Below, piece by piece: positions 1-64,000 of a stretch of 64,000 nt of DNA; position 1 is the stretch's first letter, and every line of letters begins with the position of its first letter. The notes beneath the pieces were generated by a model, which made no database searches, had not been told where the DNA came from, and saw only the letters and a program-made list of their open reading frames with translations. The stretch comes from Hydra vulgaris (Eukaryota; Cnidaria; Hydrozoa; Anthoathecata; Hydridae). The translations under genes were made by a program, and so were the position numbers. The stretch spans positions 73,239,501 through 73,303,500 of the forward strand of contig NC_088920.1 in the NCBI RefSeq assembly GCF_038396675.1. Reading direction: 5' to 3'.

Positions 1-260
1 AATTATGTGTCTTTCTTGAACACGTTCGAGAAATTGATTCAGTCTTTCCATGTTTTTATCTATAATAAAAAAAAGTTTTTTTATAAAAAAAAGAATTGAT
101 TATTTTTATAAAAATAATATGAAAAAATTACCTAATGCAGCTGAGTAAGGTTGTACATGTAAGAAGGGGATTTTTTTTCCATTTTGAATTATGTAATAAT
201 TTTTAAAAATCCATCATGAAATACTCCAAAACGTACTTTATTAATGGTTATGTATTTCAT
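1..260 (-). pseudogene. 5' part of a spliced small gene, left-edge copy, broken
   Basis: This is the paralogue of the four-exon gene at 11866-12426 and is cut by the window edge. Exon 1 runs from the ATG at 260 down to 132, opening MKYITINK (the paralogue has MRYITINK). A donor GTAATT follows, at 131 downward, at the same place as in the paralogue. Exon 2 starts at 59 after TTATTATAG and encodes a DKNMERL-like segment matching the paralogue's EKEMQKL. An in-frame TAA at 191-189 and a length difference of one base in exon 1 (129 versus 130) show a frameshift. The ATG is preceded by a T-tract ending TAG. Function unknown. Confidence 0.6.
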
Positions 261-357
261 TTTTTTACTAAAAAATAGGAGTTGTTTTTTATATAAAAAT
301 ACCATGTTGTTTTTTTGTATTTAGTTATAAATATAAAAATAATATTTTTTTATAAAA

Positions 358-774
358 ATGCCTAAAATAAGATATACTCCTAGATCATTAAACACTGTCA
401 ATATGGCACGTAGTAAAACAACAGTTCCTAGAACAAAAAAAGCAGTTCAAACACAAACAAGTACAAAACAAAGTTCAACATCGACACAGACTGAAAATCA
501 GTATTTACCGAGCAATTGTAAAAGAATATTATCGTGTTTACGAAGAACAAATAATCCTTATAAAGATAATAAAACAAATCGTAAACTTGGAAGAGTTGGT
601 AAAGGAATAAAACGCTGGGTTCATACCGCCGAATCCAAAACATACGACGACAAAATAGACAAAATAATATATTTATATATAAAAAATTATAATTTTAAAT
701 TAAATGCTTTATTAATATTGTATTTTAATTTCCTGAGTCTTCTAATTTTTTTATTATTATTGATTGTTTTCTAA
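358..774 (+). CDS. Small basic core-like protein, left copy with altered C-terminus
   Basis: Residues 1-92 are almost identical to the protein at 12520-12861: Lys/Arg/Thr/Ser-rich, with the segment KRILSCLRRTNNPYKDNK and RVGKGIKRW. That segment is also shared with the unrelated-looking protein at 2121, so these form one family of basic proteins. In this copy a deletion after AES shifts the frame. The last 45 residues are therefore hydrophobic and probably artefactual; they lie antisense to exon 2 of the neighbouring minus-strand gene. A DNA- or RNA-packaging role is an inference from charge and from the neighbouring core-X-like genes. No catalytic motif is visible. Confidence 0.6.
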   Translation: MPKIRYTPRSLNTVNMARSKTTVPRTKKAVQTQTSTKQSSTSTQTENQYLPSNCKRILSCLRRTNNPYKDNKTNRKLGRVGKGIKRWVHTAESKTYDDKIDKIIYLYIKNYNFKLNALLILYFNFLSLLIFLLLLIVF

Positions 775-1223
775 AAAGAAATAAAAATAAAAGGTTTTAA
801 AAAAAATTTATTTTATTGAAAAAAAAATTTTTTTTTAAAATAACTTACTCTTTTTTTCAAAATATTGTTTTCTTGAGTTGGTGTTGGTTCTTTGAGTTGA
901 GTTGGTGATATTTCTTGTAAATCTTCTAAAAATTCTAACGGTGGTTCGTTTTCTGTGTTTGACTCTGTGTTTGTTTGTACGTACGATTTGTCTGACCGAT
1001 TGTTAATTAAGAAATGAATTTCATCATGTACATCATCGAAAATATTTACATCACTAAATCCTAATTCATCATCTTCGATCACTATTACTTCTGGACCGTC
1101 AGGATCATCGTTGGTACTTATTTCCACCTCGTTTTCTTTAAAATTAATTTTTTTCGCAACAACTTCATCATCCATAAAGTATTTCGTTTTTTTGACAGAG
1201 CGTTTCGTAAATGTTTTTGCCAT
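687..1223 (-). CDS. Two-exon protein with acidic centre and basic ends
   Basis: I read two exons, 1223-849 and 770-687, with donor GTAAGT and an acceptor of T-rich tract plus TTTTTAG. Splicing keeps phase 0 and gives about 152 residues. The N-terminus is basic (KRSVKKTKYF), the middle strongly acidic (VIVIEDDELGF), and exon 2 adds a basic tail (KKIRRLRKLK). Start chosen at the ATG at 1223; an upstream TTG would also be in frame. A T-tract followed by GTTAACAAAATC precedes the ATG. The paralogue is at 13033-13386. The acidic DD-V-I-L/V-IEDD motif looks like a SUMO-interaction motif (hydrophobic core next to acids), which is inference. No enzyme domain seen. Confidence 0.6.
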
Positions 1224-1504
1224 TTTTGATTTTGTTAACAAAAAAACACGCTTTTTTATGTATAAAGTTTAATCTCTACAAATTAACGCAAAATAATAGC
1301 TAAAGTGATGCAACTTTATGCAATGAAAAGAAAATGCTGTGTCATGCTAGTTAAATTTAGAAAATTTTAATACCGCTTTTATAAACAAGATTAAAAAGAT
1401 TAAAATATGGAGTAAACAACTTTTTACAAACTCTCCGAAGAAAAAAAACTCTGCGTAAAGTGTTAAAATAACATGTTAAATAAATTCAAAACTTTATGAA
1501 CCAA
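1224..1504. other. Conserved noncoding spacer
   Basis: No gene is visible. The sequence is kept in the second block at about 13400-13670 with scattered substitutions, including a stretch around CTTTATGCAAT and the CATGTTAAAT segment. It separates the minus-strand gene from the tRNA-like element. Conservation of a spacer as strong as that of the flanking genes suggests either recent duplication or a regulatory role. Confidence 0.5.
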
Positions 1505-1600
1505 CACGTCGACGTAGCATAGTGCATTCGTTCACCGCACTATGTTTCAATCGCCATGTCATTAGACCGTTGTGGGTTCGACTCTCGTTGAAGGTAGTAG
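1505..1600 (+). other. tRNA-like element with Pol III A- and B-box matches, copy 1
   Basis: TAGCATAGTGC at 1515-1525 fits a Pol III A box apart from its last base. GGTTCGACTCT at 1575-1585 fits a B box, 60 bases start to start. The first half also folds as CATAGTGC / GCACTATG around an 11-base loop. I cannot complete a standard cloverleaf: the T-arm has wobble pairs and no acceptor stem is evident. It could be a degenerate tRNA, a tRNA-derived SINE head or a Pol III-transcribed viral RNA. The second copy is at 13668-13760. Confidence 0.45.
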
Positions 1601-1607
1601 AAAGTTT

Positions 1608-1811
1608 AGAAAGTTATATGTAAACACGGTGGGTAGAAATACTCGTCGAGTAATGTCTAGAAAGTTATATGTAAACACAGTGGGTAGAAATACTCGTCGA
1701 GTAATGTCTAGGAAGTTATATGTAAACACGGTGGGTAGAAATACTCGTCGAGTAATGTCTAGGAAGTTATATGTAAACACGGTGGGTAGAAATACTCGTC
1801 GAGTAATGTGT
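1608..1811 (+). repeat. Four tandem 51-bp repeats
   Basis: Four near-perfect units start at 1608, 1659, 1710 and 1761. Each contains AAGTTATATGTAAACAC and ATACTCGTCGAG. The 51-bp length is a multiple of three, so both strands show open frames through it; I do not regard these as genes. The equivalent place in the second block (13774) has a different 58-bp unit that shares only the AGTTATATGT core, so the arrays have diverged in place. Confidence 0.9.
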
Positions 1812-2120
1812 GAGTGTGTGAGAACGAGTGAGCGCACGAGTGTGTGAGTAAGCAGGCTAAGGACTAAGGCAGGATTAAGTAAGTTAAGTAAGGACTAAGT
1901 AAGTAAGTAAGAAAAAAATACGGCCGTATAAAATATAAAGACTGTAAGAAAAAAACATAACTAAGTAGGCCTACTAAGATAAAGTAAAGACAGAATAAGT
2001 AAGGTTGTGTCAGGGTGACACTATGTTTTTTATCTTGTAAAAAAAAAGATATAAAAAAATACAAGACAAAAAAAAGGTTAAAGTCAAAAAAGTTAAAGAC
2101 AAAAAAAAAAAAATCAAAAA
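1812..2120 (+). promoter_or_regulatory. Candidate promoter region: TAAG-rich tract, palindrome and TATA
   Basis: After a GAGTGTGTGAGAACGAGTGA segment there is a run of TAAG/AAGTAAG motifs, then the perfect 12-bp palindrome ATACGGCCGTAT at 1918-1929 fused to TATAAAATATAAAG (1927-1940). The same arrangement is conserved at 13890-14193. It lies upstream of the cluster of plus-strand core-like genes starting at 2121 and is the best candidate for their promoter. No experimental support. Confidence 0.45.
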
Positions 2121-2543
2121 ATGTCTGCAGATGATATTGATTTTTCCCGTATGATTGTAAGACGGAATTTATTTTCAACACCTTCATATAAAACCAATTT
2201 GAGACCCAAATATTCATCTAAATTACCTAAATATACAGTAGATGAAAAATGGACTTTTCATAGGGATGCTTTTTTTGAATTTTTTGATAGGACCTCTTTT
2301 GATGAAAACGAGTTAACCGATCCCAATAATACAGAACTAAGAACTCTAAGACGAAGAAGAGCTAAGAAAAATTTGAAAAAAATAAAGCGTCAATATTGTA
2401 AAAAAGCACTGATGTGTTATCGAAAAACGAAAAGCAAGTATATAAATAATAAACAAAATCGTGAAATGAATCGAGTAGGAAAACCAATATATCGTTTTGT
2501 TTTAACAAAAGTGGATCGCGATAAACACAGAAATATTTATTAA
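2121..2543 (+). CDS. Basic core-like protein, 140 aa
   Basis: Opens MSADDIDFSRMIVRRNLF. The C-terminal half is Lys/Arg-rich (RRRRAKKNLKKIKRQY) and ends with CYRKTKSKYINNKQNRE and RVGKPIYRFV. This last part matches the C-terminal part of the protein at 358/12520, so both belong to one family with variable N-termini. The gene is intact here, while the copy at 14194 has a nonsense codon. It is followed after three bases by the core-X-like gene at 2547, suggesting a shared transcript. A role in condensing viral DNA is inferred from charge and context. Confidence 0.7.
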   Translation: MSADDIDFSRMIVRRNLFSTPSYKTNLRPKYSSKLPKYTVDEKWTFHRDAFFEFFDRTSFDENELTDPNNTELRTLRRRRAKKNLKKIKRQYCKKALMCYRKTKSKYINNKQNREMNRVGKPIYRFVLTKVDRDKHRNIY

Positions 2544-2546
2544 AAA

Positions 2547-2735
2547 ATGAGACATAGAAGACATAGAGGTCATAGAAATGCTAGAAGATATATTTTTGTT
2601 CACCGAAAATGGAAACCTCATCCTAGACCTTATCATTCTTTATTTGGTAAAGGGCGAACACGTATACATAGGAAGCGTGGTAAAGGTCTTTTTAATATTA
2701 AACTATTTACTAACTATAGCTCTTTAAAACCATAA
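2547..2735 (+). CDS. Adenovirus core-X-like basic peptide, altered tail
   Basis: The N-terminus is an Arg/His-rich stretch (MRHRRHRGHRNARRYIF) and the middle is GKGRTRIHRKRGKG. Adenovirus protein X and the corresponding adintovirus proteins share this design of a very basic head followed by a Gly/hydrophobic amphipathic tail. In this copy the tail is replaced by LFNIKLFTNYSSLKP, whereas the copy at 14620 keeps it. The start ATG lies just after the stop of the upstream gene. Confidence 0.55.
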   Translation: MRHRRHRGHRNARRYIFVHRKWKPHPRPYHSLFGKGRTRIHRKRGKGLFNIKLFTNYSSLKP

Positions 2736-2762
2736 CTCTTTAAAACCATATTTTAGTCGATA

Positions 2763-2860
2763 CTATTGTAGAAAAAAGCACTGATTTGTTATTGAAAAAA
2801 CAAAAAAAAGCAAGTATATAAAGTATGCAAAAGTGGTTCGTGTTAAACAAAGCAATTTCT
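2763..2860 (+). pseudogene. Fragment of the 2121-type gene
   Basis: This stretch repeats the 3' coding region of the gene at 2121 (the part encoding KALMCYRKTKSKYI) with several indels, so no frame is open. With the broken gene at 2869 it forms a partial tandem duplication of the 2121/2547 gene pair. Confidence 0.6.
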
Positions 2861-2868
2861 TTTAAAAA

Positions 2869-3072
2869 ATAAGACATAGAAGACGTAGTGGTCAAAGAAA
2901 TGCAAGAAGATATATTTTTATTCATCGAGAATCGAGAGCTCATCGTTGATCTCATCATTCTTTAATCGGTAAAGGACGAAAACGTATACTTAGAAAACGC
3001 GGTAAAGGTATCCTTTGTAACCTATTAGGAGGTATTCCTTTTATTGGTGGTGTATTTAAAACTATATTTTAA
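2869..3072 (+). pseudogene. Third core-X-like copy, broken
   Basis: It has the same length as the intact copy at 14620 (204 bases) and keeps the tail pattern with GGIPFIGGVFKTIF. The start codon is ATA where the paralogues have ATG, and a TGA interrupts the His/Arg region. The rest of the frame is open to the TAA at 3070-3072. This copy preserves the amphipathic tail that the neighbour at 2547 has lost. Confidence 0.65.
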
Positions 3073-3129
3073 TCGGATTAAAAAACATGTATAAAAAAGC
3101 TCAACTCTGTAAAACGTTTACTTACAAAA

Positions 3130-3516
3130 ATGAATTCAAAACTATGCAAACATGGGAGAAGAAAAACACATATAAAAAAGTATTGTAATCCATGTTTTGT
3201 ACAAAAATTTCGACAATATGTTCAAGAAAATTCTAAAGTAATTTTATGGACAGAAAAAGATATGGAAAAACGGAACGACAAATTAAAGAATTTAAGAACA
3301 GATACAAGCCCTCGAGGAGAGTATATTTTAACTTACGAGTATGAAAATGGCATCGCCGAAATTGTTAGCGGTAATAAAGATACTGGACACACAAAAATAT
3401 CTACGTTTATTGGTGGTTTTGTCATGGATTTTGACATTATAAATAAGTTATACTGTATATCACATATAAATGACGGTGTTTTTTTTGTAGGCAATAAAAT
3501 ACCTAAAATATATTGA
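3130..3516 (+). CDS. Cys/His N-terminal small protein, 128 aa
   Basis: The first 25 residues hold a possible metal site (CKHGRRKTHIKKYCNPCF). The C-terminal half is beta-rich (YILTYEYENGIAEIVSG) with GGFVMDFDIINKLY and an Ile/Gly-containing end. The paralogue at 14884 is 120 residues because of one missing T near its end. I do not recognise the family. It lies between the core-X-like genes and the PC4-like pair and is preserved in both blocks, which argues for a real gene. Confidence 0.65.
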   Translation: MNSKLCKHGRRKTHIKKYCNPCFVQKFRQYVQENSKVILWTEKDMEKRNDKLKNLRTDTSPRGEYILTYEYENGIAEIVSGNKDTGHTKISTFIGGFVMDFDIINKLYCISHINDGVFFVGNKIPKIY

Positions 3517-3641
3517 TAAAAAAAATATTTAATAGCGTTTTTTCTGTTTTTTTTTAAAAAAAAGTACTATAAATTTGGTTTTTTGAAATAAAAAAAATTC
3601 ATTTGAAGAAAAAAATTCATTTGAAATAAACAAAAAAAAAA

Positions 3642-3931
3642 AGGAGTTTAAAACTTGTTTAAACGAATTTTATAACTCTGTTATGAATGTAGAAGCTTCC
3701 AAGTTTGAAGCTAGTGATAGTTTAAAACAAGTCGAAGGCAATTTTAAATTAGTATTTCGTTTGGATAGACTAGCGGAAATTCAAGTCACAAGTTTTAACG
3801 AAAACGCTCATATTAATTTTATTTATAATAAAATCGAGCACAAATTTGTTATGAAGCTTTTGTTGATGATATTAAAGAGAAGTTTAACGTTTGGTTACTC
3901 GAAGAAGTAGACATAGAAAATGTTGCAATTT
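3642..3931 (+). pseudogene. PC4-like gene A, broken copy
   Basis: This is the paralogue of 15397-15702. The start codon has lost its T (AGG where the other copy has ATGG). A frameshift after FIYNKIEHKF destroys the second half. The preserved part includes EGNFKLVFRLDR and IQVTSFNENAHINFIY, the beta-strand pattern discussed at 15397. An open frame from an internal ATG (3683) exists but would lack both ends. Confidence 0.65.
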
Positions 3932-4189
3932 AAAGCTTATGTAGAAACTTATTACCCGTTTCCGAACTTACGAGATTTTTATATTTCACTATTTAAAATA
4001 AATAGTAAAGCAAAGGGTGATTTTTCATTGATGCATCATTTCAAATGGGGAATAATTATTTAAGTAACACGTTCCAATTATGAACTTATTATCGTGTTTA
4101 TATATGAAGAAGGACACGAACATTCTTTTGAAGCTCCTTTGAAACATTTTTTATCATATGTTTGCCGATGTCAACAAAAATGACTTTTA
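3920..4189 (+). pseudogene. PC4-like gene B, broken copy
   Basis: It opens MLQFKAYVETYYPFPNLRDF and matches the gene at 15692. A TAA at 4061-4063 and an earlier frameshift interrupt it. Downstream, VFIYEEGHEHSFEAPLK is still recognisable. Confidence 0.65.
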
Positions 4190-4209
4190 GGCGAAAAAGA
4201 CGAAATTAA
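4180..4209 (+). pseudogene. Truncated start of the second core-X-like gene
   Basis: Nine residues (MTFRRKRRN) then a stop, at the same overlapping position as the gene at 15949 (MVYRRKTQKRR). The rest of that gene is missing because the inverted block begins right after; this marks a recombination junction between about 4209 and 4300. Confidence 0.5.
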
Positions 4210-4306
4210 ATAAAAATTTTCAAAATACGAACGAACAATAAATACAATATAAAAAAATTTAATATAAAAAAATTCAATAAAAATAATAAGATTATTCATT
4301 CATATA

Positions 4307-4492
4307 TTAAAAATGTTTATATATTCTATCATAGACAATTTTTTCTGTAGACAAAATTTCCAATCCTATTTCTTTACATTTCTCACACATATCGTTTTCA
4401 TTGCAAGGACAAAAAGCTAAACAATCAAGTCTTTTCTTCATTATTTCTGTTAATTCCATTATTTTTGGAGACGACATTATATTATTTTCCAT
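4307..4492 (-). CDS. Cys-rich small family protein, 61 aa (array gene F relative)
   Basis: Start MENNIM at 4492, directly behind the leader motif. Residues 24-39 hold the family signature LAFCPCNENDMCEKC, that is L-x2-C-x-C-x5-C-x2-C, a plausible zinc site. Closest to the array gene at 26349, which has LAFCTCNMINMCKDC. It is intact. No enzymatic motif; a zinc-binding adaptor or nucleic-acid-binding role is inference. Confidence 0.65.
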   Translation of the reverse strand: MENNIMSSPKIMELTEIMKKRLDCLAFCPCNENDMCEKCKEIGLEILSTEKIVYDRIYKHF

Positions 4493-4614
4493 TTTTTTAT
4501 TATGAAATCTTAAAAAAAATACAAAAAAAATATATATACATACAAAGTTTAAACAAAATTCAATATAAAAAATACAAAGTTTAAACAAAAATTCAATATA
4601 AAAATATGATTATT

Positions 4615-4833
4615 TTAGTTTATATTTGAAAAAAAAATGCTTTTTCCATAGTCATTTTTTCCAGAATGTAAAATTTTCAAACAAATCTTTCTACATTTTC
4701 TACACATATCGTCTCGATTACAAGTACACAAAGCTAAATTGTTAATTCCATCTTTATGATATTTAAAATTCTTTTTTAATAACACTTCTGCTAATCCCAC
4801 TTCTCGTGAAGCTAACATTATATTATTTTCCAT
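4615..4833 (-). CDS. Cys-rich small family protein, 72 aa (array gene E relative)
   Basis: The N-terminal half has the family helix pattern VGLAEVLLKKNFKYHKDGI, followed by LALCTCNRDDMCRKC, matching the array gene at 26017 (LASCACESDDMCQKC). It starts at 4833 behind a T-tract/AG leader and is intact. It sits head to tail with its paralogues at 4307 and 4871. Confidence 0.65.
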   Translation of the reverse strand: MENNIMLASREVGLAEVLLKKNFKYHKDGINNLALCTCNRDDMCRKCRKICLKILHSGKNDYGKSIFFSNIN

Positions 4834-4870
4834 TTTTTAATTATGTAATCTAAAAAAATGTATACAAAGT

Positions 4871-5099
4871 TTAAACAAAACAATATAAAAAATCTTTACA
4901 TTCCGAACATAAAATTTCTGATCTAATCTCTCGACATTTTGTACACATATCATTCGGTTCGCAAGGACACGAAGCCAAATAGTTAATTCCATCTTCGTAA
5001 TATGAAAATTTCTTTTTCAAGTCTTCATAATATGAAAATTTCTTTTTCAAGAATACTTCAGTCAATCCTAATTTTTTCGAAGCCAACATTATTTTCCAT
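4871..5099 (-). pseudogene. Cys-rich family gene with internal duplication, start damaged
   Basis: The ATG behind the leader motif (5099) is five bases short of its relatives and runs out of frame. The conserved frame restarts at an ATG at 5089 (MLASKKLGLTEVFLKK). A 30-bp tandem duplication repeats KKKFSYYEDL. The signature LASCPCEPNDMCTKC is intact. It may still be translated from 5089. Confidence 0.55.
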
Positions 5100-5159
5100 T
5101 TTTTGATTATGTAATCTAAAAAAAAATAAATTTATTTTAAAAAAATTCTATCAAAAAAA

Positions 5160-5707
5160 TTATATTTCAAAAACTCTTCTTATTTCAGCACATATGTAAC
5201 AAGCATTTAAATTACAAAATAAACAATTTGATGTGCATTCACATTGAGCTATTTTACATAAAGCATCATAAACAAAATCACGTTTTTTACAAATCACTTT
5301 GAGTAATGTTTTTGTAATCCCAATTTTTTTTGATACTTTTTCACACATTTTAGAAGTCTCTTCACTCGCACACCAACCTAAAAATAACAATTCAGCTAAA
5401 TTTTCTAATAAATATTCTTTTTCCATTTTAAAAGTTTCTTTTTCTGAATATTTATCAACTCGTAGTTTTTCAGGTTTGATTTGTTGCACTTGTTTTACAA
5501 AATTGTCAAATTCTCCTTGAGTCATTTTTTCTTGAAACAATTCTTTAAGATGATAATCTTCCAAACAATCTTCCATACAACCACTTTCATTCTTAAAAAA
5601 ATCTGGAAGAACATTGCTGTAACGAAATACGTTGTTGTCAGGATCAATATCTTCAATAAGGCCAAAGCTTCCGTCTTTGTTTTTTCAAATTCACAAACCA
5701 CAACCAT
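5160..5707 (-). pseudogene. Relative of array gene D with one frameshift
   Basis: The leader-linked ATG at 5707 opens MVVVCEFEKTKTEA. About 15 codons later the frame changes, and the conserved frame continues through DFFKNESGCMEDCLEDYHL and FVKQVQQIKP to a family domain (KKIGITKTLLKVICKK, then IAQCECTSNCLFC). Unlike the plus-strand copies it has no stop before the Cys domain, showing that the array gene D is one long gene in two parts. Confidence 0.65.
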
Positions 5708-5767
5708 TTTTTATTATGTAACCTAAAAAATACAAAAAAATAATTAATCTAAAAAATACAATAAAAA

Positions 5768-5962
5768 TTAATTTGAATGGTCATTTAAATTTCTCAAACA
5801 ATTTTCTTTGGTTTCATTCATCGCGTAAACAATTTTCTTTGGTTTGTTCATTACATAATCAATTTTAACTTTTTGAGAATTTGCACATAGTTTTAAATAA
5901 CGTGATGAGGTTTCAACAGGTGTCATTAAACTATTAGTTGGTCGTACTGTTAAATTTGGCAT
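5768..5962 (-). CDS. Small protein, relative of 24648 gene
   Basis: Starts MPNLTVRPTNSL, like MVKLIVRPTNSI at 24648, and keeps IDYVMN and IVYAMNETKE; the YAMN segment is duplicated here through a short internal repeat. 64 residues, hydrophilic, no recognised domain. The leader motif (T-tract, AG, ATTACATAATAAAAA) is duplicated just upstream at about 5970-6010. Confidence 0.55.
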   Translation of the reverse strand: MPNLTVRPTNSLMTPVETSSRYLKLCANSQKVKIDYVMNKPKKIVYAMNETKENCLRNLNDHSN

Positions 5963-5999
5963 TTTTTATTATGTAATCTAAATTTTTTATTATGTAATC

Positions 6000-6176
6000 T
6001 GTAGAAAAAAAAATTTAATCAAAAAAGTACTCAAATATTCCATTGTTTTTAAAAATGAACGTTGTAATTCTTCGCGAATACGTATTGTTTTTTCAGTCTT
6101 GTTGACAAAAGAAAAATGATTCATTATGTCTTTGCGAAATTCGGGGACATTTTTTTCAATATATGATGATATCCTA
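6000..6176 (-). pseudogene. 3' fragment of a gene like 24092-24613
   Basis: Encodes YIEKNVPEFRKDIMNHF and TEKTIRIREELQ, nearly identical to the end of the protein at 24092. Its upstream two thirds are absent: at 6177 the sequence switches to a repeat found next to the GC-rich element. One T is missing before the original stop. This is a recombination or deletion junction. Confidence 0.65.
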
Positions 6177-6177
6177 A

Positions 6178-6255
6178 GTTACAATTCTTGTACGAGTAAG
6201 ACGCCATCCGTCCGTAGTTACAATTCTTGTACGAGTAAGACGCCATCCGTTCGTG
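6178..6255. repeat. Two 39-bp tandem repeats
   Basis: Units start at 6178 and 6217 and contain GTTACAATTCTTGTACGAGT and ACGCCATCCGT. A single related copy (ACAAGAATTGTAAC on the plus strand) lies at about 44490-44510 in the mirrored region, next to the same GC-rich element. Confidence 0.8.
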
Positions 6256-6366
6256 TAAAAAAAAAAAAAAAGTTGAAATAAAACGTTAAAACCGAGATGT
6301 CCGAGGTAAAAGAGTGTTGAACCGAGGGAATTAAAGTGATAAAAGTTTCCCGGTCTCAAAAAAGGT

Positions 6367-6387
6367 GGCGCATGCGCTTGCGCGCAG
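6367..6387. promoter_or_regulatory. GC-rich near-palindrome, copy in inverted block
   Basis: GGCGCATGCGCTTGCGCGCA in a local context of roughly three quarters A+T. With its flank (ACACCTGTTCTTTT on the minus strand) it is conserved in inverted orientation at 44414-44434. It lies downstream of the gene at 6455-6685, as the other copy lies downstream of 44146-44373. It may be a CpG-rich regulatory or replication element. Confidence 0.45.
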
Positions 6388-6454
6388 AAATAAAAGAACA
6401 GGTGTGTAAAAAAAATTATTATTATAAAAAAACTGTTACAGTTAAAAATAAAGG

Positions 6455-6685
6455 TTACAATATTGATTTTTTTTCTTCTCTGAAAATAGGATAGTTTTTT
6501 TTGACAAAATGTTCAAACGTCATGTCTGGATGAAATCGTTTTCCAATGGTGACATAGTGATTATAAATGTTGACTTCTTCAAAAAATGTTTTTTTATATT
6601 TTTCTGCAGACTTTAAGACAAATAGCAGTTCTTCAGCTGTTAATTCGATTGTGTGTTTAACGGTACAATTGCAATTTTCACACAT
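6455..6685 (-). CDS. Small protein, relative of 44146 gene
   Basis: 76 residues opening MCENCNCTVKH, then a helical part ending HPDMTFEHFVKKNYPIF. The plus-strand paralogue has HPNITFENWTKKHYPIF. The N-terminal Cys cluster is absent in the paralogue. The start follows a T-tract/AG leader. No known domain recognised. Confidence 0.6.
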   Translation of the reverse strand: MCENCNCTVKHTIELTAEELLFVLKSAEKYKKTFFEEVNIYNHYVTIGKRFHPDMTFEHFVKKNYPIFREEKKSIL

Positions 6686-6757
6686 TGTATTAGTTAGCTA
6701 AAAAAAAAAATTTATTTATAAAAAAGTTTTTACAAAAAAAATAACCGTAATAAATAT

Positions 6758-7018
6758 TTACAAAAATGAATCATCATAAAAATTTTTATTAAGTTCAAAT
6801 GGGGGGGCATCGCAAATCCATTGTTCTTGGTATTGGGATGGGTTACTTTTTTTTTCTATTTGCTCTTTTTTGTTTTTCACTTCTAATTTATGACATTTTT
6901 GGAAATCGAGTCCTTTTAATTTGATATCGATTTTTTTGAATTTTAAATTTGGTGATTTAAATTCAAACGGTGAAGAAATGAGTTTTTCTTCCCAATTTTC
7001 TTCAAGATTATTATTCAT
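6758..7018 (-). CDS. Small protein, relative of broken 43830 gene
   Basis: 86 residues. Shares ENWEEKL and LKGLDFQKCHKLEVKNKK with the frameshifted plus-strand gene at 43830 (ENWEDEL, LRGLDYEKCLKDEL). The tail IEKKSNPSQYQEQW is specific to this copy. Start at 7018 behind a T-rich tract. Function unknown. Confidence 0.6.
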   Translation of the reverse strand: MNNNLEENWEEKLISSPFEFKSPNLKFKKIDIKLKGLDFQKCHKLEVKNKKEQIEKKSNPSQYQEQWICDAPPFELNKNFYDDSFL

Positions 7019-7197
7019 TTTTTTTTTTTATTTCTAAAGAAAAAAAGAAATGTTAGTATAAAGTAATATAAAAAAATCATGAATAAAAAAACACAAAAAA
7101 ATGTAATGAAAAAAACACAAAAAATGTAATAAAATATATATTTCTGTATAAAAAAAAGTTAATTATTTTTTTTTAAGTAACATGCTTGGCATATTAC

Positions 7198-7532
7198 TTA
7201 AAAAAAAATATAGTGTGATCTAAACATGTCGTCTAATATAAATATAATTTTTCTTTGTAACCAAAAAAATAAATTATGATCGGTTAAAAAACTAAATTCA
7301 TAAAAATAAAAAAAATCATCATAAGAAATGTTTTCATCATAACGAAAATATAAATCTCCAAGCTGATCTTTTAATATTTCAAATTCGATTTTAATTCTTC
7401 TAACAGCCAATTTTTTTTACATAATTCTTTTAACGTTTTCAAGTCTCGTTCCATGTTATTTTTTGTTTCGCTAATAAACCAAGTAACAATGTGGATAATG
7501 TCGTATTCATAAATGCGCTTACTTCTTTGCAT
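7198..7532 (-). pseudogene. LCxRKL-family gene, frameshifted
   Basis: The leader-linked ATG at 7532 and the following 35 codons match the array gene N at 30395. One A is missing in the run before LAVRRIKIEF, so the remaining frame (from about 7410) is shifted. The second part keeps LKDQLGDLYFRYDEN. The homopolymer position makes sequencing error a possible cause. Confidence 0.65.
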
Positions 7533-7558
7533 TTTTTTATTAGTTAACTAAAAAAAAA
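7533..7558 (-). promoter_or_regulatory. Gene-start leader motif, minus-strand example
   Basis: On the minus strand: T-tract, AG at 7549-7548, TTAACTAATAAAAAAA, then ATG at 7532. Other minus-strand examples lie before 4492, 4833, 5707, 5962, 6685, 8845, 9983, 10251, 11327 and 12426. Confidence 0.75.
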
Positions 7559-8287
7559 TTAAAAAAATTGATTTACAATTTGAAAATGAATAAAACAAGG
7601 TTCAATAGTATAAAAATATTGTTTTTGGGACCAAGTTATATATTCCATGATTAAACGATATAATTTTCGTATTAAATGTATTTCGAGCTTTTTACGTGGA
7701 TCGGCAAAACAGGATATTTCTGTGAAAAGTAAATGAAATAAAGTAAAAAGATATCGTCTTTGAAGATAAAAAAAGGATAAACGTTTACTTATAAAAGGTA
7801 AATGATAATAAATATATATTTTATAATAGGTGTAAAACAATAATCGAATATTATCTGGATCTTTCCATTTGGTGAGTGGTAGTTTGGTTTTATCGAATAA
7901 ACAAACAATTTTTTCTCGCAATTGATCAAATTCAAATTGGATTCGTTCTTGTGCCAATCTTCTTTTACACAAATCTTTCATAGTGAGTTGGGATTGATTT
8001 TCATTGACAAATTTGTTTGTTTTATCCAATGTCAAATCATCAAAGTCAAAAAGATAATAAGAAAAATGTCGTTCTTCCATACTAAACCAGATGAGTGTTT
8101 GTTGTTGAAAGTTATCAATGTAAGAATAAATGTTTTCTAAATAATGACTAGCTTTTTTTGTTTCTTTGTCTATTTCTATAAACTTTTTTTCTCGTCCCAT
8201 ATGTCGATAAAGTTTTTGTAAAAAGTGACGAAGTGTAGCTTCTTCTTTATCAAGTATTCTTCTAATATTGCCCCAGTTGCTTCCTAT
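7559..8287 (-). CDS. LCxRKL-family protein, about 213 aa or longer
   Basis: An open frame from an ATG at 8200 encodes 213 residues with DLCKRRLAQERIQFEFDQL, the motif shared with genes at 7198, 30395, 44541 and 44974. The frame stays open upstream to about 8287 (RRILDKEEATLRHFLQKLY), so the true start is probably lost: at the leader-linked position the sequence reads AATAGG instead of an in-frame ATG. This is the only uninterrupted copy; the array relatives (29864-30364) are full of stops. Helical, aromatic-rich, function unknown. Confidence 0.6.
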   Translation of the reverse strand: MGSNWGNIRRILDKEEATLRHFLQKLYRHMGREKKFIEIDKETKKASHYLENIYSYIDNFQQQTLIWFSMEERHFSYYLFDFDDLTLDKTNKFVNENQSQLTMKDLCKRRLAQERIQFEFDQLREKIVCLFDKTKLPLTKWKDPDNIRLLFYTYYKIYIYYHLPFISKRLSFFYLQRRYLFTLFHLLFTEISCFADPRKKLEIHLIRKLYRLIMEYITWSQKQYFYTIEPCFIHFQIVNQFF

Positions 8288-8401
8288 TTTTTTTAATTAG
8301 CTGTCTAAAAAAAAAATTTACAAAATGAGTTAATACATTAAAAAAATTTGGGAAAAAATTATCGTTTTACAAGTAAAAAATTTTTTTTCCTAAAAAAAGA
8401 G

Positions 8402-8845
8402 TTAAATGAATTCTGGTTCTTGGGCACATTCAGGTGCTTCAGCTGGTTCTGGATTTTATAAATAAAATAGTTCTTGTTGTTTTGCTTCTACAACCGCACT
8501 TGGATATGCTGCGTTTGTTGGTGCATGTACAGGTGGTAGATTTTTAGCGATGCTTTCTTCATAAGTAGGAAGACGTGGTATTTTATTTTTGTATTTGTTA
8601 AAAATATCATTTCGATGAATTACTTTACACATGTTGAGTAAAAATTCCAATTTACTTTCTAAGCTTTCATGAATATTTCCATTATAATCTTCTATGGCAT
8701 TATCTTTGATATACTCTACAAGATCGTATGCGTTTTTTAATTTTTGTTTGATACCATGTGGAATTATTAACACAAATCTAATACTTCTAACGTTTTCGAA
8801 CGTGAGCTCATCAGTTATTTGTCTGAAAACTTCTACAGCATTCAT
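8402..8845 (-). pseudogene. Death-effector-domain (DED) protein, interrupted near the end
   Basis: Residues about 5-90 match the DED pattern: VFRQITDELTFENVRSIRF (helices 1-2), a charged middle, then KLEFLLNMCKVIHRNDIF (helices 5-6, the 'L..LL..I.R.D' region of FADD, caspase-8 and viral FLIPs). A Pro-rich tail follows (LPTYEESIAKNLPPVHAP). A TAA at 8456-8458 ends the 129-residue frame, but 17 further in-frame Pro/Glu-rich codons lead to a second TAA at 8402. The start ATG at 8845 sits behind the standard leader. DED proteins block or assemble caspase-8-type complexes; a FLIP-like role is inferred from the fold and from the neighbours. Confidence 0.6.
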
Positions 8846-8950
8846 TTTTTTTATTAGTTAATCTAAAAAAAATTAAGGGTTAATAATGTTAGATAAACAA
8901 CAAAAAACATTTAAAAAAATAGGATAAATAATTTTTTTACATAAAATATA

Positions 8951-9983
8951 TTATTGTATACTAATCGTAATAAATAAATTATTGGTAATAATAAATGGTT
9001 TTAGTTCTTCGTGTGAAATAAAATTCTTATTACCAACAGCTACATTATATTCGGTGGTAGGTTTATTAAATGAACTGTCGTCTAAAAGTTTAAGATAATT
9101 ATTGTTGGTAGTAGTACGAGTAAAAAATTGATCTTTATTTCTCAAGGTGATATTGACATTTTTGGTAAAAGGCCATTGTAAAGCATCGTCCAGGTCACCT
9201 CTTAATAATTGAAAGTAAATGGCTAGTTTGTTGATGTCGGTACTTCGTGTATACACTTTTATACGATAACGGTAACCTTCTGATGTGTAAACGGGTTCTG
9301 TATAAAATGGTTCATCTGATAACAGCCTGAGATTCATTTGATCGAGTTTGATCAATTGCATGTCTTTAAAAACGTGTTGAATTACCTTGACTTCTTTAGG
9401 TTGTTGAATGGAATTTTTTAAAGCTAAGAATTCTGTGCTATTTTCTTCTGCGATATGATAAAGTTTTGTTATTTCTTGTTTGAGTTGTTCTGTATCTTGT
9501 TGATTTGCTAAAACCAACATGTTGTCATAAAAGAGACTTTTTAATTCTGCCATTTCTTGGTTCGTTTTTGCTAGGGTTTGTTGAAGTTTATCATTTTCTA
9601 CTTTTAAATTTTTAATTTCTTTTTCTTGAAGACTCTTCATTTTATTCATGATTTGTTTCATAGAAAGATTCAAATAATTTAAATTTTTCTTTTCGTCTTG
9701 AATGATTTGGTTCAAATAACGATTTTGTTGTTCTTTATAATATCGAAAGCAGATGACAGTGTTCATAATAATCTTGATCATCGATTTTGGTATTACAAAA
9801 AAAACATATTTTTTGTATATCTAGAAATTCGTAATCACATTCGTGGTTTAACAAATCTTGTACCTTTTTTTTACAGGTGAAACATTCATATTGTTCTGTA
9901 GAACAATCTGTTTGATGCTGTAAAAGTTCTACTGCATTAAATTCTTTGTCACAAAAACAGCAAGGATATATGTTGTTTGACAT
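8951..9983 (-). pseudogene. TRAF homologue: zinc fingers, coiled coil, MATH domain; one frameshift
   Basis: The first frame (9983-9735) holds three Cys/His fingers, for example CCFCDKEFNAVELLQHQTDC and YECFTCKKKVQDLLNHEC, as in TRAF-type zinc fingers. The second frame (to 8951) has a long coiled coil (KSLQEKEIKNLKVENDKLQ) and a C-terminal MATH/TRAF-C domain: FYTEPVYTSEGYRYRIKVYT, then LLRGDLDDALQWPF and SFNKPTTEYNVAVG. Overlap at 9735-9781 indicates one gene split by a single frameshift, although two proteins are possible. No RING finger. A TRAF without RING could act as a dominant-negative adaptor of TNF-receptor signalling; that is inference. Confidence 0.75.
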
Positions 9984-10053
9984 TTTTTTATTAGTTGCTG
10001 AAAAAAAAACATTTATTTATATAAAAACTATAAAAAAAATATACATGTCTTTT

Positions 10054-10251
10054 TTAACATAAAAGAATTAATAAATAAACAAAATTGCTCAATAAAACAT
10101 ATAAAAGAATAACAATATAGAGGTTCGTATCCATATCTTCTTGTTCTTCCAATATATTGTTAAAAGTTATATTTTCTACTTCTTTTTGTTCTTCATTTAA
10201 ATAATCACCAAACCCAGGAAACATATCTTCAAAATCATCATTATTATTCAT
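10054..10251 (-). CDS. Small acidic tail-anchored membrane protein
   Basis: 65 residues: an acidic N-terminal part (DDFEDMFPGFGDYLNEEQ) and one strongly hydrophobic C-terminal segment (LYIVILLYVLLSNFVYLLIL) fitting a tail anchor. The start at 10251 follows the leader. Tail-anchored proteins in such a cluster could sit on mitochondria or ER, like Bcl-2-type or MAVS-type proteins, but no BH motif is visible, so the role is open. Confidence 0.5.
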   Translation of the reverse strand: MNNNDDFEDMFPGFGDYLNEEQKEVENITFNNILEEQEDMDTNLYIVILLYVLLSNFVYLLILLC

Positions 10252-10303
10252 TTTTTTATTTTTTAGTTGTCTAAAAAAAGAAAAAAATTACAAAATAAAG
10301 TGA

Positions 10304-10485
10304 TCTTATTTTATCACAACTGTTCGTCTTATGCTGCAATATGATTCACGTCAGAGAAAAAAGGGTTCGTTTATGATGAAAGTGGCTTCAAACCCATGTG
10401 TTCTTATTGTCGAGTTTATTATTTAAAAAGTGATGATTGTTATTTATCAAGGTTTTCTAATTATTTTTCGTTTTTAGTTGACTAA
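10304..10485 (+). pseudogene. BIR-like (IAP) fragment
   Basis: This frame is open from the TGA at 10301 to the TAA at 10483 but has no evident start. It contains GFVYDESGFKPMCSYC, which has the exact spacing G-F-x-Y-x3-G-x5-C-x2-C of baculovirus-IAP-repeat domains. The later Trp, His and Cys of a full BIR are not clearly present (SDDCYLSRF follows). It runs on the plus strand between minus-strand death-domain-type genes. Its first part (TTVRLMLQY) recurs at about 11775. A remnant at best. Confidence 0.3.
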
Positions 10486-10516
10486 AAAAGAAAAAGATAT
10501 ATTTACAAATAAAAAA

Positions 10517-10843
10517 TTATAAATAAAGTTCAGGTAAATTGTCCATGTTATTAATAACGTCTAAAATAAAGTGCTCCCAATCTATTTCATTAAAGATCTC
10601 ATGAATTTCTTTTTCTATTTCTTCCACTTCTTTTTCCATTTCTTCTTCTAACATTTGTAATTTTAGTTCTTCAATGCAATCTGATTCTTCTTCCATTTTT
10701 TGTACTAATTGATCTAAATATTTTTCATAATCTTCCTCTGTTAATTCTTTCATTTCCATAAGTTCTTCTAAATTTTGTTCTTCTTCTTTTGTTAATAACA
10801 AGTCGTGATAACATATAGTGTCCTCATTAATATTTTCTCCATA
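10517..10843 (-). pseudogene. Acidic coiled-coil protein, start frameshifted
   Basis: From about 10801 an open frame encodes 94 residues, mostly Glu/Leu heptads (KEEEQNLEELMEMKELTEED, then LKLQMLEEEMEKEVEEIEKE), ending DWEHFILDVINNMDNLPELY. The leader-linked ATG at 10843 is one base out of frame with it. No domain beyond a coiled coil is evident. Position next to the death-domain genes suggests a signalling partner. Confidence 0.5.
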
Positions 10844-10923
10844 ACTAAGAGAAAAAATGTATAAAAGTCATAAAAATGTATAAAAGTATAAAAATGTATA
10901 AAAAAGAAAAAAAGTAAATAGGC

Positions 10924-10968
10924 TTAACATCCACAGTTTTTGATATATTGTTTTTTAATTTGTTTCAT
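10924..10968 (-). CDS. Possible 14-residue micro-ORF behind a leader
   Basis: An ATG at 10968 follows TTTTTCAG and CAAACTAATATATTAAAA, the usual leader form, and encodes MKQIKKQYIKNCGC. It is either a real micro-peptide or the remains of a longer gene. It is listed because the leader is well preserved. Confidence 0.25.
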   Translation of the reverse strand: MKQIKKQYIKNCGC

Positions 10969-11018
10969 TTTTAATATATTAGTTTGCTGAAAAATAATAA
11001 AAAAAAGTTACAAAAAAG

Positions 11019-11327
11019 TTATTGTAATATAAAGTTTTGTATTATTAACATGCATTCATCTATAATATTTAAAAGTTCTTGATTGTCACTTGAAAGATCC
11101 ATTTTCCAAGACCATAGTGAATCGAATAAAATACGTGCTGCTTGTATTTCTGTACCTTGTTTTTGATAAATTAAATTTAACAATCTATGAATTCTTTCAT
11201 TGCTGTTTTGATAGTCTTGCTGAATACATATAATTTCTCTTTTTTTAAAACCAAGATATTCTGCCAAAGATTCCCATTGCCATTGTAAACATTGAGCTAT
11301 TTTTAGTTTTAATTGCATAAAATTCAT
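11019..11327 (-). CDS. Death-domain protein, 102 aa, intact
   Basis: Residues about 6-90 fit the death-domain pattern: LKIAQCLQWQWESLAEYLGF (helices 1-2, with the L..IA..L...W..LA..LG signature), KREIICIQQDYQNSNERI (helices 3-4), then LLNLIYQKQGTE and ARILFDSLW (helices 4-6). The protein is little more than this one domain. The start at 11327 follows the leader. A single-domain death-fold protein could cap or block host death-domain complexes (FADD, MyD88, IRAK-type); inferred. Confidence 0.65.
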   Translation of the reverse strand: MNFMQLKLKIAQCLQWQWESLAEYLGFKKREIICIQQDYQNSNERIHRLLNLIYQKQGTEIQAARILFDSLWSWKMDLSSDNQELLNIIDECMLIIQNFILQ

Positions 11328-11359
11328 TTTTTTTTATTTGCTAAAAAAATATAAAAAAA

Positions 11360-11647
11360 TTAATACAAATAATTCAAAATAAATAATTTACATTGTTGTA
11401 ATTTAAATAAAAGTTCTTTATCGTCATTGTTTTTTTGCCAGCATGTTAAAATTGAATATAAATGTTTTTGGTCTTTATGACGAAATATAAAAAGAATTAA
11501 AATTTTTTTCATTTTATTAAAGTTTTAAATATAATTTTCATTGATGTTTTTAATAACGTTTCTTTTAAATCCTAATTCGATTGCCAATGGTTTCCATTGA
11601 TGATTTAATTCTTTGCATATCAAATTAATCATTTAATCATTAAACAT
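11360..11647 (-). pseudogene. Second death-domain gene, broken by stops
   Basis: In one frame I see ICKELNHQWKPLAIELGFKR and, after a TAA at 11525-11527, SILTCWQKNNDDKELLFKLQ. These match helices 1-2 and 4-6 of the neighbour at 11019. A further TAA lies at codon 5 after the leader-linked ATG (11647). Tandem duplication of a death-domain gene followed by decay is the simplest reading. Confidence 0.55.
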
Positions 11648-11865
11648 TTTTTCTTTTCTATTAAAAAAAGTTAATATTTTAAAAAAAATAAACAAAAAAA
11701 TAATATAGTAAAAAAAAAGACTACGGAAAAATTTTATTTTCTATAAAAAAATAATTTTATAAACTCATTTTATTACAACGGTTCGTCTTATGGTACAATA
11801 TGGTTCATAAAAAAATATACATAAAAAATGTTACAAACTTTACAAAGTTACAAACTTTACAAATT
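11648..11865. other. AT-rich spacer
   Basis: No gene. It holds a duplicate of the start of the BIR-like fragment (GTTCGTCTTATGGTACAATA at about 11781) and short ACAAACTTTACAAA repeats. Confidence 0.4.
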
Positions 11866-12426
11866 TTATAAATTTTCCGGATCTGGGCTCTCTAAAAAAA
11901 GAAAAAATAATTAAAAAATAATTTATATTTTTTTTATAAAAAAAAGGATCGAGTTTCACTTACGGGGAGAGTAGTCCCAGTGCGAGGGGCCGACTTCTCT
12001 ATTGGGTTCTGGTGGTGATCGTGGTGATCGTGGTGATAGTGGCGATCGTGGATACGGATTTTCTAAAAAAAGAAAATAGTTTAAAAAAAATGTATTTTTT
12101 TATTAATAAGAAAAATAGTAAAGTTAAAAAAAAACTTACGACGAGTCCGAGATAATCTTGTACGAACTACAAAATTTTCATTGACAAAATTTCTAAAATC
12201 GGTTAGTTTTTGCATTTCTTTTTCTAGAAAAAAATAGTATTATAAAAAATAATAAATTTTTCTTATAAAAATGAAAAAAACCATAAGAACAATTACCTCT
12301 TTTTGCGTTGTATGGAAATATTTGAGCGATAGGTTTTTTTTTTTCGTTTTGAACAATATAAAATTGATCATTAATACTGTCACTAAAAACTTCGTATTTA
12401 ATCTTGTTAATTGTGATATATCTCAT
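11866..12426 (-). CDS. Four-exon gene, Pro/Ser/Arg-rich product of 112 aa
   Basis: Exons 12426-12297, 12223-12140, 12062-11964 and 11891-11866 are separated by three introns with donors GTAATT, GTAAGT and GTAAGT and acceptors TTTTTTCTAG, TTTTTTTAG and TTTTTTTAG. The four exons total 339 bases and read in one frame to TAA. Product: N-terminal globular-looking part (MRYITINKIKYEVFSDS), then QKLTDFRNFVNENFVVRTRL, then SPLSPRSPRSPPEPN. The start follows TATTTTTAG. A damaged paralogue lies at 1-260. Function unknown; it is the clearest evidence of spliceosomal introns in the block. Confidence 0.75.
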
Positions 12427-12519
12427 TATTAAAACTAAAAATAATAGGTTTATTTAGAAATAATTACTCTATTTTTTATTGTAATAAATATAAATAGTTA
12501 TAAATATCATTTTTATAAA

Positions 12520-12861
12520 ATGCCTAAAATAAGGTATACTCCTAGATCATTAAACACTGTCAATATGGCACGTACAAAAACAACAGTTCCTAGAACAAAA
12601 AAAGCTGTTCAAACACAAACGAGTACAAAACAAAGTTCAACATCGACACAGACTGAAAATCAGTATTTACCGAGCAATTGTAAAAGAATATTATCGTGTT
12701 TACGAAGAACAAATAATCCTTATAAAGATAATAAAACAAATCGTAAACTTGGAAGAGTTGGTAAAAGAATAAAACGCTGGGTTCATACTGCTGAATCCTA
12801 TGTCGATATTAAACAACAATTAAAAGAAGCAAACATACGACGAAAAAATAGACAAAAATAA
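12520..12861 (+). CDS. Small basic core-like protein, 113 aa
   Basis: Intact relative of 358-774. Rich in Thr/Ser/Gln early (KAVQTQTSTKQSSTSTQTEN), then KRILSCLRRTNNPYKDNK, and a basic end (ANIRRKNRQK). The middle segment matches the C-terminus of the 2121/14194 proteins. Likely a nucleic-acid-binding structural protein by charge and context; unproven. Confidence 0.7.
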   Translation: MPKIRYTPRSLNTVNMARTKTTVPRTKKAVQTQTSTKQSSTSTQTENQYLPSNCKRILSCLRRTNNPYKDNKTNRKLGRVGKRIKRWVHTAESYVDIKQQLKEANIRRKNRQK

Positions 12862-13032
12862 TATATTTACAAAAAGAAATTTATATACAAAAAAAATTAT
12901 TGATATGAATAAACAGTGGGTGAAAAAAATAGTCTTTTTAGTGTCTTTTTTAAATCGCTTCTTTTTTTCGAGCGGCTTTTTTTTTTTTTTTTTAAAAATG
13001 AAAAAAACGTTTTTTTAAAAAAACTAACATGT

Positions 13033-13386
13033 TTAATATAAAAAAGTGTATAAAAAAAGCTTACTTTTTTTTACAGAGATTTTTAGAGTTGTTTCTGTAA
13101 ATTCTAATGGAGCTTCGTCTTCCATTTCTTTTTCAGCTTCTTTTGGAGGTTTGGTTTGACTTTTTATGATAAAGTCTATTTTATCTGGATCGTTAATAAA
13201 AATATTGAAATCCAATACTGGATCATCTTCTATTAAAATAACTGAATCGTCATCACTTACAACGATTTCTTGTTCTTCTTCTAAAATCAGTTCATTTTCT
13301 TTAAAATTTATTTCTTTTCTAACGATTTCCTCGTCTAGAAAATATTTTGTTTTTTTTACCGACCTTTTTGTTAATGTTTTTGTCCT
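13033..13386 (-). pseudogene. Acidic-core protein, second copy, start lost
   Basis: Paralogue of 687-1223. Where that copy has ATG this one has AGG (13386-13384). It keeps TKRSVKKTKYFLDEEI and VILIEDDPVLDFNIF. A GTAAGC donor-like site (13064-13059) sits at the place of the exon 1 end in the other copy, but I cannot assign exon 2 with confidence. The region 12862-13032 downstream holds only A/T runs. Confidence 0.55.
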
Positions 13387-13667
13387 TTTTGATTTTGTTA
13401 ACAAAAAAAACACGCTTTTTATGTATAAAATTTAATCTCTACAGATTAAAGCGAAATAATAGCTAAAGTGATGCAACTTTATGCAATAAAAAGAAAATGC
13501 TGTGTCATGTTAGTCAAAATTAGAAACTTTTAATAGCGCTTTTATGAACAAGATTAAAGAGATTAAAATACGGAGTAAACAACTTTTTAAAAACACTGTG
13601 AAGAAAAAAACTCTGCGTAAAGTATTAAAATAACATGTTAAATGAATTCAAAACTCCATGAACCATC
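13387..13667. other. Conserved noncoding spacer, second copy
   Basis: Matches 1224-1504 with scattered changes; no gene seen. Confidence 0.5.
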
Positions 13668-13760
13668 ACGTCGACGTAGCATAGTGTATTCGATCGCCGC
13701 ACTATGTTTCTAACGCCATGACATTAGACCGTTGAGGGTTCGATTCTCGGTGAAGGTAGT
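13668..13760 (+). other. tRNA-like element, copy 2
   Basis: TAGCATAGTGT (13677-13687) and GGTTCGATTCT (13737-13747) keep the 60-base spacing of the first copy. Substitutions in the hairpin loop and T-arm have accumulated while the box sequences are mostly kept. Confidence 0.45.
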
Positions 13761-13773
13761 AGAAAGTTTAGTT

Positions 13774-13889
13774 AGTTATATGTTAAAAATATCAAGCCGA
13801 CGAAAGTAGACTTGGTAATGTATGTCTAGATAGTTATATGTTAAAAATATCAAGCCGACGAAAGTTGACTTGGTAATGTATGTGGAGTG
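13774..13889 (+). repeat. Two tandem 58-bp repeats
   Basis: Units start at 13774 and 13832 and contain AGTTATATGTTAAAAATATC and AAGCCGACGAAAGT. They occupy the place of the 51-bp array of the first block. Confidence 0.85.
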
Positions 13890-14193
13890 TGTGAGAACGA
13901 GTGAGCGCACGAGTGTGTGAGTAAGCAGGCTAAGGATTAAGGCAGGATTAAGTAAGTTAAGTAAGGACTAAGTAAGTAAGTAAGAAAAAAATACGGCCGT
14001 ATAAAATATAAAGACTGTAAGAAAAAAACACAAGTAAGTAGGCCTACTAAGATAAAGTAAAGACAGAATAAGTAAGGTTGTGTTAGGGTGACACTATGTT
14101 TTTTTATCTTGTAAAAAAAAGATATAAAAAAAATACAAGTCAAAAAAAGTTAAAGTCGAAAAAAAGTTAAAGTCAAAAAAGTTAAAGTCAAAA
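13890..14193 (+). promoter_or_regulatory. Candidate promoter region, second copy
   Basis: Same order as 1812-2120: GAGTGTGTGAGAACGAGTGA, TAAG repeats, palindrome ATACGGCCGTAT at 13991-14002 merging with TATAAAATATAAAG, then tracts of AAAGTCAAAAAAGTT up to the ATG at 14194. Confidence 0.45.
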
Positions 14194-14616
14194 ATGGCTG
14201 CAGATGATATTGATTTTTCCCGTATGATTGTAAGACGGAATTTATTTTCAACACCTTCCTATAAAAGCAATCTGAGACCTAAATATACATCTAAATTACC
14301 CAAATATACAGTAGATGGAAAATGGCCTTTTCATAGGGATGCTTTTTTTGAATTTTTTGATAGGACCTCTTTTGATGAAAACGAGTTAACCGATCCCAAT
14401 AATACAGAACTAAGAGCTCTAAGACGTAGAAGAGTTAAGAAAAATTTGAAAAAAATAAAGCGTCAATATTGTAGAAAAGCACTGATGTGTTATCGAAAAA
14501 CGAAAAGCAAGTATATAAATAATAAATAAAATCGCGAAATGAATCGAGTAGGAAAACCGATATATCGTTTTGTTTTAACAAAAGTGGATCGCGATAAACA
14601 CAGAAACATTTATTAA
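14194..14616 (+). pseudogene. Basic core-like protein, copy with nonsense codon
   Basis: Copy of 2121-2543. A TAA at 14527-14529 replaces the CAA of the other copy, cutting the product to 111 residues; the frame beyond is open and conserved to the original TAA at 14614-14616. The shortened protein still has RRRRVKKNLKKIKRQY. Confidence 0.7.
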
Positions 14617-14619
14617 AAA

Positions 14620-14823
14620 ATGAGACATAGAAGACATAGAGGTCATAGAAATGCTAGAAGATATATTTTTGTTCATCGAAAATCGAAACCTAATCCTAGA
14701 CCTTATCATTCTTTAATCGGTAAAGGACGAAAACGTATACTTAGAAAACGCGGTAAAGGTATCCTTGGTAACCTATTAGGAAATATACCCGTACTTGGTG
14801 GAGTATTTAAAACTATATTTTAA
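14620..14823 (+). CDS. Adenovirus core-X-like basic/amphipathic peptide, 67 aa
   Basis: An intact example: head MRHRRHRGHRNARRYIF, middle GKGRKRILRKRGKG, tail ILGNLLGNIPVLGGVFKTIF. The basic head plus Gly-rich hydrophobic tail is the architecture of adenovirus protein X and, in the tail, of membrane-lytic protein VI-type helices. It begins three bases after its upstream neighbour's original stop. Probably a DNA-condensing core peptide; the family assignment rests on architecture, not on alignment. Confidence 0.6.
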   Translation: MRHRRHRGHRNARRYIFVHRKSKPNPRPYHSLIGKGRKRILRKRGKGILGNLLGNIPVLGGVFKTIF

Positions 14824-14883
14824 TCGGATTAAAAAACATGTATAGAAAAGCTCAACTCTGTAAAACGTTTATTTACAAAAAGA

Positions 14884-15246
14884 ATGAATTCAACAGTGTG
14901 TAAACACGCCAAAAGAAAAAGTCACATTAAAAAATATTGTGACAAATGTTTTGTGCAAAGAATGAAAAAACACGTTCAAGAAAATTTAAAAGAATATCAA
15001 TGGTTGTTTGAAGATATGAAAAAACATAAGAACGACGAGTTAAAAAATTTACGAACTGACACGAGTGCGTTTGGAGATTACATTTTGACTTATGAGTATA
15101 AAAACGGCATTGTTGAAATCATATCTGGCGACAAAAAAAATGGACACACAAAAACATCCACTTTTTTTGGTGGTTTTGTATTAGATTTTGATATTATAAA
15201 TAAAATATATAGTATATCACATATATATGACGGTGTTTTTTTGTAG
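14884..15246 (+). CDS. Cys/His N-terminal small protein, second copy
   Basis: 120 residues; CKHAKRKSHIKKYCDKCF at the N-terminus as in 3130-3516. One T fewer in the run near the end brings the stop forward, losing the last eight residues of the other copy. A 150-base AT-rich spacer follows. Confidence 0.6.
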   Translation: MNSTVCKHAKRKSHIKKYCDKCFVQRMKKHVQENLKEYQWLFEDMKKHKNDELKNLRTDTSAFGDYILTYEYKNGIVEIISGDKKNGHTKTSTFFGGFVLDFDIINKIYSISHIYDGVFL

Positions 15247-15396
15247 GCAATAAAATACCAAAAATATATTGATAAAAAAAATATTTAATAGTGTTTTTTC
15301 TGTTTTTTTTTAAAAAAAAAGTACTATAAATTTGTTTGTTTTGAAATAAAAAAATTCATTTGAAGAAAAAAAATTCATTTGAAATAAACAAAAAAA

Positions 15397-15702
15397 ATGG
15401 AGTTTAAAACTTGTTTAAACGAATTTTATAGCTCTGTTATGAATGTAGAAGTTTCCAAGTTTGAAGCTTGCGATAGTTTAAAACAAATTGAAGGCAATTT
15501 TAAATTAGTATTTCGACTGGATGGAAGTAAACAAATCAAAGTAACTCGTGTTAATAATAAAGCCCATATTGATTTTTTTTATGGTGAAAACAACCACATT
15601 TGTTCCACATTTGAAATGAATTATGAAGACTTTGTTGATGTTATTAAAGAGACATTTAACATTTGGCAACTTAAAGAAGCAGACATAAAAAATGACTTTT
15701 GA
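15397..15702 (+). CDS. PC4-like small protein A, 101 aa
   Basis: Residues about 30-95 have a strand/strand/strand/helix order: EGNFKLVFRLDGSKQIKVTR, NKAHIDFFYG, then FEMNYEDFVDVIKETFNIW. This resembles the PC4/p15 single-stranded-DNA-binding fold (V...G...I-D-h-Y...GhxL...hxxL). The neighbouring gene at 15692 overlaps its last 11 bases and is a diverged duplicate. PC4-like proteins act in transcription and replication; assignment is tentative. Confidence 0.5.
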   Translation: MEFKTCLNEFYSSVMNVEVSKFEACDSLKQIEGNFKLVFRLDGSKQIKVTRVNNKAHIDFFYGENNHICSTFEMNYEDFVDVIKETFNIWQLKEADIKNDF

Positions 15703-16033
15703 AACTTACGCAGCAGACGCTTATCCGTTTCCACAATTAGAAGATTTTTATATTTCACTATTCAAAGCTAATAGTAAAGCAAAGGGAGATTTTTCTTTGT
15801 CACATTGTTTAAAACAGGGTCAAATTATTAAAGTAACTTATTCAAATAATAAATATCTTATTGTATTTATATATGAAGACGGAGAAAAACATCATTTTGA
15901 AATAAGTCAAAAAAAGTTTTTACGTTTTGTTGGATGTTCTCTTAGCGGATGGTTTATCGACGTAAAACGCAGAAACGACGTTATAGATCTAAGATACGTA
16001 AGCGAAGAAGAGTCCGACGAGGAAGAGGATTAG
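15692..16033 (+). CDS. PC4-like small protein B, 113 aa
   Basis: Tandem paralogue of 15397: KGDFSLSHCLKQGQIIKVTY, KYLIVFIYEDGEKHHFEI, then KKFLRFVGCSLSGW. It ends with an acidic tail (SEEESDEEED) whose codons overlap the basic N-terminus of the gene at 15949 in another frame. This is a compact arrangement of an acidic and an Arg-rich reading of the same bases. Confidence 0.5.
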   Translation: MTFETYAADAYPFPQLEDFYISLFKANSKAKGDFSLSHCLKQGQIIKVTYSNNKYLIVFIYEDGEKHHFEISQKKFLRFVGCSLSGWFIDVKRRNDVIDLRYVSEEESDEEED

Positions 16034-16203
16034 CCGATTTTATCACTCCTAAAAATGTATTTAACGCATTGCAAGTGGGTTCGCTGTTATACAGTATAAA
16101 AAAAGCGTGGAAAGGCAAAAAAACAAAAACGCCTCCTGTTCCTGTTGTTACAAAACCTGCCAATCCTTATATGCCTCCGGATAAAGTGTTTGAAGTATAT
16201 TAA
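15949..16203 (+). CDS. Second core-X/VI-like basic protein, 84 aa
   Basis: The head is extremely basic (KTQKRRYRSKIRKRRRVRRG), followed by GLADFITPKNVFNALQVGSL, an amphipathic segment, then a Lys/Pro linker (KKTKTPPVPVVTKPANPYMP). Overlaps the upstream gene by 85 bases. The layout of basic head, amphipathic helix and Pro-rich tail is reminiscent of adenovirus core and VI proteins. Only its first nine codons survive in the other block (4180). Confidence 0.55.
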   Translation: MVYRRKTQKRRYRSKIRKRRRVRRGRGLADFITPKNVFNALQVGSLLYSIKKAWKGKKTKTPPVPVVTKPANPYMPPDKVFEVY

Positions 16204-16227
16204 AAAAAAAAGTTGTAAAAAAAAATA

Positions 16228-16559
16228 TTATATTATTTCATTTAATGAATAAATATGTACATATAAAAAATTGTTTCTTTTTTCTTGTTCTCGTTTCTTT
16301 TTATATTGTTTTATTAGAATAGTTTTTTTTCCTTTGCAAGTTAAACAATTTTTTTTAAAAGATGTATTTTTGCAGATCTATTGGTAACAGTATTAAAAAT
16401 CCATACTTCTTGATTTACAACGTGGATAGTGCAGTTTTTTAACAAATGTTGATTTTTTTTTTCTTTTAAAACTACAAAAAACAGTTCACCATATCCATTG
16501 CACGTGGCGCATTTTTCTTCTACGATTTCTTCTAATAGCGTGTGCGCTGTTCTCTTCAT
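16228..16559 (-). pseudogene. CxxCxGxG zinc-ribbon protein, frameshifted
   Basis: The N-terminal half has EEKCATCNGYGELFF, the CxxCxGxG repeat of DnaJ-type zinc ribbons. The partner motif NCLTCKGKKTIL lies at about 16325 in another frame, so a frameshift separates the halves. It starts at 16559. Between them lies a beta-type stretch (TIHVVNQEVWIFN). Possibly a folding factor or transcription-type ribbon; unknown. Confidence 0.5.
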
Positions 16560-16567
16560 AATTCTGT

Positions 16568-17090
16568 TTATATTAAATTCAGAGCAATTTGCCTTTTTAT
16601 TTCTTTTTTAGTCATGACATCATCAATAGGTACATCTAAAAATTGGTTGGCAGTCTTTAATCGCGTATAATTGTTTGCATAAATTCTATCCATTTCATTT
16701 TGCATCATGTAATAAATATTTTCCTCGTTCATCACAGCTGGAATGGCTTGAATATCCAATAGGGATAACTTACCCCACGTACCTTCATAATTTGTTCTTT
16801 AGAATCCTGCATCTTTTAAAAATCTTTTAGCAGCATTTTGAGCTAATAATTGTTTTTCATAAATATCATAATGTAAAGGAATTTGTTTTGTTTTCATAGA
16901 CAATAGATCACGTTCCAGATTTTCCTGTTTTTTCATATAAAAATGCAACTGCATGTCTTTTTCAAACAGTTGTTTAGCAGTGTTATCAAGGTATTGAAAG
17001 AGTTCGTGTTTAATAAACTGAAAAAATGAATAAAGATTTATCTGAACTAGTGAAGAGGCATGAAGCGTTGTTACTTCAGAAAAATAATGG
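16568..17090 (-). pseudogene. Unknown helical protein, interrupted by in-frame stop
   Basis: Two open parts lie in one frame around a TAA at 16799-16801: upstream LFQYLDNTAKQLFEKDMQLH and LLAQNAAKRFLKDAGF, downstream DIQAIPAVMNEENIYYMMQN and DVPIDDVMTKKEIKRQIALN. The start is unclear because the frame enters the protease region without an ATG. It could be a minor structural protein next to the protease. Confidence 0.45.
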
Positions 17091-17091
17091 T

Positions 17092-17690
17092 TTAACAGTC
17101 TGCACAACGAAGGTAAATATATTTGATCTGTATATAATTTTCGCTGCGAAAGACTAGAGCAACAAAATAGGCGGCAAATGCTCCACATAAACTACTATCA
17201 TTCCATTGAAAAGGAAATTTATTGTATGAAAAAAATACATTTTGATTGCCAGTGATTTCGCTATATTTTAAAATAAATTTGGTAAACCAATAAAATTCAC
17301 GATTTTCTGCTGTCCATTCTGAAGGAAAATGATTGGATTGACGTATATAAGAATTAATTTCAATTTCGTTGTAGTTAATGTTAATCGTGTTGATTTGTAC
17401 ATTGCTATTGACTTCTTCTACTGCTTCAAACAAATACACTTTCTTCACCTAAATTATCAAAACAAAAAAAATGACCCTTCTCTATTTTCATCAACACTCT
17501 CCAATGTTAACCTGCGTCTTTTGTAGTTTCATTGTTGTAAATGATAAAGGAGCCATTTTTTTTTCATTTGTTGAATAATATGAATATGTGTTTTTGTTTG
17601 ACTTAGTTCGTCAAAAGCATATATTCCTATAAAATAATTTTTAAATTCTGAATTTTTAATAAAACGAGACAAAGAATCATCAGTAGCCAT
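17092..17690 (-). pseudogene. Adenovirus/Polinton-type cysteine protease, broken
   Basis: Three parts in three frames show the family signature. From the ATG at 17690: SEFKNYFIGIYAFDEL, the N-terminal motif of Polinton proteases. Next, the catalytic His in HWRVLMKIEKGHFF (His at 17506-17504) and Asp in CFDNLG (17458-17456). Finally QWNDSSLCGAFAAYF, with the oxyanion Gln and catalytic Cys (17187-17185). A TAA directly precedes the His codon. The family cleaves precursor capsid and core proteins during virion maturation. At least two frameshifts plus this stop inactivate it as read. Confidence 0.7.
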
Positions 17691-17696
17691 TTTTTT

Positions 17697-18338
17697 TTAT
17701 TCTTCTTTTTCTAAATTAAAAAAACTCGCAATAAATAGTGTTACAACAGCGTGTAATATATTAACAAATAAAGTTTTTTTATCGCCGGTTCCTTCCTTTA
17801 TAATTCCTTCAATGTTTCTTTTAACAGACTTCTTTTTTAAAGCACCATCTAGTTTTTTTATCAAAGAAGAAACGGTAGGTATTACTTTTGAAGTAAACGT
17901 ATCCACAAAACCGTCAGTTTGATCGCCTTCTGTTAGAACCATAGGTGGTTTGATTTTTCTTTCTAGCAGCAAAAGAGTAAGCTTGGTTTTATAGAGTTCT
18001 ATTACATAATGTTCACCATATGTTTCTTTCAAATCATCAAAGTAGTTGAGATGAACAGAACAAAGTTGAGGATTTTCGAGTAAATTATTAAATTCGCTGT
18101 TTTTAAAACATTTTTCAATACTGTAAGAATTTAATGTTATTCTTTTAGATTTGAGTACATTTTGTAAAAATTCAAATGAATTTTTATCTGTAAAATGTTC
18201 TTCTTCTACGTAATCAGATGAAGGTGAAGAATTTCCAGACTTGTGTTCGTAATATTTATATCTTTTAGATACTTCATCGAGCGCGCACACTGCGCAATTG
18301 TTGTGAATTTTTTTAATGATGCTATCAACGCGATTCAT
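17697..18338 (-). CDS. Unknown protein, 213 aa, with C-terminal membrane segment
   Basis: One of the few long intact frames. The N-terminal part has a Cys pair (NNCAVCALDEV). A Gly/Thr-rich linker precedes VIPTVSSLIKKLDGALKKK. The end is hydrophobic (LFVNILHAVVTLFIASFF) plus a short charged tail, fitting a tail anchor. It starts at 18338 behind AATTAAAAAAATG-type sequence, adjacent to the protease. Perhaps a virion membrane or capsid-associated protein; no family recognised. Confidence 0.6.
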   Translation of the reverse strand: MNRVDSIIKKIHNNCAVCALDEVSKRYKYYEHKSGNSSPSSDYVEEEHFTDKNSFEFLQNVLKSKRITLNSYSIEKCFKNSEFNNLLENPQLCSVHLNYFDDLKETYGEHYVIELYKTKLTLLLLERKIKPPMVLTEGDQTDGFVDTFTSKVIPTVSSLIKKLDGALKKKSVKRNIEGIIKEGTGDKKTLFVNILHAVVTLFIASFFNLEKEE

Positions 18339-18474
18339 TTTTTTAATTAAAAAGGTAAAAAAAAATATTTTTAAAAAATTTGATTTTTTATACTTTTTTA
18401 TTTGTTTTATTAAAAGAATACAATTTTAAGAATATAATTTTTTTAATAAAAAAGCATTTTTTTTTCTAGTTGTG

Positions 18475-19098
18475 GTTGTTAGATTTGGAATTTATAACCA
18501 ACAGTGATCGACACATCTGTGGGGAAAAAATTGTGTTAGAGAATTGTGTTTACGATCCATCGGTGATAAAAAATATTTTCACACGCAAGTCATTCCGTGT
18601 GTTAGTTATCACAAATTAGATGAAAAATATAAAAAAGTATTTTTTTATTGTCAAAACAACATACATGGGTTAGAGTACTATCCTAGTTTTAAATACACAA
18701 GTGAAATCATATTTTGTGCATCTGTGATCGATTATTTAAAAGAAAAATTTTCAAAATATGAACGAAACTTTGTATTTTATAAAGGCGGTTGTATGGAAAA
18801 AGATGTGTTAAATGCGATAAAGGAGCTTAAAATACTCTCGTTTGATTTAAATCAGTGGTTTTTTCCAAAAATCTCTCTCTTGCCTCTTTATGTCAATAAC
18901 GAAGATGAATGCTTGGAACATTTTTCAAATGTCAAAGATAAAACAAATTGTTGTCATCACTGCCCTCGATATGAAACATTGATGTTTTCATTGTATTTGG
19001 AAGATTTTGTAAACGGATTTACAATAAATGGCGACGTTTATGACCATGATTACTTTAGTTTTATTAAATTTATAAAAGACAACATTCAATGTATTTAA
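18475..19098 (+). pseudogene. DEDD-type exonuclease-like protein, frameshifted
   Basis: Right after TTTTTTTTCTAG the sequence encodes LWLLDLEFI, the D-x-E first motif of DEDD 3'-5' exonucleases. In another frame from 18544 follow NIHGLEYYPSFKY, NFVFYKGGCMEKDVLNAI and TNCCHHCPRYETLMF. This order (DxE, N-x-HGL, FYKGG...K..L, Cys/His cluster) is known from exonuclease-like ORFs in animal mobile elements. No ATG is visible before the first motif, so an upstream exon may be missing. On the opposite strand to its neighbours. Confidence 0.45.
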
Positions 19099-19213
19099 AT
19101 ATTAAAAAAAGACACTTCAGAATGTTTTGAAAATATATTTAAAATAAATAATCTTGTATATCAACTTTTTGATATGGAAAAAAAAATAAAAAAATAAAAA
19201 AAAATTGTCTTGT

Positions 19214-20156
19214 TTATAATCCTTCTTCCGCAGTCACATAATATTTGGTGTAATGAATGTTTGTATGAATAGGTTGTTTCGATACTATTTTGTCGTTTTC
19301 ATAATTATAAACTTCGTCCTCTTTTCTGTATAAAATCTTTGAAATGTTAAAATTTCTTTTAAAGAAAAAAAACCATTGAGCTGTGGGAAACATTTCTATT
19401 AAACTTTTTTCGTGAAAATTGCAACGTTCAAAGGCTTTGTAAATGTACACTTTATCTCCTTCTTGATGTACTTTTTTTTGTATAAAATATTCATAAATAG
19501 GAACAGGTGTGTATAGGGTGTAATAACCATTATGAAAAACTTTATCGTCAAACGAAAATCAAGGTGGAGGGTCCATGCAAGCTGGAACAACGTAATTTAA
19601 TAGTTTACAATTTTTCTTCAACTGATGATATTCCCATTTGTTAGATAGATAAGGAAACAAAAAATAATACTTTAAAGTGGGTTTAATTTTGCTTTTCCGC
19701 GAAGTTTGCTTTTCCACGTTTTTTGATTTGTAATAAAGTTTATATACTTTAATAAAGTCTTCTAGTTGTTTTTTTAATTCTTCGTGTTGTTTTTCTACAG
19801 TTGTTTTAGTTACATTTAAAAAATCATAGTTTATCAGGCGACATACTTCTAGCATGCTCGTTCTCCATGATGGTGCTTGTTCTACAAAATTCATATAACG
19901 TCGTGATGGTTTTTCAAACAAATCAAGTCTATTTTCATAGTCTTTAGCTATAAAAATATAATATAAATCCTTGTATTTTTCTTCTTCCAAGTTTAATTCC
20001 AAGTTAAAATTTTTTAAATACGTAAAGATAATGTCTTGCTATTCTTCATACGTGTTATTTAAATGGTGAAATTCAAACAACATAGGATGTAATTCATTAT
20101 CTGGATAAAAGTTGAACAGCTTTGATGAGACTTTCGTCGAATTGTTTGCTAGTCAT
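19214..20156 (-). pseudogene. Unknown protein of about 300 codons, several breaks
   Basis: It begins MTSKQFDESLIKAVQ at 20156 behind a TATA promoter. A frameshift and a stop near 20040 follow, then a long frame (NRLDLFEKPSRRYMNFVEQA; KLLNYVVPACMDPPP). A TGA at 19559-19561 interrupts, and the same frame continues to 19214 (GDKVYIYKAFERCNFHEKSL; FNISKILYRKEDEVYNYEND). No domain recognised. By size and place between protease and a second TATA gene it may be structural. Confidence 0.5.
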
Positions 20157-20179
20157 TTTCTCTTTCACAAATGAACTAG

Positions 20180-20240
20180 CGTTTTTTTTTTCACCTTTTA
20201 TATAGGAAAATAGAGAGATTAAAAAAAAAAACAAGTTTTT
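20180..20240 (-). promoter_or_regulatory. TATA promoter of the 20156 gene
   Basis: On the minus strand TTTAATCTCTCTATTTTC is followed by CCTATATAAAAGGTG and an A-run, about 40-60 bases before the ATG at 20156. The same elements occur before the 20301 gene and, in part, before the dUTPase. This class lacks the leader motif seen elsewhere. Confidence 0.5.
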
Positions 20241-20300
20241 TAATATTAAAACAGGTTTTTTAATTTAAAAAATTACAAAAATTTTCTTAAAAAAAAATTA

Positions 20301-21098
20301 TTATTCGTCTTCTGGTACTTCTGGTACTTCTGGTTCGACTTTAGTTTTTTTTGTTTCAATTTCAGCAAGCTCGAGCGAAGCTCTTTTCAAATTTTGATTT
20401 AAATTTCGTGAAATACCATTTTTAATTAACGAATTATGAAAAGATGGTTCTATAGCCATTTGTCTTGCATATTCTGTAGCATGAATTTCGTCTTCTTCTT
20501 TTGCTAATCGTATACTAAAATTGCTAAAATCGATCGTTTTTAATATGCGAGTTTTAGGGTAAGCTACTTGCATATAGGCTTTGTTTTGAGCATCTTGCAT
20601 AGTCAACATTAAACTTTCCAATACTTTTTTGGTCATTTTGTTATGATTAAATTTAAACACCATATTATTAGTGAGTTCACCTTTGTTCATTTTAAATGTG
20701 TTGTCGTCTTTAGTTAATTTCAATTCGCTTCTAAACAAATAATTTGTTTTGTTGAGATCGCACATTTCTCTATATCTCCATGGTAACAAGATTTCACAGC
20801 CCTCATTTTTTGGTTTGTAAATCAATTCTTTTTTATTAAAGTTAAATTGCGCCAATGGTTTAAGAGGAACAGTAGAATATTGTTTTTCTTTCACATTTTT
20901 TTCTTCTTTAAATTCAATGAGCCACAAAGTAACAGCTGCTAGATCTGCAAATTTAACATAGGTATTATCATTGCAGTAAACAGTTTCAAACTCATTTTTT
21001 GATGTTCGTTGTGTTGTGAATGAACTTTGAAATGGAAATGAACTCTTTTTATACTGTTTCAGTTGAAAAGAGAGATTAAAAAAACAAGTACTAAACAA
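20301..21098 (-). CDS. Unknown protein, about 235-265 aa
   Basis: The longest uninterrupted frame outside the array. Includes FADLAAVTLWLIEFKEEKN, NEGCEILLPWRYREMCDLNK, and an acidic, Pro/Glu-rich tail (KVEPEVPEVPEDE) after KKTK. The nearest ATG behind the TATA box (20995) is one base out of frame, so the extreme 5' end is uncertain. The frame upstream to 21098 includes promoter sequence and is not likely to be translated. It belongs to the TATA-type promoter group. Function unknown. Confidence 0.6.
   Translation of the reverse strand: MFSTCFFNLSFQLKQYKKSSFPFQSSFTTQRTSKNEFETVYCNDNTYVKFADLAAVTLWLIEFKEEKNVKEKQYSTVPLKPLAQFNFNKKELIYKPKNEGCEILLPWRYREMCDLNKTNYLFRSELKLTKDDNTFKMNKGELTNNMVFKFNHNKMTKKVLESLMLTMQDAQNKAYMQVAYPKTRILKTIDFSNFSIRLAKEEDEIHATEYARQMAIEPSFHNSLIKNGISRNLNQNLKRASLELAEIETKKTKVEPEVPEVPEDE
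21036..21085 (-). promoter_or_regulatory. TATA promoter of the 20301 gene
   Basis: TTTAATCTCTCTTTTC, then GTATAAAAAGAGTTCATTT on the minus strand. It matches the promoter at 20180-20240 in the order and spacing of both blocks. Confidence 0.5.
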
Positions 21099-21227
21099 GT
21101 TTTTAAAAAAGTGTTAATCCCTTAATCAAGAGTCTAAAGTTCAATGTGTGGTACGATGAACTTTAAACTTTGTACTTTATACTTTTAATTCTGTTTTAAT
21201 GATAGAGATAATGTTGTTATGACTACT

Positions 21228-21262
21228 ATTTTATATAAAAAGAGTGAAAAAAAACTTGAGTA
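21228..21262 (+). promoter_or_regulatory. TATA promoter of the dUTPase gene
   Basis: TTATATAAAAAGAGTGAAAA about 60 bases before the ATG at 21298. It faces away from the 20301 promoter, leaving a compact divergent control region of roughly 200 bases. Confidence 0.5.
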
Positions 21263-21297
21263 TATCATCTTTTGGACAAGACAGCGAGATAGATAAA

Positions 21298-21770
21298 ATG
21301 GAAAATAAAGAGTTTAAATCGCTCGAAATTACAGATATTCATGAATGGTCTTTTTATGAAACATAAGAAAGCGCTTGTTTTGATTTGAGAAGCTCAAAGG
21401 ATGTTATACTTCAACCCCATCAACGTGTTTTAGTAAGTACTGGAGTGTATATAGATAAAATGGATTCAAATTTACTAGGACAGATATATTCAAAATTAGG
21501 TATAGCTTACCAATATGGTGTGGTAGTGTTGAATGCTCCAGGAATAATAGACGTCGATTATAAAGAGGAAATTAAAGTCTTATTGATAAATCATTCTGAA
21601 GAAAATTATGTGATTAAACGTGGAGATGCTATTGCTCAAATGGGATTTGTAAAAATGTTTAAAGCTGTAAAAATGTAATAGAATTTAATGGGTGTTGTTG
21701 TGGTGAAGTAAAAATGTCAATGATTAAAGATGTAGAAAGAAAGGGTGGTTTTGGTTCCACTGGAAAATAA
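21298..21770 (+). pseudogene. DUT: dUTPase, broken
   Basis: Family motifs in order: ACFDLRSS (motif 1), YSKLGIAYQYGV (motif 2), VLNAPGIIDVDYKEEI (motif 3, with the catalytic Asp), KRGDAIAQMGF (motif 4) and GGFGSTG (motif 5). A TAA at 21364-21366 precedes motif 1 in the same frame. Motif 5 lies in another frame beyond the TAA at 21676-21678, so a frameshift separates motifs 4 and 5. dUTPases hydrolyse dUTP to keep uracil out of viral DNA. The gene is driven by a TATA promoter, as an early gene would be. Confidence 0.85.
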
Positions 21771-21838
21771 TTTTTTTTGTAAAATATTTTTGTTATATTT
21801 TGTAAAAAAATTTTTTCTTTTTTAGATTAGTAAAAATT

Positions 21839-22353
21839 ATGACATCATTTATTTTCACCAATGATGCAGCTTCACTGATCAACAATCCGAATTTTTTCAC
21901 TAATGGATTATATGTTGACAAAATAAAAAATTTAGATTTTCGACTATCCATGTTGGAAGAAATGCATCATCATGTTTAAGGCACCAAAATATGGATTTTT
22001 GAAAATTTTAAAGAACAGTTAAAAGACGAAAGCAAGGCTTGTTATAGTGTTCCTTTTTATTATAAATATAATTTTTAATGAAATTGACTATCCATACGAA
22101 ATGCGATAAACACGAAGAAGAAGAAATTGGTTTGTACATAATGATGCGATCTACACCTTATGATGCAATATTAAAATGGCCTTTTAATAATCATATTATT
22201 ACTTTTAAAATATGTGGTCCTCACGGTAAACAAATAAAAAAAAGTTTTTCGAGTGAAAATAATGTGTCTTTTCAACGTCCAGTCAAAGATCAAGAAAATG
22301 TTGGATACGGATATTGTAGTTTTATAAAAACAGCAGACATTAACGATTATTAA
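21839..22353 (+). pseudogene. Second TRAF/MATH-domain gene, broken
   Basis: The leader-linked ATG at 21839 opens MTSFIFTNDAASLINNPNFF; a TAA at 21977 follows. The frame then shows KIWIFENFKEQLKDESKACY and, after a shift at about 22075, the MATH core: IMMRSTPYDAILKWPF, then NNVSFQRPVKDQENVGYG. These match the MATH domain of the TRAF at 8951 (DALQWPF; SFNKPTTEYN). Zinc fingers are absent, so this is a short TRAF-C-only relative. Confidence 0.7.
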
Positions 22354-22549
22354 ATTGAAAATAATTTGTATATCAAATGTAAAATTAAGTAATTTTTTTT
22401 AAATGTTTTTATTAAATTTTTTTTTAGAAAAACTAATAAAAATATATTGAATGTAATCACGATCCTATTTTTATCATATTTTTTACAATATCTTTTTAAA
22501 CATTGATCTGTATAATTTTTTTATTTTTTTAGATAACTAATTAAAAAAA
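22354..22549. other. T-rich intergenic stretch
   Basis: Long T-runs, with the leader T-tract/AG and ATAACTAATTAAAAAAA at its end. Nothing else seen. Confidence 0.4.
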
Positions 22550-22797
22550 ATGAGAGAAGATAAAAAATTCCTTCTTGGGACGCTTGGGACGACATTAGAC
22601 AATTAGATGTTGAACAACATACTCGTTTACAAAACATATCATTGTTTGTAAGAAACAGTGAAGCTATTTCATTTGGTGAAGTAGTCGATAATATGATTGA
22701 AATGAAGACGAACTTTTATCGAACAATTGAAACTATTCGTCAAACTAATTCATCAAATTTATATTTAATTGTTTTTGAAAATATTTATGAAAGATAA
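22550..22797 (+). pseudogene. Small-gene family X, first copy, frameshifted
   Basis: Opens MREDKKF, then one base change shifts the frame before the segment matching QLDVEQHTRLQNISLFV and EMKTNFYRTIETIR. The intact relative is at 23048. Leader motif present. Confidence 0.6.
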
Positions 22798-22809
22798 TCT
22801 ATTAAAAAT

Positions 22810-22974
22810 ATGATATCATCAATGAATATAAGAGATGACGATCATAGTGTAGAAAATTATTTAATAGATTTACAATTTATCGAAAACATTTTTTTAGAAT
22901 TAATAACTTTTATTAATAATCATAACAAATGTAATCAAAATTTAGTATATCAATTTAATCATTTAACTGTATAA
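22810..22974 (+). CDS. Small-gene family Y, first copy, 54 aa
   Basis: MISSMNIRDDDHSVENYLID, then LQFIENIFLELITFINNHNK and QNLVYQFNHLTV. The relative at 23300 is ten residues longer in its acidic N-terminus. The X/Y pair is tandemly duplicated (22550-22974 and 23048-23494). Function unknown. Confidence 0.5.
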   Translation: MISSMNIRDDDHSVENYLIDLQFIENIFLELITFINNHNKCNQNLVYQFNHLTV

Positions 22975-23047
22975 ATATTGATCTGTATAATTTTTTATAA
23001 TTTTAACTGTATAATTTTTTTATTTTTTTAGATTAACTAATTAAAAT

Positions 23048-23281
23048 ATGAGAGAAGATAAAGAATACCTTCTTTGGTCCGCTTGGGATGACATTAAAAA
23101 ATTAGATTCGGATCAACATACTCGATTAGAAATTATATCATTGTTTCTAGAAGACAGTCAAACAATTTTATTTAGTGAAGTAGTTGATAATATCATTGGA
23201 ATGAAGATGAACTTTTATCGAACATTTAGAACTTTTTCATTAAATTTATATTTGATTATTTTTGAAAGAATCTATCAATAA
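23048..23281 (+). CDS. Small-gene family X, second copy, 77 aa
   Basis: MREDKEYLLWSAWDDIKKLD, then TRLEIISLFLEDSQ and EVVDNIIGMKMNFYRTF. Intact, with leader T-tract/AG and ATTAACTAATTAAAAT before the ATG. Helical, no recognised domain. Confidence 0.55.
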   Translation: MREDKEYLLWSAWDDIKKLDSDQHTRLEIISLFLEDSQTILFSEVVDNIIGMKMNFYRTFRTFSLNLYLIIFERIYQ

Positions 23282-23299
23282 TGTCAAATTGTAAAAAAT

Positions 23300-23494
23300 A
23301 TGATATCATCGTTGGATTATGAGGATGATGAGGATTATAAGGATTATGATGATTATGTTGATTATAGTGTAGAAAAATATTTAATAGATGTGCAATTTAT
23401 CGAAAACACTTTTTTAGAATTAATAACATTTATTAATAAACATATTGAATGTAATCAAAATTTAGTATATCAATTTAATCATTTCGCTGTATAA
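23300..23494 (+). CDS. Small-gene family Y, second copy, 64 aa
   Basis: Acidic Asp/Tyr-rich start (YEDDEDYKDYDDYVDYSVEK) followed by VQFIENTFLELITFINKH. No leader of its own; only 18 bases after family X, so it may be a continuation or a second cistron of the X transcript. Confidence 0.5.
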   Translation: MISSLDYEDDEDYKDYDDYVDYSVEKYLIDVQFIENTFLELITFINKHIECNQNLVYQFNHFAV

Positions 23495-23523
23495 TTTTTT
23501 TTAGATTAACTAATTAAAAAAAC

Positions 23524-24020
23524 ATGGATAATGAAAAATGGTCTGATAACGCATCGAATGGATTACCAAATATTACACACTTCATCATTCTGAACGGAAA
23601 TTGTGGAAGTTTTTGGAACAATTATCACCTGTTTTTTATTTTCATTTTGTTATTGTTAAAGAATTTTTAACCAATGATGATCATCAAGATGGCATAGTGG
23701 GGCAACTTGATAAAATAACAGAAATTATAGATAAAAATAACGAGCAAATCAAAAAATATCTCAATATACGTCAATTTTTAATAGAGATGGTCAATTTCAT
23801 GAATGTCACTTGCAATGCTGCAATTGAAGAAGACGATTTTATTGTAAAAAAAGAAAAGGAAGAATTTGCAAGAAGAGATGAAGCCTTGTTCTCTTATATG
23901 AAAGTAAACGTGGACATGAAAAATTTTCATTACATTTCAAAGCACGAAGAAAGATTAATGTTAAAAAAAACATTTAAAAATTGTTTTACGCTTCTTCTTA
24001 TAAATATTTTTATCGAGTAA
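23524..24020 (+). pseudogene. Helical family Z, first copy, frameshifted near start
   Basis: The leader-linked ATG at 23524 opens MDNEKWSDNASNG; the conserved frame begins around 23601 in another phase and runs to 24020 (NNEQIKKYLNIRQFLIEMVN; RRDEALFSYMKVNVDMKNF). It is a diverged relative of 24092, with matching ERDVAMFEYIEKNV-type segment. Confidence 0.55.
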
Positions 24021-24091
24021 CTTGATTTTTTTTTAATTTTTATTATTATTTTAATAACTTTTGTATTTTCTTAGGTAAACTAATAAAAAAA

Positions 24092-24613
24092 ATGGAATTC
24101 TTTCGAGATTATAAATGTGGAAAATACATCTCTCGTAAATATAGAAAGTTGGATAAACTTAACGCAGATGTTGCTGCTGAATATAAAATAGTAAAATGTT
24201 TTGTTAAATATGGTGATAATTTTAAAGATTTTTTTAAAAATTTTCATGACGATATGTTAAATGAAGCAGTAGTTGAACTGAACCAATTAATAAAAAAAGA
24301 TGCTGAAAAAGATGGTTTTATAAACAGATTAAGAACTTTGCAACTGTATTATCAAGCCATGTACAAATTATTTACGACAAATCATAAAAATATTGAATGG
24401 CTTAAAACAGATGTAGAAGAAGATAAAGAAAAACAAAAAGAAAGAGATGTGGCTATGTTTGAGTATATTGAAAAAAATGTCCCTGAATTTCGCAAAGACA
24501 TAATGAATCGTTTTTCTTTTGTCAACAAGACTGAAAAAACAATACGTATTCGCGAAGAATTACAACTTTCTTTTTTAAAAACAATGGAATATTTGAGTAC
24601 CTTTTTTGATTAA
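24092..24613 (+). CDS. Helical family Z, second copy, 173 aa
   Basis: Intact. Segments include YKCGKYISRKYRKLDKLNAD, KRDVA-type acidic linker (DVEEDKEKQKERDVAMFEY) and VPEFRKDIMNRFSFVNK. The last 50 residues recur as a fragment at 6000-6176 in the inverted block. Leader with GGTAAACTAATAAAAAAA. No known domain. Confidence 0.6.
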   Translation: MEFFRDYKCGKYISRKYRKLDKLNADVAAEYKIVKCFVKYGDNFKDFFKNFHDDMLNEAVVELNQLIKKDAEKDGFINRLRTLQLYYQAMYKLFTTNHKNIEWLKTDVEEDKEKQKERDVAMFEYIEKNVPEFRKDIMNRFSFVNKTEKTIRIREELQLSFLKTMEYLSTFFD

Positions 24614-24647
24614 ATTTTTTTTTCTCTTTAGATAACATAATAAAAAA

Positions 24648-24812
24648 ATGGTAAAATTAATAGTTCGACCAACAAACAGCATTACGGCAACAACACCAAC
24701 AATTTGTCAATACATAGAATTGTGTCATCACAAAGAATGTCAAAAGACTAAACTTGTTTATGCGATGAATGTCGAAAAAAAATTTTACATCAATAATATC
24801 ATTTTTAGATAA
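24648..24812 (+). CDS. Small protein, 54 aa, at the left edge of the array
   Basis: MVKLIVRPTNSITATTPT, then IELCHHKECQKTKLVYAMN. Relative of 5768-5962. The array breakpoint cuts this gene: the repeat unit begins inside it at about 24667, so copies 2 and 3 have lost its start. Confidence 0.55.
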   Translation: MVKLIVRPTNSITATTPTICQYIELCHHKECQKTKLVYAMNVEKKFYINNIIFR

Positions 24813-24869
24813 TTTTTATTGTAATTTTTTTATAATTTTTATTGTAATTTTTTTATAATTTTTATTGTA
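24813..24869 (+). repeat. Short T-rich tandem repeats before gene B
   Basis: Repeats of TAATTTTTATTGTAATTTTT. Units 2 and 3 have one more repeat than unit 1. Confidence 0.7.
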
Positions 24870-24894
24870 TTTTTTTTAGATTACATAATAAAAA
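24870..24894 (+). promoter_or_regulatory. Gene-start leader motif, plus-strand example
   Basis: An 8-base T-tract (24870-24877), AG (24878-24879), ATTACATAATAAAAA (24880-24894), then ATG. This form recurs before most genes of the block; the T-tract plus AG equals the acceptors of the introns at 11892-12296. It may be a splice acceptor (cis or spliced-leader) or a promoter/initiator. Confidence 0.75.
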
Positions 24895-25183
24895 ATGGAA
24901 AATGAAACAGATACAAAAGAAGAACTTTTTGAAGAAGAATTTTCAGAAGAACTTTTTAGTTAAGAAAAATTACAAGAATTTTCAGAAGAACTTTTTAGTT
25001 AAGAAAAATTACAAAGAAGTTTCAGCTGTTGATTATTTAGAACTTTGTGAATGTGAAAAAAACTCATGTTTAGAATGTAAAAAGCGTTTTAAAGATATAA
25101 CGGAAGTGTTATCAGAACTTAAAACATTAATGAATAATTTTTTTATTGTATTTTATTATATTTTTTTATTGTATTTTTTTTAG
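24895..25183 (+). pseudogene. Array gene B, unit 1: Cys-rich family, frame damaged
   Basis: The leader-linked ATG opens an acidic 22-residue peptide (MENETDTKEELFEEEFSEEL) that stops after a 39-bp tandem duplication. The Cys signature (VDYLELCECEKNSCLECKKR) lies in another frame that stays open from 24902. All three units share this state, so the break predates triplication. Confidence 0.6.
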
Positions 25184-25198
25184 ATTACATAATAAAAA

Positions 25199-25462
25199 AT
25201 GTCAAACTTTAAATTACATGTTGAACATCACATCACTCAACTTTTATTATTAACAGCTGTTATTCACGATCAAACTCGAACGATTGGGAGGTTATTGGAT
25301 CAAACAGAATCTTGTTCAAAAGAAAGTTGTACTGGCTTGAGTCCTTGTGATTCTTGCAAAACAATATATGATTTTGTGAAACATTATATTCGTGAAGAAA
25401 ATATTAAAAAAACTGTGCTTGAAATGTTTGAAAATTATACTTATATTATAAAACTTTTGTAA
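25199..25462 (+). CDS. Array gene C, unit 1: 87 aa Cys-containing protein
   Basis: MSNFKLHVEHHITQLLLLTA, then LDQTESCSKESC and LSPCDSCKTIYDFV. A divergent member of the Cys family (C-x4-C...C-x2-C). Intact in all three units. Leader present. Confidence 0.65.
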   Translation: MSNFKLHVEHHITQLLLLTAVIHDQTRTIGRLLDQTESCSKESCTGLSPCDSCKTIYDFVKHYIREENIKKTVLEMFENYTYIIKLL

Positions 25463-25510
25463 TTATTTTTTAATAATTTTTTTGTAATTTTTAGGTTACA
25501 TAATTAAAAA

Positions 25511-25972
25511 ATGGTTATGGTTTATGTATTTGAAAACAACGCTAAAGATTTTTTTAAGAATAAAAGTGGTTGTTTGGAAGATTGTTTGGAAGATTATCAT
25601 CTTAAAGAATTGTTTCAAGAAGAAATGACTCAAGATGAATTTGATGAATTTGTAAAACAAGTGCAACAAATTAAACCTAAAAAACTACGAGTTGATAAAT
25701 ATTCAGAAGAAAAAACTTTTAAAAGAGAAAAAGAAATTTTTGAAGCATTTTGATTTTTAGATTGGCGTATGAGTGAACAAGCTTCTGAAATGTGTGAAAA
25801 AGTAGCTAAAAAAATAGGAGTTAACAAAACAATACTCTTATTTGTTTGTAAAAAACCTGATTTTGTTTACGAAGTTTTATGTAAAATAGCTCAATGTGAA
25901 TGTATATCGAATTGTGTATTTTGTATTTTAAATGCTTGTTACATTTATGCTGAAATAGGAAGAATTTTTTAA
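25511..25972 (+). pseudogene. Array gene D, unit 1: two-part Cys-family gene with in-frame TGA
   Basis: First part: MVMVYVFENNAKDFFKNKSG, then QDEFDEFVKQVQQIKP. A TGA at 25751-25753 follows EIFEAF; the same frame continues with MSEQASEMCEKVAKKIGV and CKIAQCECISNCVFC. The minus-strand relative at 5160 reads through this point, so the TGA is a derived break (or a readthrough site). Shared by all units. Confidence 0.65.
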
Positions 25973-26016
25973 ATTTTTTAAAAAAATGTATTTTTTTTTA
26001 GATTACATAATAAAAA

Positions 26017-26247
26017 ATGGAAAAAAATATAATATTAGCTTGCAAAAAATTGGGATTGTCTGAAGTGTTGATAAAAAAGACTTTTCGTTATCATAAAGAT
26101 GGTATTAATAGTTTAGCTTCGTGTGCTTGTGAATCGGATGATATGTGTCAAAAATGTAAAAAGATTGTGTTGGAAATAATATTTTCAGAAAATAAAGATT
26201 ATGTGTTAAAATATAAACAACCTTTATATATGGATAATATTGAATAA
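26017..26247 (+). CDS. Array gene E, unit 1: Cys-family protein, 76 aa
   Basis: A canonical member: KKLGLSEVLIKKTFRYHKDG, then SLASCACESDDMCQKCKKI. Intact. The helix-then-zinc arrangement defines the family. Relatives at 4615 and 4871. Confidence 0.7.
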   Translation: MEKNIILACKKLGLSEVLIKKTFRYHKDGINSLASCACESDDMCQKCKKIVLEIIFSENKDYVLKYKQPLYMDNIE

Positions 26248-26348
26248 TAATATTGAATTTTTGTATATATATTTTTTTGTATTTTTTATATTGAATTTTG
26301 TTTAAACTTTGTATATATTTTTTGTATTTTTTAGATTTCATAATAAAA

Positions 26349-26531
26349 ATGGAAAATACTACAATGTTGGAATTAACAGAAAAAACAAAGAAAAGACTGA
26401 ATTATTTAGCTTTTTGCACTTGCAATATGATCAATATGTGTAAAGATTGTAAAAAAATTGCTTTGGAATTGAGTACAGAAAAAATAGACTTTAAAACAAT
26501 ATACAAACATTTTTTAGATACGATTATTTAA
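26349..26531 (+). CDS. Array gene F, unit 1: Cys-family protein, 60 aa
   Basis: MENTTMLELTEKTKKRLNYL, then AFCTCNMINMCKDCKKIALE. The N-terminal helix is shortened compared with gene E. Start at 26349, not the upstream in-frame codons at 26298, because the leader ends there. Confidence 0.7.
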   Translation: MENTTMLELTEKTKKRLNYLAFCTCNMINMCKDCKKIALELSTEKIDFKTIYKHFLDTII

Positions 26532-26673
26532 ACACGCTCATGTTATATTTAAGTAATAAAAAAATTTTTTTTTTATATTTTGTTTAAATTTTGTATATAT
26601 TATTTTTTATATTTTTTTATATCGAATTTTGTATACATTTTTTGTATTTTTTTTAGATTACATAATAAAAAAA

Positions 26674-27258
26674 ATAGAACAAGATGAGATATTGTGGTGT
26701 AACTATTCTATTATATTAAAAGCTTCAAAAAAAATGGATTTGTCTAAAAAACAACTCTTGGAAGATTATAAAAAACAAAAGAAATTTTTAACCGAATGTC
26801 AATGTGATGAATACGAACCATCATTTCTTTGTATGTGTTGTAGTTCTTGTGTGGATACAGCTTCAAAAAAAATGGATTTAACTAAAGAACAACTCTTGGA
26901 AATTTATAGAAATCAAAAGAAAAAGATTAAATTTTTGGCTGAATGTCAATGTCAGGAATACGACGAATATCATTTTCTTTGTTTGTGTTGTAGTTATTGT
27001 GTGGATGCAGTAAAAGAATTTTACATTTCAATAATAAAAGCTTCTAACAAACTTGGTTTATCGACGGTTTTATTAAACAAAACTTTTCATATTCATAAAT
27101 ATGTAATACGTGATTTAGCAAAATGTAATTGTGATTTTGAACAAATGTGTGATGATTGTAAATTTGAAAAAATATTTGTTTTATCAATGGGAGGATTAAA
27201 TAAACTAATTTATATTATTTTTACTTTTTTTAGATTACATAATAAAAAATGCAACTAA
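26674..27258 (+). CDS. Array gene G, unit 1: three-domain Cys-family protein with ATA at the start position
   Basis: Three family domains in a row: ECQCDEYEPSFLCMCCSSC, ECQCQEYDEYHFLCLCCSYC and LAKCNCDFEQMCDDC, each after a helix of the KKMDLSKKQLLEDYKKQ type. At the leader-linked position the codon is ATA (26674), in frame, in all three units; the first in-frame ATG is within the first domain. In unit 1 an extra base near the end shifts the frame and runs into the next gene. Confidence 0.6.
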   Translation: MEQDEILWCNYSIILKASKKMDLSKKQLLEDYKKQKKFLTECQCDEYEPSFLCMCCSSCVDTASKKMDLTKEQLLEIYRNQKKKIKFLAECQCQEYDEYHFLCLCCSYCVDAVKEFYISIIKASNKLGLSTVLLNKTFHIHKYVIRDLAKCNCDFEQMCDDCKFEKIFVLSMGGLNKLIYIIFTFFRLHNKKCN

Positions 27259-27708
27259 CAGAAAATGATTTGGATTTTTTGATGGAAAAAATATGCCCAA
27301 TTCAATCAAGCTCACCCAGCTACTTTGGAAGAAATTCGAATGCATGCGATTAGTTCAAGAAAAATTTTATGTCGTCGTTGTAAATGGCATGGTTTCGAAT
27401 ACAAGAAGTGGGATGAATTTTTCGATCAAGAAATGAAACGAGTACCTCATTTATTGATTTTGATGGTTTTTCAATATATTAAAAAACATTATCATGTTTT
27501 TTTGAATTTAAATTTTGAATCTTTTTATGATTTTTTTAAATTAAAATGTAAAGAAGATGTTTTAAATCATGTAAAAGATTAATGTGAAGAGATTGAAAGT
27601 TGTAAACATTATTTAAACGAATGTGAAGAGTGTGATGAGTATAGAGTAACTGATGGAGAGAGTTGTTCATTTATATATTGTGAAAAATGTTTTAATTCTC
27701 AATATTAA
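27249..27708 (+). pseudogene. Array gene H, unit 1: frameshift and in-frame stop
   Basis: Opens MQLTENDLDFLMEKI. An insertion near 27290 (TATGCCCAATTC versus TATACCAATTC in units 2 and 3) shifts the frame. The main frame has ISSRKILCRRCKWHGFEYK. A TAA at 27580-27582, shared by all units, is followed in frame by a Cys-family end (HYLNECEECDEYRVTDGES; YCEKCFNSQY) to 27708. Confidence 0.6.
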
Positions 27709-27718
27709 TTTTTTTTAG

Positions 27719-27928
27719 ATGAATATAATAAGAGAAAACCATAATAAAAAAATGTTCAAGATGATGATCAAACAAAACCAATTGCCTGAAAACGAAATGA
27801 TGGTTGCAAAGTTTTTGGTTAATGAACCAGATGATTTATATTGTAAAGTGGAGCAAGTTGTCGATCAGAACATTATATATATGATGTTTTTTATAAAATA
27901 TGCTGTAATATATTTACATTCAAAATAA
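27719..27928 (+). CDS. Array gene I, unit 1: small protein with hydrophobic tail
   Basis: The first ATG follows the AG directly (27719); an in-frame ATG at 27752 follows ACCATAATAAAAAA and is an alternative start. Contains QLPENEMMVAKFLVNEPDDL and a hydrophobic C-terminus (IIYMMFFIKYAVIYLHSK), possibly membrane-inserted. Tandem paralogue of gene J. Confidence 0.5.
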   Translation: MNIIRENHNKKMFKMMIKQNQLPENEMMVAKFLVNEPDDLYCKVEQVVDQNIIYMMFFIKYAVIYLHSK

Positions 27929-27947
27929 AAAAAAAATTTTTTTTCAG

Positions 27948-28211
27948 ATGAATAATATAAATGAAAATAAAAAAATGTTGGAGAAGATTATAAATATGAA
28001 TTCTTTGTTGAAAGAAAATCGCAAAACTTTAACTGTCGAGGAGAAAGAAAATTGCAAAACATTAACTGACGAGGAAATGGCATCTTTGAAATTTTTGTTA
28101 GATGAAAACGATAGTGACTTTTTATTTAAAATACGAACGAATTTAAATGTTAAAGTGATTTTGTTATTCTTTTTTATCAAATACACTTATATGTATTTTT
28201 TCAGTAAATGA
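27948..28211 (+). CDS. Array gene J, unit 1: paralogue of gene I, 87 aa
   Basis: MNNINENKKMLEKIINMNSL, a short internal duplication (RKTLTVEEKENCKTLTDEE), then MASLKFLLDENDSDFLF and a hydrophobic end (VILLFFFIKYTYMYFFSK). Acceptor-like TTTTTTTTCAG sits directly before the ATG. Function unknown. Confidence 0.5.
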   Translation: MNNINENKKMLEKIINMNSLLKENRKTLTVEEKENCKTLTDEEMASLKFLLDENDSDFLFKIRTNLNVKVILLFFFIKYTYMYFFSK

Positions 28212-28246
28212 AAAAAATATTTTTTTTTCAGCAAATAATAAAAAAA

Positions 28247-29478
28247 ATGTTATCTTTGCAACAACAAAAAGCACTTCAATGGCTTGATGAAGAAAAGAAT
28301 TTTTTTATTACTGGTGGTGCTGGATGTGGTAAAAGTTATATTGTCAACCAAATTGCTCAAAGTGAACAAATTTATAAAACAATACATATTACTGCGAGTA
28401 CAGGAAAAGCATCTTATTTAATCAATGGTGTCACCATACATGCTTTTGCTGGTATAGAAACTGGTGTTAAAAGTGTTGATTATTATAAACGTCATATGCA
28501 TCCAGACATTAAAAAAACGTGGTTGGAAACTGATGTTTTAATTATTGATGAAATTTCAATGATTAACGCTTCAACATTTGATTTATTACATTCAATAGCT
28601 TGTGAAATTAGACAATACTACGATGAATTATTTGGTGGTGTACAAGTGATTGCTTGTGGTGATTTTTTTCAGTTGCCACCTGTTTCAGGTCAATTTGTTT
28701 TTAAATCACAAATATGGCAACACTACATGACAGAAGTGTTTGTTTTAACTCAATGCTTTCGACAAAAAGACGACGAACAATTTTTTGGAGCTTTAAATGA
28801 ACTACGTGTTGGTCAAGTTTCAGACAAAACTATTGATTATTTTATGACGCGTTGTTTTGAAAAAGATGAAAATTTAAACTCTAAATATACAAGATTGTTT
28901 TTTAGAAACATCGAAGTGGATGTTTATAACAATCAAAAAATGGAAACTATCAAACAGAAGGGTATTGGTTTTATGCTAAAGATGTTATTAAAAATCGAAA
29001 TATTCCATGCTCGTTTCAAATTCCGGCAGCTGTTTATCTTAAAATAGGTGCTACTGTGATGCTTGTAAGAAATATTAATGTGGAAGAAGGTTTGTGCAAT
29101 GGTACTATTGGTACCATTATTTTAATAGAAAGTAATGCAGTTTGGGTGATGATGAATAAAAAAGAAGTCAAAATTGAATGTGTCAAAGAAAAAATTTTAG
29201 ATTGTTCCGATGCTGTCGTAGGCTCAAGATTTGGTTTGCCTTTAAAATTAGCATTTTCTTTTACGGTTCATAAAGCACAAGGAAGTACCATGAATAAAGC
29301 CGTTGTTCAATTTAATTCAAAAGCTTTTATCAATAGTCTTTATTATGTTTCTTTATCACGAGTTTGTAATATTAACGATATATTTATAATTATTAATAAT
29401 AAATTTGATTTACGAACACTATTTAAAAGTATTACTGTTGATTCTGATGTTTTGGAATTTTATAAAAAATACATGTAA
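28247..29478 (+). pseudogene. PIF1: Array gene K, unit 1: Pif1-like helicase, one frameshift
   Basis: Superfamily 1B motifs in order: GGAGCGKSYIVNQI (I, Walker A), ASTGKASYLINGVTIHAFAG (Ia), VLIIDEISMI (II, Walker B), GDFFQLPPVSG (III), then LTQCFRQKDDEQ. After VDVYNNQ the frame shifts; the second part (to 29478) has GLCNGTIGTI, FTVHKAQGSTM (VI) and YYVSLSRV. Pif1 helicases unwind DNA 5'-3'. Start chosen at 28247, behind CAGCAAATAATAAAAAAA, rather than the in-frame codon at 28208. At about 390 codons it is a minimal helicase core. The frameshift in an A-run is shared by all three units. Confidence 0.8.
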
Positions 29479-29502
29479 ATTTTTTTTTTAGAATAAAAAA
29501 AA

Positions 29503-29880
29503 ATGAAATTTGAATATCAAACTGAGGACTCTCGTTTTAGTAATAACAGTATATACACGGAATATTATTTTTACATTAAAGATCGTTATAAAGATGAAGA
29601 TATTGGAGATGAATCACAACTTTACTCTGAAACTCAAAGTCCTGATGAAATTGTTTATCATGTTGAACAAAAAACAATGAAAGGATTTGAAACACAAATG
29701 AAAAACAGTATTCTTTTTGGTGACTTGTTTCAAAATTTCTTATTGGGTTGTAGTATTGTTACTTTGTGTTGCAAGTCTATTGAAAATGGTTATTGTAATA
29801 TAATGAAACGTTGTTACAATTCGCCTGTTTATTTTATAAAACCTTATAAACACTCATCTGGTTTACCCCAGAAGAACGAC
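29503..29880 (+). CDS. Array gene L, unit 1: unknown protein, about 120 aa plus out-of-frame tail
   Basis: MKFEYQTEDSRFSNNSIYTE, then MKGFETQMKNSILFGDLF and LLGCSIVTLCCKSIENGYC. The open frame continues to 29964, but from about residue 121 it reads gene M sequence in the wrong frame, so the original end is unclear. The gene appears fused to M by a deletion. Confidence 0.5.
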
Positions 29881-30364
29881 ATTTTTCTTATTATCTTTTT
29901 GATAATTTTACATTGGATAAAACAAACAAATTTGTCCACGAAAATCAATCACAACTTACTTTGAAAGATTTATGTTAAAGAAGATTGGCACAAGAACGAA
30001 TTCAATTTGAATTTGATCAATTGCAGAAAAAAATGTTTGTTTATTCGATAAAACCAAACTACCACTCACCAAATGAAAACATGGAGATAATATTCGATTA
30101 TTGTTTTACACCTATTATCAATTACGTTTTATAAGTTAACGTTTATCCTTTTTTTATTTTTAAAGACGATATCTTTATACTTTATTTCATTTACTTTTCA
30201 CAGAAATATCCTGTTTTGCTGATCCACGTAAACAGCTGGAAATACATCTAATGCGAAAATTATATCGTTTAATTATGGAATATATAAATTGGTCCAAAGA
30301 ACAATATTTTTATACTACTGAATCTTGTTTTATTCATTTTAATATTAATAATCAATTTTTTTAA
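29864..30364 (+). pseudogene. Array gene M, unit 1: decayed LCxRKL-family gene
   Basis: Matches 7559-8287 on the minus strand over most of its length (EERHFSYYLFD; RRLAQERIQFEFDQL; MRKLYRLIMEY-like), with a TAA inside the LC-R-RL motif and several frameshifts. The start is missing. Confidence 0.65.
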
Positions 30365-30394
30365 TTTTTTTTTTTTGAATAACTAATAAAAAAA

Positions 30395-30709
30395 ATGCAA
30401 AGAAGCAAACGCTTTTATAAATACGACATTATCCACATTGTTAGTTGGTTTACATCCGAAACAAAAAATAACATAGATCGAGACTTGAAAACGTTAAAAG
30501 AATTATGTAAAAGAAAATTGGCTGTTAGAAGAATTAAAATCGAATTTGAATTATTAAAAGATCAGCTTGGAGATTTATATTTTCGTTATGATGAAAACAG
30601 TTCTAATGTTGACTTTTTTTATACTTGTGAATTTAGTTCTTTAATCGATCATAATTTATTTTATTGGTTACAAAGGAAAAATTATATATTCTTTATTCGA
30701 AATATTTAG
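30395..30709 (+). CDS. Array gene N, unit 1: LCxRKL-family protein, 104 aa
   Basis: MQRSKRFYKYDIIHIVSWFT, then LKELCKRKLAVRRIKIEFEL and DQLGDLYFRYDENSSN. Intact in all units and frameshifted in the relative at 7198. Leader lacks the AG (TTTTTTGAATAACTAATAAA). Confidence 0.6.
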   Translation: MQRSKRFYKYDIIHIVSWFTSETKNNIDRDLKTLKELCKRKLAVRRIKIEFELLKDQLGDLYFRYDENSSNVDFFYTCEFSSLIDHNLFYWLQRKNYIFFIRNI

Positions 30710-30722
30710 ATCGCACTATAAT

Positions 30723-30763
30723 AATCATTATATTAAAAGTGTAGAACTTTTAATATAATGATT
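30723..30763 (+). repeat. Perfect 17-bp hairpin, only in unit 1
   Basis: Arms AATCATTATATTAAAAG (30723-30739) and its exact complement (30747-30763) around TGTAGAA. Units 2 and 3 lack about ten bases of the second arm. Position downstream of gene N suits a transcript 3' end. Confidence 0.8.
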
Positions 30764-30883
30764 TTTTTTATAATTGTATTAGAAAATACATTCAATAGGC
30801 ATAAGATCAATAGTATTATATTCACGAAAATAATTTTGTACATTATAAAAATAACACTTTATATTTATAGACAAACTAATAAA

Positions 30884-31030
30884 ATGACCAACAAACAGCA
30901 TTATGGCAACAACACCAACAATTTGTCAATACATAGAATTGTGTCATCACAAAGAATGTCAAAAGACTAAACTTGTTTATGCGATGAATGTCGAAAAAAA
31001 ATTTTACATCAATAATATCATTTTTAGATA
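30884..31030 (+). pseudogene. Unit 2 remnant of the 24648 gene
   Basis: The ATG at 30884 belongs to the 43484-type gene start and is joined to the interior of the 24648-type gene in another frame, giving a 28-residue chimera. This is the unit 1/unit 2 junction. Confidence 0.7.
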
Positions 31031-31136
31031 ATTTTTATTGTAATTTTTTTATAATTTTTATTGTAATTTTTTTATAATTTTTATTGTAATTTTTTTATAA
31101 TTTTTATTGTATTTTTTTTAGATTACATAATAAAAA

Positions 31137-31425
31137 ATGGAAAATGAAACAGATACAAAAGAAGAACTTTTTGAAGAAGAATTTTCAGAAGAACTTTTTA
31201 GTTAAGAAAAATTACAAGAATTTTCAGAAGAACTTTTTAGTTAAGAAAAATTACAAAGAAGTTTCAGCTGTTGATTATTTAGAACTTTGTGAATGTGAAA
31301 AAAACTCATGTTTAGAATGTAAAAAGCGTTTTAAAGATATAACGGAAGTGTTATCAGAACTTAAAACATTAATGAATAATTTTTTTATTGTATTTTATTA
31401 TATTTTTTTATTGTATTTTTTTTAG
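31137..31425 (+). pseudogene. Array gene B, unit 2
   Basis: Same 39-bp duplication and same frame split as unit 1 (24895). Confidence 0.6.
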
Positions 31426-31440
31426 ATTACATAATAAAAA

Positions 31441-31704
31441 ATGTCAAACTTTAAATTACATGTTGAACATCACATCACTCAACTTTTATTATTAACAGCT
31501 GTTATTCACGATCAAACTCGAACGATTGGGAGGTTATTGGATCAAACAGAATCTTGTTCAAAAGAAAGTTGTACTGGCTTGAGTCCTTGTGATTCTTGCA
31601 AAACAATATATGATTTTGTGAAACATTATATTCGTGAAGAAAATATTAAAAAAACTGTGCTTGAAATGTTTGAAAATTATACTTATATTATAAAACTTTT
31701 GTAA
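31441..31704 (+). CDS. Array gene C, unit 2
   Basis: Protein identical to unit 1 (25199). Confidence 0.65.
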   Translation: MSNFKLHVEHHITQLLLLTAVIHDQTRTIGRLLDQTESCSKESCTGLSPCDSCKTIYDFVKHYIREENIKKTVLEMFENYTYIIKLL

Positions 31705-31752
31705 TTATTTTTTAATAATTTTTTTGTAATTTTTAGGTTACATAATAAAAAA

Positions 31753-32214
31753 ATGGTTATGGTTTATGTATTTGAAAACAACGCTAAAGATTTTTTTAAG
31801 AATAAAAGTGGTTGTTTGGAAGATTGTTTGGAAGATTATCATCTTAAAGAATTGTTTCAAGAAGAAATGACTCAAGATGAATTTGATGAATTTGTAAAAC
31901 AAGTGCAACAAATTAAACCTAAAAAACTACGAGTTGATAAATATTCAGAAGAAAAAACTTTTAAAAGAGAAAAAGAAATTTTTGAAGCATTTTGATTTTT
32001 AGATTGGCGTATGAGTGAACAAGCTTCTGAAATGTGTGAAAAAGTAGCTAAAAAAATAGGAGTTAACAAAACAATACTCTTATTTGTTTGTAAAAAACCT
32101 GATTTTGTTTACGAAGTTTTATGTAAAATAGCTCAATGTGAATGTATATCGAATTGTGTATTTTGTATTTTAAATGCTTGTTACATTTATGCTGAAATAG
32201 GAAGAATTTTTTAA
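31753..32214 (+). pseudogene. Array gene D, unit 2
   Basis: In-frame TGA at 31993-31995 as in unit 1; the leader differs by two bases (ATAATAAAAAA versus ATAATTAAAAA). Confidence 0.65.
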
Positions 32215-32258
32215 ATTTTTTAAAAAAATGTATTTTTTTTTAGATTACATAATAAAAA

Positions 32259-32489
32259 ATGGAAAAAAATATAATATTAGCTTGCAAAAAGTTGGGATTG
32301 TCTGAAGTGTTGATAAAAAAGACTTTTCGTTATCATAAAGATGGTATTAATAGTTTAGCTTCGTGTGCTTGTGAATCGGATGATATGTGTCAAAAATGTA
32401 AAAAGATTGTGTTGGAAATAATATTTTCAGAAAATAAAGATTATGTGTTAAAATATAAACAACCTTTATATATGGATAATATTGAATAA
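32259..32489 (+). CDS. Array gene E, unit 2
   Basis: Protein identical to unit 1; one synonymous change in a Lys codon near residue 10. Confidence 0.7.
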   Translation: MEKNIILACKKLGLSEVLIKKTFRYHKDGINSLASCACESDDMCQKCKKIVLEIIFSENKDYVLKYKQPLYMDNIE

Positions 32490-32590
32490 TAATATTGAAT
32501 TTTTGTATATATATTTTTTTGTATTTTTTATATTGAATTTTGTTTAAACTTTGTATATATTTTTTGTATTTTTTAGATTTCATAATAAAA

Positions 32591-32773
32591 ATGGAAACTA
32601 CTACAATGTTGGAATTAACAGAAAAAACAAAGAAAAGACTGAATTATTTAGCTTTTTGCACTTGCAATATGATCAATATGTGTAAAGATTGTAAAAAAAT
32701 TGCTTTGGAATTGAGTACAGAAAAAATAGACTTTAAAACAATATATAAACATTTTTTAGATACGATTATTTAA
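32591..32773 (+). CDS. Array gene F, unit 2
   Basis: Differs from unit 1 at residue 3 (METTTM versus MENTTM). Confidence 0.7.
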   Translation: METTTMLELTEKTKKRLNYLAFCTCNMINMCKDCKKIALELSTEKIDFKTIYKHFLDTII

Positions 32774-32928
32774 ACACGCTCATGTTATATTTAAATAATA
32801 AAAAATTTTTTTTTTTATATTTTGTTTAAATTTTGTATATATTATTTTTTATATTTTTTTATATCGAATTTTGTATACATTTTTTGTATTTTTTTTAGAT
32901 TACATAATAAAATTACATAATAAAAAAA

Positions 32929-33453
32929 ATAGAACAAGATGAGATATTGTGGTGTAACTATTCTATTATATTAAAAGCTTCAAAAAAAATGGATTTGTCT
33001 AAAAAACAACTCTTGGAAGATTATAAAAAACAAAAGAAATTTTTAACCGAATGTCAATGTGATGAATACGAACCATCATTTCTTTGTATGTGTTGTAGTT
33101 CTTGTGTGGATACAGCTTCAAAAAAAATGGATTTAACTAAAGAACAACTCTTGGAAATTTATAGAAATCAAAAGAAAAAGATTAAATTTTTGGCTGAATG
33201 TCAATGTCAGGAATACGACGAATATCATTTTCTTTGTTTGTGTTGTAGTTATTGTGTGGATGCAGTAAAAGAATTTTACATTTCAATAATAAAAGCTTCT
33301 AACAAACTTGGTTTATCGACGGTTTTATTAAACAAAACTTTTCATATTCATAAATATGTAATACGTGATTTAGCAAAATGTAATTGTGATTTTGAACAAA
33401 TGTGTGATGATTGTAAATTTAAAAAATATTTGTTTTATCAATGGGAGGATTAA
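32929..33453 (+). CDS. Array gene G, unit 2: ATA at the start position
   Basis: Three-domain Cys protein with an intact end (FKKYLFYQWED) that unit 1 lost by a one-base insertion. The leader is partly duplicated here (ATTACATAATAAA twice). ATA at 32929. Confidence 0.6.
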   Translation: MEQDEILWCNYSIILKASKKMDLSKKQLLEDYKKQKKFLTECQCDEYEPSFLCMCCSSCVDTASKKMDLTKEQLLEIYRNQKKKIKFLAECQCQEYDEYHFLCLCCSYCVDAVKEFYISIIKASNKLGLSTVLLNKTFHIHKYVIRDLAKCNCDFEQMCDDCKFKKYLFYQWED

Positions 33454-33502
33454 ATAAACTAATTTATATTATTTTTACTTTTTTTAGATTACATAATAAA
33501 AA

Positions 33503-33958
33503 ATGCAACTAACAGAAAATGATTTGGATTTTTTGATGGAAAAAATATACCAATTCAATCAAGCTCACCCAGCTACTTTGGAAGAAATTCGAATGCATGC
33601 GATTAGTTCAAGAAAAATTTTATGTCGTCGTTGTAAATGGCATGGTTTCGAATACAAGTGGGATGAATTTTTCAATCAAGAAATGAAACGAGTACCTCAT
33701 TTATTGATTTTGATGGTTTTTCAATATATTAAAATACATTATCATGTTTTTTTGAATTTAAATTTTGAATCTTTTTATGATTTTTTTAAATTAAAATGTA
33801 AAGAAGATGTTTTAAATCATGTAAAAGATTAATGTGAAGAGATTGAAAATTGTAAACATTATTTAAACGAATGTGAAGAGTGTGATGAGTATAGAGTAAC
33901 TGATGGAGAGAGTTGTTCATTTATATATTGTGAAAAATGTTTTAATTCTCAATATTAA
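33503..33958 (+). pseudogene. Array gene H, unit 2
   Basis: Lacks the unit 1 frameshift: MQLTENDLDFLMEKIYQFNQ is followed in frame by the Cys region. The TAA at 33830-33832 still separates the Cys-rich end. Confidence 0.65.
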
Positions 33959-33968
33959 TTTTTTTTAG

Positions 33969-34178
33969 ATGAATATAATAAGAGAAAACCATATTAAAAA
34001 AATGTTCAAGATGATGATCAAACAAAACCAATTGCCTGAAAACGAAATGATGGTTGCAAAGTTTTTGGTTAATGAACCAGATGATTTATATTGTAAAGTG
34101 GAGCAAGTTGTCGATCAGAACATTATATATATGATGTTTTTTATAAAATATGCTGTAATATATTTATATTCAAAATAA
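33969..34178 (+). CDS. Array gene I, unit 2
   Basis: Two substitutions relative to unit 1 (NHIKK for NHNKK, LYSK for LHSK). Confidence 0.5.
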   Translation: MNIIRENHIKKMFKMMIKQNQLPENEMMVAKFLVNEPDDLYCKVEQVVDQNIIYMMFFIKYAVIYLYSK

Positions 34179-34197
34179 AAAAAAATTTTTTTTTTAG

Positions 34198-34461
34198 ATG
34201 AATAATATAAATGAAAATAAAAAAATGTTGGAGAAGATTATAAATATGAATTCTTTGTTGAAAGAAAATCGCAAAACTTTAACTGTCGAGGAGAAAGAAA
34301 ATTGCAAAACTTTAACTGACGAGGAAATGGCATCTTTGAAGTTTTTGTTAGATGAAAACGATAGTGACTTTTTATTTAAAATACGAACGAATTTAAATGT
34401 TAAAGTGATTTTGTTATTCTTTTTTATCAAATACACTTATATGTATTTTTTCAGTAAATGA
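34198..34461 (+). CDS. Array gene J, unit 2
   Basis: Protein as in unit 1. Confidence 0.5.
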   Translation: MNNINENKKMLEKIINMNSLLKENRKTLTVEEKENCKTLTDEEMASLKFLLDENDSDFLFKIRTNLNVKVILLFFFIKYTYMYFFSK

Positions 34462-34496
34462 AAAAAATATTTTTTTTTCAGCAAATAATAAAAAAA

Positions 34497-35786
34497 ATGT
34501 TATCTTTGCAACAACAAAAAGCACTTCAATGGCTTGATGAAGAAAAGAATTTTTTTATTACTGGTGGTGCTGGATGTGGTAAAAGTTATATTGTCAACCA
34601 AATTGCTCAAAGTGAACAAATTTATAAAACAATACATATTACTGCGAGTACAGGAAAAGCATCTTATTTAATCAATGGTGTCACCATACATGCTTTTGCT
34701 GGTATAGAAACTGGTGTTAAAAGTGTTGATTATTATAAACGTCATATGCATCCAGACATTAAAAAAACGTGGTTGGAAACTGATGTTTTAATTATTGATG
34801 AAATTTCAATGATTAACGCTTCAACATTTGATTTATTACATTCAATAGCTTGTGAAATTAGACAATACTACGATGAATTATTTGGTGGTGTACAAGTGAT
34901 TGCTTGTGGTGATTTTTTTCAGTTGCCACCTGTTTCAGGTCAATTTGTTTTTAAATCACAAATATGGCAACACTACATGACAGAAGTGTTTGTTTTAACT
35001 CAATGCTTTCGACAAAAAGACGACGAACAATTTTTTGGAGCTTTAAATGAACTACGTGTTGGTCAAGTTTCAGACAAAACTATTGATTATTTTATGACGC
35101 GTTGTTTTGAAAAAGATGAAAATTTAAACTCTAAATATACAAGATTATTTTATGACGCGTTGTTTTGAAAAAGATGAAAATTTAAACTCTAAATATACAA
35201 GATTGTTTTTTAGAAACATCGAAGTGGATGTTTATAACAATCAAAAAATGGAAACTATCAAACAGAAGGGTATTGGTTTTATGCTAAAGATGTTATTAAA
35301 AATCGAAATATTCCATGCTCGTTTCAAATTCCGGCAGCTGTTTATCTTAAAATAGGTGCTACTGTGATGCTTGTAAGAAATATTAATGTGGAAGAAGGTT
35401 TGTGCAATGGTACTATTGGTACCATTATTTTAATAGAAAGTAATGCAGTTTGGGTGATGATGAATAAAAAAGAAGTCAAAATCGAATGTGTCAAAGAAAA
35501 AATTTTAGATTGTTCTCATGCTGTCGTAGGCTCAAGATTTGGTTTGCCTTTAAAATTAGCATTTTCTTTTACGGTTCATAAAGCACAAGGAAGTACCATG
35601 AATAAAGCCGTTGTTCAATTTAATTCAAAAGCTTTTATTAATAGTCTTTATTATGTTTCTTTATCACGAGTTTGAAATATTAACGATATATTTATAATTA
35701 TTAATAATAAATTTGATTTACGAACACTATTTAAAAGTATTACTGTTGATTCTGATGTTTTGGAATTTTATAAAAAATACATGTAA
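34497..35786 (+). pseudogene. PIF1: Array gene K, unit 2: Pif1-like helicase, three breaks
   Basis: In addition to the shared frameshift it has a 58-bp tandem duplication (35085-35142 repeated at 35143-35200) that shifts the frame, and a TGA at 35673-35675 just after YYVSLSRV where units 1 and 3 have TGT. The most damaged helicase of the three. Confidence 0.8.
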
Positions 35787-35810
35787 ATTTTTTTTTTAGA
35801 TTAAAAAAAA

Positions 35811-36188
35811 ATGAAATTTGAATATCAAACTGAGGACTCTCGTTTTAGTAATAACAGTATATACACGGAATATTATTTTTACATTAAAGATCGTTATAAA
35901 GATGAAGATATTGGAGAAGAATCACAACTTTATTCTGAAACTCAAAGTCCTGATGAAATTGTTAATCATGTTGAACAAAAAACAATGAAAGGATTTGAAA
36001 CACAAATGAAAAACAGTATTCTTTTTGGTGACTTGTTTCAAAATTTCTTATTGGGTTGTAGTATTGTTACTTTGTGTTGCAAGTCTATTGAAAATGGTTA
36101 TTGTAATATAATGAAACGTTGTTACAATTCGCCTGTTTATTTTATAAAACCTTATAAACACTCATCTGGTTTACCCCAGAAGAACGAC
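35811..36188 (+). CDS. Array gene L, unit 2
   Basis: As unit 1 with two substitutions (GEESQ, VNHVEQ). Frame continues out of register into gene M to 36272. Confidence 0.5.
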
Positions 36189-36673
36189 ATTTTTCTTATT
36201 ATCTTTTTGATAATTTTACATTGGATAAAACAAACAAATTTGTCCACGAAAATCAATCACAACTTACTTTGAAAGATTTATGTTAAAGAAGATTGGCACA
36301 AGAACGAATTCAATTTGAATTTGATCAATTGCGAGAAAAAAATGTTTGTTTATTCGATAAAACCAAACTACCACTCACCAAATGAAAATATGGAGATAAT
36401 ATTCGATTATTGTTTTACACCTATTATCAATTACGTTTTATAAGTAAACGTTTATCCTTTTTTTATTTTTAAAGACGATATCTTTATACTTTATTTCATT
36501 TACTTTTCACAGAAATATCCTGTTTTGCTGATCCACGTAAACAGCTGGAAATACATCTAATGCGAAAATTATATCGTTTAATTATGGAATATATAAATTG
36601 GTCCAAAGAACAATATTTTTATACTACTGAATCTTGTTTTATTCATTTTAATATTAATAATCAATTTTTTTAA
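36172..36673 (+). pseudogene. Array gene M, unit 2
   Basis: Decayed as in unit 1, with a one-base difference near the run after QFEFDQL. Confidence 0.6.
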
Positions 36674-36704
36674 TTTTTTTTTTTTTGAATAACTAATAAA
36701 AAAA

Positions 36705-37019
36705 ATGCAAAGAAGCAAACGCTTTTATAAATACGACATTATCCACATTGTTAGTTGGTTTACATCCGAAACAAAAAATAACATAGATCGAGACTTGAAA
36801 ACGTTAAAAGAATTATGTAAAAGAAAATTGGCTGTTAGAAGAATTAAAATCGAATTTGAATTATTAAAAGATCAGCTTGGAGATTTATATTTTCGTTATG
36901 ATGAAAACAGTTCTAATGTTGACTTTTTTTATACTTGTGAATTTAGTTCTTTAATCGATCATAATTTATTTTATTGGTTACAAAGGAAAAATTATATATT
37001 CTTTATTCGAAATATTTAG
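36705..37019 (+). CDS. Array gene N, unit 2
   Basis: Protein identical to unit 1. The hairpin that follows gene N in unit 1 is reduced to one arm here. Confidence 0.6.
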   Translation: MQRSKRFYKYDIIHIVSWFTSETKNNIDRDLKTLKELCKRKLAVRRIKIEFELLKDQLGDLYFRYDENSSNVDFFYTCEFSSLIDHNLFYWLQRKNYIFFIRNI

Positions 37020-37183
37020 ATCGCACTATAATAATCATTATATTAAAAGTGTAGAACTTGATTTTTTTTATAATTGTATTAGAAAATACATTCAATAGGC
37101 ATAAGATCAATAGTATTATATTCACGAAAATAATTTTGTACATTATAAAAATAACACTTTATATTTATAGACAAACTAATAAA

Positions 37184-37330
37184 ATGACCAACAAACAGCA
37201 TTATGGCAACAACACCAACAATTTGTCAATACATAGAATTGTGTCATCACAAAGAATGTCAAAAGACTAAACTTGTTTATGCGATGAATGTCGAAAAAAA
37301 ATTTTACATCAATAATATCATTTTTAGATA
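37184..37330 (+). pseudogene. Unit 3 remnant of the 24648 gene
   Basis: Same chimeric junction as at 30884. Confidence 0.7.
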
Positions 37331-37436
37331 ATTTTTATTGTAATTTTTTTATAATTTTTATTGTAATTTTTTTATAATTTTTATTGTAATTTTTTTATAA
37401 TTTTTATTGTATTTTTTTTAGATTACATAATAAAAA

Positions 37437-37725
37437 ATGGAAAATGAAACAGATACAAAAGAAGAACTTTTTGAAGAAGAATTTTCAGAAGAACTTTTTA
37501 GTTAAGAAAAATTACAAGAATTTTCAGAAGAACTTTTTAGTTAAGAAAAATTACAAAGAAGTTTCAGCTGTTGATTATTTAGAACTTTGTGAATGTGAAA
37601 AAAACTCATGTTTAGAATGTAAAAAGCGTTTTAAAGATATAACGGAAGTGTTATCAGAACTTAAAACATTAATGAATAATTTTTTTATTGTATTTTATTA
37701 TATTTTTTTATTGTATTTTTTTTAG
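37437..37725 (+). pseudogene. Array gene B, unit 3
   Basis: Identical state to units 1 and 2. Confidence 0.6.
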
Positions 37726-37740
37726 ATTACATAATAAAAA

Positions 37741-38004
37741 ATGTCAAACTTTAAATTACATGTTGAACATCACATCACTCAACTGTTATTATTAACAGCT
37801 GTTATTCACGATCAAACTCGAACGATTGGGAGGTTATTGGATCAAACAGAATCTTGTTCAAAAGAAAGTTGTACTGGCTTGAGTCCTTGTGATTCTTGCA
37901 AAACAATATATGATTTTGTGAAACATTATATTCGTGAAGAAAATATTAAAAAAACTGTGCTTGAAATGTTTGAAAATTATACTTATATTATAAAACTTTT
38001 GTAA
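37741..38004 (+). CDS. Array gene C, unit 3
   Basis: One synonymous change (CTT to CTG at 37783-37785) relative to unit 2. Confidence 0.65.
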   Translation: MSNFKLHVEHHITQLLLLTAVIHDQTRTIGRLLDQTESCSKESCTGLSPCDSCKTIYDFVKHYIREENIKKTVLEMFENYTYIIKLL

Positions 38005-38052
38005 TTATTTTTTAATAATTTTTTTGTAATTTTTAGGTTACATAATAAAAAA

Positions 38053-38514
38053 ATGGTTATGGTTTATGTATTTGAAAACAACGCTAAAGATTTTTTTAAG
38101 AATAAAAGTGGTTGTTTGGAAGATTGTTTGGAAGATTATCATCTTAAAGAATTGTTTCAAGAAGAAATGACTCAAGATGAATTTGATGAATTTGTAAAAC
38201 AAGTGCAACAAATTAAACCTAAAAAACTACGAGTTGATAAATATTCAGAAGAAAAAACTTTTAAAAGAGAAAAAGAAATTTTTGAAGCATTTTGATTTTT
38301 AGATTGGCGTATGAGTGAACAAGCTTCTGAAATGTGTGAAAAAGTAGCTAAAAAAATAGGAGTTAACAAAACAATACTCTTATTTGTTTGTAAAAAACCT
38401 GATTTTGTTTACGAAGTTTTATGTAAAATAGCTCAATGTGAATGTATATCGAATTGTGTATTTTGTATTTTAAATGCTTGTTACATTTATGCTGAAATAG
38501 GAAGAATTTTTTAA
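38053..38514 (+). pseudogene. Array gene D, unit 3
   Basis: In-frame TGA at 38293-38295, as in the other units. Confidence 0.65.
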
Positions 38515-38558
38515 ATTTTTTAAAAAAATGTATTTTTTTTTAGATTACATAATAAAAA

Positions 38559-38789
38559 ATGGAAAAAAATATAATATTAGCTTGCAAAAAGTTGGGATTG
38601 TCTGAAGTGTTGATAAAAAAGACTTTTCGTTATCATAAAGATGGTATTAATAGTTTAGCTTCGTGTGCTTGTGAATCGGATGATATGTGTCAAAAATGTA
38701 AAAAGATTGTGTTGGAAATAATATTTTCAGAAAATAAAGATTATGTGTTAAAATATAAACAACCTTTATATATGGATAATATTGAATAA
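38559..38789 (+). CDS. Array gene E, unit 3
   Basis: Identical to unit 2. Confidence 0.7.
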   Translation: MEKNIILACKKLGLSEVLIKKTFRYHKDGINSLASCACESDDMCQKCKKIVLEIIFSENKDYVLKYKQPLYMDNIE

Positions 38790-38890
38790 TAATATTGAAT
38801 TTTTGTATATATATTTTTTTGTATTTTTTATATTGAATTTTGTTTAAACTTTGTATATATTTTTTGTATTTTTTAGATTTCATAATAAAA

Positions 38891-39073
38891 ATGGAAACTA
38901 CTACAATGTTGGAATTAACAGAAAAAACAAAGAAAAGACTGAATTATTTAGCTTTTTGCACTTGCAATATGATCAATATGTGTAAAGATTGTAAAAAAAT
39001 TGCTTTGGAATTGAGTACAGAAAAAATAGACTTTAAAACAATATATAAACATTTTTTAGATACGATTATTTAA
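38891..39073 (+). CDS. Array gene F, unit 3
   Basis: Identical to unit 2. Confidence 0.7.
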   Translation: METTTMLELTEKTKKRLNYLAFCTCNMINMCKDCKKIALELSTEKIDFKTIYKHFLDTII

Positions 39074-39228
39074 ACACGCTCATGTTATATTTAAATAATA
39101 AAAAATTTTTTTTTTTATATTTTGTTTAAATTTTGTATATATTATTTTTTATATTTTTTTATATCGAATTTTGTATACATTTTTTGTATTTTTTTTAGAT
39201 TACATAATAAAATTACATAATAAAAAAA

Positions 39229-39753
39229 ATAGAACAAGATGAGATATTGTGGTGTAACTATTCTATTATATTAAAAGCTTCAAAAAAAATGGATTTGTCT
39301 AAAAAACAACTCTTGGAAGATTATAAAAAACAAAAGAAATTTTTAACCGAATGTCAATGTGATGAATACGAACCATCATTTCTTTGTATGTGTTGTAGTT
39401 CTTGTGTGGATACAGCTTCAAAAAAAATGGATTTAACTAAAGAACAACTCTTGGAAATTTATAGAAATCAAAAGAAAAAGATTAAATTTTTGGCTGAATG
39501 TCAATGTCAGGAATACGACGAATATCATTTTCTTTGTTTGTGTTGTAGTTATTGTGTGGATGCAGTAAAAGAATTTTACATTTCAATAATAAAAGCTTCT
39601 AACAAACTTGGTTTATCGACGGTTTTATTAAACAAAACTTTTCATATTCATAAATATGTAATACGTGATTTAGCAAAATGTAATTGTGATTTTGAACAAA
39701 TGTGTGATGATTGTAAATTTAAAAAATATTTGTTTTATCAATGGGAGGATTAA
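39229..39753 (+). CDS. Array gene G, unit 3: ATA at the start position
   Basis: Identical to unit 2, including the duplicated leader and ATA. Confidence 0.6.
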   Translation: MEQDEILWCNYSIILKASKKMDLSKKQLLEDYKKQKKFLTECQCDEYEPSFLCMCCSSCVDTASKKMDLTKEQLLEIYRNQKKKIKFLAECQCQEYDEYHFLCLCCSYCVDAVKEFYISIIKASNKLGLSTVLLNKTFHIHKYVIRDLAKCNCDFEQMCDDCKFKKYLFYQWED

Positions 39754-39802
39754 ATAAACTAATTTATATTATTTTTACTTTTTTTAGATTACATAATAAA
39801 AA

Positions 39803-40258
39803 ATGCAACTAACAGAAAATGATTTGGATTTTTTGATGGAAAAAATATACCAATTCAATCAAGCTCACCCAGCTACTTTGGAAGAAATTCGAATGCATGC
39901 GATTAGTTCAAGAAAAATTTTATGTCGTCGTTGTAAATGGCATGGTTTCGAATACAAGTGGGATGAATTTTTCAATCAAGAAATGAAACGAGTACCTCAT
40001 TTATTGATTTTGATGGTTTTTCAATATATTAAAATACATTATCATGTTTTTTTGAATTTAAATTTTGAATCTTTTTATGATTTTTTTAAATTAAAATGTA
40101 AAGAAGATGTTTTAAATCATGTAAAAGATTAATGTGAAGAGATTGAAAATTGTAAACATTATTTAAACGAATGTGAAGAGTGTGATGAGTATAGAGTAAC
40201 TGATGGAGAGAGTTGTTCATTTATATATTGTGAAAAATGTTTTAATTCTCAATATTAA
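39803..40258 (+). pseudogene. Array gene H, unit 3
   Basis: As unit 2; in-frame TAA at 40130-40132. Confidence 0.65.
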
Positions 40259-40268
40259 TTTTTTTTAG

Positions 40269-40478
40269 ATGAATATAATAAGAGAAAACCATATTAAAAA
40301 AATGTTCAAGATGATGATCAAACAAAACCAATTGCCTGAAAACGAAATGATGGTTGCAAAGTTTTTGGTTAATGAACCAGATGATTTATATTGTAAAGTG
40401 GAGCAAGTTGTCGATCAGAACATTATATATATGATGTTTTTTATAAAATATGCTGTAATATATTTATATTCAAAATAA
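40269..40478 (+). CDS. Array gene I, unit 3
   Basis: Identical to unit 2. Confidence 0.5.
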   Translation: MNIIRENHIKKMFKMMIKQNQLPENEMMVAKFLVNEPDDLYCKVEQVVDQNIIYMMFFIKYAVIYLYSK

Positions 40479-40497
40479 AAAAAAATTTTTTTTTTAG

Positions 40498-40761
40498 ATG
40501 AATAATATAAATGAAAATAAAAAAATGTTGGAGAAGATTATAAATATGAATTCTTTGTTGAAAGAAAATCGCAAAACTTTAACTGTCGAGGAGAAAGAAA
40601 ATTGCAAAACTTTAACTGACGAGGAAATGGCATCTTTGAAGTTTTTGTTAGATGAAAACGATAGTGACTTTTTATTTAAAATACGAACGAATTTAAATGT
40701 TAAAGTGATTTTGTTATTCTTTTTTATCAAATACACTTATATGTATTTTTTCAGTAAATGA
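40498..40761 (+). CDS. Array gene J, unit 3
   Basis: Identical to unit 2. Confidence 0.5.
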   Translation: MNNINENKKMLEKIINMNSLLKENRKTLTVEEKENCKTLTDEEMASLKFLLDENDSDFLFKIRTNLNVKVILLFFFIKYTYMYFFSK

Positions 40762-40796
40762 AAAAAATATTTTTTTTTCAGCAAATAATAAAAAAA

Positions 40797-42086
40797 ATGT
40801 TATCTTTGCAACAACAAAAAGCACTTCAATGGCTTGATGAAGAAAAGAATTTTTTTATTACTGGTGGTGCTGGATGTGGTAAAAGTTATATTGTCAACCA
40901 AATTGCTCAAAGTGAACAAATTTATAAAACAATACATATTACTGCGAGTACAGGAAAAGCATCTTATTTAATCAATGGTGTCACCATACATGCTTTTGCT
41001 GGTATAGAAACTGGTGTTAAAAGTGTTGATTATTATAAACGTCATATGCATCCAGACATTAAAAAAACGTGGTTGGAAACTGATGTTTTAATTATTGATG
41101 AAATTTCAATGATTAACGCTTCAACATTTGATTTATTACATTCAATAGCTTGTGAAATTAGACAATACTACGATGAATTATTTGGTGGTGTACAAGTGAT
41201 TGCTTGTGGTGATTTTTTTCAGTTGCCACCTGTTTCAGGTCAATTTGTTTTTAAATCACAAATATGGCAACACTACATGACAGAAGTGTTTGTTTTAACT
41301 CAATGCTTTCGACAAAAAGACGACGAACAATTTTTTGGAGCTTTAAATGAACTACGTGTTGGTCAAGTTTCAGACAAAACTATTGATTATTTTATGACGC
41401 GTTGTTTTGAAAAAGATGAAAATTTAAACTCTAAATATACAAGATTATTTTATGACGCGTTGTTTTGAAAAAGATGAAAATTTAAACTCTAAATATACAA
41501 GATTGTTTTTTAGAAACATCGAAGTGGATGTTTATAACAATCAAAAAATGGAAACTATCAAACAGAAGGGTATTGGTTTTATGCTAAAGATGTTATTAAA
41601 AATCGAAATATTCCATGCTCGTTTCAGATTCCGGCAGCTGTTTATCTTAAAATAGGTGCTACTGTGATGCTTGTAAGAAATATTAATGTGGAAGAAGGTT
41701 TGTGCAATGGTACTATTGGTACCATTATTTTAATAGAAAGTAATGCAGTTTGGGTGATGATGAATAAAAAAGAAGTCAAAATCGAATGTGTCAAAGAAAA
41801 AATTTTAGATTGTTCTCATGCTGTCGTAGGCTCAAGATTTGGTTTGCCTTTAAAATTAGCATTTTCTTTTACGGTTCATAAAGCACAAGGAAGTACCATG
41901 AATAAAGCCGTTGTTCAATTTAATTCAAAAGCTTTTATCAATAGTCTTTATTATGTTTCTTTATCACGAGTTTGTAATATTAACGATATATTTATAATTA
42001 TTAATAATAAATTTGATTTACGAACACTATTTAAAAGTATTACTGTTGATTCTGATGTTTTGGAATTTTATAAAAAATACATGTAA
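40797..42086 (+). pseudogene. PIF1: Array gene K, unit 3: Pif1-like helicase
   Basis: Shares the 58-bp duplication of unit 2 (here 41385-41442 repeated) and the common A-run frameshift, but has TGT instead of the unit 2 TGA, so its last part is open to 42086. One Lys-to-Arg change (FRFRQ) in the shifted frame. Confidence 0.8.
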
Positions 42087-42110
42087 ATTTTTTTTTTAGA
42101 ATAAAAAAAA

Positions 42111-42488
42111 ATGAAATTTGAATATCAAACTGAGGACTCTCGTTTTAGTAATAACAGTATATACACGGAATATTATTTTTACATTAAAGATCGTTATAAA
42201 GATGAAGATATTGGAGAAGAATCACAACTTTACTCTGAAACTCAAAGTCCTGATGAAATTGTTAATCATGTTGAACAAAAAACAATGAAAGGATTTGAAA
42301 CACAAATGAAAAACAGTATTCTTTTTGGTGACTTGTTTCAAAATTTCTTATTGGGTTGTAGTATTGTTACTTTGTGTTGCAAGTCTATTGAAAATGGTTA
42401 TTGTAATATAATGAAACGTTGTTACAATTCGCCTGTTTATTTTATAAAACCTTATAAACACTCATCTGGTTTACCCCAGAAGAACGAC
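42111..42488 (+). CDS. Array gene L, unit 3
   Basis: As unit 2; continues out of register to 42572. Confidence 0.5.
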
Positions 42489-42973
42489 ATTTTTCTTATT
42501 ATCTTTTTGATAATTTTACATTGGATAAAACAAACAAATTTGTCCACGAAAATCAATCACAACTTACTTTGAAAGATTTATGTTAAAGAAGATTGGCACA
42601 AGAACGAATTCAATTTGAATTTGATCAATTGCGAGAAAAAAATGTTTGTTTATTCGATAAAACCAAACTACCACTCACCAAATGAAAATATGGAGATAAT
42701 ATTCGATTATTGTTTTACACCTATTATAAATTACGTTTTATAAGTAAACGTTTATCCTTTTTTTATTTTTAAAGACGATATCTTTATACTTTATTTCATT
42801 TACTTTTCACAGAAATATCCTGTTTTGCTGATCCACGTAAACAGCTGGAAATACATCTAATGCGAAAATTATATCGTTTAATTATGGAATATATAAATTG
42901 GTCCAAAGAACAATATTTTTATACTACTGAATCTTGTTTTATTCATTTTAATATTAATAATCAATTTTTTTAA
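42472..42973 (+). pseudogene. Array gene M, unit 3
   Basis: As unit 2 with one C-to-A change near 42727. Confidence 0.6.
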
Positions 42974-43004
42974 TTTTTTTTTTTTTGAATAACTAATAAA
43001 AAAA

Positions 43005-43319
43005 ATGCAAAGAAGCAAACGCTTTTATAAATACGACATTATCCACATTGTTAGTTGGTTTACATCCGAAACAAAAAATAACATAGATCGAGACTTGAAA
43101 ACGTTAAAAGAATTATGTAAAAGAAAATTGGCTGTTAGAAGAATTAAAATCGAATTTGAATTATTAAAAGATCAGCTTGGAGATTTATATTTTCGTTATG
43201 ATGAAAACAGTTCTAATGTTGACTTTTTTTATACTTGTGAATTTAGTTCTTTAATCGATCATAATTTATTTTATTGGTTACAAAGGAAAAATTATATATT
43301 CTTTATTCGAAATATTTAG
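43005..43319 (+). CDS. Array gene N, unit 3
   Basis: Protein identical to units 1 and 2. Confidence 0.6.
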   Translation: MQRSKRFYKYDIIHIVSWFTSETKNNIDRDLKTLKELCKRKLAVRRIKIEFELLKDQLGDLYFRYDENSSNVDFFYTCEFSSLIDHNLFYWLQRKNYIFFIRNI

Positions 43320-43483
43320 ATCGCACTATAATAATCATTATATTAAAAGTGTAGAACTTGATTTTTTTTATAATTGTATTAGAAAATACATTCAATAGGC
43401 ATAAGATCAATAGTATTATATTCACGAAAATAATTTTGTACATTATAAAAATAACACTTTATATTTATAGACAAACTAATAAA

Positions 43484-43745
43484 ATGAAAACCTATGGAAA
43501 CAGCACCAGAAAACCTAATAAAAAAATAAGAAAACAAATGAAAGGTATATTTTTTTCTGTTTTTTCTGTTTTTATTTTATTAAATTATTTATATATTAAC
43601 CTTATTTTTTTTTTTTACAGCCATGTACTCCTACTATTTTACATTACAAAACCATTCTTTGCTACATTCGAATTCCGTAAACCGACGCTACTTTTGCATA
43701 AAAAAATGTGGCGTATGCCAAAGTTGTCATCGTCAAAAAAAATAA
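43484..43745 (+). CDS. Two-exon small basic Cys protein, 61 aa
   Basis: Exon 1 43484-43544 and exon 2 43621-43745, joined by a GTATAT donor and TTTTTTTACAG acceptor; together 186 bases, one frame to TAA. Exon 1 encodes MKTYGNSTRKPNKKIRKQMK, exon 2 ends FCIKKCGVCQSCHRQKK, a possible zinc knuckle. This is the original gene whose start codon is reused at the array junctions. Function unknown. Confidence 0.65.
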
Positions 43746-43829
43746 TTTTTTGTATTTTTTTTAAATCCTTATAATTTTTTTTATACCAATTTATACTAAC
43801 ATTCTTTTTTTTTTAGTTATAAATAAAAA

Positions 43830-43985
43830 ATGAATAAAAATGATGTTGAAAACTGGGAAGACGAACTTGATGCTCCAGCGTACGAATTTCAACGCCAAAT
43901 TTTAAATTAAAGAGACCACTACGCGGCCTTGACTATGAAAAATGTCTTAAAGACGAATTGCACATTATAAACAATAAAAAAAAAA
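43830..43985 (+). pseudogene. Relative of 6758 gene, frameshifted
   Basis: Opens MNKNDVENWEDELDAPAYEF; the frame shifts near 43895 and LRGLDYEKCLKDELHIINN follows in another frame. Leader TTTTTTTTTAG and TTATAAATAAAAA present. Confidence 0.6.
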
Positions 43986-44145
43986 AAAATATCTATAAAT
44001 GAATATATAAAAATAAATTTTTCTATACGTAAATTATAATCTTTTTTTATTGTAAATTTTATGGTCATTTTATTGTACTTTTTTTATTGACATTTTTATT
44101 GTAAATATATTTTCATAAATAAGTTTTTTTTAGCTAACTAATACA

Positions 44146-44373
44146 ATGTCTGGAAATTCAAATGATGACATAGAAACTCTTATTTTGCCAGAAGAAGAAG
44201 TATTACTCGTTACAGATATGGCGAAATTATATATTAAACGATTTGTTGACGAACTCCAACTATATCATTCTTTCGTCACGTACGGAAAAAAACGTCACCC
44301 AAACATAACGTTTGAAAATTGGACGAAAAAACACTACCCTATTTTTACGGAACAGAATCCATTTCATTTGTAA
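44146..44373 (+). CDS. Small protein, 75 aa, relative of 6455 gene
   Basis: Acidic N-terminus (MSGNSNDDIETLILPEEEVL), helix KLYIKRFVDELQLYHSFV, end KRHPNITFENWTKKHYPIF. Leader T-tract/AG with CTAACTAATACA. Intact. Confidence 0.65.
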   Translation: MSGNSNDDIETLILPEEEVLLVTDMAKLYIKRFVDELQLYHSFVTYGKKRHPNITFENWTKKHYPIFTEQNPFHL

Positions 44374-44413
44374 CCTTTTTTTTCGATAAATTTTTCGACA
44401 CCTGTTCTTTTTT

Positions 44414-44434
44414 CTGCGCGCATGCGCATGCGCG
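44414..44434. promoter_or_regulatory. GC-rich near-palindrome, right copy
   Basis: CTGCGCGCATGCGCATGCGC: alternating CG/GC with two GCATGC cores, preceded by ACACCTGTTCTTTT. Inverted counterpart at 6367-6387. A weaker relative, CGCATGCGTCATTTT, lies at 47308. Confidence 0.5.
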
Positions 44435-44540
44435 TCATTTTATCGTCGGTTTATTTCAACTTTTTTTTCTACCCGGACGGGCTGACACTGATCGAACAAG
44501 AATTGTAACATTGTATATTATCAAACACAAACGTCCTCGA

Positions 44541-44927
44541 ATGATAATGGAAAATGGAGAACATAGTTCATTTAATCCAGAGTTGAGACGATACACATAG
44601 TACACTGAAATGTTTATTAATAAAGCTTAGATATGGCTTGATAAAGATAATTTTTCTCGCACATTTCAAGAACTTTATACCTACAAACCGATACTTTCTT
44701 TATTAGATTTAGGTAAACGCAAAATGATATTTATGCGAATAAAAAAAGAAATGACAAATTTAACTCAAAATGTACTTTGTGTTCTCGAAAAAACTCTTCT
44801 TTACTACCTCGAAAAAAGAAAAGAAAATTCGATGAAAAAAAAAGTTGCCAAATATATACTTAAAGCTGATAAAGTATCAACAAAAAACACAGACAAGTTT
44901 ATAAGACAAGTTTGTAAAAATAGATAG
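44541..44927 (+). pseudogene. LCxRKL-family gene with two in-frame stops
   Basis: Opens MIMENGEHSSFNPELRRYT; two stops follow (44598-44600 and around 44628), then the same frame runs FSRTFQELYTYKPILSLLDL, GKRKMIFMRIKKEMTNL to 44927. The GKRK-x5-R-I-K part aligns with the LCxRKL motif. No leader at its start. Confidence 0.5.
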
Positions 44928-44973
44928 TATACTCGATTATCTTTATTAAGAGTTTTTTTTTTTATTTTATAGA

Positions 44974-45627
44974 ATGAAAAGCATTAAAAAATACACCCAA
45001 GATTTTGGTGACACGGAAAATTATGAAGAACCTAAAAATGATTTTTTGTGTGTTTTTCATCGAGATTTAGAGGAAAATATAGTCTGGGAAGAAATAATTA
45101 AACGGAAAAAAGCAAAACGAGAAAACAAGTTTATTCCTTATTCTTACTATTTAATAGAGGTGGCACAAAACACAAGAATTTGGTTTAATATTGACATTTA
45201 CGATCAAATCATGAAAGAAATAAAATGTTACCCCAATGGAGAAATTGATTTGTCGTTAAAACAACTCTGTTTAAGAAAATTATCAATAAAAAAGTTAAAA
45301 CATAAAATGGAAGCAGTCATGGATAAAATTGAATCTATTTTGGTCAATTTCAAATTTAATTTTGACAAAATCTTGCGGAGATTTCATGACGAATATGGTT
45401 TTTCTGAATATAGGACACATAGAATATTTATAAAAAATTTAAATTATACTCGCGGACCGTATTGGCTATGGAGAACTTCTACAGATTTGTCTTTTTTTAT
45501 TATACAAAAAGCCTTAATAAAAGGACTTCAAAATATTTTTAGTTGTTTTTTTGCAGAAATAAATTTTAAATCTTTTTGGAAAACCAATGCAAAAAATATC
45601 TTGACAATATATTTAATATTATTTTAA
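44974..45627 (+). CDS. LCxRKL-family protein, 217 aa
   Basis: Longest intact member: MKSIKKYTQDFGDTENYEEP, YYLIEVAQNTRIWFNIDIYD, LSLKQLCLRKLSIKKLKHKM, then a helical, aromatic C-terminus (SFFIIQKALIKGLQNIFSCF). Compare 7559 (IWFSMEE; DLCKRRLAQERIQ). Start after TTTATTTTATAGA. Function unknown. Confidence 0.65.
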   Translation: MKSIKKYTQDFGDTENYEEPKNDFLCVFHRDLEENIVWEEIIKRKKAKRENKFIPYSYYLIEVAQNTRIWFNIDIYDQIMKEIKCYPNGEIDLSLKQLCLRKLSIKKLKHKMEAVMDKIESILVNFKFNFDKILRRFHDEYGFSEYRTHRIFIKNLNYTRGPYWLWRTSTDLSFFIIQKALIKGLQNIFSCFFAEINFKSFWKTNAKNILTIYLILF

Positions 45628-45724
45628 AAACTATTTATTGGTTAAAAAATCAATACGAATTTATAAATGCAAATTATTTTCTTAACCATAAAATAATTTA
45701 CGAATATTTTGTATAATTTTTTAG

Positions 45725-46140
45725 ATGGATAAAAAAAATATAAAAAAAGGAAGAACAGGAAAAAGAAACAGGTATTGAGAAAAAAAAGAAACAGAAAACA
45801 CGTTCTCAACTGAAGGTATGTATACAGTTACATTTATAAACATGTCAAACTTGAGAACAACCTAATCACTTTTTTTTCTTTTTTAGAACTAAATTATGCC
45901 TACAAAAAAACCAAAAACGAAAAGGAGAAAGATATGAAAAGAAAAAAAATGAAAGAGCTTGAGAAAATTAAAAAAGACTTTGACAAACCGGACAAAAGAT
46001 ATTTTTGCTCTGGTTGCTGTTTATGCAGTTGGCCAGAAAAACCATGCTGCTGGAAAGAATGCTCGTTTATATGGGATATAGACGAGCAATGTGCGGGATG
46101 TCATTTTTGCATCCCACATTTGAAACAAGAATTTTTTTAA
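45725..46140 (+). pseudogene. Two-exon Cys-rich gene with one in-frame stop
   Basis: Exon 1 45725-45815, donor GTATGT; exon 2 45887-46140, acceptor TTCTTTTTTAG. The join keeps the frame (345 bases), but a TGA at 45776-45778 interrupts exon 1. Exon 2 starts basic (KRKKMKELEKIKKDFD) and holds nine Cys: CSGCCLCSW, CCWKEC, then CAGCHFC. A dense metal-binding module is likely. Its 3' end is duplicated at 46350. Confidence 0.6.
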
Positions 46141-46644
46141 AACTGTAGATAGACTTTATTATAATACATTTTTATTTCATATTTCAATATTTTTTCTTTT
46201 TACAACAAGTCAATTTTCAAGATTATATACTTTTTATTGCAAAATTGGTATTTTTTATTGCTGTATTCTTTTAAATCATGTCTGAAGCGGTCGAATAACA
46301 AAAAAGTTTTTTGATTTTTAATAAAAAAAAAAATGAATAAATAAATAAAAGAAAAACCATGCTGCTGGAAAGAATGCTCGTTTATATGGGATATAGACGA
46401 GCAATGTGCGGGATGTCATTTTTGCATCCCACATTTGAAACAAGAATTTTTTTAAAACTGTAGATAGACTTTATTATAATACATTTTTATTTCATATTTC
46501 AATATTTTTTCTTTTTACAACAAGTCAATTTTCAAGATTATATACTTTTTATTGCAAAATTGGTATTTTTTATTGCTGTATTCTTTTAAATCATGTCTGA
46601 AGCGGTCGAATAACAAAAAAGTTTTTTGATTTTTAATAAAATCT
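46035..46644. repeat. Tandem duplication with 315-bp offset
   Basis: 46035-46329 and 46350-46644 are practically identical, covering the end of the Cys-rich gene (from EKPCCWKECSF) and its 3' flank. The second copy has no start and is a fragment. Around 46141-46349 no other gene is seen. Confidence 0.9.
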
Positions 46645-46669
46645 TTTTTCCACCATGACTCTCTTTAAT

Positions 46670-46810
46670 TTAATACACAGGGAAACTATAGTGCGTGCTA
46701 TCGTACGGAATACCATTATGATACTTGATCGTGTCTTGAGGGTTGTACGGTTTCGCGACTGATACTTTTTTCGGCTGCTTAAACTGTTGCAACGGTTTAT
46801 TTTTCTCCAT
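46670..46810 (-). CDS. Small protein, 46 aa
   Basis: MEKNKPLQQFKQPKKVSVAK followed by PYNPQDTIKYHNGIPYDSTH and SFPVY. ATG at 46810 directly after TATTTTTAG. Basic head and Tyr/Pro-rich tail. Leader use and clean frame support it, but it is short and has no paralogue here. Confidence 0.45.
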   Translation of the reverse strand: MEKNKPLQQFKQPKKVSVAKPYNPQDTIKYHNGIPYDSTHYSFPVY

Positions 46811-46983
46811 CTAAAAATAATGTCAATGCGAGTTTTTATCGATTATTTTTATCGTTTTCTTGAGGGTTTTTTATACCATTTTTTCAACACCTTTTTATTA
46901 ACAGATTCAAACTTTTAAACTTGAAAATTTTTTTCCTTAAAGAATAACCCGTTTAAAAATTTTTTTTTTAGATTAGAATAAAA

Positions 46984-47139
46984 ATGCCAATTTATTCACC
47001 ATCATTGACACAAGAAGAAATTTATTTACCATCATTGACACAATTTATTCACCATCATTTACACAAGAAGAAAAAAGATTTTATTGCAGAAGAAGCGCAC
47101 AGTTCTGAATTATCTTATAACTGTGTAGAAATAATATAA
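46984..47139 (+). CDS. Short ORF with SPSLTQ repeats
   Basis: Leader T-tract/AG plus ATTAGAATAAAA. The ORF encodes MPIYSPSLTQEEIYLPSLTQ; a third repeat of the same DNA is read in a shifted frame (FIHHHLHKKKK), so the original product has probably been altered by slippage. Last gene with the block's leader. Confidence 0.4.
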   Translation: MPIYSPSLTQEEIYLPSLTQFIHHHLHKKKKDFIAEEAHSSELSYNCVEII

Positions 47140-47560
47140 AAAAAATTTTTTTTCTTTTTTTAACCGGTTATTTAATGGCAAACGACCCTATCGAGATTAT
47201 AAACCGTTGTTTTTTTTAATAAAATCAATAAAATAAACGCGATATTTTTATTCTTTTATAAATCACCATGTCACAACATGCACACTGTGACAAGACTGAC
47301 CTTGTCACGCATGCGTCATTTTCACTTATCATCATGTCACCTTGTCACCATTTGTCACTATGTCACTTGACACCACCCAATTGTTAAACCCCTTGACGCC
47401 CCACCTTTTCAACCCATTTAACGCCATCACCTTTTTGGTCAGTCCCCCTCACCTTTTCGGTCACGTGAGAACCATTACAACCAATCACGTTCTTAGGGCG
47501 GAATTATCATGATAAGAAAAATAAAAAAAAATAAAAACCGATTTATACATCTCATCAGAC
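47140..47560. other. TGTCAC-rich right border region
   Basis: At 47260-47400 TGTCAC/GTCACC occurs about eight times (CATGTCAC, CTTGTCACC, CTATGTCAC). CGCATGCGTCATTTT at 47308 recalls the GC-rich element. After it base composition changes; GGTCACGTGAGAACC at about 47460. No gene seen. It may mark the end of the viral block. Confidence 0.4.
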
Positions 47561-48075
47561 GAATTATATTTATATCACGGAATCGAATATTGGTTACAAT
47601 TACTTGCAGCTAGTAAATTACCTGAAACTAATTTCCATGGAATATGGAAAGCAAATATATTTTTGATTAATAAAGGTATAGAGAAAAGTTGTTTAGTTAC
47701 ATACCGGATATGAATGCAAAAATATATAAAGAATATGATAAAATAAAACATATAATTCCATTATGGATGAATTTCGAAGACAATATCAGGGTTATATATG
47801 CGATATCGGATAAAGTATATATATATAGATCACCATATCAGGTCAGTGACGAAAATAATAATGGAATGAAAGATAAATATTATTTGATCAAATCAATCAT
47901 ACATATTGCGTTTAAAAGTATACCTTATATTAATAGAGGAGAGTTAGATGAAGCTTACAGATTGATTTATGAAGCCTTTATATATTTACCAAAATTTGCT
48001 AAATTAACAAAAAATGAAATAAAAAATATCATATTGCGTTATTTGATCAAAATAATACGATCGATAAACTATTAG
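47560..48075 (+). pseudogene. Unknown protein, frameshifted
   Basis: One frame (from about 47563) reads ELYLYHGIEYWLQLLAASKL and GIWKANIFLINKGIEKSCL; another from 47689 continues with DMNAKIYKEYDKIKHIIPLW and KYYLIKSIIHIAFKSIPYIN, LDEAYRLIYEAFIYLPKFA. The two appear to be one protein. Codon style (ATA-rich) differs from the block on the left and the leader motif is absent. Could belong to a different large DNA virus or to the host. Confidence 0.4.
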
Positions 48076-48178
48076 GTTTGATAAAAATATATAAAGATAT
48101 ATGTATTTAAACATATATGTATTTTAAAGATAACTAATATTAAAATATATTCATTTTTTTGTAAAATTTGATAATTAT

Positions 48179-48466
48179 TTGGGAGATGAAAATACATTAA
48201 CAATAGAGATTTCTTGCTTAAACTGTGGATCAAAATCAGATAAAAAATGTAGATGTCATCAGATATCATTTTGTTCTAAAAAATGTATTAAAGCATCTTG
48301 GAATGAACATAAATCTGTATGCACGATCATAAGTAATCTCAGTGCATCATTATATGACATATCAGATGTACTAATAAAAAATATATATAAATTATCAACA
48401 CAAAATCTTATGGTGTATGATGATGAGACATGCAAACATGCATTGACAACATCAAACATGCATTGA
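48179..48466 (+). CDS. MYND-type zinc-finger ORF, incomplete
   Basis: CLNCGSKSDKKCRC, then ISFCSKKCIKASWNEHKSVC: the C-x2-C...C-x-C...C-x3-C...H-x3-C order of MYND fingers. No ATG precedes in frame (the frame opens at a TTG), so the 5' end is missing or frameshifted. After the finger: SASLYDISDVLIKNIYKL. MYND proteins are protein-interaction adaptors in eukaryotes and in giant viruses. Confidence 0.5.
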   Translation: MGDENTLTIEISCLNCGSKSDKKCRCHQISFCSKKCIKASWNEHKSVCTIISNLSASLYDISDVLIKNIYKLSTQNLMVYDDETCKHALTTSNMH

Positions 48467-48499
48467 CGATCTCAAAAAAGAGACCGTGATTGCATATAT

Positions 48500-48620
48500 T
48501 GTTGGTCGATATACTAATAATAATTATACATTAGTAACATTATACTATACATTTACTATATACTATACATATACTATACATATACTAATAGTAATTATAC
48601 ATTAGTAACATTAGGAATAT
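48500..48620. repeat. TATACTA/ATTATACATTAGTAACATT repeats
   Basis: Two copies of AATTATACATTAGTAACATT separated by TATACTATACAT units. Confidence 0.7.
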
Positions 48621-48639
48621 AAAAACTATTTTAAAAATA

Positions 48640-49020
48640 GTGTTGTTGAAAATGAGGATATCATTCCACCGCACATTAATGGAACATTAATCGAAGATTC
48701 TTTAACACAAAATACATTCATTGAATTAGCAACGGGTGATCTCAGTAAAGGGATCATTAAAATTTTAGATGATCATAAACTATGCAATGTAAAAATAATT
48801 AAAACATTAATTATAAATGTTCTTGAAGTACGCACGACATGTGATCTCAAAAAAAGGAGATAAAATATATCTTGAAAAAAACTCATTATTTAAAGATTCA
48901 ATATTTAAAAACGTTTGGAATGCAAATAAACTTTTATTGAGGGGCGATAAAGATTGCTTCGATGCGATATTAAAGTTCGACGTCTATTTTTATTATACGT
49001 TTTTTTTTTATATATATTAA
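48640..49020 (+). pseudogene. Unknown protein remnant, frameshifted
   Basis: First frame PHINGTLIEDSLTQNTFIEL, ATGDLSKGIIKILDDHKL; second frame from 48817 GDKIYLEKNSLFKDSIF and LLLRGDKDCFDAILKFD. Same ATA-rich style as the two preceding entries, so probably the same insertion. Confidence 0.4.
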
Positions 49021-51140
49021 TTTAACTAAAAATTGAAAACATACCATTTTTTATAATTTTGCAAACTTAGGTTAGGTAAACTAGTCATCCAATTTTTAGT
49101 AGATGTTCTTTTTGTAGAACAACATGGTAGGTCGAGATTTTTGTTTTCAACTATTTGACACGGGTTTTGCCAATTTATAAATGGTGAGCTATATTTATAA
49201 TCAAAAGAAACGCGGCTGCAATAAAAGCCCGCAAGTTAGACATCTAGTTTATATAATCATTACATCGATAGTCAAGAGCAAAGTAATAGTACACAAAGGT
49301 AATACGTCCAACATTTGATGGTTTTGAGTTAGTGCGCATTTCATTTAAAATATGTAAAATAGATGAAAATAAAATAGCTTAAATCAAGACATGATTAATT
49401 AAAGAATGCATTGAGTTAAAATCATGACAACTTAAAAATAACTCTCGAATTTATATAGATTATCAAACTTTCAAATTCAGATTTCTTAAAACAATGGTTT
49501 GTGGACGTATTCCCTTTGTGCTCTTGACCATCTAAAGACCATATAAATCGTAGACAAAACAAAATAAGTATTTTGTTATTCTTGGCGGAAACAGAAATGC
49601 CTAGAAAATTTGTAGCGATTTATTTTCGTGTTTTAATTAGTTGTTATTATTATTATTTCAACATTTTTCGATCTTTTAACTTGGTACTTTGCTTTTAAAT
49701 GACTTTTGTTTATGTTTTTTTTGTTTTTAATTCATTTTTATGTTATATTTTCTCTTTAATCTTGTTTTTCTTATTTTAACTAATTTTTTTTATTCTTTAG
49801 ATTAATTTTCTTCGCTTATCCTTATCACCTTCAAAATAAACGCTTCCGCGGTTTGCAAGGTCATTGCAAAGAAATATAAATTACTTACTTATTGTGCGAT
49901 ATTGTTCAATTCATGTTTATTTATTTAAAAAAATTTTAATTAAAAAAAAAATACTTACTCAACTTTAACTGCGATTTCGTATTAAATTAAAAAAAAAAAT
50001 TATTCAAGAAAACCGAAACTTCAAGAATTTAAGAAAAAATATTCTCCAGGACTAAAAAAATGCATGAGCCTTTTCGATCCTCCGTTTTCTTTAAACCAAA
50101 CCTTATTCTAAAATAGTTTCGGCCGTAGTTTCTACATTGTTTTTTTTTCTAAAAATGTTTCCTTATCATTAGAATGTTCACCAGTTATCGTATATAGAGT
50201 GTTAATTTAAATAATAATTAAAACAAAATTTCGTAACTTACTAAAAAATGTATAATGTATAAAAATAATTGAGGGAGGGGGTTGAACTTTATATGGTCAT
50301 AATTTTTGAATGCTGAGAGATAATACTATGAAACTTTAAATTTATGGATGAATATCTCGTTCAGAATAGAACAAAAATACTTTATCAACTTCTTGCCCCT
50401 CACTTTTGGGGTGGGATGGGGTGGGGGGATTAAGTCAAAGGGCTTTTTCGAACCCAGCCTACAATCGTTGCAATTTTTTTCAAAGCTTTATTATTTGACA
50501 TAAGTATAAACATACAAATGTTTGGAGGTTGTTTTTTTTTGCATAAGAGTACAGTCACGAGCATCTAACAAGAAACGTCCAGCTACTTTAGCACAAAATT
50601 TACAGTCTTTACAAAAAAAAGAAGACATAAGTTTACACACATATATAATTGTAAAAACAGTGTGTGAAGCATATTTTTGCTTAAAAGTATTTTGATCGAT
50701 TTGACTTTGGTGATATTGGTTTTCTTAATAAAATCTTATTCTGATATAGACATAAATTTATCACTTTTAGAAAAAATGTAATGCTTAGTGTCTGAAAACA
50801 ACAAAAACATCAATTATTTAACTCAATTGCGCCTGCCTGCCTAAAATCTATATTTTTGAATTTACTTGTTTCTTTTAGCTTATTTTTAAATATTTAAATT
50901 TGCTTATTTCTGTCAGCCGTAGATATACGATGGTTTGTAAACGCCTGAATACTAGTGCCTAAAAAAAATAATATTTATAAAATTATAAAATATTTAGTCA
51001 ATATAAACATTTAACATTGAATAAATAATTTTTTTTTAACGGCAATTAATTTTAAATACAATTTAGTATTAAAGTTAATGGAAAATATTAACTTTGCTCT
51101 TAAATATTTTTGACATCAAAAGCATTCGAAACAATTTAGA
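49021..51140. other. AT-rich host-like noncoding stretch
   Basis: No credible coding frame. T- and A-runs, a G-rich spot (GGGGTGGGATGGGGTGGGG at about 50410) and ordinary unique-looking sequence. Confidence 0.5.
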
Positions 51141-51356
51141 GTGCCTTATAAAATCTGTGATTGGATAAAAAGCGACCTCACCAAAAAAAATAAATTTGCT
51201 ATTAATATGGAATCTTACTTAAATTTTTGTGTAATAGTGCACTCCTATATGTCGCGTAGTAAAAATGTATTTCTCAGTGGCAGTGCCGGAACTGGAAAAA
51301 CAAACGCCATAATAATAATATACAAACGATTTAAGAGTAAACGATGTTTGCGATAA
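51141..51356 (+). pseudogene. P-loop fragment, Pif1/Helitron-type
   Basis: Contains NVFLSGSAGTGKTNAIIII, a Walker A in the form typical of Pif1 helicases of mobile elements. The rest of the helicase is absent (stop at 51354-51356). It differs strongly from the array helicase (FFITGGAGCGKS), so it is a separate relic. Confidence 0.5.
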
Positions 51357-51439
51357 GTGTTGTGGGAAATTGATTTGCTAAATTTTTAACTCTAGTCGCG
51401 AATTAACTGAAGTCAATTTTAAAATGACAGTATTTTCGT

Positions 51440-51505
51440 TGTAAGTTACGTATCGGAAGTGTGTAAGTTACGTATCGGAAGATCTCTATGAGATCTCATA
51501 GTGGG
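51440..51505. repeat. Direct repeat GTAAGTTACGTATCGGAAG and adjoining palindrome
   Basis: The 19-mer occurs twice (about 51440 and 51463), followed by GATCTCTATGAGATCTCATA, which is nearly self-complementary (AGATCTCATAG / CTATGAGATCT). It marks the left side of a GC-richer island. Confidence 0.75.
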
Positions 51506-51704
51506 CGGAGAGGGGGTGTGTCAAGGGTTGGTTGGTCAGTGTCGGTCGGTCTGAGAAGAATTTATAAATGTTTCGTATTAGTCATGGCCACAGAAACAAT
51601 AGGATTAGTTATTTATGGTAAGAGATAATCTTTTTGTTTTTTTCCCAATTATAGGATTTACATCATCGTATATATAAGAGGTAATATATAACAATTCATT
51701 TATA

Positions 51705-52208
51705 ATGACTTTTGTAAGCGATAACGACTACTGTGCATTATTCTGCGAGTGTTTTGATAACGATTGTGAAAAATGTCAGACTCTAAAGAAAGAAATGGCA
51801 AAACAAGATCAGGAAAGCGAAAGCTCACAAAAGAGGAAAAACGCAAACAATCCGAAATACGAGAAAGAGAATATATCAACGCCCTCAAAAAGCAATACGA
51901 CGACGCCATATTGTACGGATGTAACTCCAACGACGTGGAAGACACACGAGCAATACTCTATTACAAAACGGGAGAACGACGATACCAACCGTACACGAAT
52001 GAAAAAGATGAAGCTAATGTCACAGTTCACGCAGTGGCAGAATTATGCAGCCAAGTGGGAGATGCAGATAGAAATGATGATGGGACTGAAAATAGATCTG
52101 AAGAACAAGCATCTGATTCCAGAAATGGACGACGGGACGGAGACAATGCAGAAACAATTGAGAGCAATGAAATCAGCAGTTAAAGTCGAATATTTCAAGT
52201 TTAAATAG
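51705..52208 (+). CDS. Unknown Cys-start protein, 167 aa, in a GC-richer island
   Basis: MTFVSDNDYCALFCECFDND, then CEKCQTLKKEMAKQDQESES, a Ser/Thr/Asn-rich middle, and TQWQNYAAKWEMQIEMMMGL. It follows a TATAAATG stretch (51570) and GTATATATAAGAGG (51670). The base composition is much richer in G+C than its surroundings. A second frame (51773-52183) is open through almost all of it. Overlapping hydrophilic ORFs of this size recall small DNA viruses, but I recognise no family. Confidence 0.45.
   Translation: MTFVSDNDYCALFCECFDNDCEKCQTLKKEMAKQDQESESSQKRKNANNPKYEKENISTPSKSNTTTPYCTDVTPTTWKTHEQYSITKRENDDTNRTRMKKMKLMSQFTQWQNYAAKWEMQIEMMMGLKIDLKNKHLIPEMDDGTETMQKQLRAMKSAVKVEYFKFK
51773..52183 (+). 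CDS. Overlapping ORF in the GC-richer island, 136 aa
   Basis: ATG-started frame inside the previous entry: MSDSKERNGKTRSGKRKLTK, EYINALKKQYDDAILYGCNS, then Asp/Glu/Arg-rich to the end. The basic head, Tyr-containing middle and acidic tail look protein-like, but an accidental open frame in low-stop sequence cannot be excluded. Confidence 0.35.
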   Translation: MSDSKERNGKTRSGKRKLTKEEKRKQSEIREREYINALKKQYDDAILYGCNSNDVEDTRAILYYKTGERRYQPYTNEKDEANVTVHAVAELCSQVGDADRNDDGTENRSEEQASDSRNGRRDGDNAETIESNEISS

Positions 52209-52883
52209 TTTTTATTAGATTAATTTGTTGTTTTTATTTTGATAATTTAAAAAAAAGTCGGCAAATGTAAGTTTTCTGTTTAAAGTTGTATTAATAGTTT
52301 TTAAACATAACTTCTAGTTTTATAGTTTCTTTCTTCCTTTATTTGTCCTAGATATTTTACTTAGACATACTACTTTAGCTAGGTTAATGGTGCTCACTTG
52401 TTACAGGATACATTAGTCTAGGTTATACAGTTTTTAACTAACCGTGGTCTTTATTACAAATGCGATTAGGCGCAAATTAAATATTAATCAAATTGAAAAC
52501 TTTTGTAGAAACCGTAACACCTATTCCAAGCAACCAACCATATAAGTAATAAGTTCTGGTTGAAGAATACACAAATCAACGAAAAAATCCACGGAAAATC
52601 CATGGAAACTAAGGGCAACGATAATCACTAGATGGATTCCCGTAGCAACATTATAACACTTCGCCAAAACTCAAAATAGATTACATCTTGAAACTTAGCA
52701 AGACATCAATTTACTCGATTATCTCCGTTAGATGTTAATATAAAATTTTCTTTTAATTTTACTTTATTCATTTCATTCCTCCGAGGGACCTAATTGTATA
52801 CGGAAACTTCTATAATAAAATCAATCAACGTCTCGCGCCACTTCTGATAGTAGAAAACGTTGGGGTTAGATTATACATAAATT

Positions 52884-52886
<3 letters not shown>
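52209..52886. other. Noncoding host-like sequence
   Basis: No gene seen; ordinary AT-rich sequence. Confidence 0.4.

Positions 52887-52951
<65 letters not shown>
52887..52951. repeat. (TA)n microsatellite
   Basis: About 65 bases of TA repeat. Confidence 0.95.
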
Positions 52952-52956
<5 letters not shown>

Positions 52957-53529
52957 TCCAACGTATGTACATTTAGTATGATATATGCGTATACTAATTC
53001 TAGATATGTCTGAAACAAATTTAGAAACACAATACCCATAATACAACCTCAATCGTTCGCCATGCCACTAATGGCGGAGGACACTGGTGGTATATAAAGT
53101 GTGGAAATGGTAAGGAATTAGCTTTTCTAGTAGTGAAGCCATATCTATCGCGATAGGACTAGCATAACGTAAATCATAGGTAGTAATATTAAAAACAATG
53201 ATATGCCTTTGACGATTGGCGTTATGTTTATGATACTTTTGCTGGCCAAAACGTCATCTGTGACACATGCATGGTTCTGAGCAGGGCGTCAAAGGTAACA
53301 CCACTACTTAATCATGAATAAACTCTTAACACCAGAGCCCTACTCGCACAAACCACATCTCACTAGTGTATTTATAATTATTTTACTATTTTACGATATT
53401 TATCATTTTAAAATATCTGTTTTGTAATCGTATGATGTGTATTTGGGTACTAGGGTTTACACTAATTTTTCTATTCCTCTACCGTTTTACTTTATATAAT
53501 GTTATTATGATATATATGTTTTAAAAGTT

Positions 53530-53640
53530 TAGCGTCGCCGTCAAGTTGTATGGCGGAAACGGTTAGCGATATGCCTTCCCACCGATAAAGTTTTTACAGT
53601 ACGGGGTTCAAGTCCCACCTCCAACTAAAACTTTTTTTCT
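53530..53640 (+). mobile_element. tRNA-derived SINE-like element
   Basis: Contains a B-box match GGTTCAAGTCCC (about 53606) with GTACGGG before it, an A-box-like GGTTAGCGATATG about 45 bases upstream, and a following CTCCAACTAAAAC with T-run. A tRNA-derived SINE head is the simplest reading; no full cloverleaf seen. Confidence 0.45.
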
Positions 53641-54780
53641 TTTACTTTATATAAAACGGCAAATTCCTGGGGATCGGACTTCTTAACGCAAAATGACGAG
53701 TTCAACAGTTAGATTTATAAGTTACAGTTAACTACGAAGAAGTTTTAAATAAAACGACAAACTCCAATAGGCTAGATTTCTTAACCCAAGATTCTGATGT
53801 CAAAAGGGGCGAGTCTTGAATGAAGCGAAAATTCTTATTGGTTAGATTTCATAACTTAAAATCATGATATTAGGAATGGAACCTCTAAGGCGAAATGACT
53901 ATGAAGAAGTCCTAAATCAAACAACAAATTTTTATTCGGCTAGATATCTTCTCCCAGCATAATAATATCAGAATTGACACAATGTTTTTTAATATTTCCA
54001 AATGTAATAATTATAAACATACCTAAACACTTTTTCAATGAGTACATTTCTTTAAAAATCGAACAATAGTATCAACAACAGCATCGACAACAGTAGAATG
54101 TATAATACCAACAAGAAGAGGAGGTCAGTTATGCCATTCTCCATGAAAAGCCTATTTATGCCTAATAGGCATGCTGCATTGAACAACAGATACAAACATC
54201 TACTGAACAAAGCGAAACTTAGTTTGAGACAACAACTTAGAGAGCAATAATCAACTTGTCTCAGCAAGCAATGTCCAATACAAAAATCAACACCACATGG
54301 GATTACAATTCATTATCACGCCGCAATCCACTTCTCAGGAAGAATAAAATAATTAAAAGAAGAATAAAAAGAATAATAATATTAATAAAATAAGAATAAA
54401 AAAAAGGGAAAAATATATCAGGCCTTGTTAAGAAGCGTTACGCAGCTTGCATTTAGCCTGCGAAAAGGTGATTTGCCTACGTGTTCAGCAGTTTTGCGCT
54501 ACGCAAAAGCTTTTATCTTTTAGAATATTTAAATTATTTTTGATGTCGCTAACGTGACATTTCAGAAGAAATAAATTAAATATTTTTCATTTATCCATAG
54601 TTAACTTTCCTATTGTAATATTGCATGGGGTACGTAGCAACAATGGAAAGCTAAAGAAATCTATGGTAAACAAAAGCTTGCATGCAGAATTATTTTTTGC
54701 GTTAAGAGAACTGCTTATGGAAAGTTACTCTTAATTGAATAAATGCACTAAATGTTTGTAAACTTATTATATACTAAGTT
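53641..54780. other. Noncoding host-like sequence with diverged internal repeats
   Basis: Several loosely repeated segments (GGCTAGATTTCTTAAC, GGTTAGATTTCATAAC, CGGCTAGATATCTTC) at about 60-90-base spacing between 53690 and 53960 suggest an old tandem repeat. No gene. Confidence 0.4.
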
Positions 54781-55056
54781 ATGCTGTTCATGTTTAAGTC
54801 AGGGTTAGAAATAAAAACTGTTACTGATGATGGGAATTTGCAATTAGAGGTGGTAACTACACTATTAAAATTAACTTTTTCTTTACTGTCACATATTTTT
54901 ATTTCAGAAAGCGAGGGAATTTATAATGGAATAGATGAATTAAGAAATGACAAGGATTGGTTGAAAAAAATAGATTTAGAATTGAAGTTAGCTATATCTC
55001 CGTTTTCTTTATATGCATTGAAGCAAAATTGCATGCATATTAATTTTGAAAGCTAA
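54781..55056 (+). other. Open frame of unclear status, 91 aa
   Basis: MLFMFKSGLEIKTVTDDGNL, SHIFISESEGIYNGIDELRN. Starts with ATG and looks protein-like, but I recognise nothing and no second exon. Possibly a transposon-derived exon. 55057-55556 beyond it holds no gene I can support. Confidence 0.25.
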
Positions 55057-55556
55057 ATTTAGATGTCTTGAAGCAAAATTGCATGATGTTGACTGGATTA
55101 AACTATAAAGTGTTGGAAAAGACAATAATTTATGTACGTAAAGATACTTTTGACAGCAGAATATCAATAAAACTGCGTAGTTGTAATTATTACTCTTAAG
55201 CAAAACTTAAATTTCGACTTGATTGCATATATAACATTAGCAAAGCAACTGCTATTGAATTTTTTTTATAAATGGCTTGATATAATGTACTGGAAACTCA
55301 ACTTTATAATACAAATGCAAGATCGAGATCACATATGCGATACAAATCCTGGCATTTTCAGTGCTAAGTTTCCACTTAACATCTTTAGTCGATAATTTTA
55401 CAACCATCACAAAAAGCATTGCACAATCAAAGTATTTATTTCCTGTACTCCCCATAGAGCAATACATTTTTTGCGAAAATGTTATGAAGGTAGAGTTTCG
55501 GATTTAGAAATTACACGTATATCTAGATAAATTACACGTATATCTAGATAGAACAT

Positions 55557-55862
55557 ATGCCAAGAGACCAAATTTTAGCAGACCGTGGAATCACATTACA
55601 AGACAACTTTGCTGCTAGGAGTTCTGCCGAGTTTTCGTTATTTAATTCCTGTATTTACACAACAAACAACAATTTGAAAAAACAGCATTTTGTTAAAGAA
55701 ATAGAAACTTCTAGAAAAATCGCATCTGTAAAAATTCATATTGAACGAGTAAGAGGTTGGATAAAAAACAGAAACACTATATTAAAAGGTATCCTACCAT
55801 TGAAGATTATAAGAAACATTAGGAATGAGTCTGCAAATTCAATTTGGCAAACTGTGATAAAA
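55557..55862 (+). mobile_element. DDE transposase C-terminal fragment (IS5/Harbinger-like)
   Basis: PRDQILADRGITLQDNFAAR holds the second catalytic Asp motif (G/R-D-x-I-L-A-D-R-G). KEIETSRKIASVKIHIERVR then carries the catalytic Glu region (I-H-x-E-R), followed by GWIKNRNTILKGILPL. This is the end of a DDE_Tnp_4-type transposase (ISL2EU/Harbinger group) common in animals. The N-terminal part is missing. 55863-56080 downstream is noncoding. Confidence 0.75.
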
Positions 55863-56087
55863 TAATGATAGTACGTGCTTCTGACGAATTTGAGAGAAAG
55901 ATTGCGCTTAATGATATGGAAATATAAAATTTACTTTGTAATGTTTATATATATATATGTGTGTGTATTATACAGTGAACGCTCTATATAAGCAACTCAT
56001 TTGAACCAATTTTAATAAATAAAGTTTCTTATTGGAAAAGTCGCTTATAGAGAAAAAAGGAGTATAAAAATACTCACCGTTATATCT

Positions 56088-56162
56088 TTTACTAACTTAC
56101 AGTTTAGTTAGTAAAAGTAATGAGTAAAATATTTTTACTTTTTTTACTAACTAAACTGTGTA
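56088..56162. repeat. Inverted repeat around TTTAGTTAGTAAAA
   Basis: Arms CAGTTTAGTTAGTAAAAG (about 56100) and TTTTTACTAACTAAACTG (about 56142), nearly perfect, about 25 bases apart. Could be a small foldback element. 56163-56800 has only AT-rich sequence with repeated ATATTTAATATCGA. Confidence 0.7.
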
Positions 56163-56804
56163 GAATAAATTCAGTTTTATTTTGCAAAAGAAAATATTTT
56201 ATTATTTTTATTATCATACAAGCGTAGTTAATAATTTTATTTAATAAAAAAATTAACAATCGAATTTTAATAAATCTTTGGTTTAGTACAGTACTAATTG
56301 CCAAAACAAAAACAACTACATGCATTTGTTCATAATGGCTTTTTCCCCTATTTTTAATAACAAAAGAACCTCGTTGCAGGGAAAATCATTTCGTTTTGCA
56401 CATTCTATCACCAAATTAAAAAAATTTATTACATCATTGATGTTTTTATTGGAGTCATTCAACGTTTTTTTATTTTCTTTAACAGGAGAAATTTTTTTTA
56501 ACTGCACGATTTTTTTAAGGTTAAATGGATGATTTGCTTTGCTTTTTCCATTTGCTCACTCCATAATTTAAGTATCTGCTGAACTACAATATTTAATATC
56601 GAAATATATCTTATATCTACAATATTTAATATCGAATATTTATATCTACGATATTTAATATCGAAATAAATCTATCCAATATCGAATACCATCTTCTGAA
56701 AAGTGATCGGAAGAAATGTTGTATTGAATTTCATCACTTGACGAAAAAAGATGTCTAAATGAATTTCGTATACCTGACACGGGAATTTTATATCATACCT
56801 AGTA

Positions 56805-57165
56805 AACGACCGGGCCTATGAACAGGGCCAGGTTTATGATCAAGGCTGCATTAATTTTCATAGATCCTATAAAAATGTTAGCTTTAATTAAAATTTATGA
56901 TATGAACTTTATTTAAAATCAATATTTTAAAGAATCTATCAATTATAATGCAGCCCCGGCCGGATTTATGACCGGGGTTGCATTTGTATTGATAGATCCT
57001 ATAAAAGTATTGTTTTTAATTATAACTCGTATCATACATTTTAATTAAAAATAACATTTTTATAGGACCTATCAATATTAATGCAGTCTAAAACCTGATC
57101 ATGAACCTGGCCCTGGTCACGGCTATGTGTTATCAAACCTAGCCCCGGTTGTTTACTAATCATGC
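56805..57165. mobile_element. Foldback/MITE-like element with long inverted arms
   Basis: The left arm (GGGCCAGGTTTATGATCAAG, GCTGCATTAAT, AGATCCTATAAAAATGTTA) is mirrored on the right (TAACATTTTTATAGGACCTA, ATTAATGCAGTC, ATGAACCTGGCCCTGG). A partial extra inverted copy lies in the centre (CAGCCCCGGCCGGATTTATG). No coding capacity. Confidence 0.75.
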
Positions 57166-57620
57166 CTGCCCCACTCAATAAATATCATCTTTCAAATTTA
57201 TATTTTTCAGTGCTGAAACTATTCTATCTCCTGCACCTATAGCTGCAAGACATCCAAGTAGATATTTGAGATAGGATTGTTTTAGAGATTATACCACATT
57301 TTGATCAAGTGATGGCAATAATGGTGTGTTATTATAATGTGTTATTAAGAGGAAAACACATAACTTTGAAATTCGAGTTACCAGTAAAATTTTTCTTAGA
57401 CCCATGTCAAGTTGTACTATCTACTAAGGGAAGGGCTTTTACGAGAAGGTTTGCAAGTGTCGAGTTACTGAAGGTATGTATATATTATAATACCAGTCGT
57501 TAAAAAATGTATAAGTTTGCCGAGCATTTTTGGTTGATTTGTAATATGCTGGCAAATTCATATTTTTGAAGCAACGAGGAGATTTTGATTTCAACTCTCA
57601 TCATTAAATATAATTTAAGC
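57166..57620. other. Stretch with one weak ORF
   Basis: An ATG frame at 57309-57503 (VCYYNVLLRGKHITLKFELP) ends in a donor-like AAGGTATGTAT. It may be an exon of a host or transposon gene, unproven. Confidence 0.25.
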
Positions 57621-57629
57621 ATACCTGTA

Positions 57630-58000
57630 GCGTTTACGTATGGAATAATTGTTACTCTTTCCGTCATTGTTTTCGATGATTTTCCAAAAAATTAGTAACA
57701 TTAGTTTTATTGGGCAAGCTTTTATAGACGAGACCATTTTTGTCGCAATTATATATTTGTTTAGGTAAAAAGCTATTACAAATAAAACAAAAATATAGCA
57801 ATGCAATCTCAAATTTATTGCTTAATCTTACTCAGATTCACAAACGTTTTGGTTGCAATGTTTCTGAATATTCTTTATTTTCTTTTACTCTACTTATTGT
57901 ACATTTAGCAACTTTATATTCGTTACAAATGTCCTTTGTTTTCTCGCCATTTTTAATGTACTCGAACGAAGCAAAATTAAACAAAAATTTTAAATATGAT
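57630..58000 (-). mobile_element. pogo/Tigger (CENP-B-like) transposase relic
   Basis: On the minus strand: the CENP-B-type HTH (YIKNGEKTKDICNEYKVAKC, then TISRVKENKEYSETL) at 57990-57870. A large deletion follows, then IYNCDKNGLVYKSLPNKT at about 57760-57700, with the first catalytic Asp of the DDE domain (family: N-x-D-E-T-x-L). Interrupted by stops. Confidence 0.6.
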
Positions 58001-58024
58001 TATTATTTTATTCCAAAACTCTAA

Positions 58025-58745
58025 TCTTAAATTTTACGGGATGAATTTTTTCGTTTTAAACTAAAAATGTTAAAAGGTATTTTATAAAATAATTACTTTT
58101 ATAATATTAGGACTACTTTTAAATCTGAAATTACATTCCACTATAATTCTAAGACACAGATAATTCCACTAATAACTTTAAGACACAGAGATAATTATGT
58201 CTTAAATATTTATACACAAAATATTCAAATGTTTTTTATATCACTAACTATAAATTTAAGGATGTTAATGGTCCTGCAGGAAGAAAAGCAAAAGCAATAG
58301 CTCTTTTTTAAAGCATAGTTTCCAACCTTGATTTGGAAATATCCATAGTCACGCTAAATAAAAATATTGGACCACTAAATAAAAATATTAAACCAATAAA
58401 GCATCAGAGCAGCTTCTGCAATACCTTGATAAATAAGCAATAAAGCAATATTTTGCTGATGTTTCTCGAGCTCAAGCTTTGTGCTTGGGAATGAGTTAAA
58501 TGCTCTTGTTTTCACAAAACTGGATAACTACGAAGTCAGATATACAGAGTCACTTAATGACTTTAAAGGTCACACAAAAATATTTGGGATGTTCTTCCTG
58601 AAATACTATTTTTCTATATTTTTCAGAAAAATTCTATATTTTTAAAAAAATGTCTACATTTTTCAGAAAAAAAATTTAAAAATTGCCTTAAATTATGATT
58701 TGATGAGATATAGTCATAGTAAAATCACCAAGAATTAAATGTACG
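58025..58745. other. Noncoding host-like sequence
   Basis: Short duplications such as ACTAAATAAAAATATT (58361 and 58374) and AATTCTATATTTTT. No gene seen. Confidence 0.4.
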
Positions 58746-58747
58746 GG

Positions 58748-58820
<73 letters not shown>
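58748..58820. repeat. (TA)n microsatellite
   Basis: About 70 bases of TA repeat. Confidence 0.95.
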
Positions 58821-58822
<2 letters not shown>

Positions 58823-59471
58823 CATATATATATACAGTTTGCAATAAAGCAATAACAAGATTTGCAATAGCAAATAACAAGAATATATTTAATTATTTAT
58901 ATCAATCAGAACATACAAAATTTTCTATTCATGAAAAAGAATTACAATTCAATCTTGAGTAAATAAGTGATTTTATGCAATGTAATTAAGAGTTTGGTGG
59001 CATTTAAAAAACAACATTATTTTTTATGGTGGAGAATTTATTCAATTTGGATTTAGATTCAGATTTTATGAATTTCAATAAAATCAATTTTCAATCAATA
59101 AAGTTACATTTAAAAACTTGGTTGAGAATCTTGATTAATTAACGGATCTAAAAAAGGTGGAAGAATTTATTTCAGCTTGCTAAACTTGACTCTAAAGAAG
59201 TTGTTTAAATAAAATTTAAAATTATATAAAATTTTTTTTTTGGGAAGTGTCTTCGTAGAGCGCAATGCGATCTACATAGCCATAAGCTACTTAGAGCGCA
59301 ATGTTGTACACGTATGCGCAATTATTTTATTATAACATTAGTGCGATTTATATTTTACAATAAAGCTGGATGGATACGTAGTTACATCAAAAATTATTTA
59401 TTTTATTAAAGGAACATTTTGTAAAGTAAATGTTTTAGATTAGAACATTCTATTGCCATCAAAATCCAACG

Positions 59472-59520
59472 ACAACATTCATTTGGAGAGTCTTTTTGAC
59501 TCTCCAAATAAATGTTGTCC
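59472..59520. repeat. 22-bp-arm hairpin
   Basis: GACAACATTCATTTGGAGAG continues to TC, then TTTTT, then the complement with one mismatch (GACTCTCCAAATAAATGTTG). Strong foldback, possibly a small MITE end or a transcribed hairpin. Confidence 0.85.
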
Positions 59521-59736
59521 AAATAAATGTATCACTAGTTCGATGCAGTGCTAATTCGAATAAAATGTTTTAGATAAGTTCTAAGCAATCCATTATAGAT
59601 TATTGCCAGCATATATCTGAAATAATCATGAATTCATTACTTCAAAAAAAATTTTTTTTTAGCATTTTATTGAGAAAAACATTCTAGTATGTATATAAGT
59701 GAACTAAAGTAACTTTTCAAGTTTATAGTTGTCTCT

Positions 59737-59772
59737 AGATTACATGTAGACATCATAGATATCTACATGTAA
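59737..59772. repeat. 12-bp-arm hairpin
   Basis: ATTACATGTAGA and TCTACATGTAAT, perfect, around CATCATAGATA. Confidence 0.85.
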
Positions 59773-60196
59773 TTTTTTATGTTCTTGCTTATATTACGTT
59801 AAAGTAGTTAATCTAGGGTATTTACTTTTTATTACTAAAAAATATCGGTATTTATTTAAATAGGAGAGAAACTCGTGTATTAATAATATTTTTATATAAG
59901 TATTTATTTTTTGTTCTGAAATGAACTAATAATAACTTTCCAAAAAAAATATTTTTGAATTTTTTGAATATTTTGATGGAGATTACTAATATTATGACAT
60001 CAATAAATTTTGTTCTCATAACTTTGACATCATAAGCGCTGTCATTTTTCTATTAAAACATATCCTCTTTACAAAGGCACTTGATTTGAACATATTATAA
60101 TCATTTTTAGTTTTGAAATTAACATTATTGGAATTAGAGCATCAAGGTTAACAAAATCTCCTTCCACGCATCAAATAATTATTCAAAATTATAATT

Positions 60197-60547
60197 TTGA
60201 CCTCACACCAGCTGAATATTCTGGTGGTGGAACAGCTCGTACCGCAAGAAAAAGCATGCAATTACTCCGGCAACGCCTTAACGGAAGAATTATTTCTCGA
60301 TTTGATGATGACCTCGAAACCCAAACTACATGAGATTTCATATTTTCACTGTATGAACAGTTTAGACCGCGATTTTGGAGTCGCTATTTTGAATTTTTTA
60401 AATCTGACCAGTCTCGTATCTAACACAAATATATGGGTAAATGGATCGTTAATTAGGCAGTTTTTTAGAAGTGCACATTTTCCAAATGTCGGGCGGGTAA
60501 ATAAGAAGGGAGAATTAGTTCTCATTGTCGAAGATTCATTTTTTTAA
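60197..60547 (+). other. Open frame of unclear status, 116 aa
   Basis: HEISYFHCMNSLDRDFGVAI and LVSNTNIWVNGSLIRQFFRS look protein-like; another frame over its first part (SMQLLRQRLNGRIISRFDDD) looks equally good, so the region is probably a frameshifted transposon ORF. The following frame at 60750-60989 (QLFDDKPMMWYLKLKKLFAL) may be part of it. Confidence 0.25.
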
Positions 60548-60989
60548 GGGACACGAAGAAAAAAATTAACGCAAATAATGTCTAGGTTTGGGAGCTTTCA
60601 GAAAGCATTGGGACAAAGTATATGAATTTAAAAGGAGTCGACATGATTATGGCAACGAATAATTACTTAAAAACGGGAGTCGGCAAATTAAGCAAGTAAC
60701 TTGCGTATCATTATGAATACGAAACTGCCATTTCTATTACATAGAAAAAGTGATTATTGACGATAAAGTAAAAAATGCAAATGCCGTTATGGAGCAATTG
60801 TTTGACGACAAACCTATGATGTGGTATTTGAAACTAAAGAAGCTTTTTGCATTGATTTTTGGGTGTGCTAAATATCGGCCTCAATTATTCATATTATACT
60901 TGATAGCGAAGGTATGGTTTTTTTTCTTTTTATTACAAAATAACAAATATTTTTACTATCTCTGCATAATAATAATAAATTTAAAATAA

Positions 60990-61183
60990 GTTAAACATTA
61001 GTTTATCTTGAAATAAATTTTTCCATTTATAAATATTTTTATAATAGGCGTTTATAATGAGAAAGAAACAAAATAGCTTCTTTACACAAATTTAACTCCG
61101 ATATATTCAAAAAATTTTCTTCAGTATATATGCCAATATTTATAAAATAGTTTTGTGACTTAGACGTATATAAATATATATAT

Positions 61184-61257
<74 letters not shown>

Positions 61258-61867
61258 ATATAAATATTTACATGTTTTTTAGTATTATTATTTCGTGTTT
61301 TTTAATTTTTTATTATTTTGTATTTTTAACTTTACGTTTTTTAGTTGTTTTTTTTTTTAAATTTTGAGCCGTTGCACAGTGGGTCAAGGTGTGACAAAAA
61401 AAATTTTTTTTTGTTTAACGTTGGTATAATGGTAATAGTTGTTTTCCATACTTATCAAGCTTTAAGAAAAAAGATACTTTTTAGTCACTAGCTTTCATAT
61501 TAAGCTTTATATGGCCGGTTGAAGTAAATTTTTGTTGCCTAATTTGTAAGTTTTAAAATAAAAATTAATAAAATATATATGTGTTGCTACACAGAAACTG
61601 AAAACTATTTTTTAATTAAAATTACTTGCGCTATTATTTTTTATCTATCGATAGATTGATACTTTTTGAAACAAAATAACTACAAATTTAATGCTTGTAA
61701 GTAAGAAATTTTATTTAATTTATAATTAATCACTTGGCTTTAAAATTAAAGAAATACACATGATTTTCAAACTTTTAGGCATATATATACTGTCATTCAA
61801 ATGATTTCTAATGCATGAATGTTAAAATTTTTAGGTTAAAATAAAATATATTGATATATATACCTAC
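60990..61867. repeat. AT-rich stretch with (TA)n(TG)n microsatellite
   Basis: TA repeat at about 61178-61238 followed by TG repeat to 61256. The remainder is noncoding. Confidence 0.85.
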
Positions 61868-63630
61868 ATGCTAGAATATAAATTAAAAAACTCTGACCAT
61901 GGTGTTTTGAAGGATGTTATTAATGGTATGAATCTGGTAAGCCCTAACCCTAAGCTGAAATCATTGCTAATTCATATAAAAAAGAGATGGCAGGACTTAA
62001 AAGGCAACCGTACTTGTTTCGAAAAAAAGCATAAAGAGTGGCTACCGACAGAGATTGATGTTTTAACTGATATCGCTGTGAAACAAGATACACGTGGCAG
62101 GCCTTTAATTGAGAATTTTGATGACTGTTCACTTCGAACTAAGTACAGGCGTACCAACTCTCTACAACATGGGCATTTATTGAATGAACTACTTTTTACT
62201 TTGAAGCATATTTTACTTAAAAAAGAAAATAAACTCAAAGAGGTTCATGCAGTTAACAGAATTTTAGACAATAGTAACAAAATATCTCAACACTCTGGCA
62301 ATGAGGCCCTAGCTTTACTTTTCGATACAAATATGATTAAAGATGGATATCAACTACATCGAAACGCTGCTTTGAAAAAAAACTGCGAACTTTATCCTTC
62401 ATATCACATAATAAAGGCAGCAAAATTATCTTGCTATCCAAATGAAATAGAGATAGATGATTTTTTTGTTAAAATCTCAATGCAGAGCTAGGTCGACCAC
62501 ACTGCACAAAGACTATGTCAAGTACAGAATGAAGTTATTGATACAGTTGCTGGTAATACAACCATCTTTGCTACTTTAAGGCAGGATTTGATGGCTCAAT
62601 AGGACAAAGTGTCTATTAGCTAAAAGTGTCTAAAGATGGTATCCGAAGTATACAAAGAGAAGAGACATTGTTTTTAACTTGAATAGTACCACTTGACTTG
62701 AGCTCATTTGCTGGTGGAAAAAAGACAACTTTGTGACAAAACCTAAAACCATCATCAACTCTGTATTGTCGCCCTTTGAGTTTTCAGTTTAAAAAAGAGT
62801 CTTAAGATATTATCATCTTTAAAGAAGCTCAACTAAAAGAAGAAATAAGGAATTTAAATTGTACAAAAATCATATTAAACAATGGAAAAGTACTTCAAGT
62901 AAAGCATGTGATTGAAATAACAATGATTGATGGAAAAGTACACACAACTTTATCGGAGGCCACTAACTCAAGTCAGTGTTGCTCAATCTGTGGATGCTCA
63001 CCAAAAGAGATGAACAACATCGATGCCAGCATAGTAAGAAATTACCAGGCAAAGGATTTGCAGTACGGTTTATCTACATTGCATTGCTGGATTCGTTGAT
63101 TTAAATGTTTTCTACATATTGGTTACAAGTTGCTTATCAAAAAGTGGTAAGCAAGAACAGAAGAGCACAAAGCACAAGTTGCTGAAAAAGGTCTCACATC
63201 CAACAAGCTTTTCTTCAACAGATGGGCCTTGTTGTTGATTAACCAAAGTCTGGAGGATCTGGAACATCTGATGATGGCAACACTTCTCGACGAACATATA
63301 CTGACGCCATTTCTTTAGCAATTATAGCAGGTGTAAATAAGGAACTAATTTTAAAATTGCACATTCTTTTGTCAAGCATGTTAAGTGGCTATGAAATAAA
63401 AACTGAAAAGTTTACCATGATGTGTACAGAAACTGCAAGGTTGATTGTGATACTGAACCCACGGTACTACATGCCACAATGCCTCCACAAATTGCTAATC
63501 CACGGCCCAGCCATCATTATTAGAACCTCACTGCCAATCGGAATGATGAGTGAAGAAGCACAGAAGGCAACAAACAAATTTTTCAAACGGTTTGGTGAAC
63601 GTCATAATCTAGAAGCTTCAAGAGCCCAAT
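61868..63630 (+). mobile_element. Decayed transposon-derived ORF
   Basis: Several frames follow one another on the plus strand: 61868-62491 (LLIHIKKRWQDLKGNRTCFE; LIENFDDCSLRTKYRRTNSL), 62908-63099 (LSEATNSSQCCSICGCSPKE, a Cys-pair motif) and 63357-63632 (CTETARLIVILNPRYYMPQC; GMMSEEAQKATNKFFKRFGE). They are separated by frameshifts and stops. I associate this series with a multicopy ORF family of cnidarian and insect genomes that is transposon-derived, but I cannot name the superfamily. Confidence 0.5.
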
Positions 63631-63632
63631 GA

Positions 63633-63755
63633 GCAAATAAGGCCATTTGGAAAAGATTTTAATGCTCATCTAAGCAAATGAGGCCATTTGGAAAAGATTT
63701 TAATGCTCATCAGAGCAAATGAGGCCATTTGGAAAAGATTTTAATGCTCATCTGA
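63633..63755. repeat. Three tandem 41-bp repeats
   Basis: Units start at 63633, 63674 and 63715, each with GCAAATGAGGCCATTTGGAA and GATTTTAATGCTCATC. Beyond them, to the window end, no gene is seen; ACAATATAACAAATGTAATA-type short repeats close the window. Confidence 0.9.
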
Positions 63756-64000
63756 ACCTGTCATAGCATCTTTGAGGCAAACCTGCACTTCAAAAAAGAA
63801 AGACTTCCCGGTTAAGGTTATTATTATTAGGAGATAACATTGTAAATTTGTAAATACTTCATTTAAATATGTGCAGACATAGATGGTTGCCTTATAGTTG
63901 TAAATTAATTGTGTTTGAATGAGTTGATAAGACATGATAAATATAATGAAACAATGTAACAAATATAATGAAACAATATAACAAATGTAATAAAACAATA

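Follow-up and report, generated by a model that had tools for sequence, protein, structure and literature searches.

Results

A shared junction motif in two gene arrays

The window, meaning the whole 64,000-nucleotide stretch of Hydra vulgaris DNA analysed here, carries a shared acceptor-like signal and 15-base leader before many small accessory genes, and this pattern was confirmed to be real. Its best reading, which we hold with slightly better than even confidence, is that these genes form polycistronic units that would be resolved by host spliced-leader trans-splicing. The junction motif was defined as a T-tract, AG, 11-23 A/T-rich bases and ATG, and its strict form as a T-tract and AG followed by CATAAT or ACTAAT, an A-run and ATG. 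The strict form occurred 28 times in the window and not once in 60 first-order Markov shuffles, which bears out the order of elements that the original prediction had described on both strands; the core alone occurred 57 times (16.5 expected, maximum 31, in 60 such shuffles). Matches fall in two arrays of head-to-tail genes and are in the sense orientation there. Those with both AG and ATG span 4.8-10.0 kb (minus strand) and 22.4-39.8 kb (plus strand), and junctions recognised by eye widen the range to 11.3 kb and 46.98 kb. Of 31 junctions (tandem copies omitted), a selected sample hand-picked because the motif was present, 30 satisfied the rule; the exception, 5962-, is a tandemly duplicated leader. 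As three tandem 6.3-kb units in the window are 98-100% identical, several genes of the original prediction were counted three times, and the motif count is inflated. The junctions are as follows, "signal" denoting T-tract, AG and leader.

Minus-strand array
11328..11352, minus: signal before Death-domain gene (Pfam scan), ATG 11327
10969..10998, minus: signal, ATG 10968 (14-codon ORF)
10252..10282, minus: signal, ATG 10251
9984..10009, minus: T-tract, CAG and leader before TRAF/MATH-like gene, ATG 9983; TATATAAATAAAT 24 bases 5′ of AG
8846..8874, minus: T-tract, AG and ATTAACTAATAAAAAAA, ATG 8845; branch-like CTAAC/TTAACC upstream
8288..8318, minus: signal of the 7559-8287 gene; start codon missing here
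7533..7559, minus: T-tract, AG and TTAACTAATAAAAAA, ATG 7532; upstream stop to AG, 9 bases
7019..7045, minus: signal, ATG 7018; branch-like ACTAAC upstream
6686..6709, minus: T-tract, AG and CTAACTAATACA, ATG 6685; TATAAATAAAT 22 bases before AG
5963..6008, minus: tandemly duplicated leader, ATG 5962
5708..5734, minus: T-tract, AG and GTTACATAATAAAAA, ATG 5707
5100..5127, minus: signal, ATG 5099
4834..4861, minus: signal, ATG 4833
4493..4520, minus: T-tract, AAG and leader, ATG 4492; last gene of the array

Plus-strand array
21814..21838, plus: signal, ATG 21839
22521..22549, plus: signal, ATG 22550
23020..23047, plus: signal, ATG 23048
23493..23523, plus: signal, ATG 23524; upstream stop to AG, 8 bases
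24063..24091, plus: signal, ATG 24092
24620..24647, plus: signal, ATG 24648; upstream stop 16 bases away
24868..24894, plus: T-tract, AG and ATTACATAATAAAAA, ATG 24895
25172..25198, plus: T-tract, AG and ATTACATAATAAAAA, ATG 25199
25483..25510, plus: signal, ATG 25511
25990..26016, plus: signal, ATG 26017
26323..26348, plus: T-tract, AG and ATTTCATAATAAAA, ATG 26349
26646..26673, plus: signal; start codon missing in this copy
27222..27248, plus: signal, ATG 27249
28220..28246, plus: T-tract, CAG and CAAATAATAAAAAAA before PIF1-like helicase (Pfam scan), ATG 28247
29480..29502, plus: signal, ATG 29503; upstream stop 11 bases away
30366..30394, plus: leader core without AG, ATG 30395; likewise in L009
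30759..43358, plus: 6.3-kb tandem copies two and three, near-identical, each with its own leader copies
43805..43829, plus: signal, ATG 43830; branch-like ACTAAC
44122..44145, plus: T-tract, AG and CTAACTAATACA, ATG 44146; leader identical to that of 6685-, CDS starts 59% alike
46960..46983, plus: signal, ATG 46984; last gene of the array

The motif recurs in other copies. Genome-wide, 783 matches were found at two or fewer mismatches, compared with one for the reversed control. Among starts found by tblastn, with proteins of leader genes as queries and the motif unused, a T-tract and AG preceded 95 of 107 distinct starts, and 48 of 59 once self-hits and pattern-fetched junctions were removed; the background for these loci, taken over all ATGs, was 997/4897.

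Splice-site-like features of the junctions

The arrangement has the form expected of a spliced-leader operon, with head-to-tail genes, short gaps, and a polypyrimidine tract and AG before the internal genes. The head-to-tail order and short gaps had been predicted and were found: the distance from stop to AG goes down to 8 bases, and 12 of the 30 junctions have a distance of 8-43 bases. An ATG lies within 46 bases 5′ of the AG at 27 of 75 junctions, and ATGs are not depleted upstream of the AG (19 vs. 19.8 expected); thus, the mature 5′ end should fall at or after the AG. AG was depleted 5′ of the junction AG (8 vs. 24.6), and GA was also low (14 vs. 22.8).

Branch-like sites and a C before the AG proved not to be specific to acceptors here. 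The base preceding the junction AG was T in 76, C in 16, A in 3 and G in 0 cases, under a rule that includes this base in its T-rich test and so disfavours purines; before host T-rich AGs it was T in 27, A in 20, C in 17 and G in 9, so that C was equally common there (17/73). Branch-like [CT]T[AG]AC occurred at -32 to -18 in 11 of 75 junctions (3.2 expected), with no excess at other positions, and host T-rich 46-mers showed an excess of it too (6/22 vs. 2.0; viral junctions in the same test, 11/75 vs. 5.9).

Most donor patterns are depleted on the sense strand of the units. GT[AG][AT]GT occurred once in the plus unit (6.2 expected) and once in the minus unit (3.2 expected), and the antisense counts were 5 vs. 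4.7 and 4 vs. 5.7, respectively. The depletion is uneven: [AC]AGGT[AG] occurred three times in the minus unit (2.6 expected), GTAAG was scarce in the plus unit in either orientation, and the plus tail had 2 donors vs. 1.0 in sense and 0 vs. 3.1 in antisense.

Virion-class genes, array starts and the promoter alternative

The signal is not virus-wide, and shows a class preference for accessory over virion-class genes. It had been predicted before nearly every gene, which does not hold: a T-tract and AG preceded one of 19 virion-class starts (14 in the window, including several paralog pairs, and 5 elsewhere), or 2/20 with the added start 15949+, where TTCTCTTAG lies 5 bases before the ATG. The CTAAT/CATAAT core was present at 0/19 virion-class starts and at none of the eight recognised array starts.

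Virion-class block and array starts
12300..21120: virion-class gene block, signal mostly absent; TATAAAAA/TATAAAAG at 21053-, 20202- and 18392-
21232..21243, plus: TATATAAAAAG 5′ of the dUTPase gene (Pfam scan) that opens the plus array and whose ATG is without a T-tract, AG and leader
260..295, minus: start of the first gene in the neighbouring minus array on the left, with TATATAAAAAA followed by TTTTTTAG and an A-run; without the CTAAT/CATAAT core

A TATA box was found at six of the eight array starts (21232+, L015/L016, L058, 260-, L060 and L061) and not at 12426- or L059. Before leader genes TATA was not in excess at -32 to -18 (13/75 vs. 9.9 expected). The predicted lack of individual TATA boxes agrees with the missing excess before leader genes but not with most array starts. 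In two internal families, ATG 9983- and 6685-, a stretch resembling TATA/AATAAA lies 22-24 bases upstream of the AG.

These TATA-like stretches bear on the main rival to trans-splicing, a compact promoter at each element, with a weak TATA or A/T stretch, the T-tract, an initiator at either the AG or the TAAT core and a 5′ UTR of 10-15 bases, each gene thus starting its own transcript, for which the compact promoters of poxviruses or baculoviruses offer a comparison. We consider it unlikely, though deserving of weight. It would accommodate the two internal families, the strong conservation of the leader beyond the AG and the nonspecific branch-like sites and C; seven of nine TATA-like matches in 30 junctions fall at -21 to -29, and three of the minus-array first genes have TATA 26-33 bases 5′ of TTTTTTAG, which is where a start site would be expected. 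However, there is no overall TATA excess, array-first genes with a clear TATA are without the core, and an initiator is not expected to have the near-invariant G of the AG. Gaps of 8-16 bases would place the promoter within the upstream coding sequence, and the depletion of most donor patterns would be left unexplained.

A possible common leader exon

An alternative that we regard as improbable is cis-splicing of a common viral first exon, transcribed from the TATA promoter of the array, to alternative acceptors. In adenovirus late mRNA, a tripartite leader from one promoter is joined to acceptors just before many genes; the acceptors directly before genes are alike, but a common leader exon with a conserved donor, as in adenovirus, was not found conserved in the provirus. 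One strong candidate supports the proposed exon: in L015/L016, TATATAAAAAGG is followed 62 bases on by AAAG|GTAAGT directly before the first ATG. The rarity of most sense donor patterns within units would also fit, as would GTAAGT donors in the minus-array first gene (window 12139 and 11963; L060). The strong donor is nevertheless confined to L015/L016, near-identical copies that represent one event, with only GTTAGT at that place in L058 and none in the window, and the TATA-to-ATG distance at minus-array first genes leaves no room for an exon.

Conservation of the leader and its AATAAA/ATTAAA hexamers

Unexpectedly, and on a question the original prediction had not raised, the leader 3′ of the AG is conserved. 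Diverged leader pairs, of which 11 were distinct, had an identity of 0.85 (0.58 shuffled), above that of the CDS (0.60) and upstream sequence (0.58), although random leader pairs are already 0.66 alike. Departures among the junctions listed numbered 4 for AG, 3 for TT and 8 for AC, making the leader about as conserved as the AG. It would be hard to credit that the leader has no special function and was merely copied along as genes duplicated, the element being A/T-rich and the start contexts A-rich: paralogs are many, tandem copies and leader duplications occur, A/T-rich sequence favours AATAAA and T-tracts, and random pairs are alike as stated, but the diverged pairs retain the leader well beyond their shuffled, CDS and upstream values, and it stands before unrelated genes (Death, MATH, PIF1) and is mostly absent before virion genes.

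A separate observation, likewise absent from the original prediction, is that AATAAA/ATTAAA occurs in the leader at 26 of 30 junctions, where 2000 shuffles of the leaders predict 13.8 and reach 23 at most. An acceptor by itself would not account for the conserved leader or its hexamers. Against a poly(A) role, no GU/U enrichment was found 3′ of the ATG, 21 of 95 leaders are without a hexamer, and 13 of 30 junctions have a further hexamer in the interval from stop to AG. No AATAAA/ATTAAA-bearing element follows the stop of the last gene in either array; therefore, the element marks gene starts.

Host spliced leader

With the SL-B1 letters taken from Table 1 of PMC7986045, the host genome (G000) was found to contain the SL-B1 tail in 222 exact copies, some of them arranged in tandem, and the reversed control none. 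These copies are candidate spliced-leader RNA genes. A search for retrocopies carrying the spliced leader joined to one leader type gave two matches, both spurious and neither an SL junction.

Discussion

Among the three options originally offered (trans-splicing, a common leader exon and a conserved promoter), spliced-leader trans-splicing fits the sequence best. Acceptor-like sites at gene starts in many copies, few internal donors, tiny gaps, TATA at most recognised array starts and host SL-B1 copies speak for it; its extension to the whole virus is not upheld. In the model we propose, the window would hold a portion of a large DNA virus endogenous to the Hydra genome, with accessory genes in polycistronic units whose first gene mostly has a TATA box. 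In front of each internal gene would stand a composite element in which a U-rich tract containing UGUA is followed by an AG acting as 3′ splice site, then by a short AU-rich leader that in most cases has a UAAU core, and finally by AUG. We infer that the AG would be the acceptor for Hydra spliced-leader RNA, that trans-splicing there would provide a separate capped mRNA for every internal gene, and that the conserved leader would become a short 5′ UTR. We further conjecture that the leader carries the poly(A) signal of the upstream gene, in which case splicing and cleavage would compete at every junction.

Trans-splicing may reach 67-94% of Hydra genes (PMC7986045), which fits the proposed reading. 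According to the original prediction, virus-wide use of host trans-splicing would be new, a claim that calls for some restriction. Virion-class genes mostly lack the signal, and spliced leaders on mobile elements and an RNA virus are known from the cited accounts: among Iso-Seq reads of Hydra TEs, about 30% bear SL (PMC12220107), C. elegans Cer1 mRNA was found bearing SL1 (PMC3315495), and a dinoflagellate RNA virus assembly carries the host SL (PMC10235124). As described there, the Hydra TEs and Cer1 resemble the provirus as mobile elements exploiting host trans-splicing; unlike in the provirus, an acceptor array with a common leader is not described in those passages. The dinoSL-bearing virus is similar in having a viral transcript with a host spliced leader, but is a small RNA virus for which possible molecular mimicry was proposed. 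In the cited part of the Hydra RFC140/flp operon report (PMC3273482), the acceptor AG is required, and the T-rich intergenic region without promoter, the polypyrimidine tract, the AG before ATG and the head-to-tail genes are all alike. That operon comprises two genes, both of the host, and its acceptor lies 417 bases past the stop and is preceded by a predicted poly(A) signal, whereas in the provirus the genes are many and viral, gaps can be as short as 8 bases, and the AG is followed by a conserved leader, often with AATAAA. Tunicate zero-gap operons (PMC7986045) similarly have almost no intergenic space and are resolved by SL trans-splicing, but consist of host genes, and a shared leader is not described in that account.

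A Pfam scan of 30 ORFs yielded PIF1, dUTPase, MATH and Death, and no protein-primed polymerase B, integrase, double-jelly-roll capsid or FtsK-like ATPase; the predicted model of a homolog of the capsid candidate was poor. Maverick/Polinton elements and adintoviruses are integrated animal DNA viruses, as the provirus appears to be, and Mavericks are present in Hydra; unlike in these, polymerase B, integrase and capsid were not identified among the 30 scanned ORFs. A Hydra vulgaris Maverick, P1-HM, has been named (PMC11071308).

The widest form of our proposal is tentative and, on the sequence evidence, somewhat short of even probability: an animal DNA virus family would express its accessory genes via host SL trans-splicing, through a junction overlapping acceptor, UAAU leader and poly(A) signal and yielding either an upstream 3′ end or a downstream 5′ end, and its virion genes from conventional TATA promoters, so that expression would fall into two classes. 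If true, a DNA virus would rely on host trans-splicing to separate its polycistronic RNAs, which would explain compact gene arrays in an animal nucleus without a promoter for every gene. The virus family would then be bound to SL-bearing hosts, and its hundreds of natural acceptors could be used for learning what an SL acceptor requires.

A junction signal typical of one gene class

At many gene starts on both strands of the window, a T-tract and AG are followed by a leader of 11-23 A/T-rich bases and the ATG, as the original prediction had proposed. The strict motif (T-tract, AG, leader with the core CTAAT/CATAAT, A-run and ATG) occurred 28 times, a count inflated by three 6.3-kb tandem units, and in none of 60 shuffles; the core alone occurred 57 times against 16.5 expected (shuffle maximum, 31). 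Matches with both AG and ATG lay at 4.8-10.0 kb on the minus strand and at 22.4-39.8 kb on the plus strand. The T-tract rule was passed by 30 of 31 hand-picked non-redundant junctions, which were chosen for having the motif, so that their T and AG columns are no evidence by themselves. Contrary to what had been supposed, the signal does not precede nearly every gene: among the virion-class starts (14 in the window and 5 elsewhere), T-tract and AG were present in 1/19 and the core in 0/19, and adding the start at 15949+, with TTCTCTTAG 5 bases upstream of the ATG, brings the former to 2/20. The junction signal is real, is typical of one gene class and recurs in many copies within a Hydra genome.

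Copies elsewhere in the genome

Genome-wide scans covered a 911.5-Mb, 15-contig assembly (G000), in which the window lies at C1:73239501-73303500. The exact core pattern was found in 40 places and was preceded by T-tract and AG in 15, most of which adjoin homologous genes; no leader gene lies close to L044. With a wider motif pattern 783 places matched, versus 1 for the reversed control. Gene starts were also located in 25 stretches by tblastn, without use of the motif, the queries being leader-gene proteins from families themselves picked from leader genes. With the tandem copies (30.8-43.4 kb) left out, this gave 113 starts; 107 were distinct, and T-tract and AG were present in 95 of these. 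Among the 12/107 lacking them are starts that are internal or degraded, a duplicated leader (5962-) and two families in which AG was lost and the leader kept (30395+ with L009; L015/L016). In an unbiased subset, from which self-hits and pattern-fetched junctions were removed, T-tract and AG stood at 48/59 starts, against a background of 997/4897 for all ATGs in the same loci, leader ATGs included. At L015:5110-5272-, a unit of leader and first codons is tandemly repeated, so that the leader there reads through as protein. No relatives outside Hydra were obtained from protein or motif scans of viral contigs or from the motif scan of genome contigs.

Gene content of the virus-like block

The A/T-rich virus-like block occupies the first 47 kb of the window and is partly degraded, with start codons missing or genes split in places; the right flank, judged by reading, looks like host DNA carrying transposons. 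Pfam cut-offs were passed in the window by a dUTPase, a Death domain, a PIF1 helicase and a MATH/TRAF-like protein, and in L011 and L015 by homologs of MATH and PIF1; of the 30 ORFs scanned, the others had no match that reached the cut-off. The three near-identical tandem units (24540-43358+) each carry a PIF1-like helicase copy, and a 315-base direct repeat at 46035-46641 is 100% identical. Two genes may bear on host signalling:

8951-10016, minus strand, and L011:7236-8309, minus strand: TRAF-like protein (MATH by Pfam, zinc-finger-like N part by eye)
11019-11333, minus strand: viral Death-domain protein

The TRAF-like gene is a single open frame in L011 and is broken up in the window. The Death-domain and MATH proteins may interfere with host cell-death signalling.

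Paralog pairs account for several virion genes of the window. The virion-class protein at 358-774+ and 12520-12861+ has an internal MARTK-T-VPRTKKAVQTQT stretch, which we take to resemble the histone H3 tail. The split gene 16799-17448- appears adenain-like by eye, without a Pfam hit. A candidate capsid protein of 584 aa (L011:1126-2880-) was assigned by position, also without a Pfam hit; protein searches for relatives yielded two homologs of it, one on a 2003-base ENA contig (60% identical) and one in Hydra vulgaris (LOC124815749), and otherwise nothing. The predicted structure of a homolog of this candidate (P0001) had a mean pLDDT of 34.7.

Acceptor-like features and host controls

The base preceding AG in the 95 junctions was T in 76, C in 16, A in 3 and G in none, under a detection rule that counts this base among the pyrimidines and thus disfavours purines; at seven further positions C numbered 0-4 each. 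The unbiased subset gave T35 C11 A2. As host T-rich AGs gave T27 A20 C17 G9, purines are scarcer in the viral set, and C before AG does not stand out. Branch-like [CT]T[AG]AC at -32 to -18 was found in 11/75 junctions against 3.2 expected, and likewise in excess in host T-rich 46-mers (6/22 against 2.0). These controls weaken both features as proof of an acceptor, and AG exclusion upstream was ambiguous.

ATGs lie within 46 bases upstream of AG in 27/75 junctions, and at the 30 window junctions showed no depletion (19 against 19.8 expected); the stretch upstream of AG is therefore unlikely to be part of the mature mRNA. The preceding stop lies 8-43 bases from AG at 12/30 junctions; the median distance over the junctions is 56, some distances being too large owing to ORF assignment. 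GT[AG][AT]GT donors were few on the sense strand of the main units (1 against 6.2, and 1 against 3.2), with no antisense depletion; results for the remaining donor patterns were mixed, and the plus tail had no donor depletion. A common leader exon spliced in cis to the junctions, for which adenovirus is the comparison system, is improbable.

Starts and ends of the arrays

TATATAAAAAG(G) occurs ~60-75 bases upstream of the first ATG of plus arrays in the window, L015/L016 and L058, and the T-tract and AG leader is absent from these first genes. TATA is absent at the L059 plus-array start; the array starts of L051 and L057 were not recognised and fall outside this tally. In the minus arrays 260-, L060 and L061, TATA lies 26-33 bases upstream of TTTTTTAG and an A-run, and the minus-array start 12426- has TTTTTAG and TTTTAATA with no clear TATA. 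The core was found at none of the recognised first genes of either strand, and no junction element follows the stop of each array's last gene. The core thus marks internal positions of arrays, which speaks for RNA processing.

TATA spacing at the minus first genes and in two internal families speaks for initiation at those places. That each junction is itself a promoter, of the compact kind found in poxviruses and baculoviruses, is possible but rather doubtful; upstream of leader genes (-32 to -18) there was no TATA excess (13/75 against 9.9).

The leader and a possible poly(A) role

Leaders were compared in 31 homologous pairs, which are not independent (L015/L016, shared partners). In the 18 with CDS identity <0.80, leader identity was 0.88, compared with 0.60 over the initial 90 bases of the CDS, 0.58 over the 60 bases upstream and 0.72 over the T-tract. 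Eleven distinct diverged leader pairs gave 0.85 (shuffled, 0.58); for leaders paired at random the value was 0.66 (shuffled, 0.56). When AG, TT or AC was left free and the remainder of the motif kept, 271, 260 and 273 places matched genome-wide, with 4, 3 and 8 departures among the matches listed; these similar values indicate that constraint on the leader is about as strong as that on AG, or that the copies are recent. It is quite unlikely that the leader has no function.

AATAAA/ATTAAA is present in the leader at 26/30 window junctions (13.8 expected), at 74/95 overall and at 33/48 in the unbiased set. UGUA is a cleavage-factor site, and TGTA was found upstream in 52/75 junctions against 18.6, and in host T-rich stretches in 3/22 against 6.1. 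UGUA and AAUAAA together suggest a putative poly(A) signal in common with the upstream gene. Against this role, the hexamer lies between stop and AG at 13/30 junctions, some families alter the hexamer yet keep AG, and the expected GU/U-rich excess after the ATG was not found.

Probable spliced leader trans-splicing

G000 contains 222 exact tails of the Hydra spliced leader SL-B1, some in tandem arrays at C1:49.03-49.08 Mb and 60.53-60.56 Mb, in which the tails are spaced by ~0.9 and 1.4 kb; the many scattered single tails could be retrocopies of trans-spliced mRNAs. No SL-B1-like exon was found within the window at <=3 mismatches. A search for retrocopies joining the SL to one leader type gave 2 matches, an unrelated sequence (L062) and a duplicated leader (L063). 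The leader/SL-B1 tail duplex (-3.31 against -1.83 for shuffled tails; 4/200 equally low) was ascribed to the U-run of the SL facing the leader A-run.

Of the three explanations first offered, SL trans-splicing stands ahead of the promoter and the common leader exon. Because the host controls weaken the branch sites and the C before AG, its probability was lowered, as was that of a trans-spliced junction in which acceptor, leader and poly(A) signal would overlap, and those of a promoter and of no function were raised. A literature search over titles and passages found no prior description of this junction element. An acceptor AG is shown to be essential in a Hydra operon (PMC3273482), 67-94% of Hydra genes are possibly trans-spliced, the SL-B1 letters coming from the same source (PMC7986045), the SLFinder study has a Hydra section (PMC7346339), and P1-HM is named as a Maverick of Hydra vulgaris (PMC11071308). 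The SL is likewise reported on Hydra TE reads (PMC12220107) and on the Cer1 mRNA of C. elegans (PMC3315495), and a host SL on a dinoflagellate RNA virus, dinoRNAV (PMC10235124). Judged from sequence, SL trans-splicing at the junction AGs would be the most likely reading, favoured by a modest degree of confidence.
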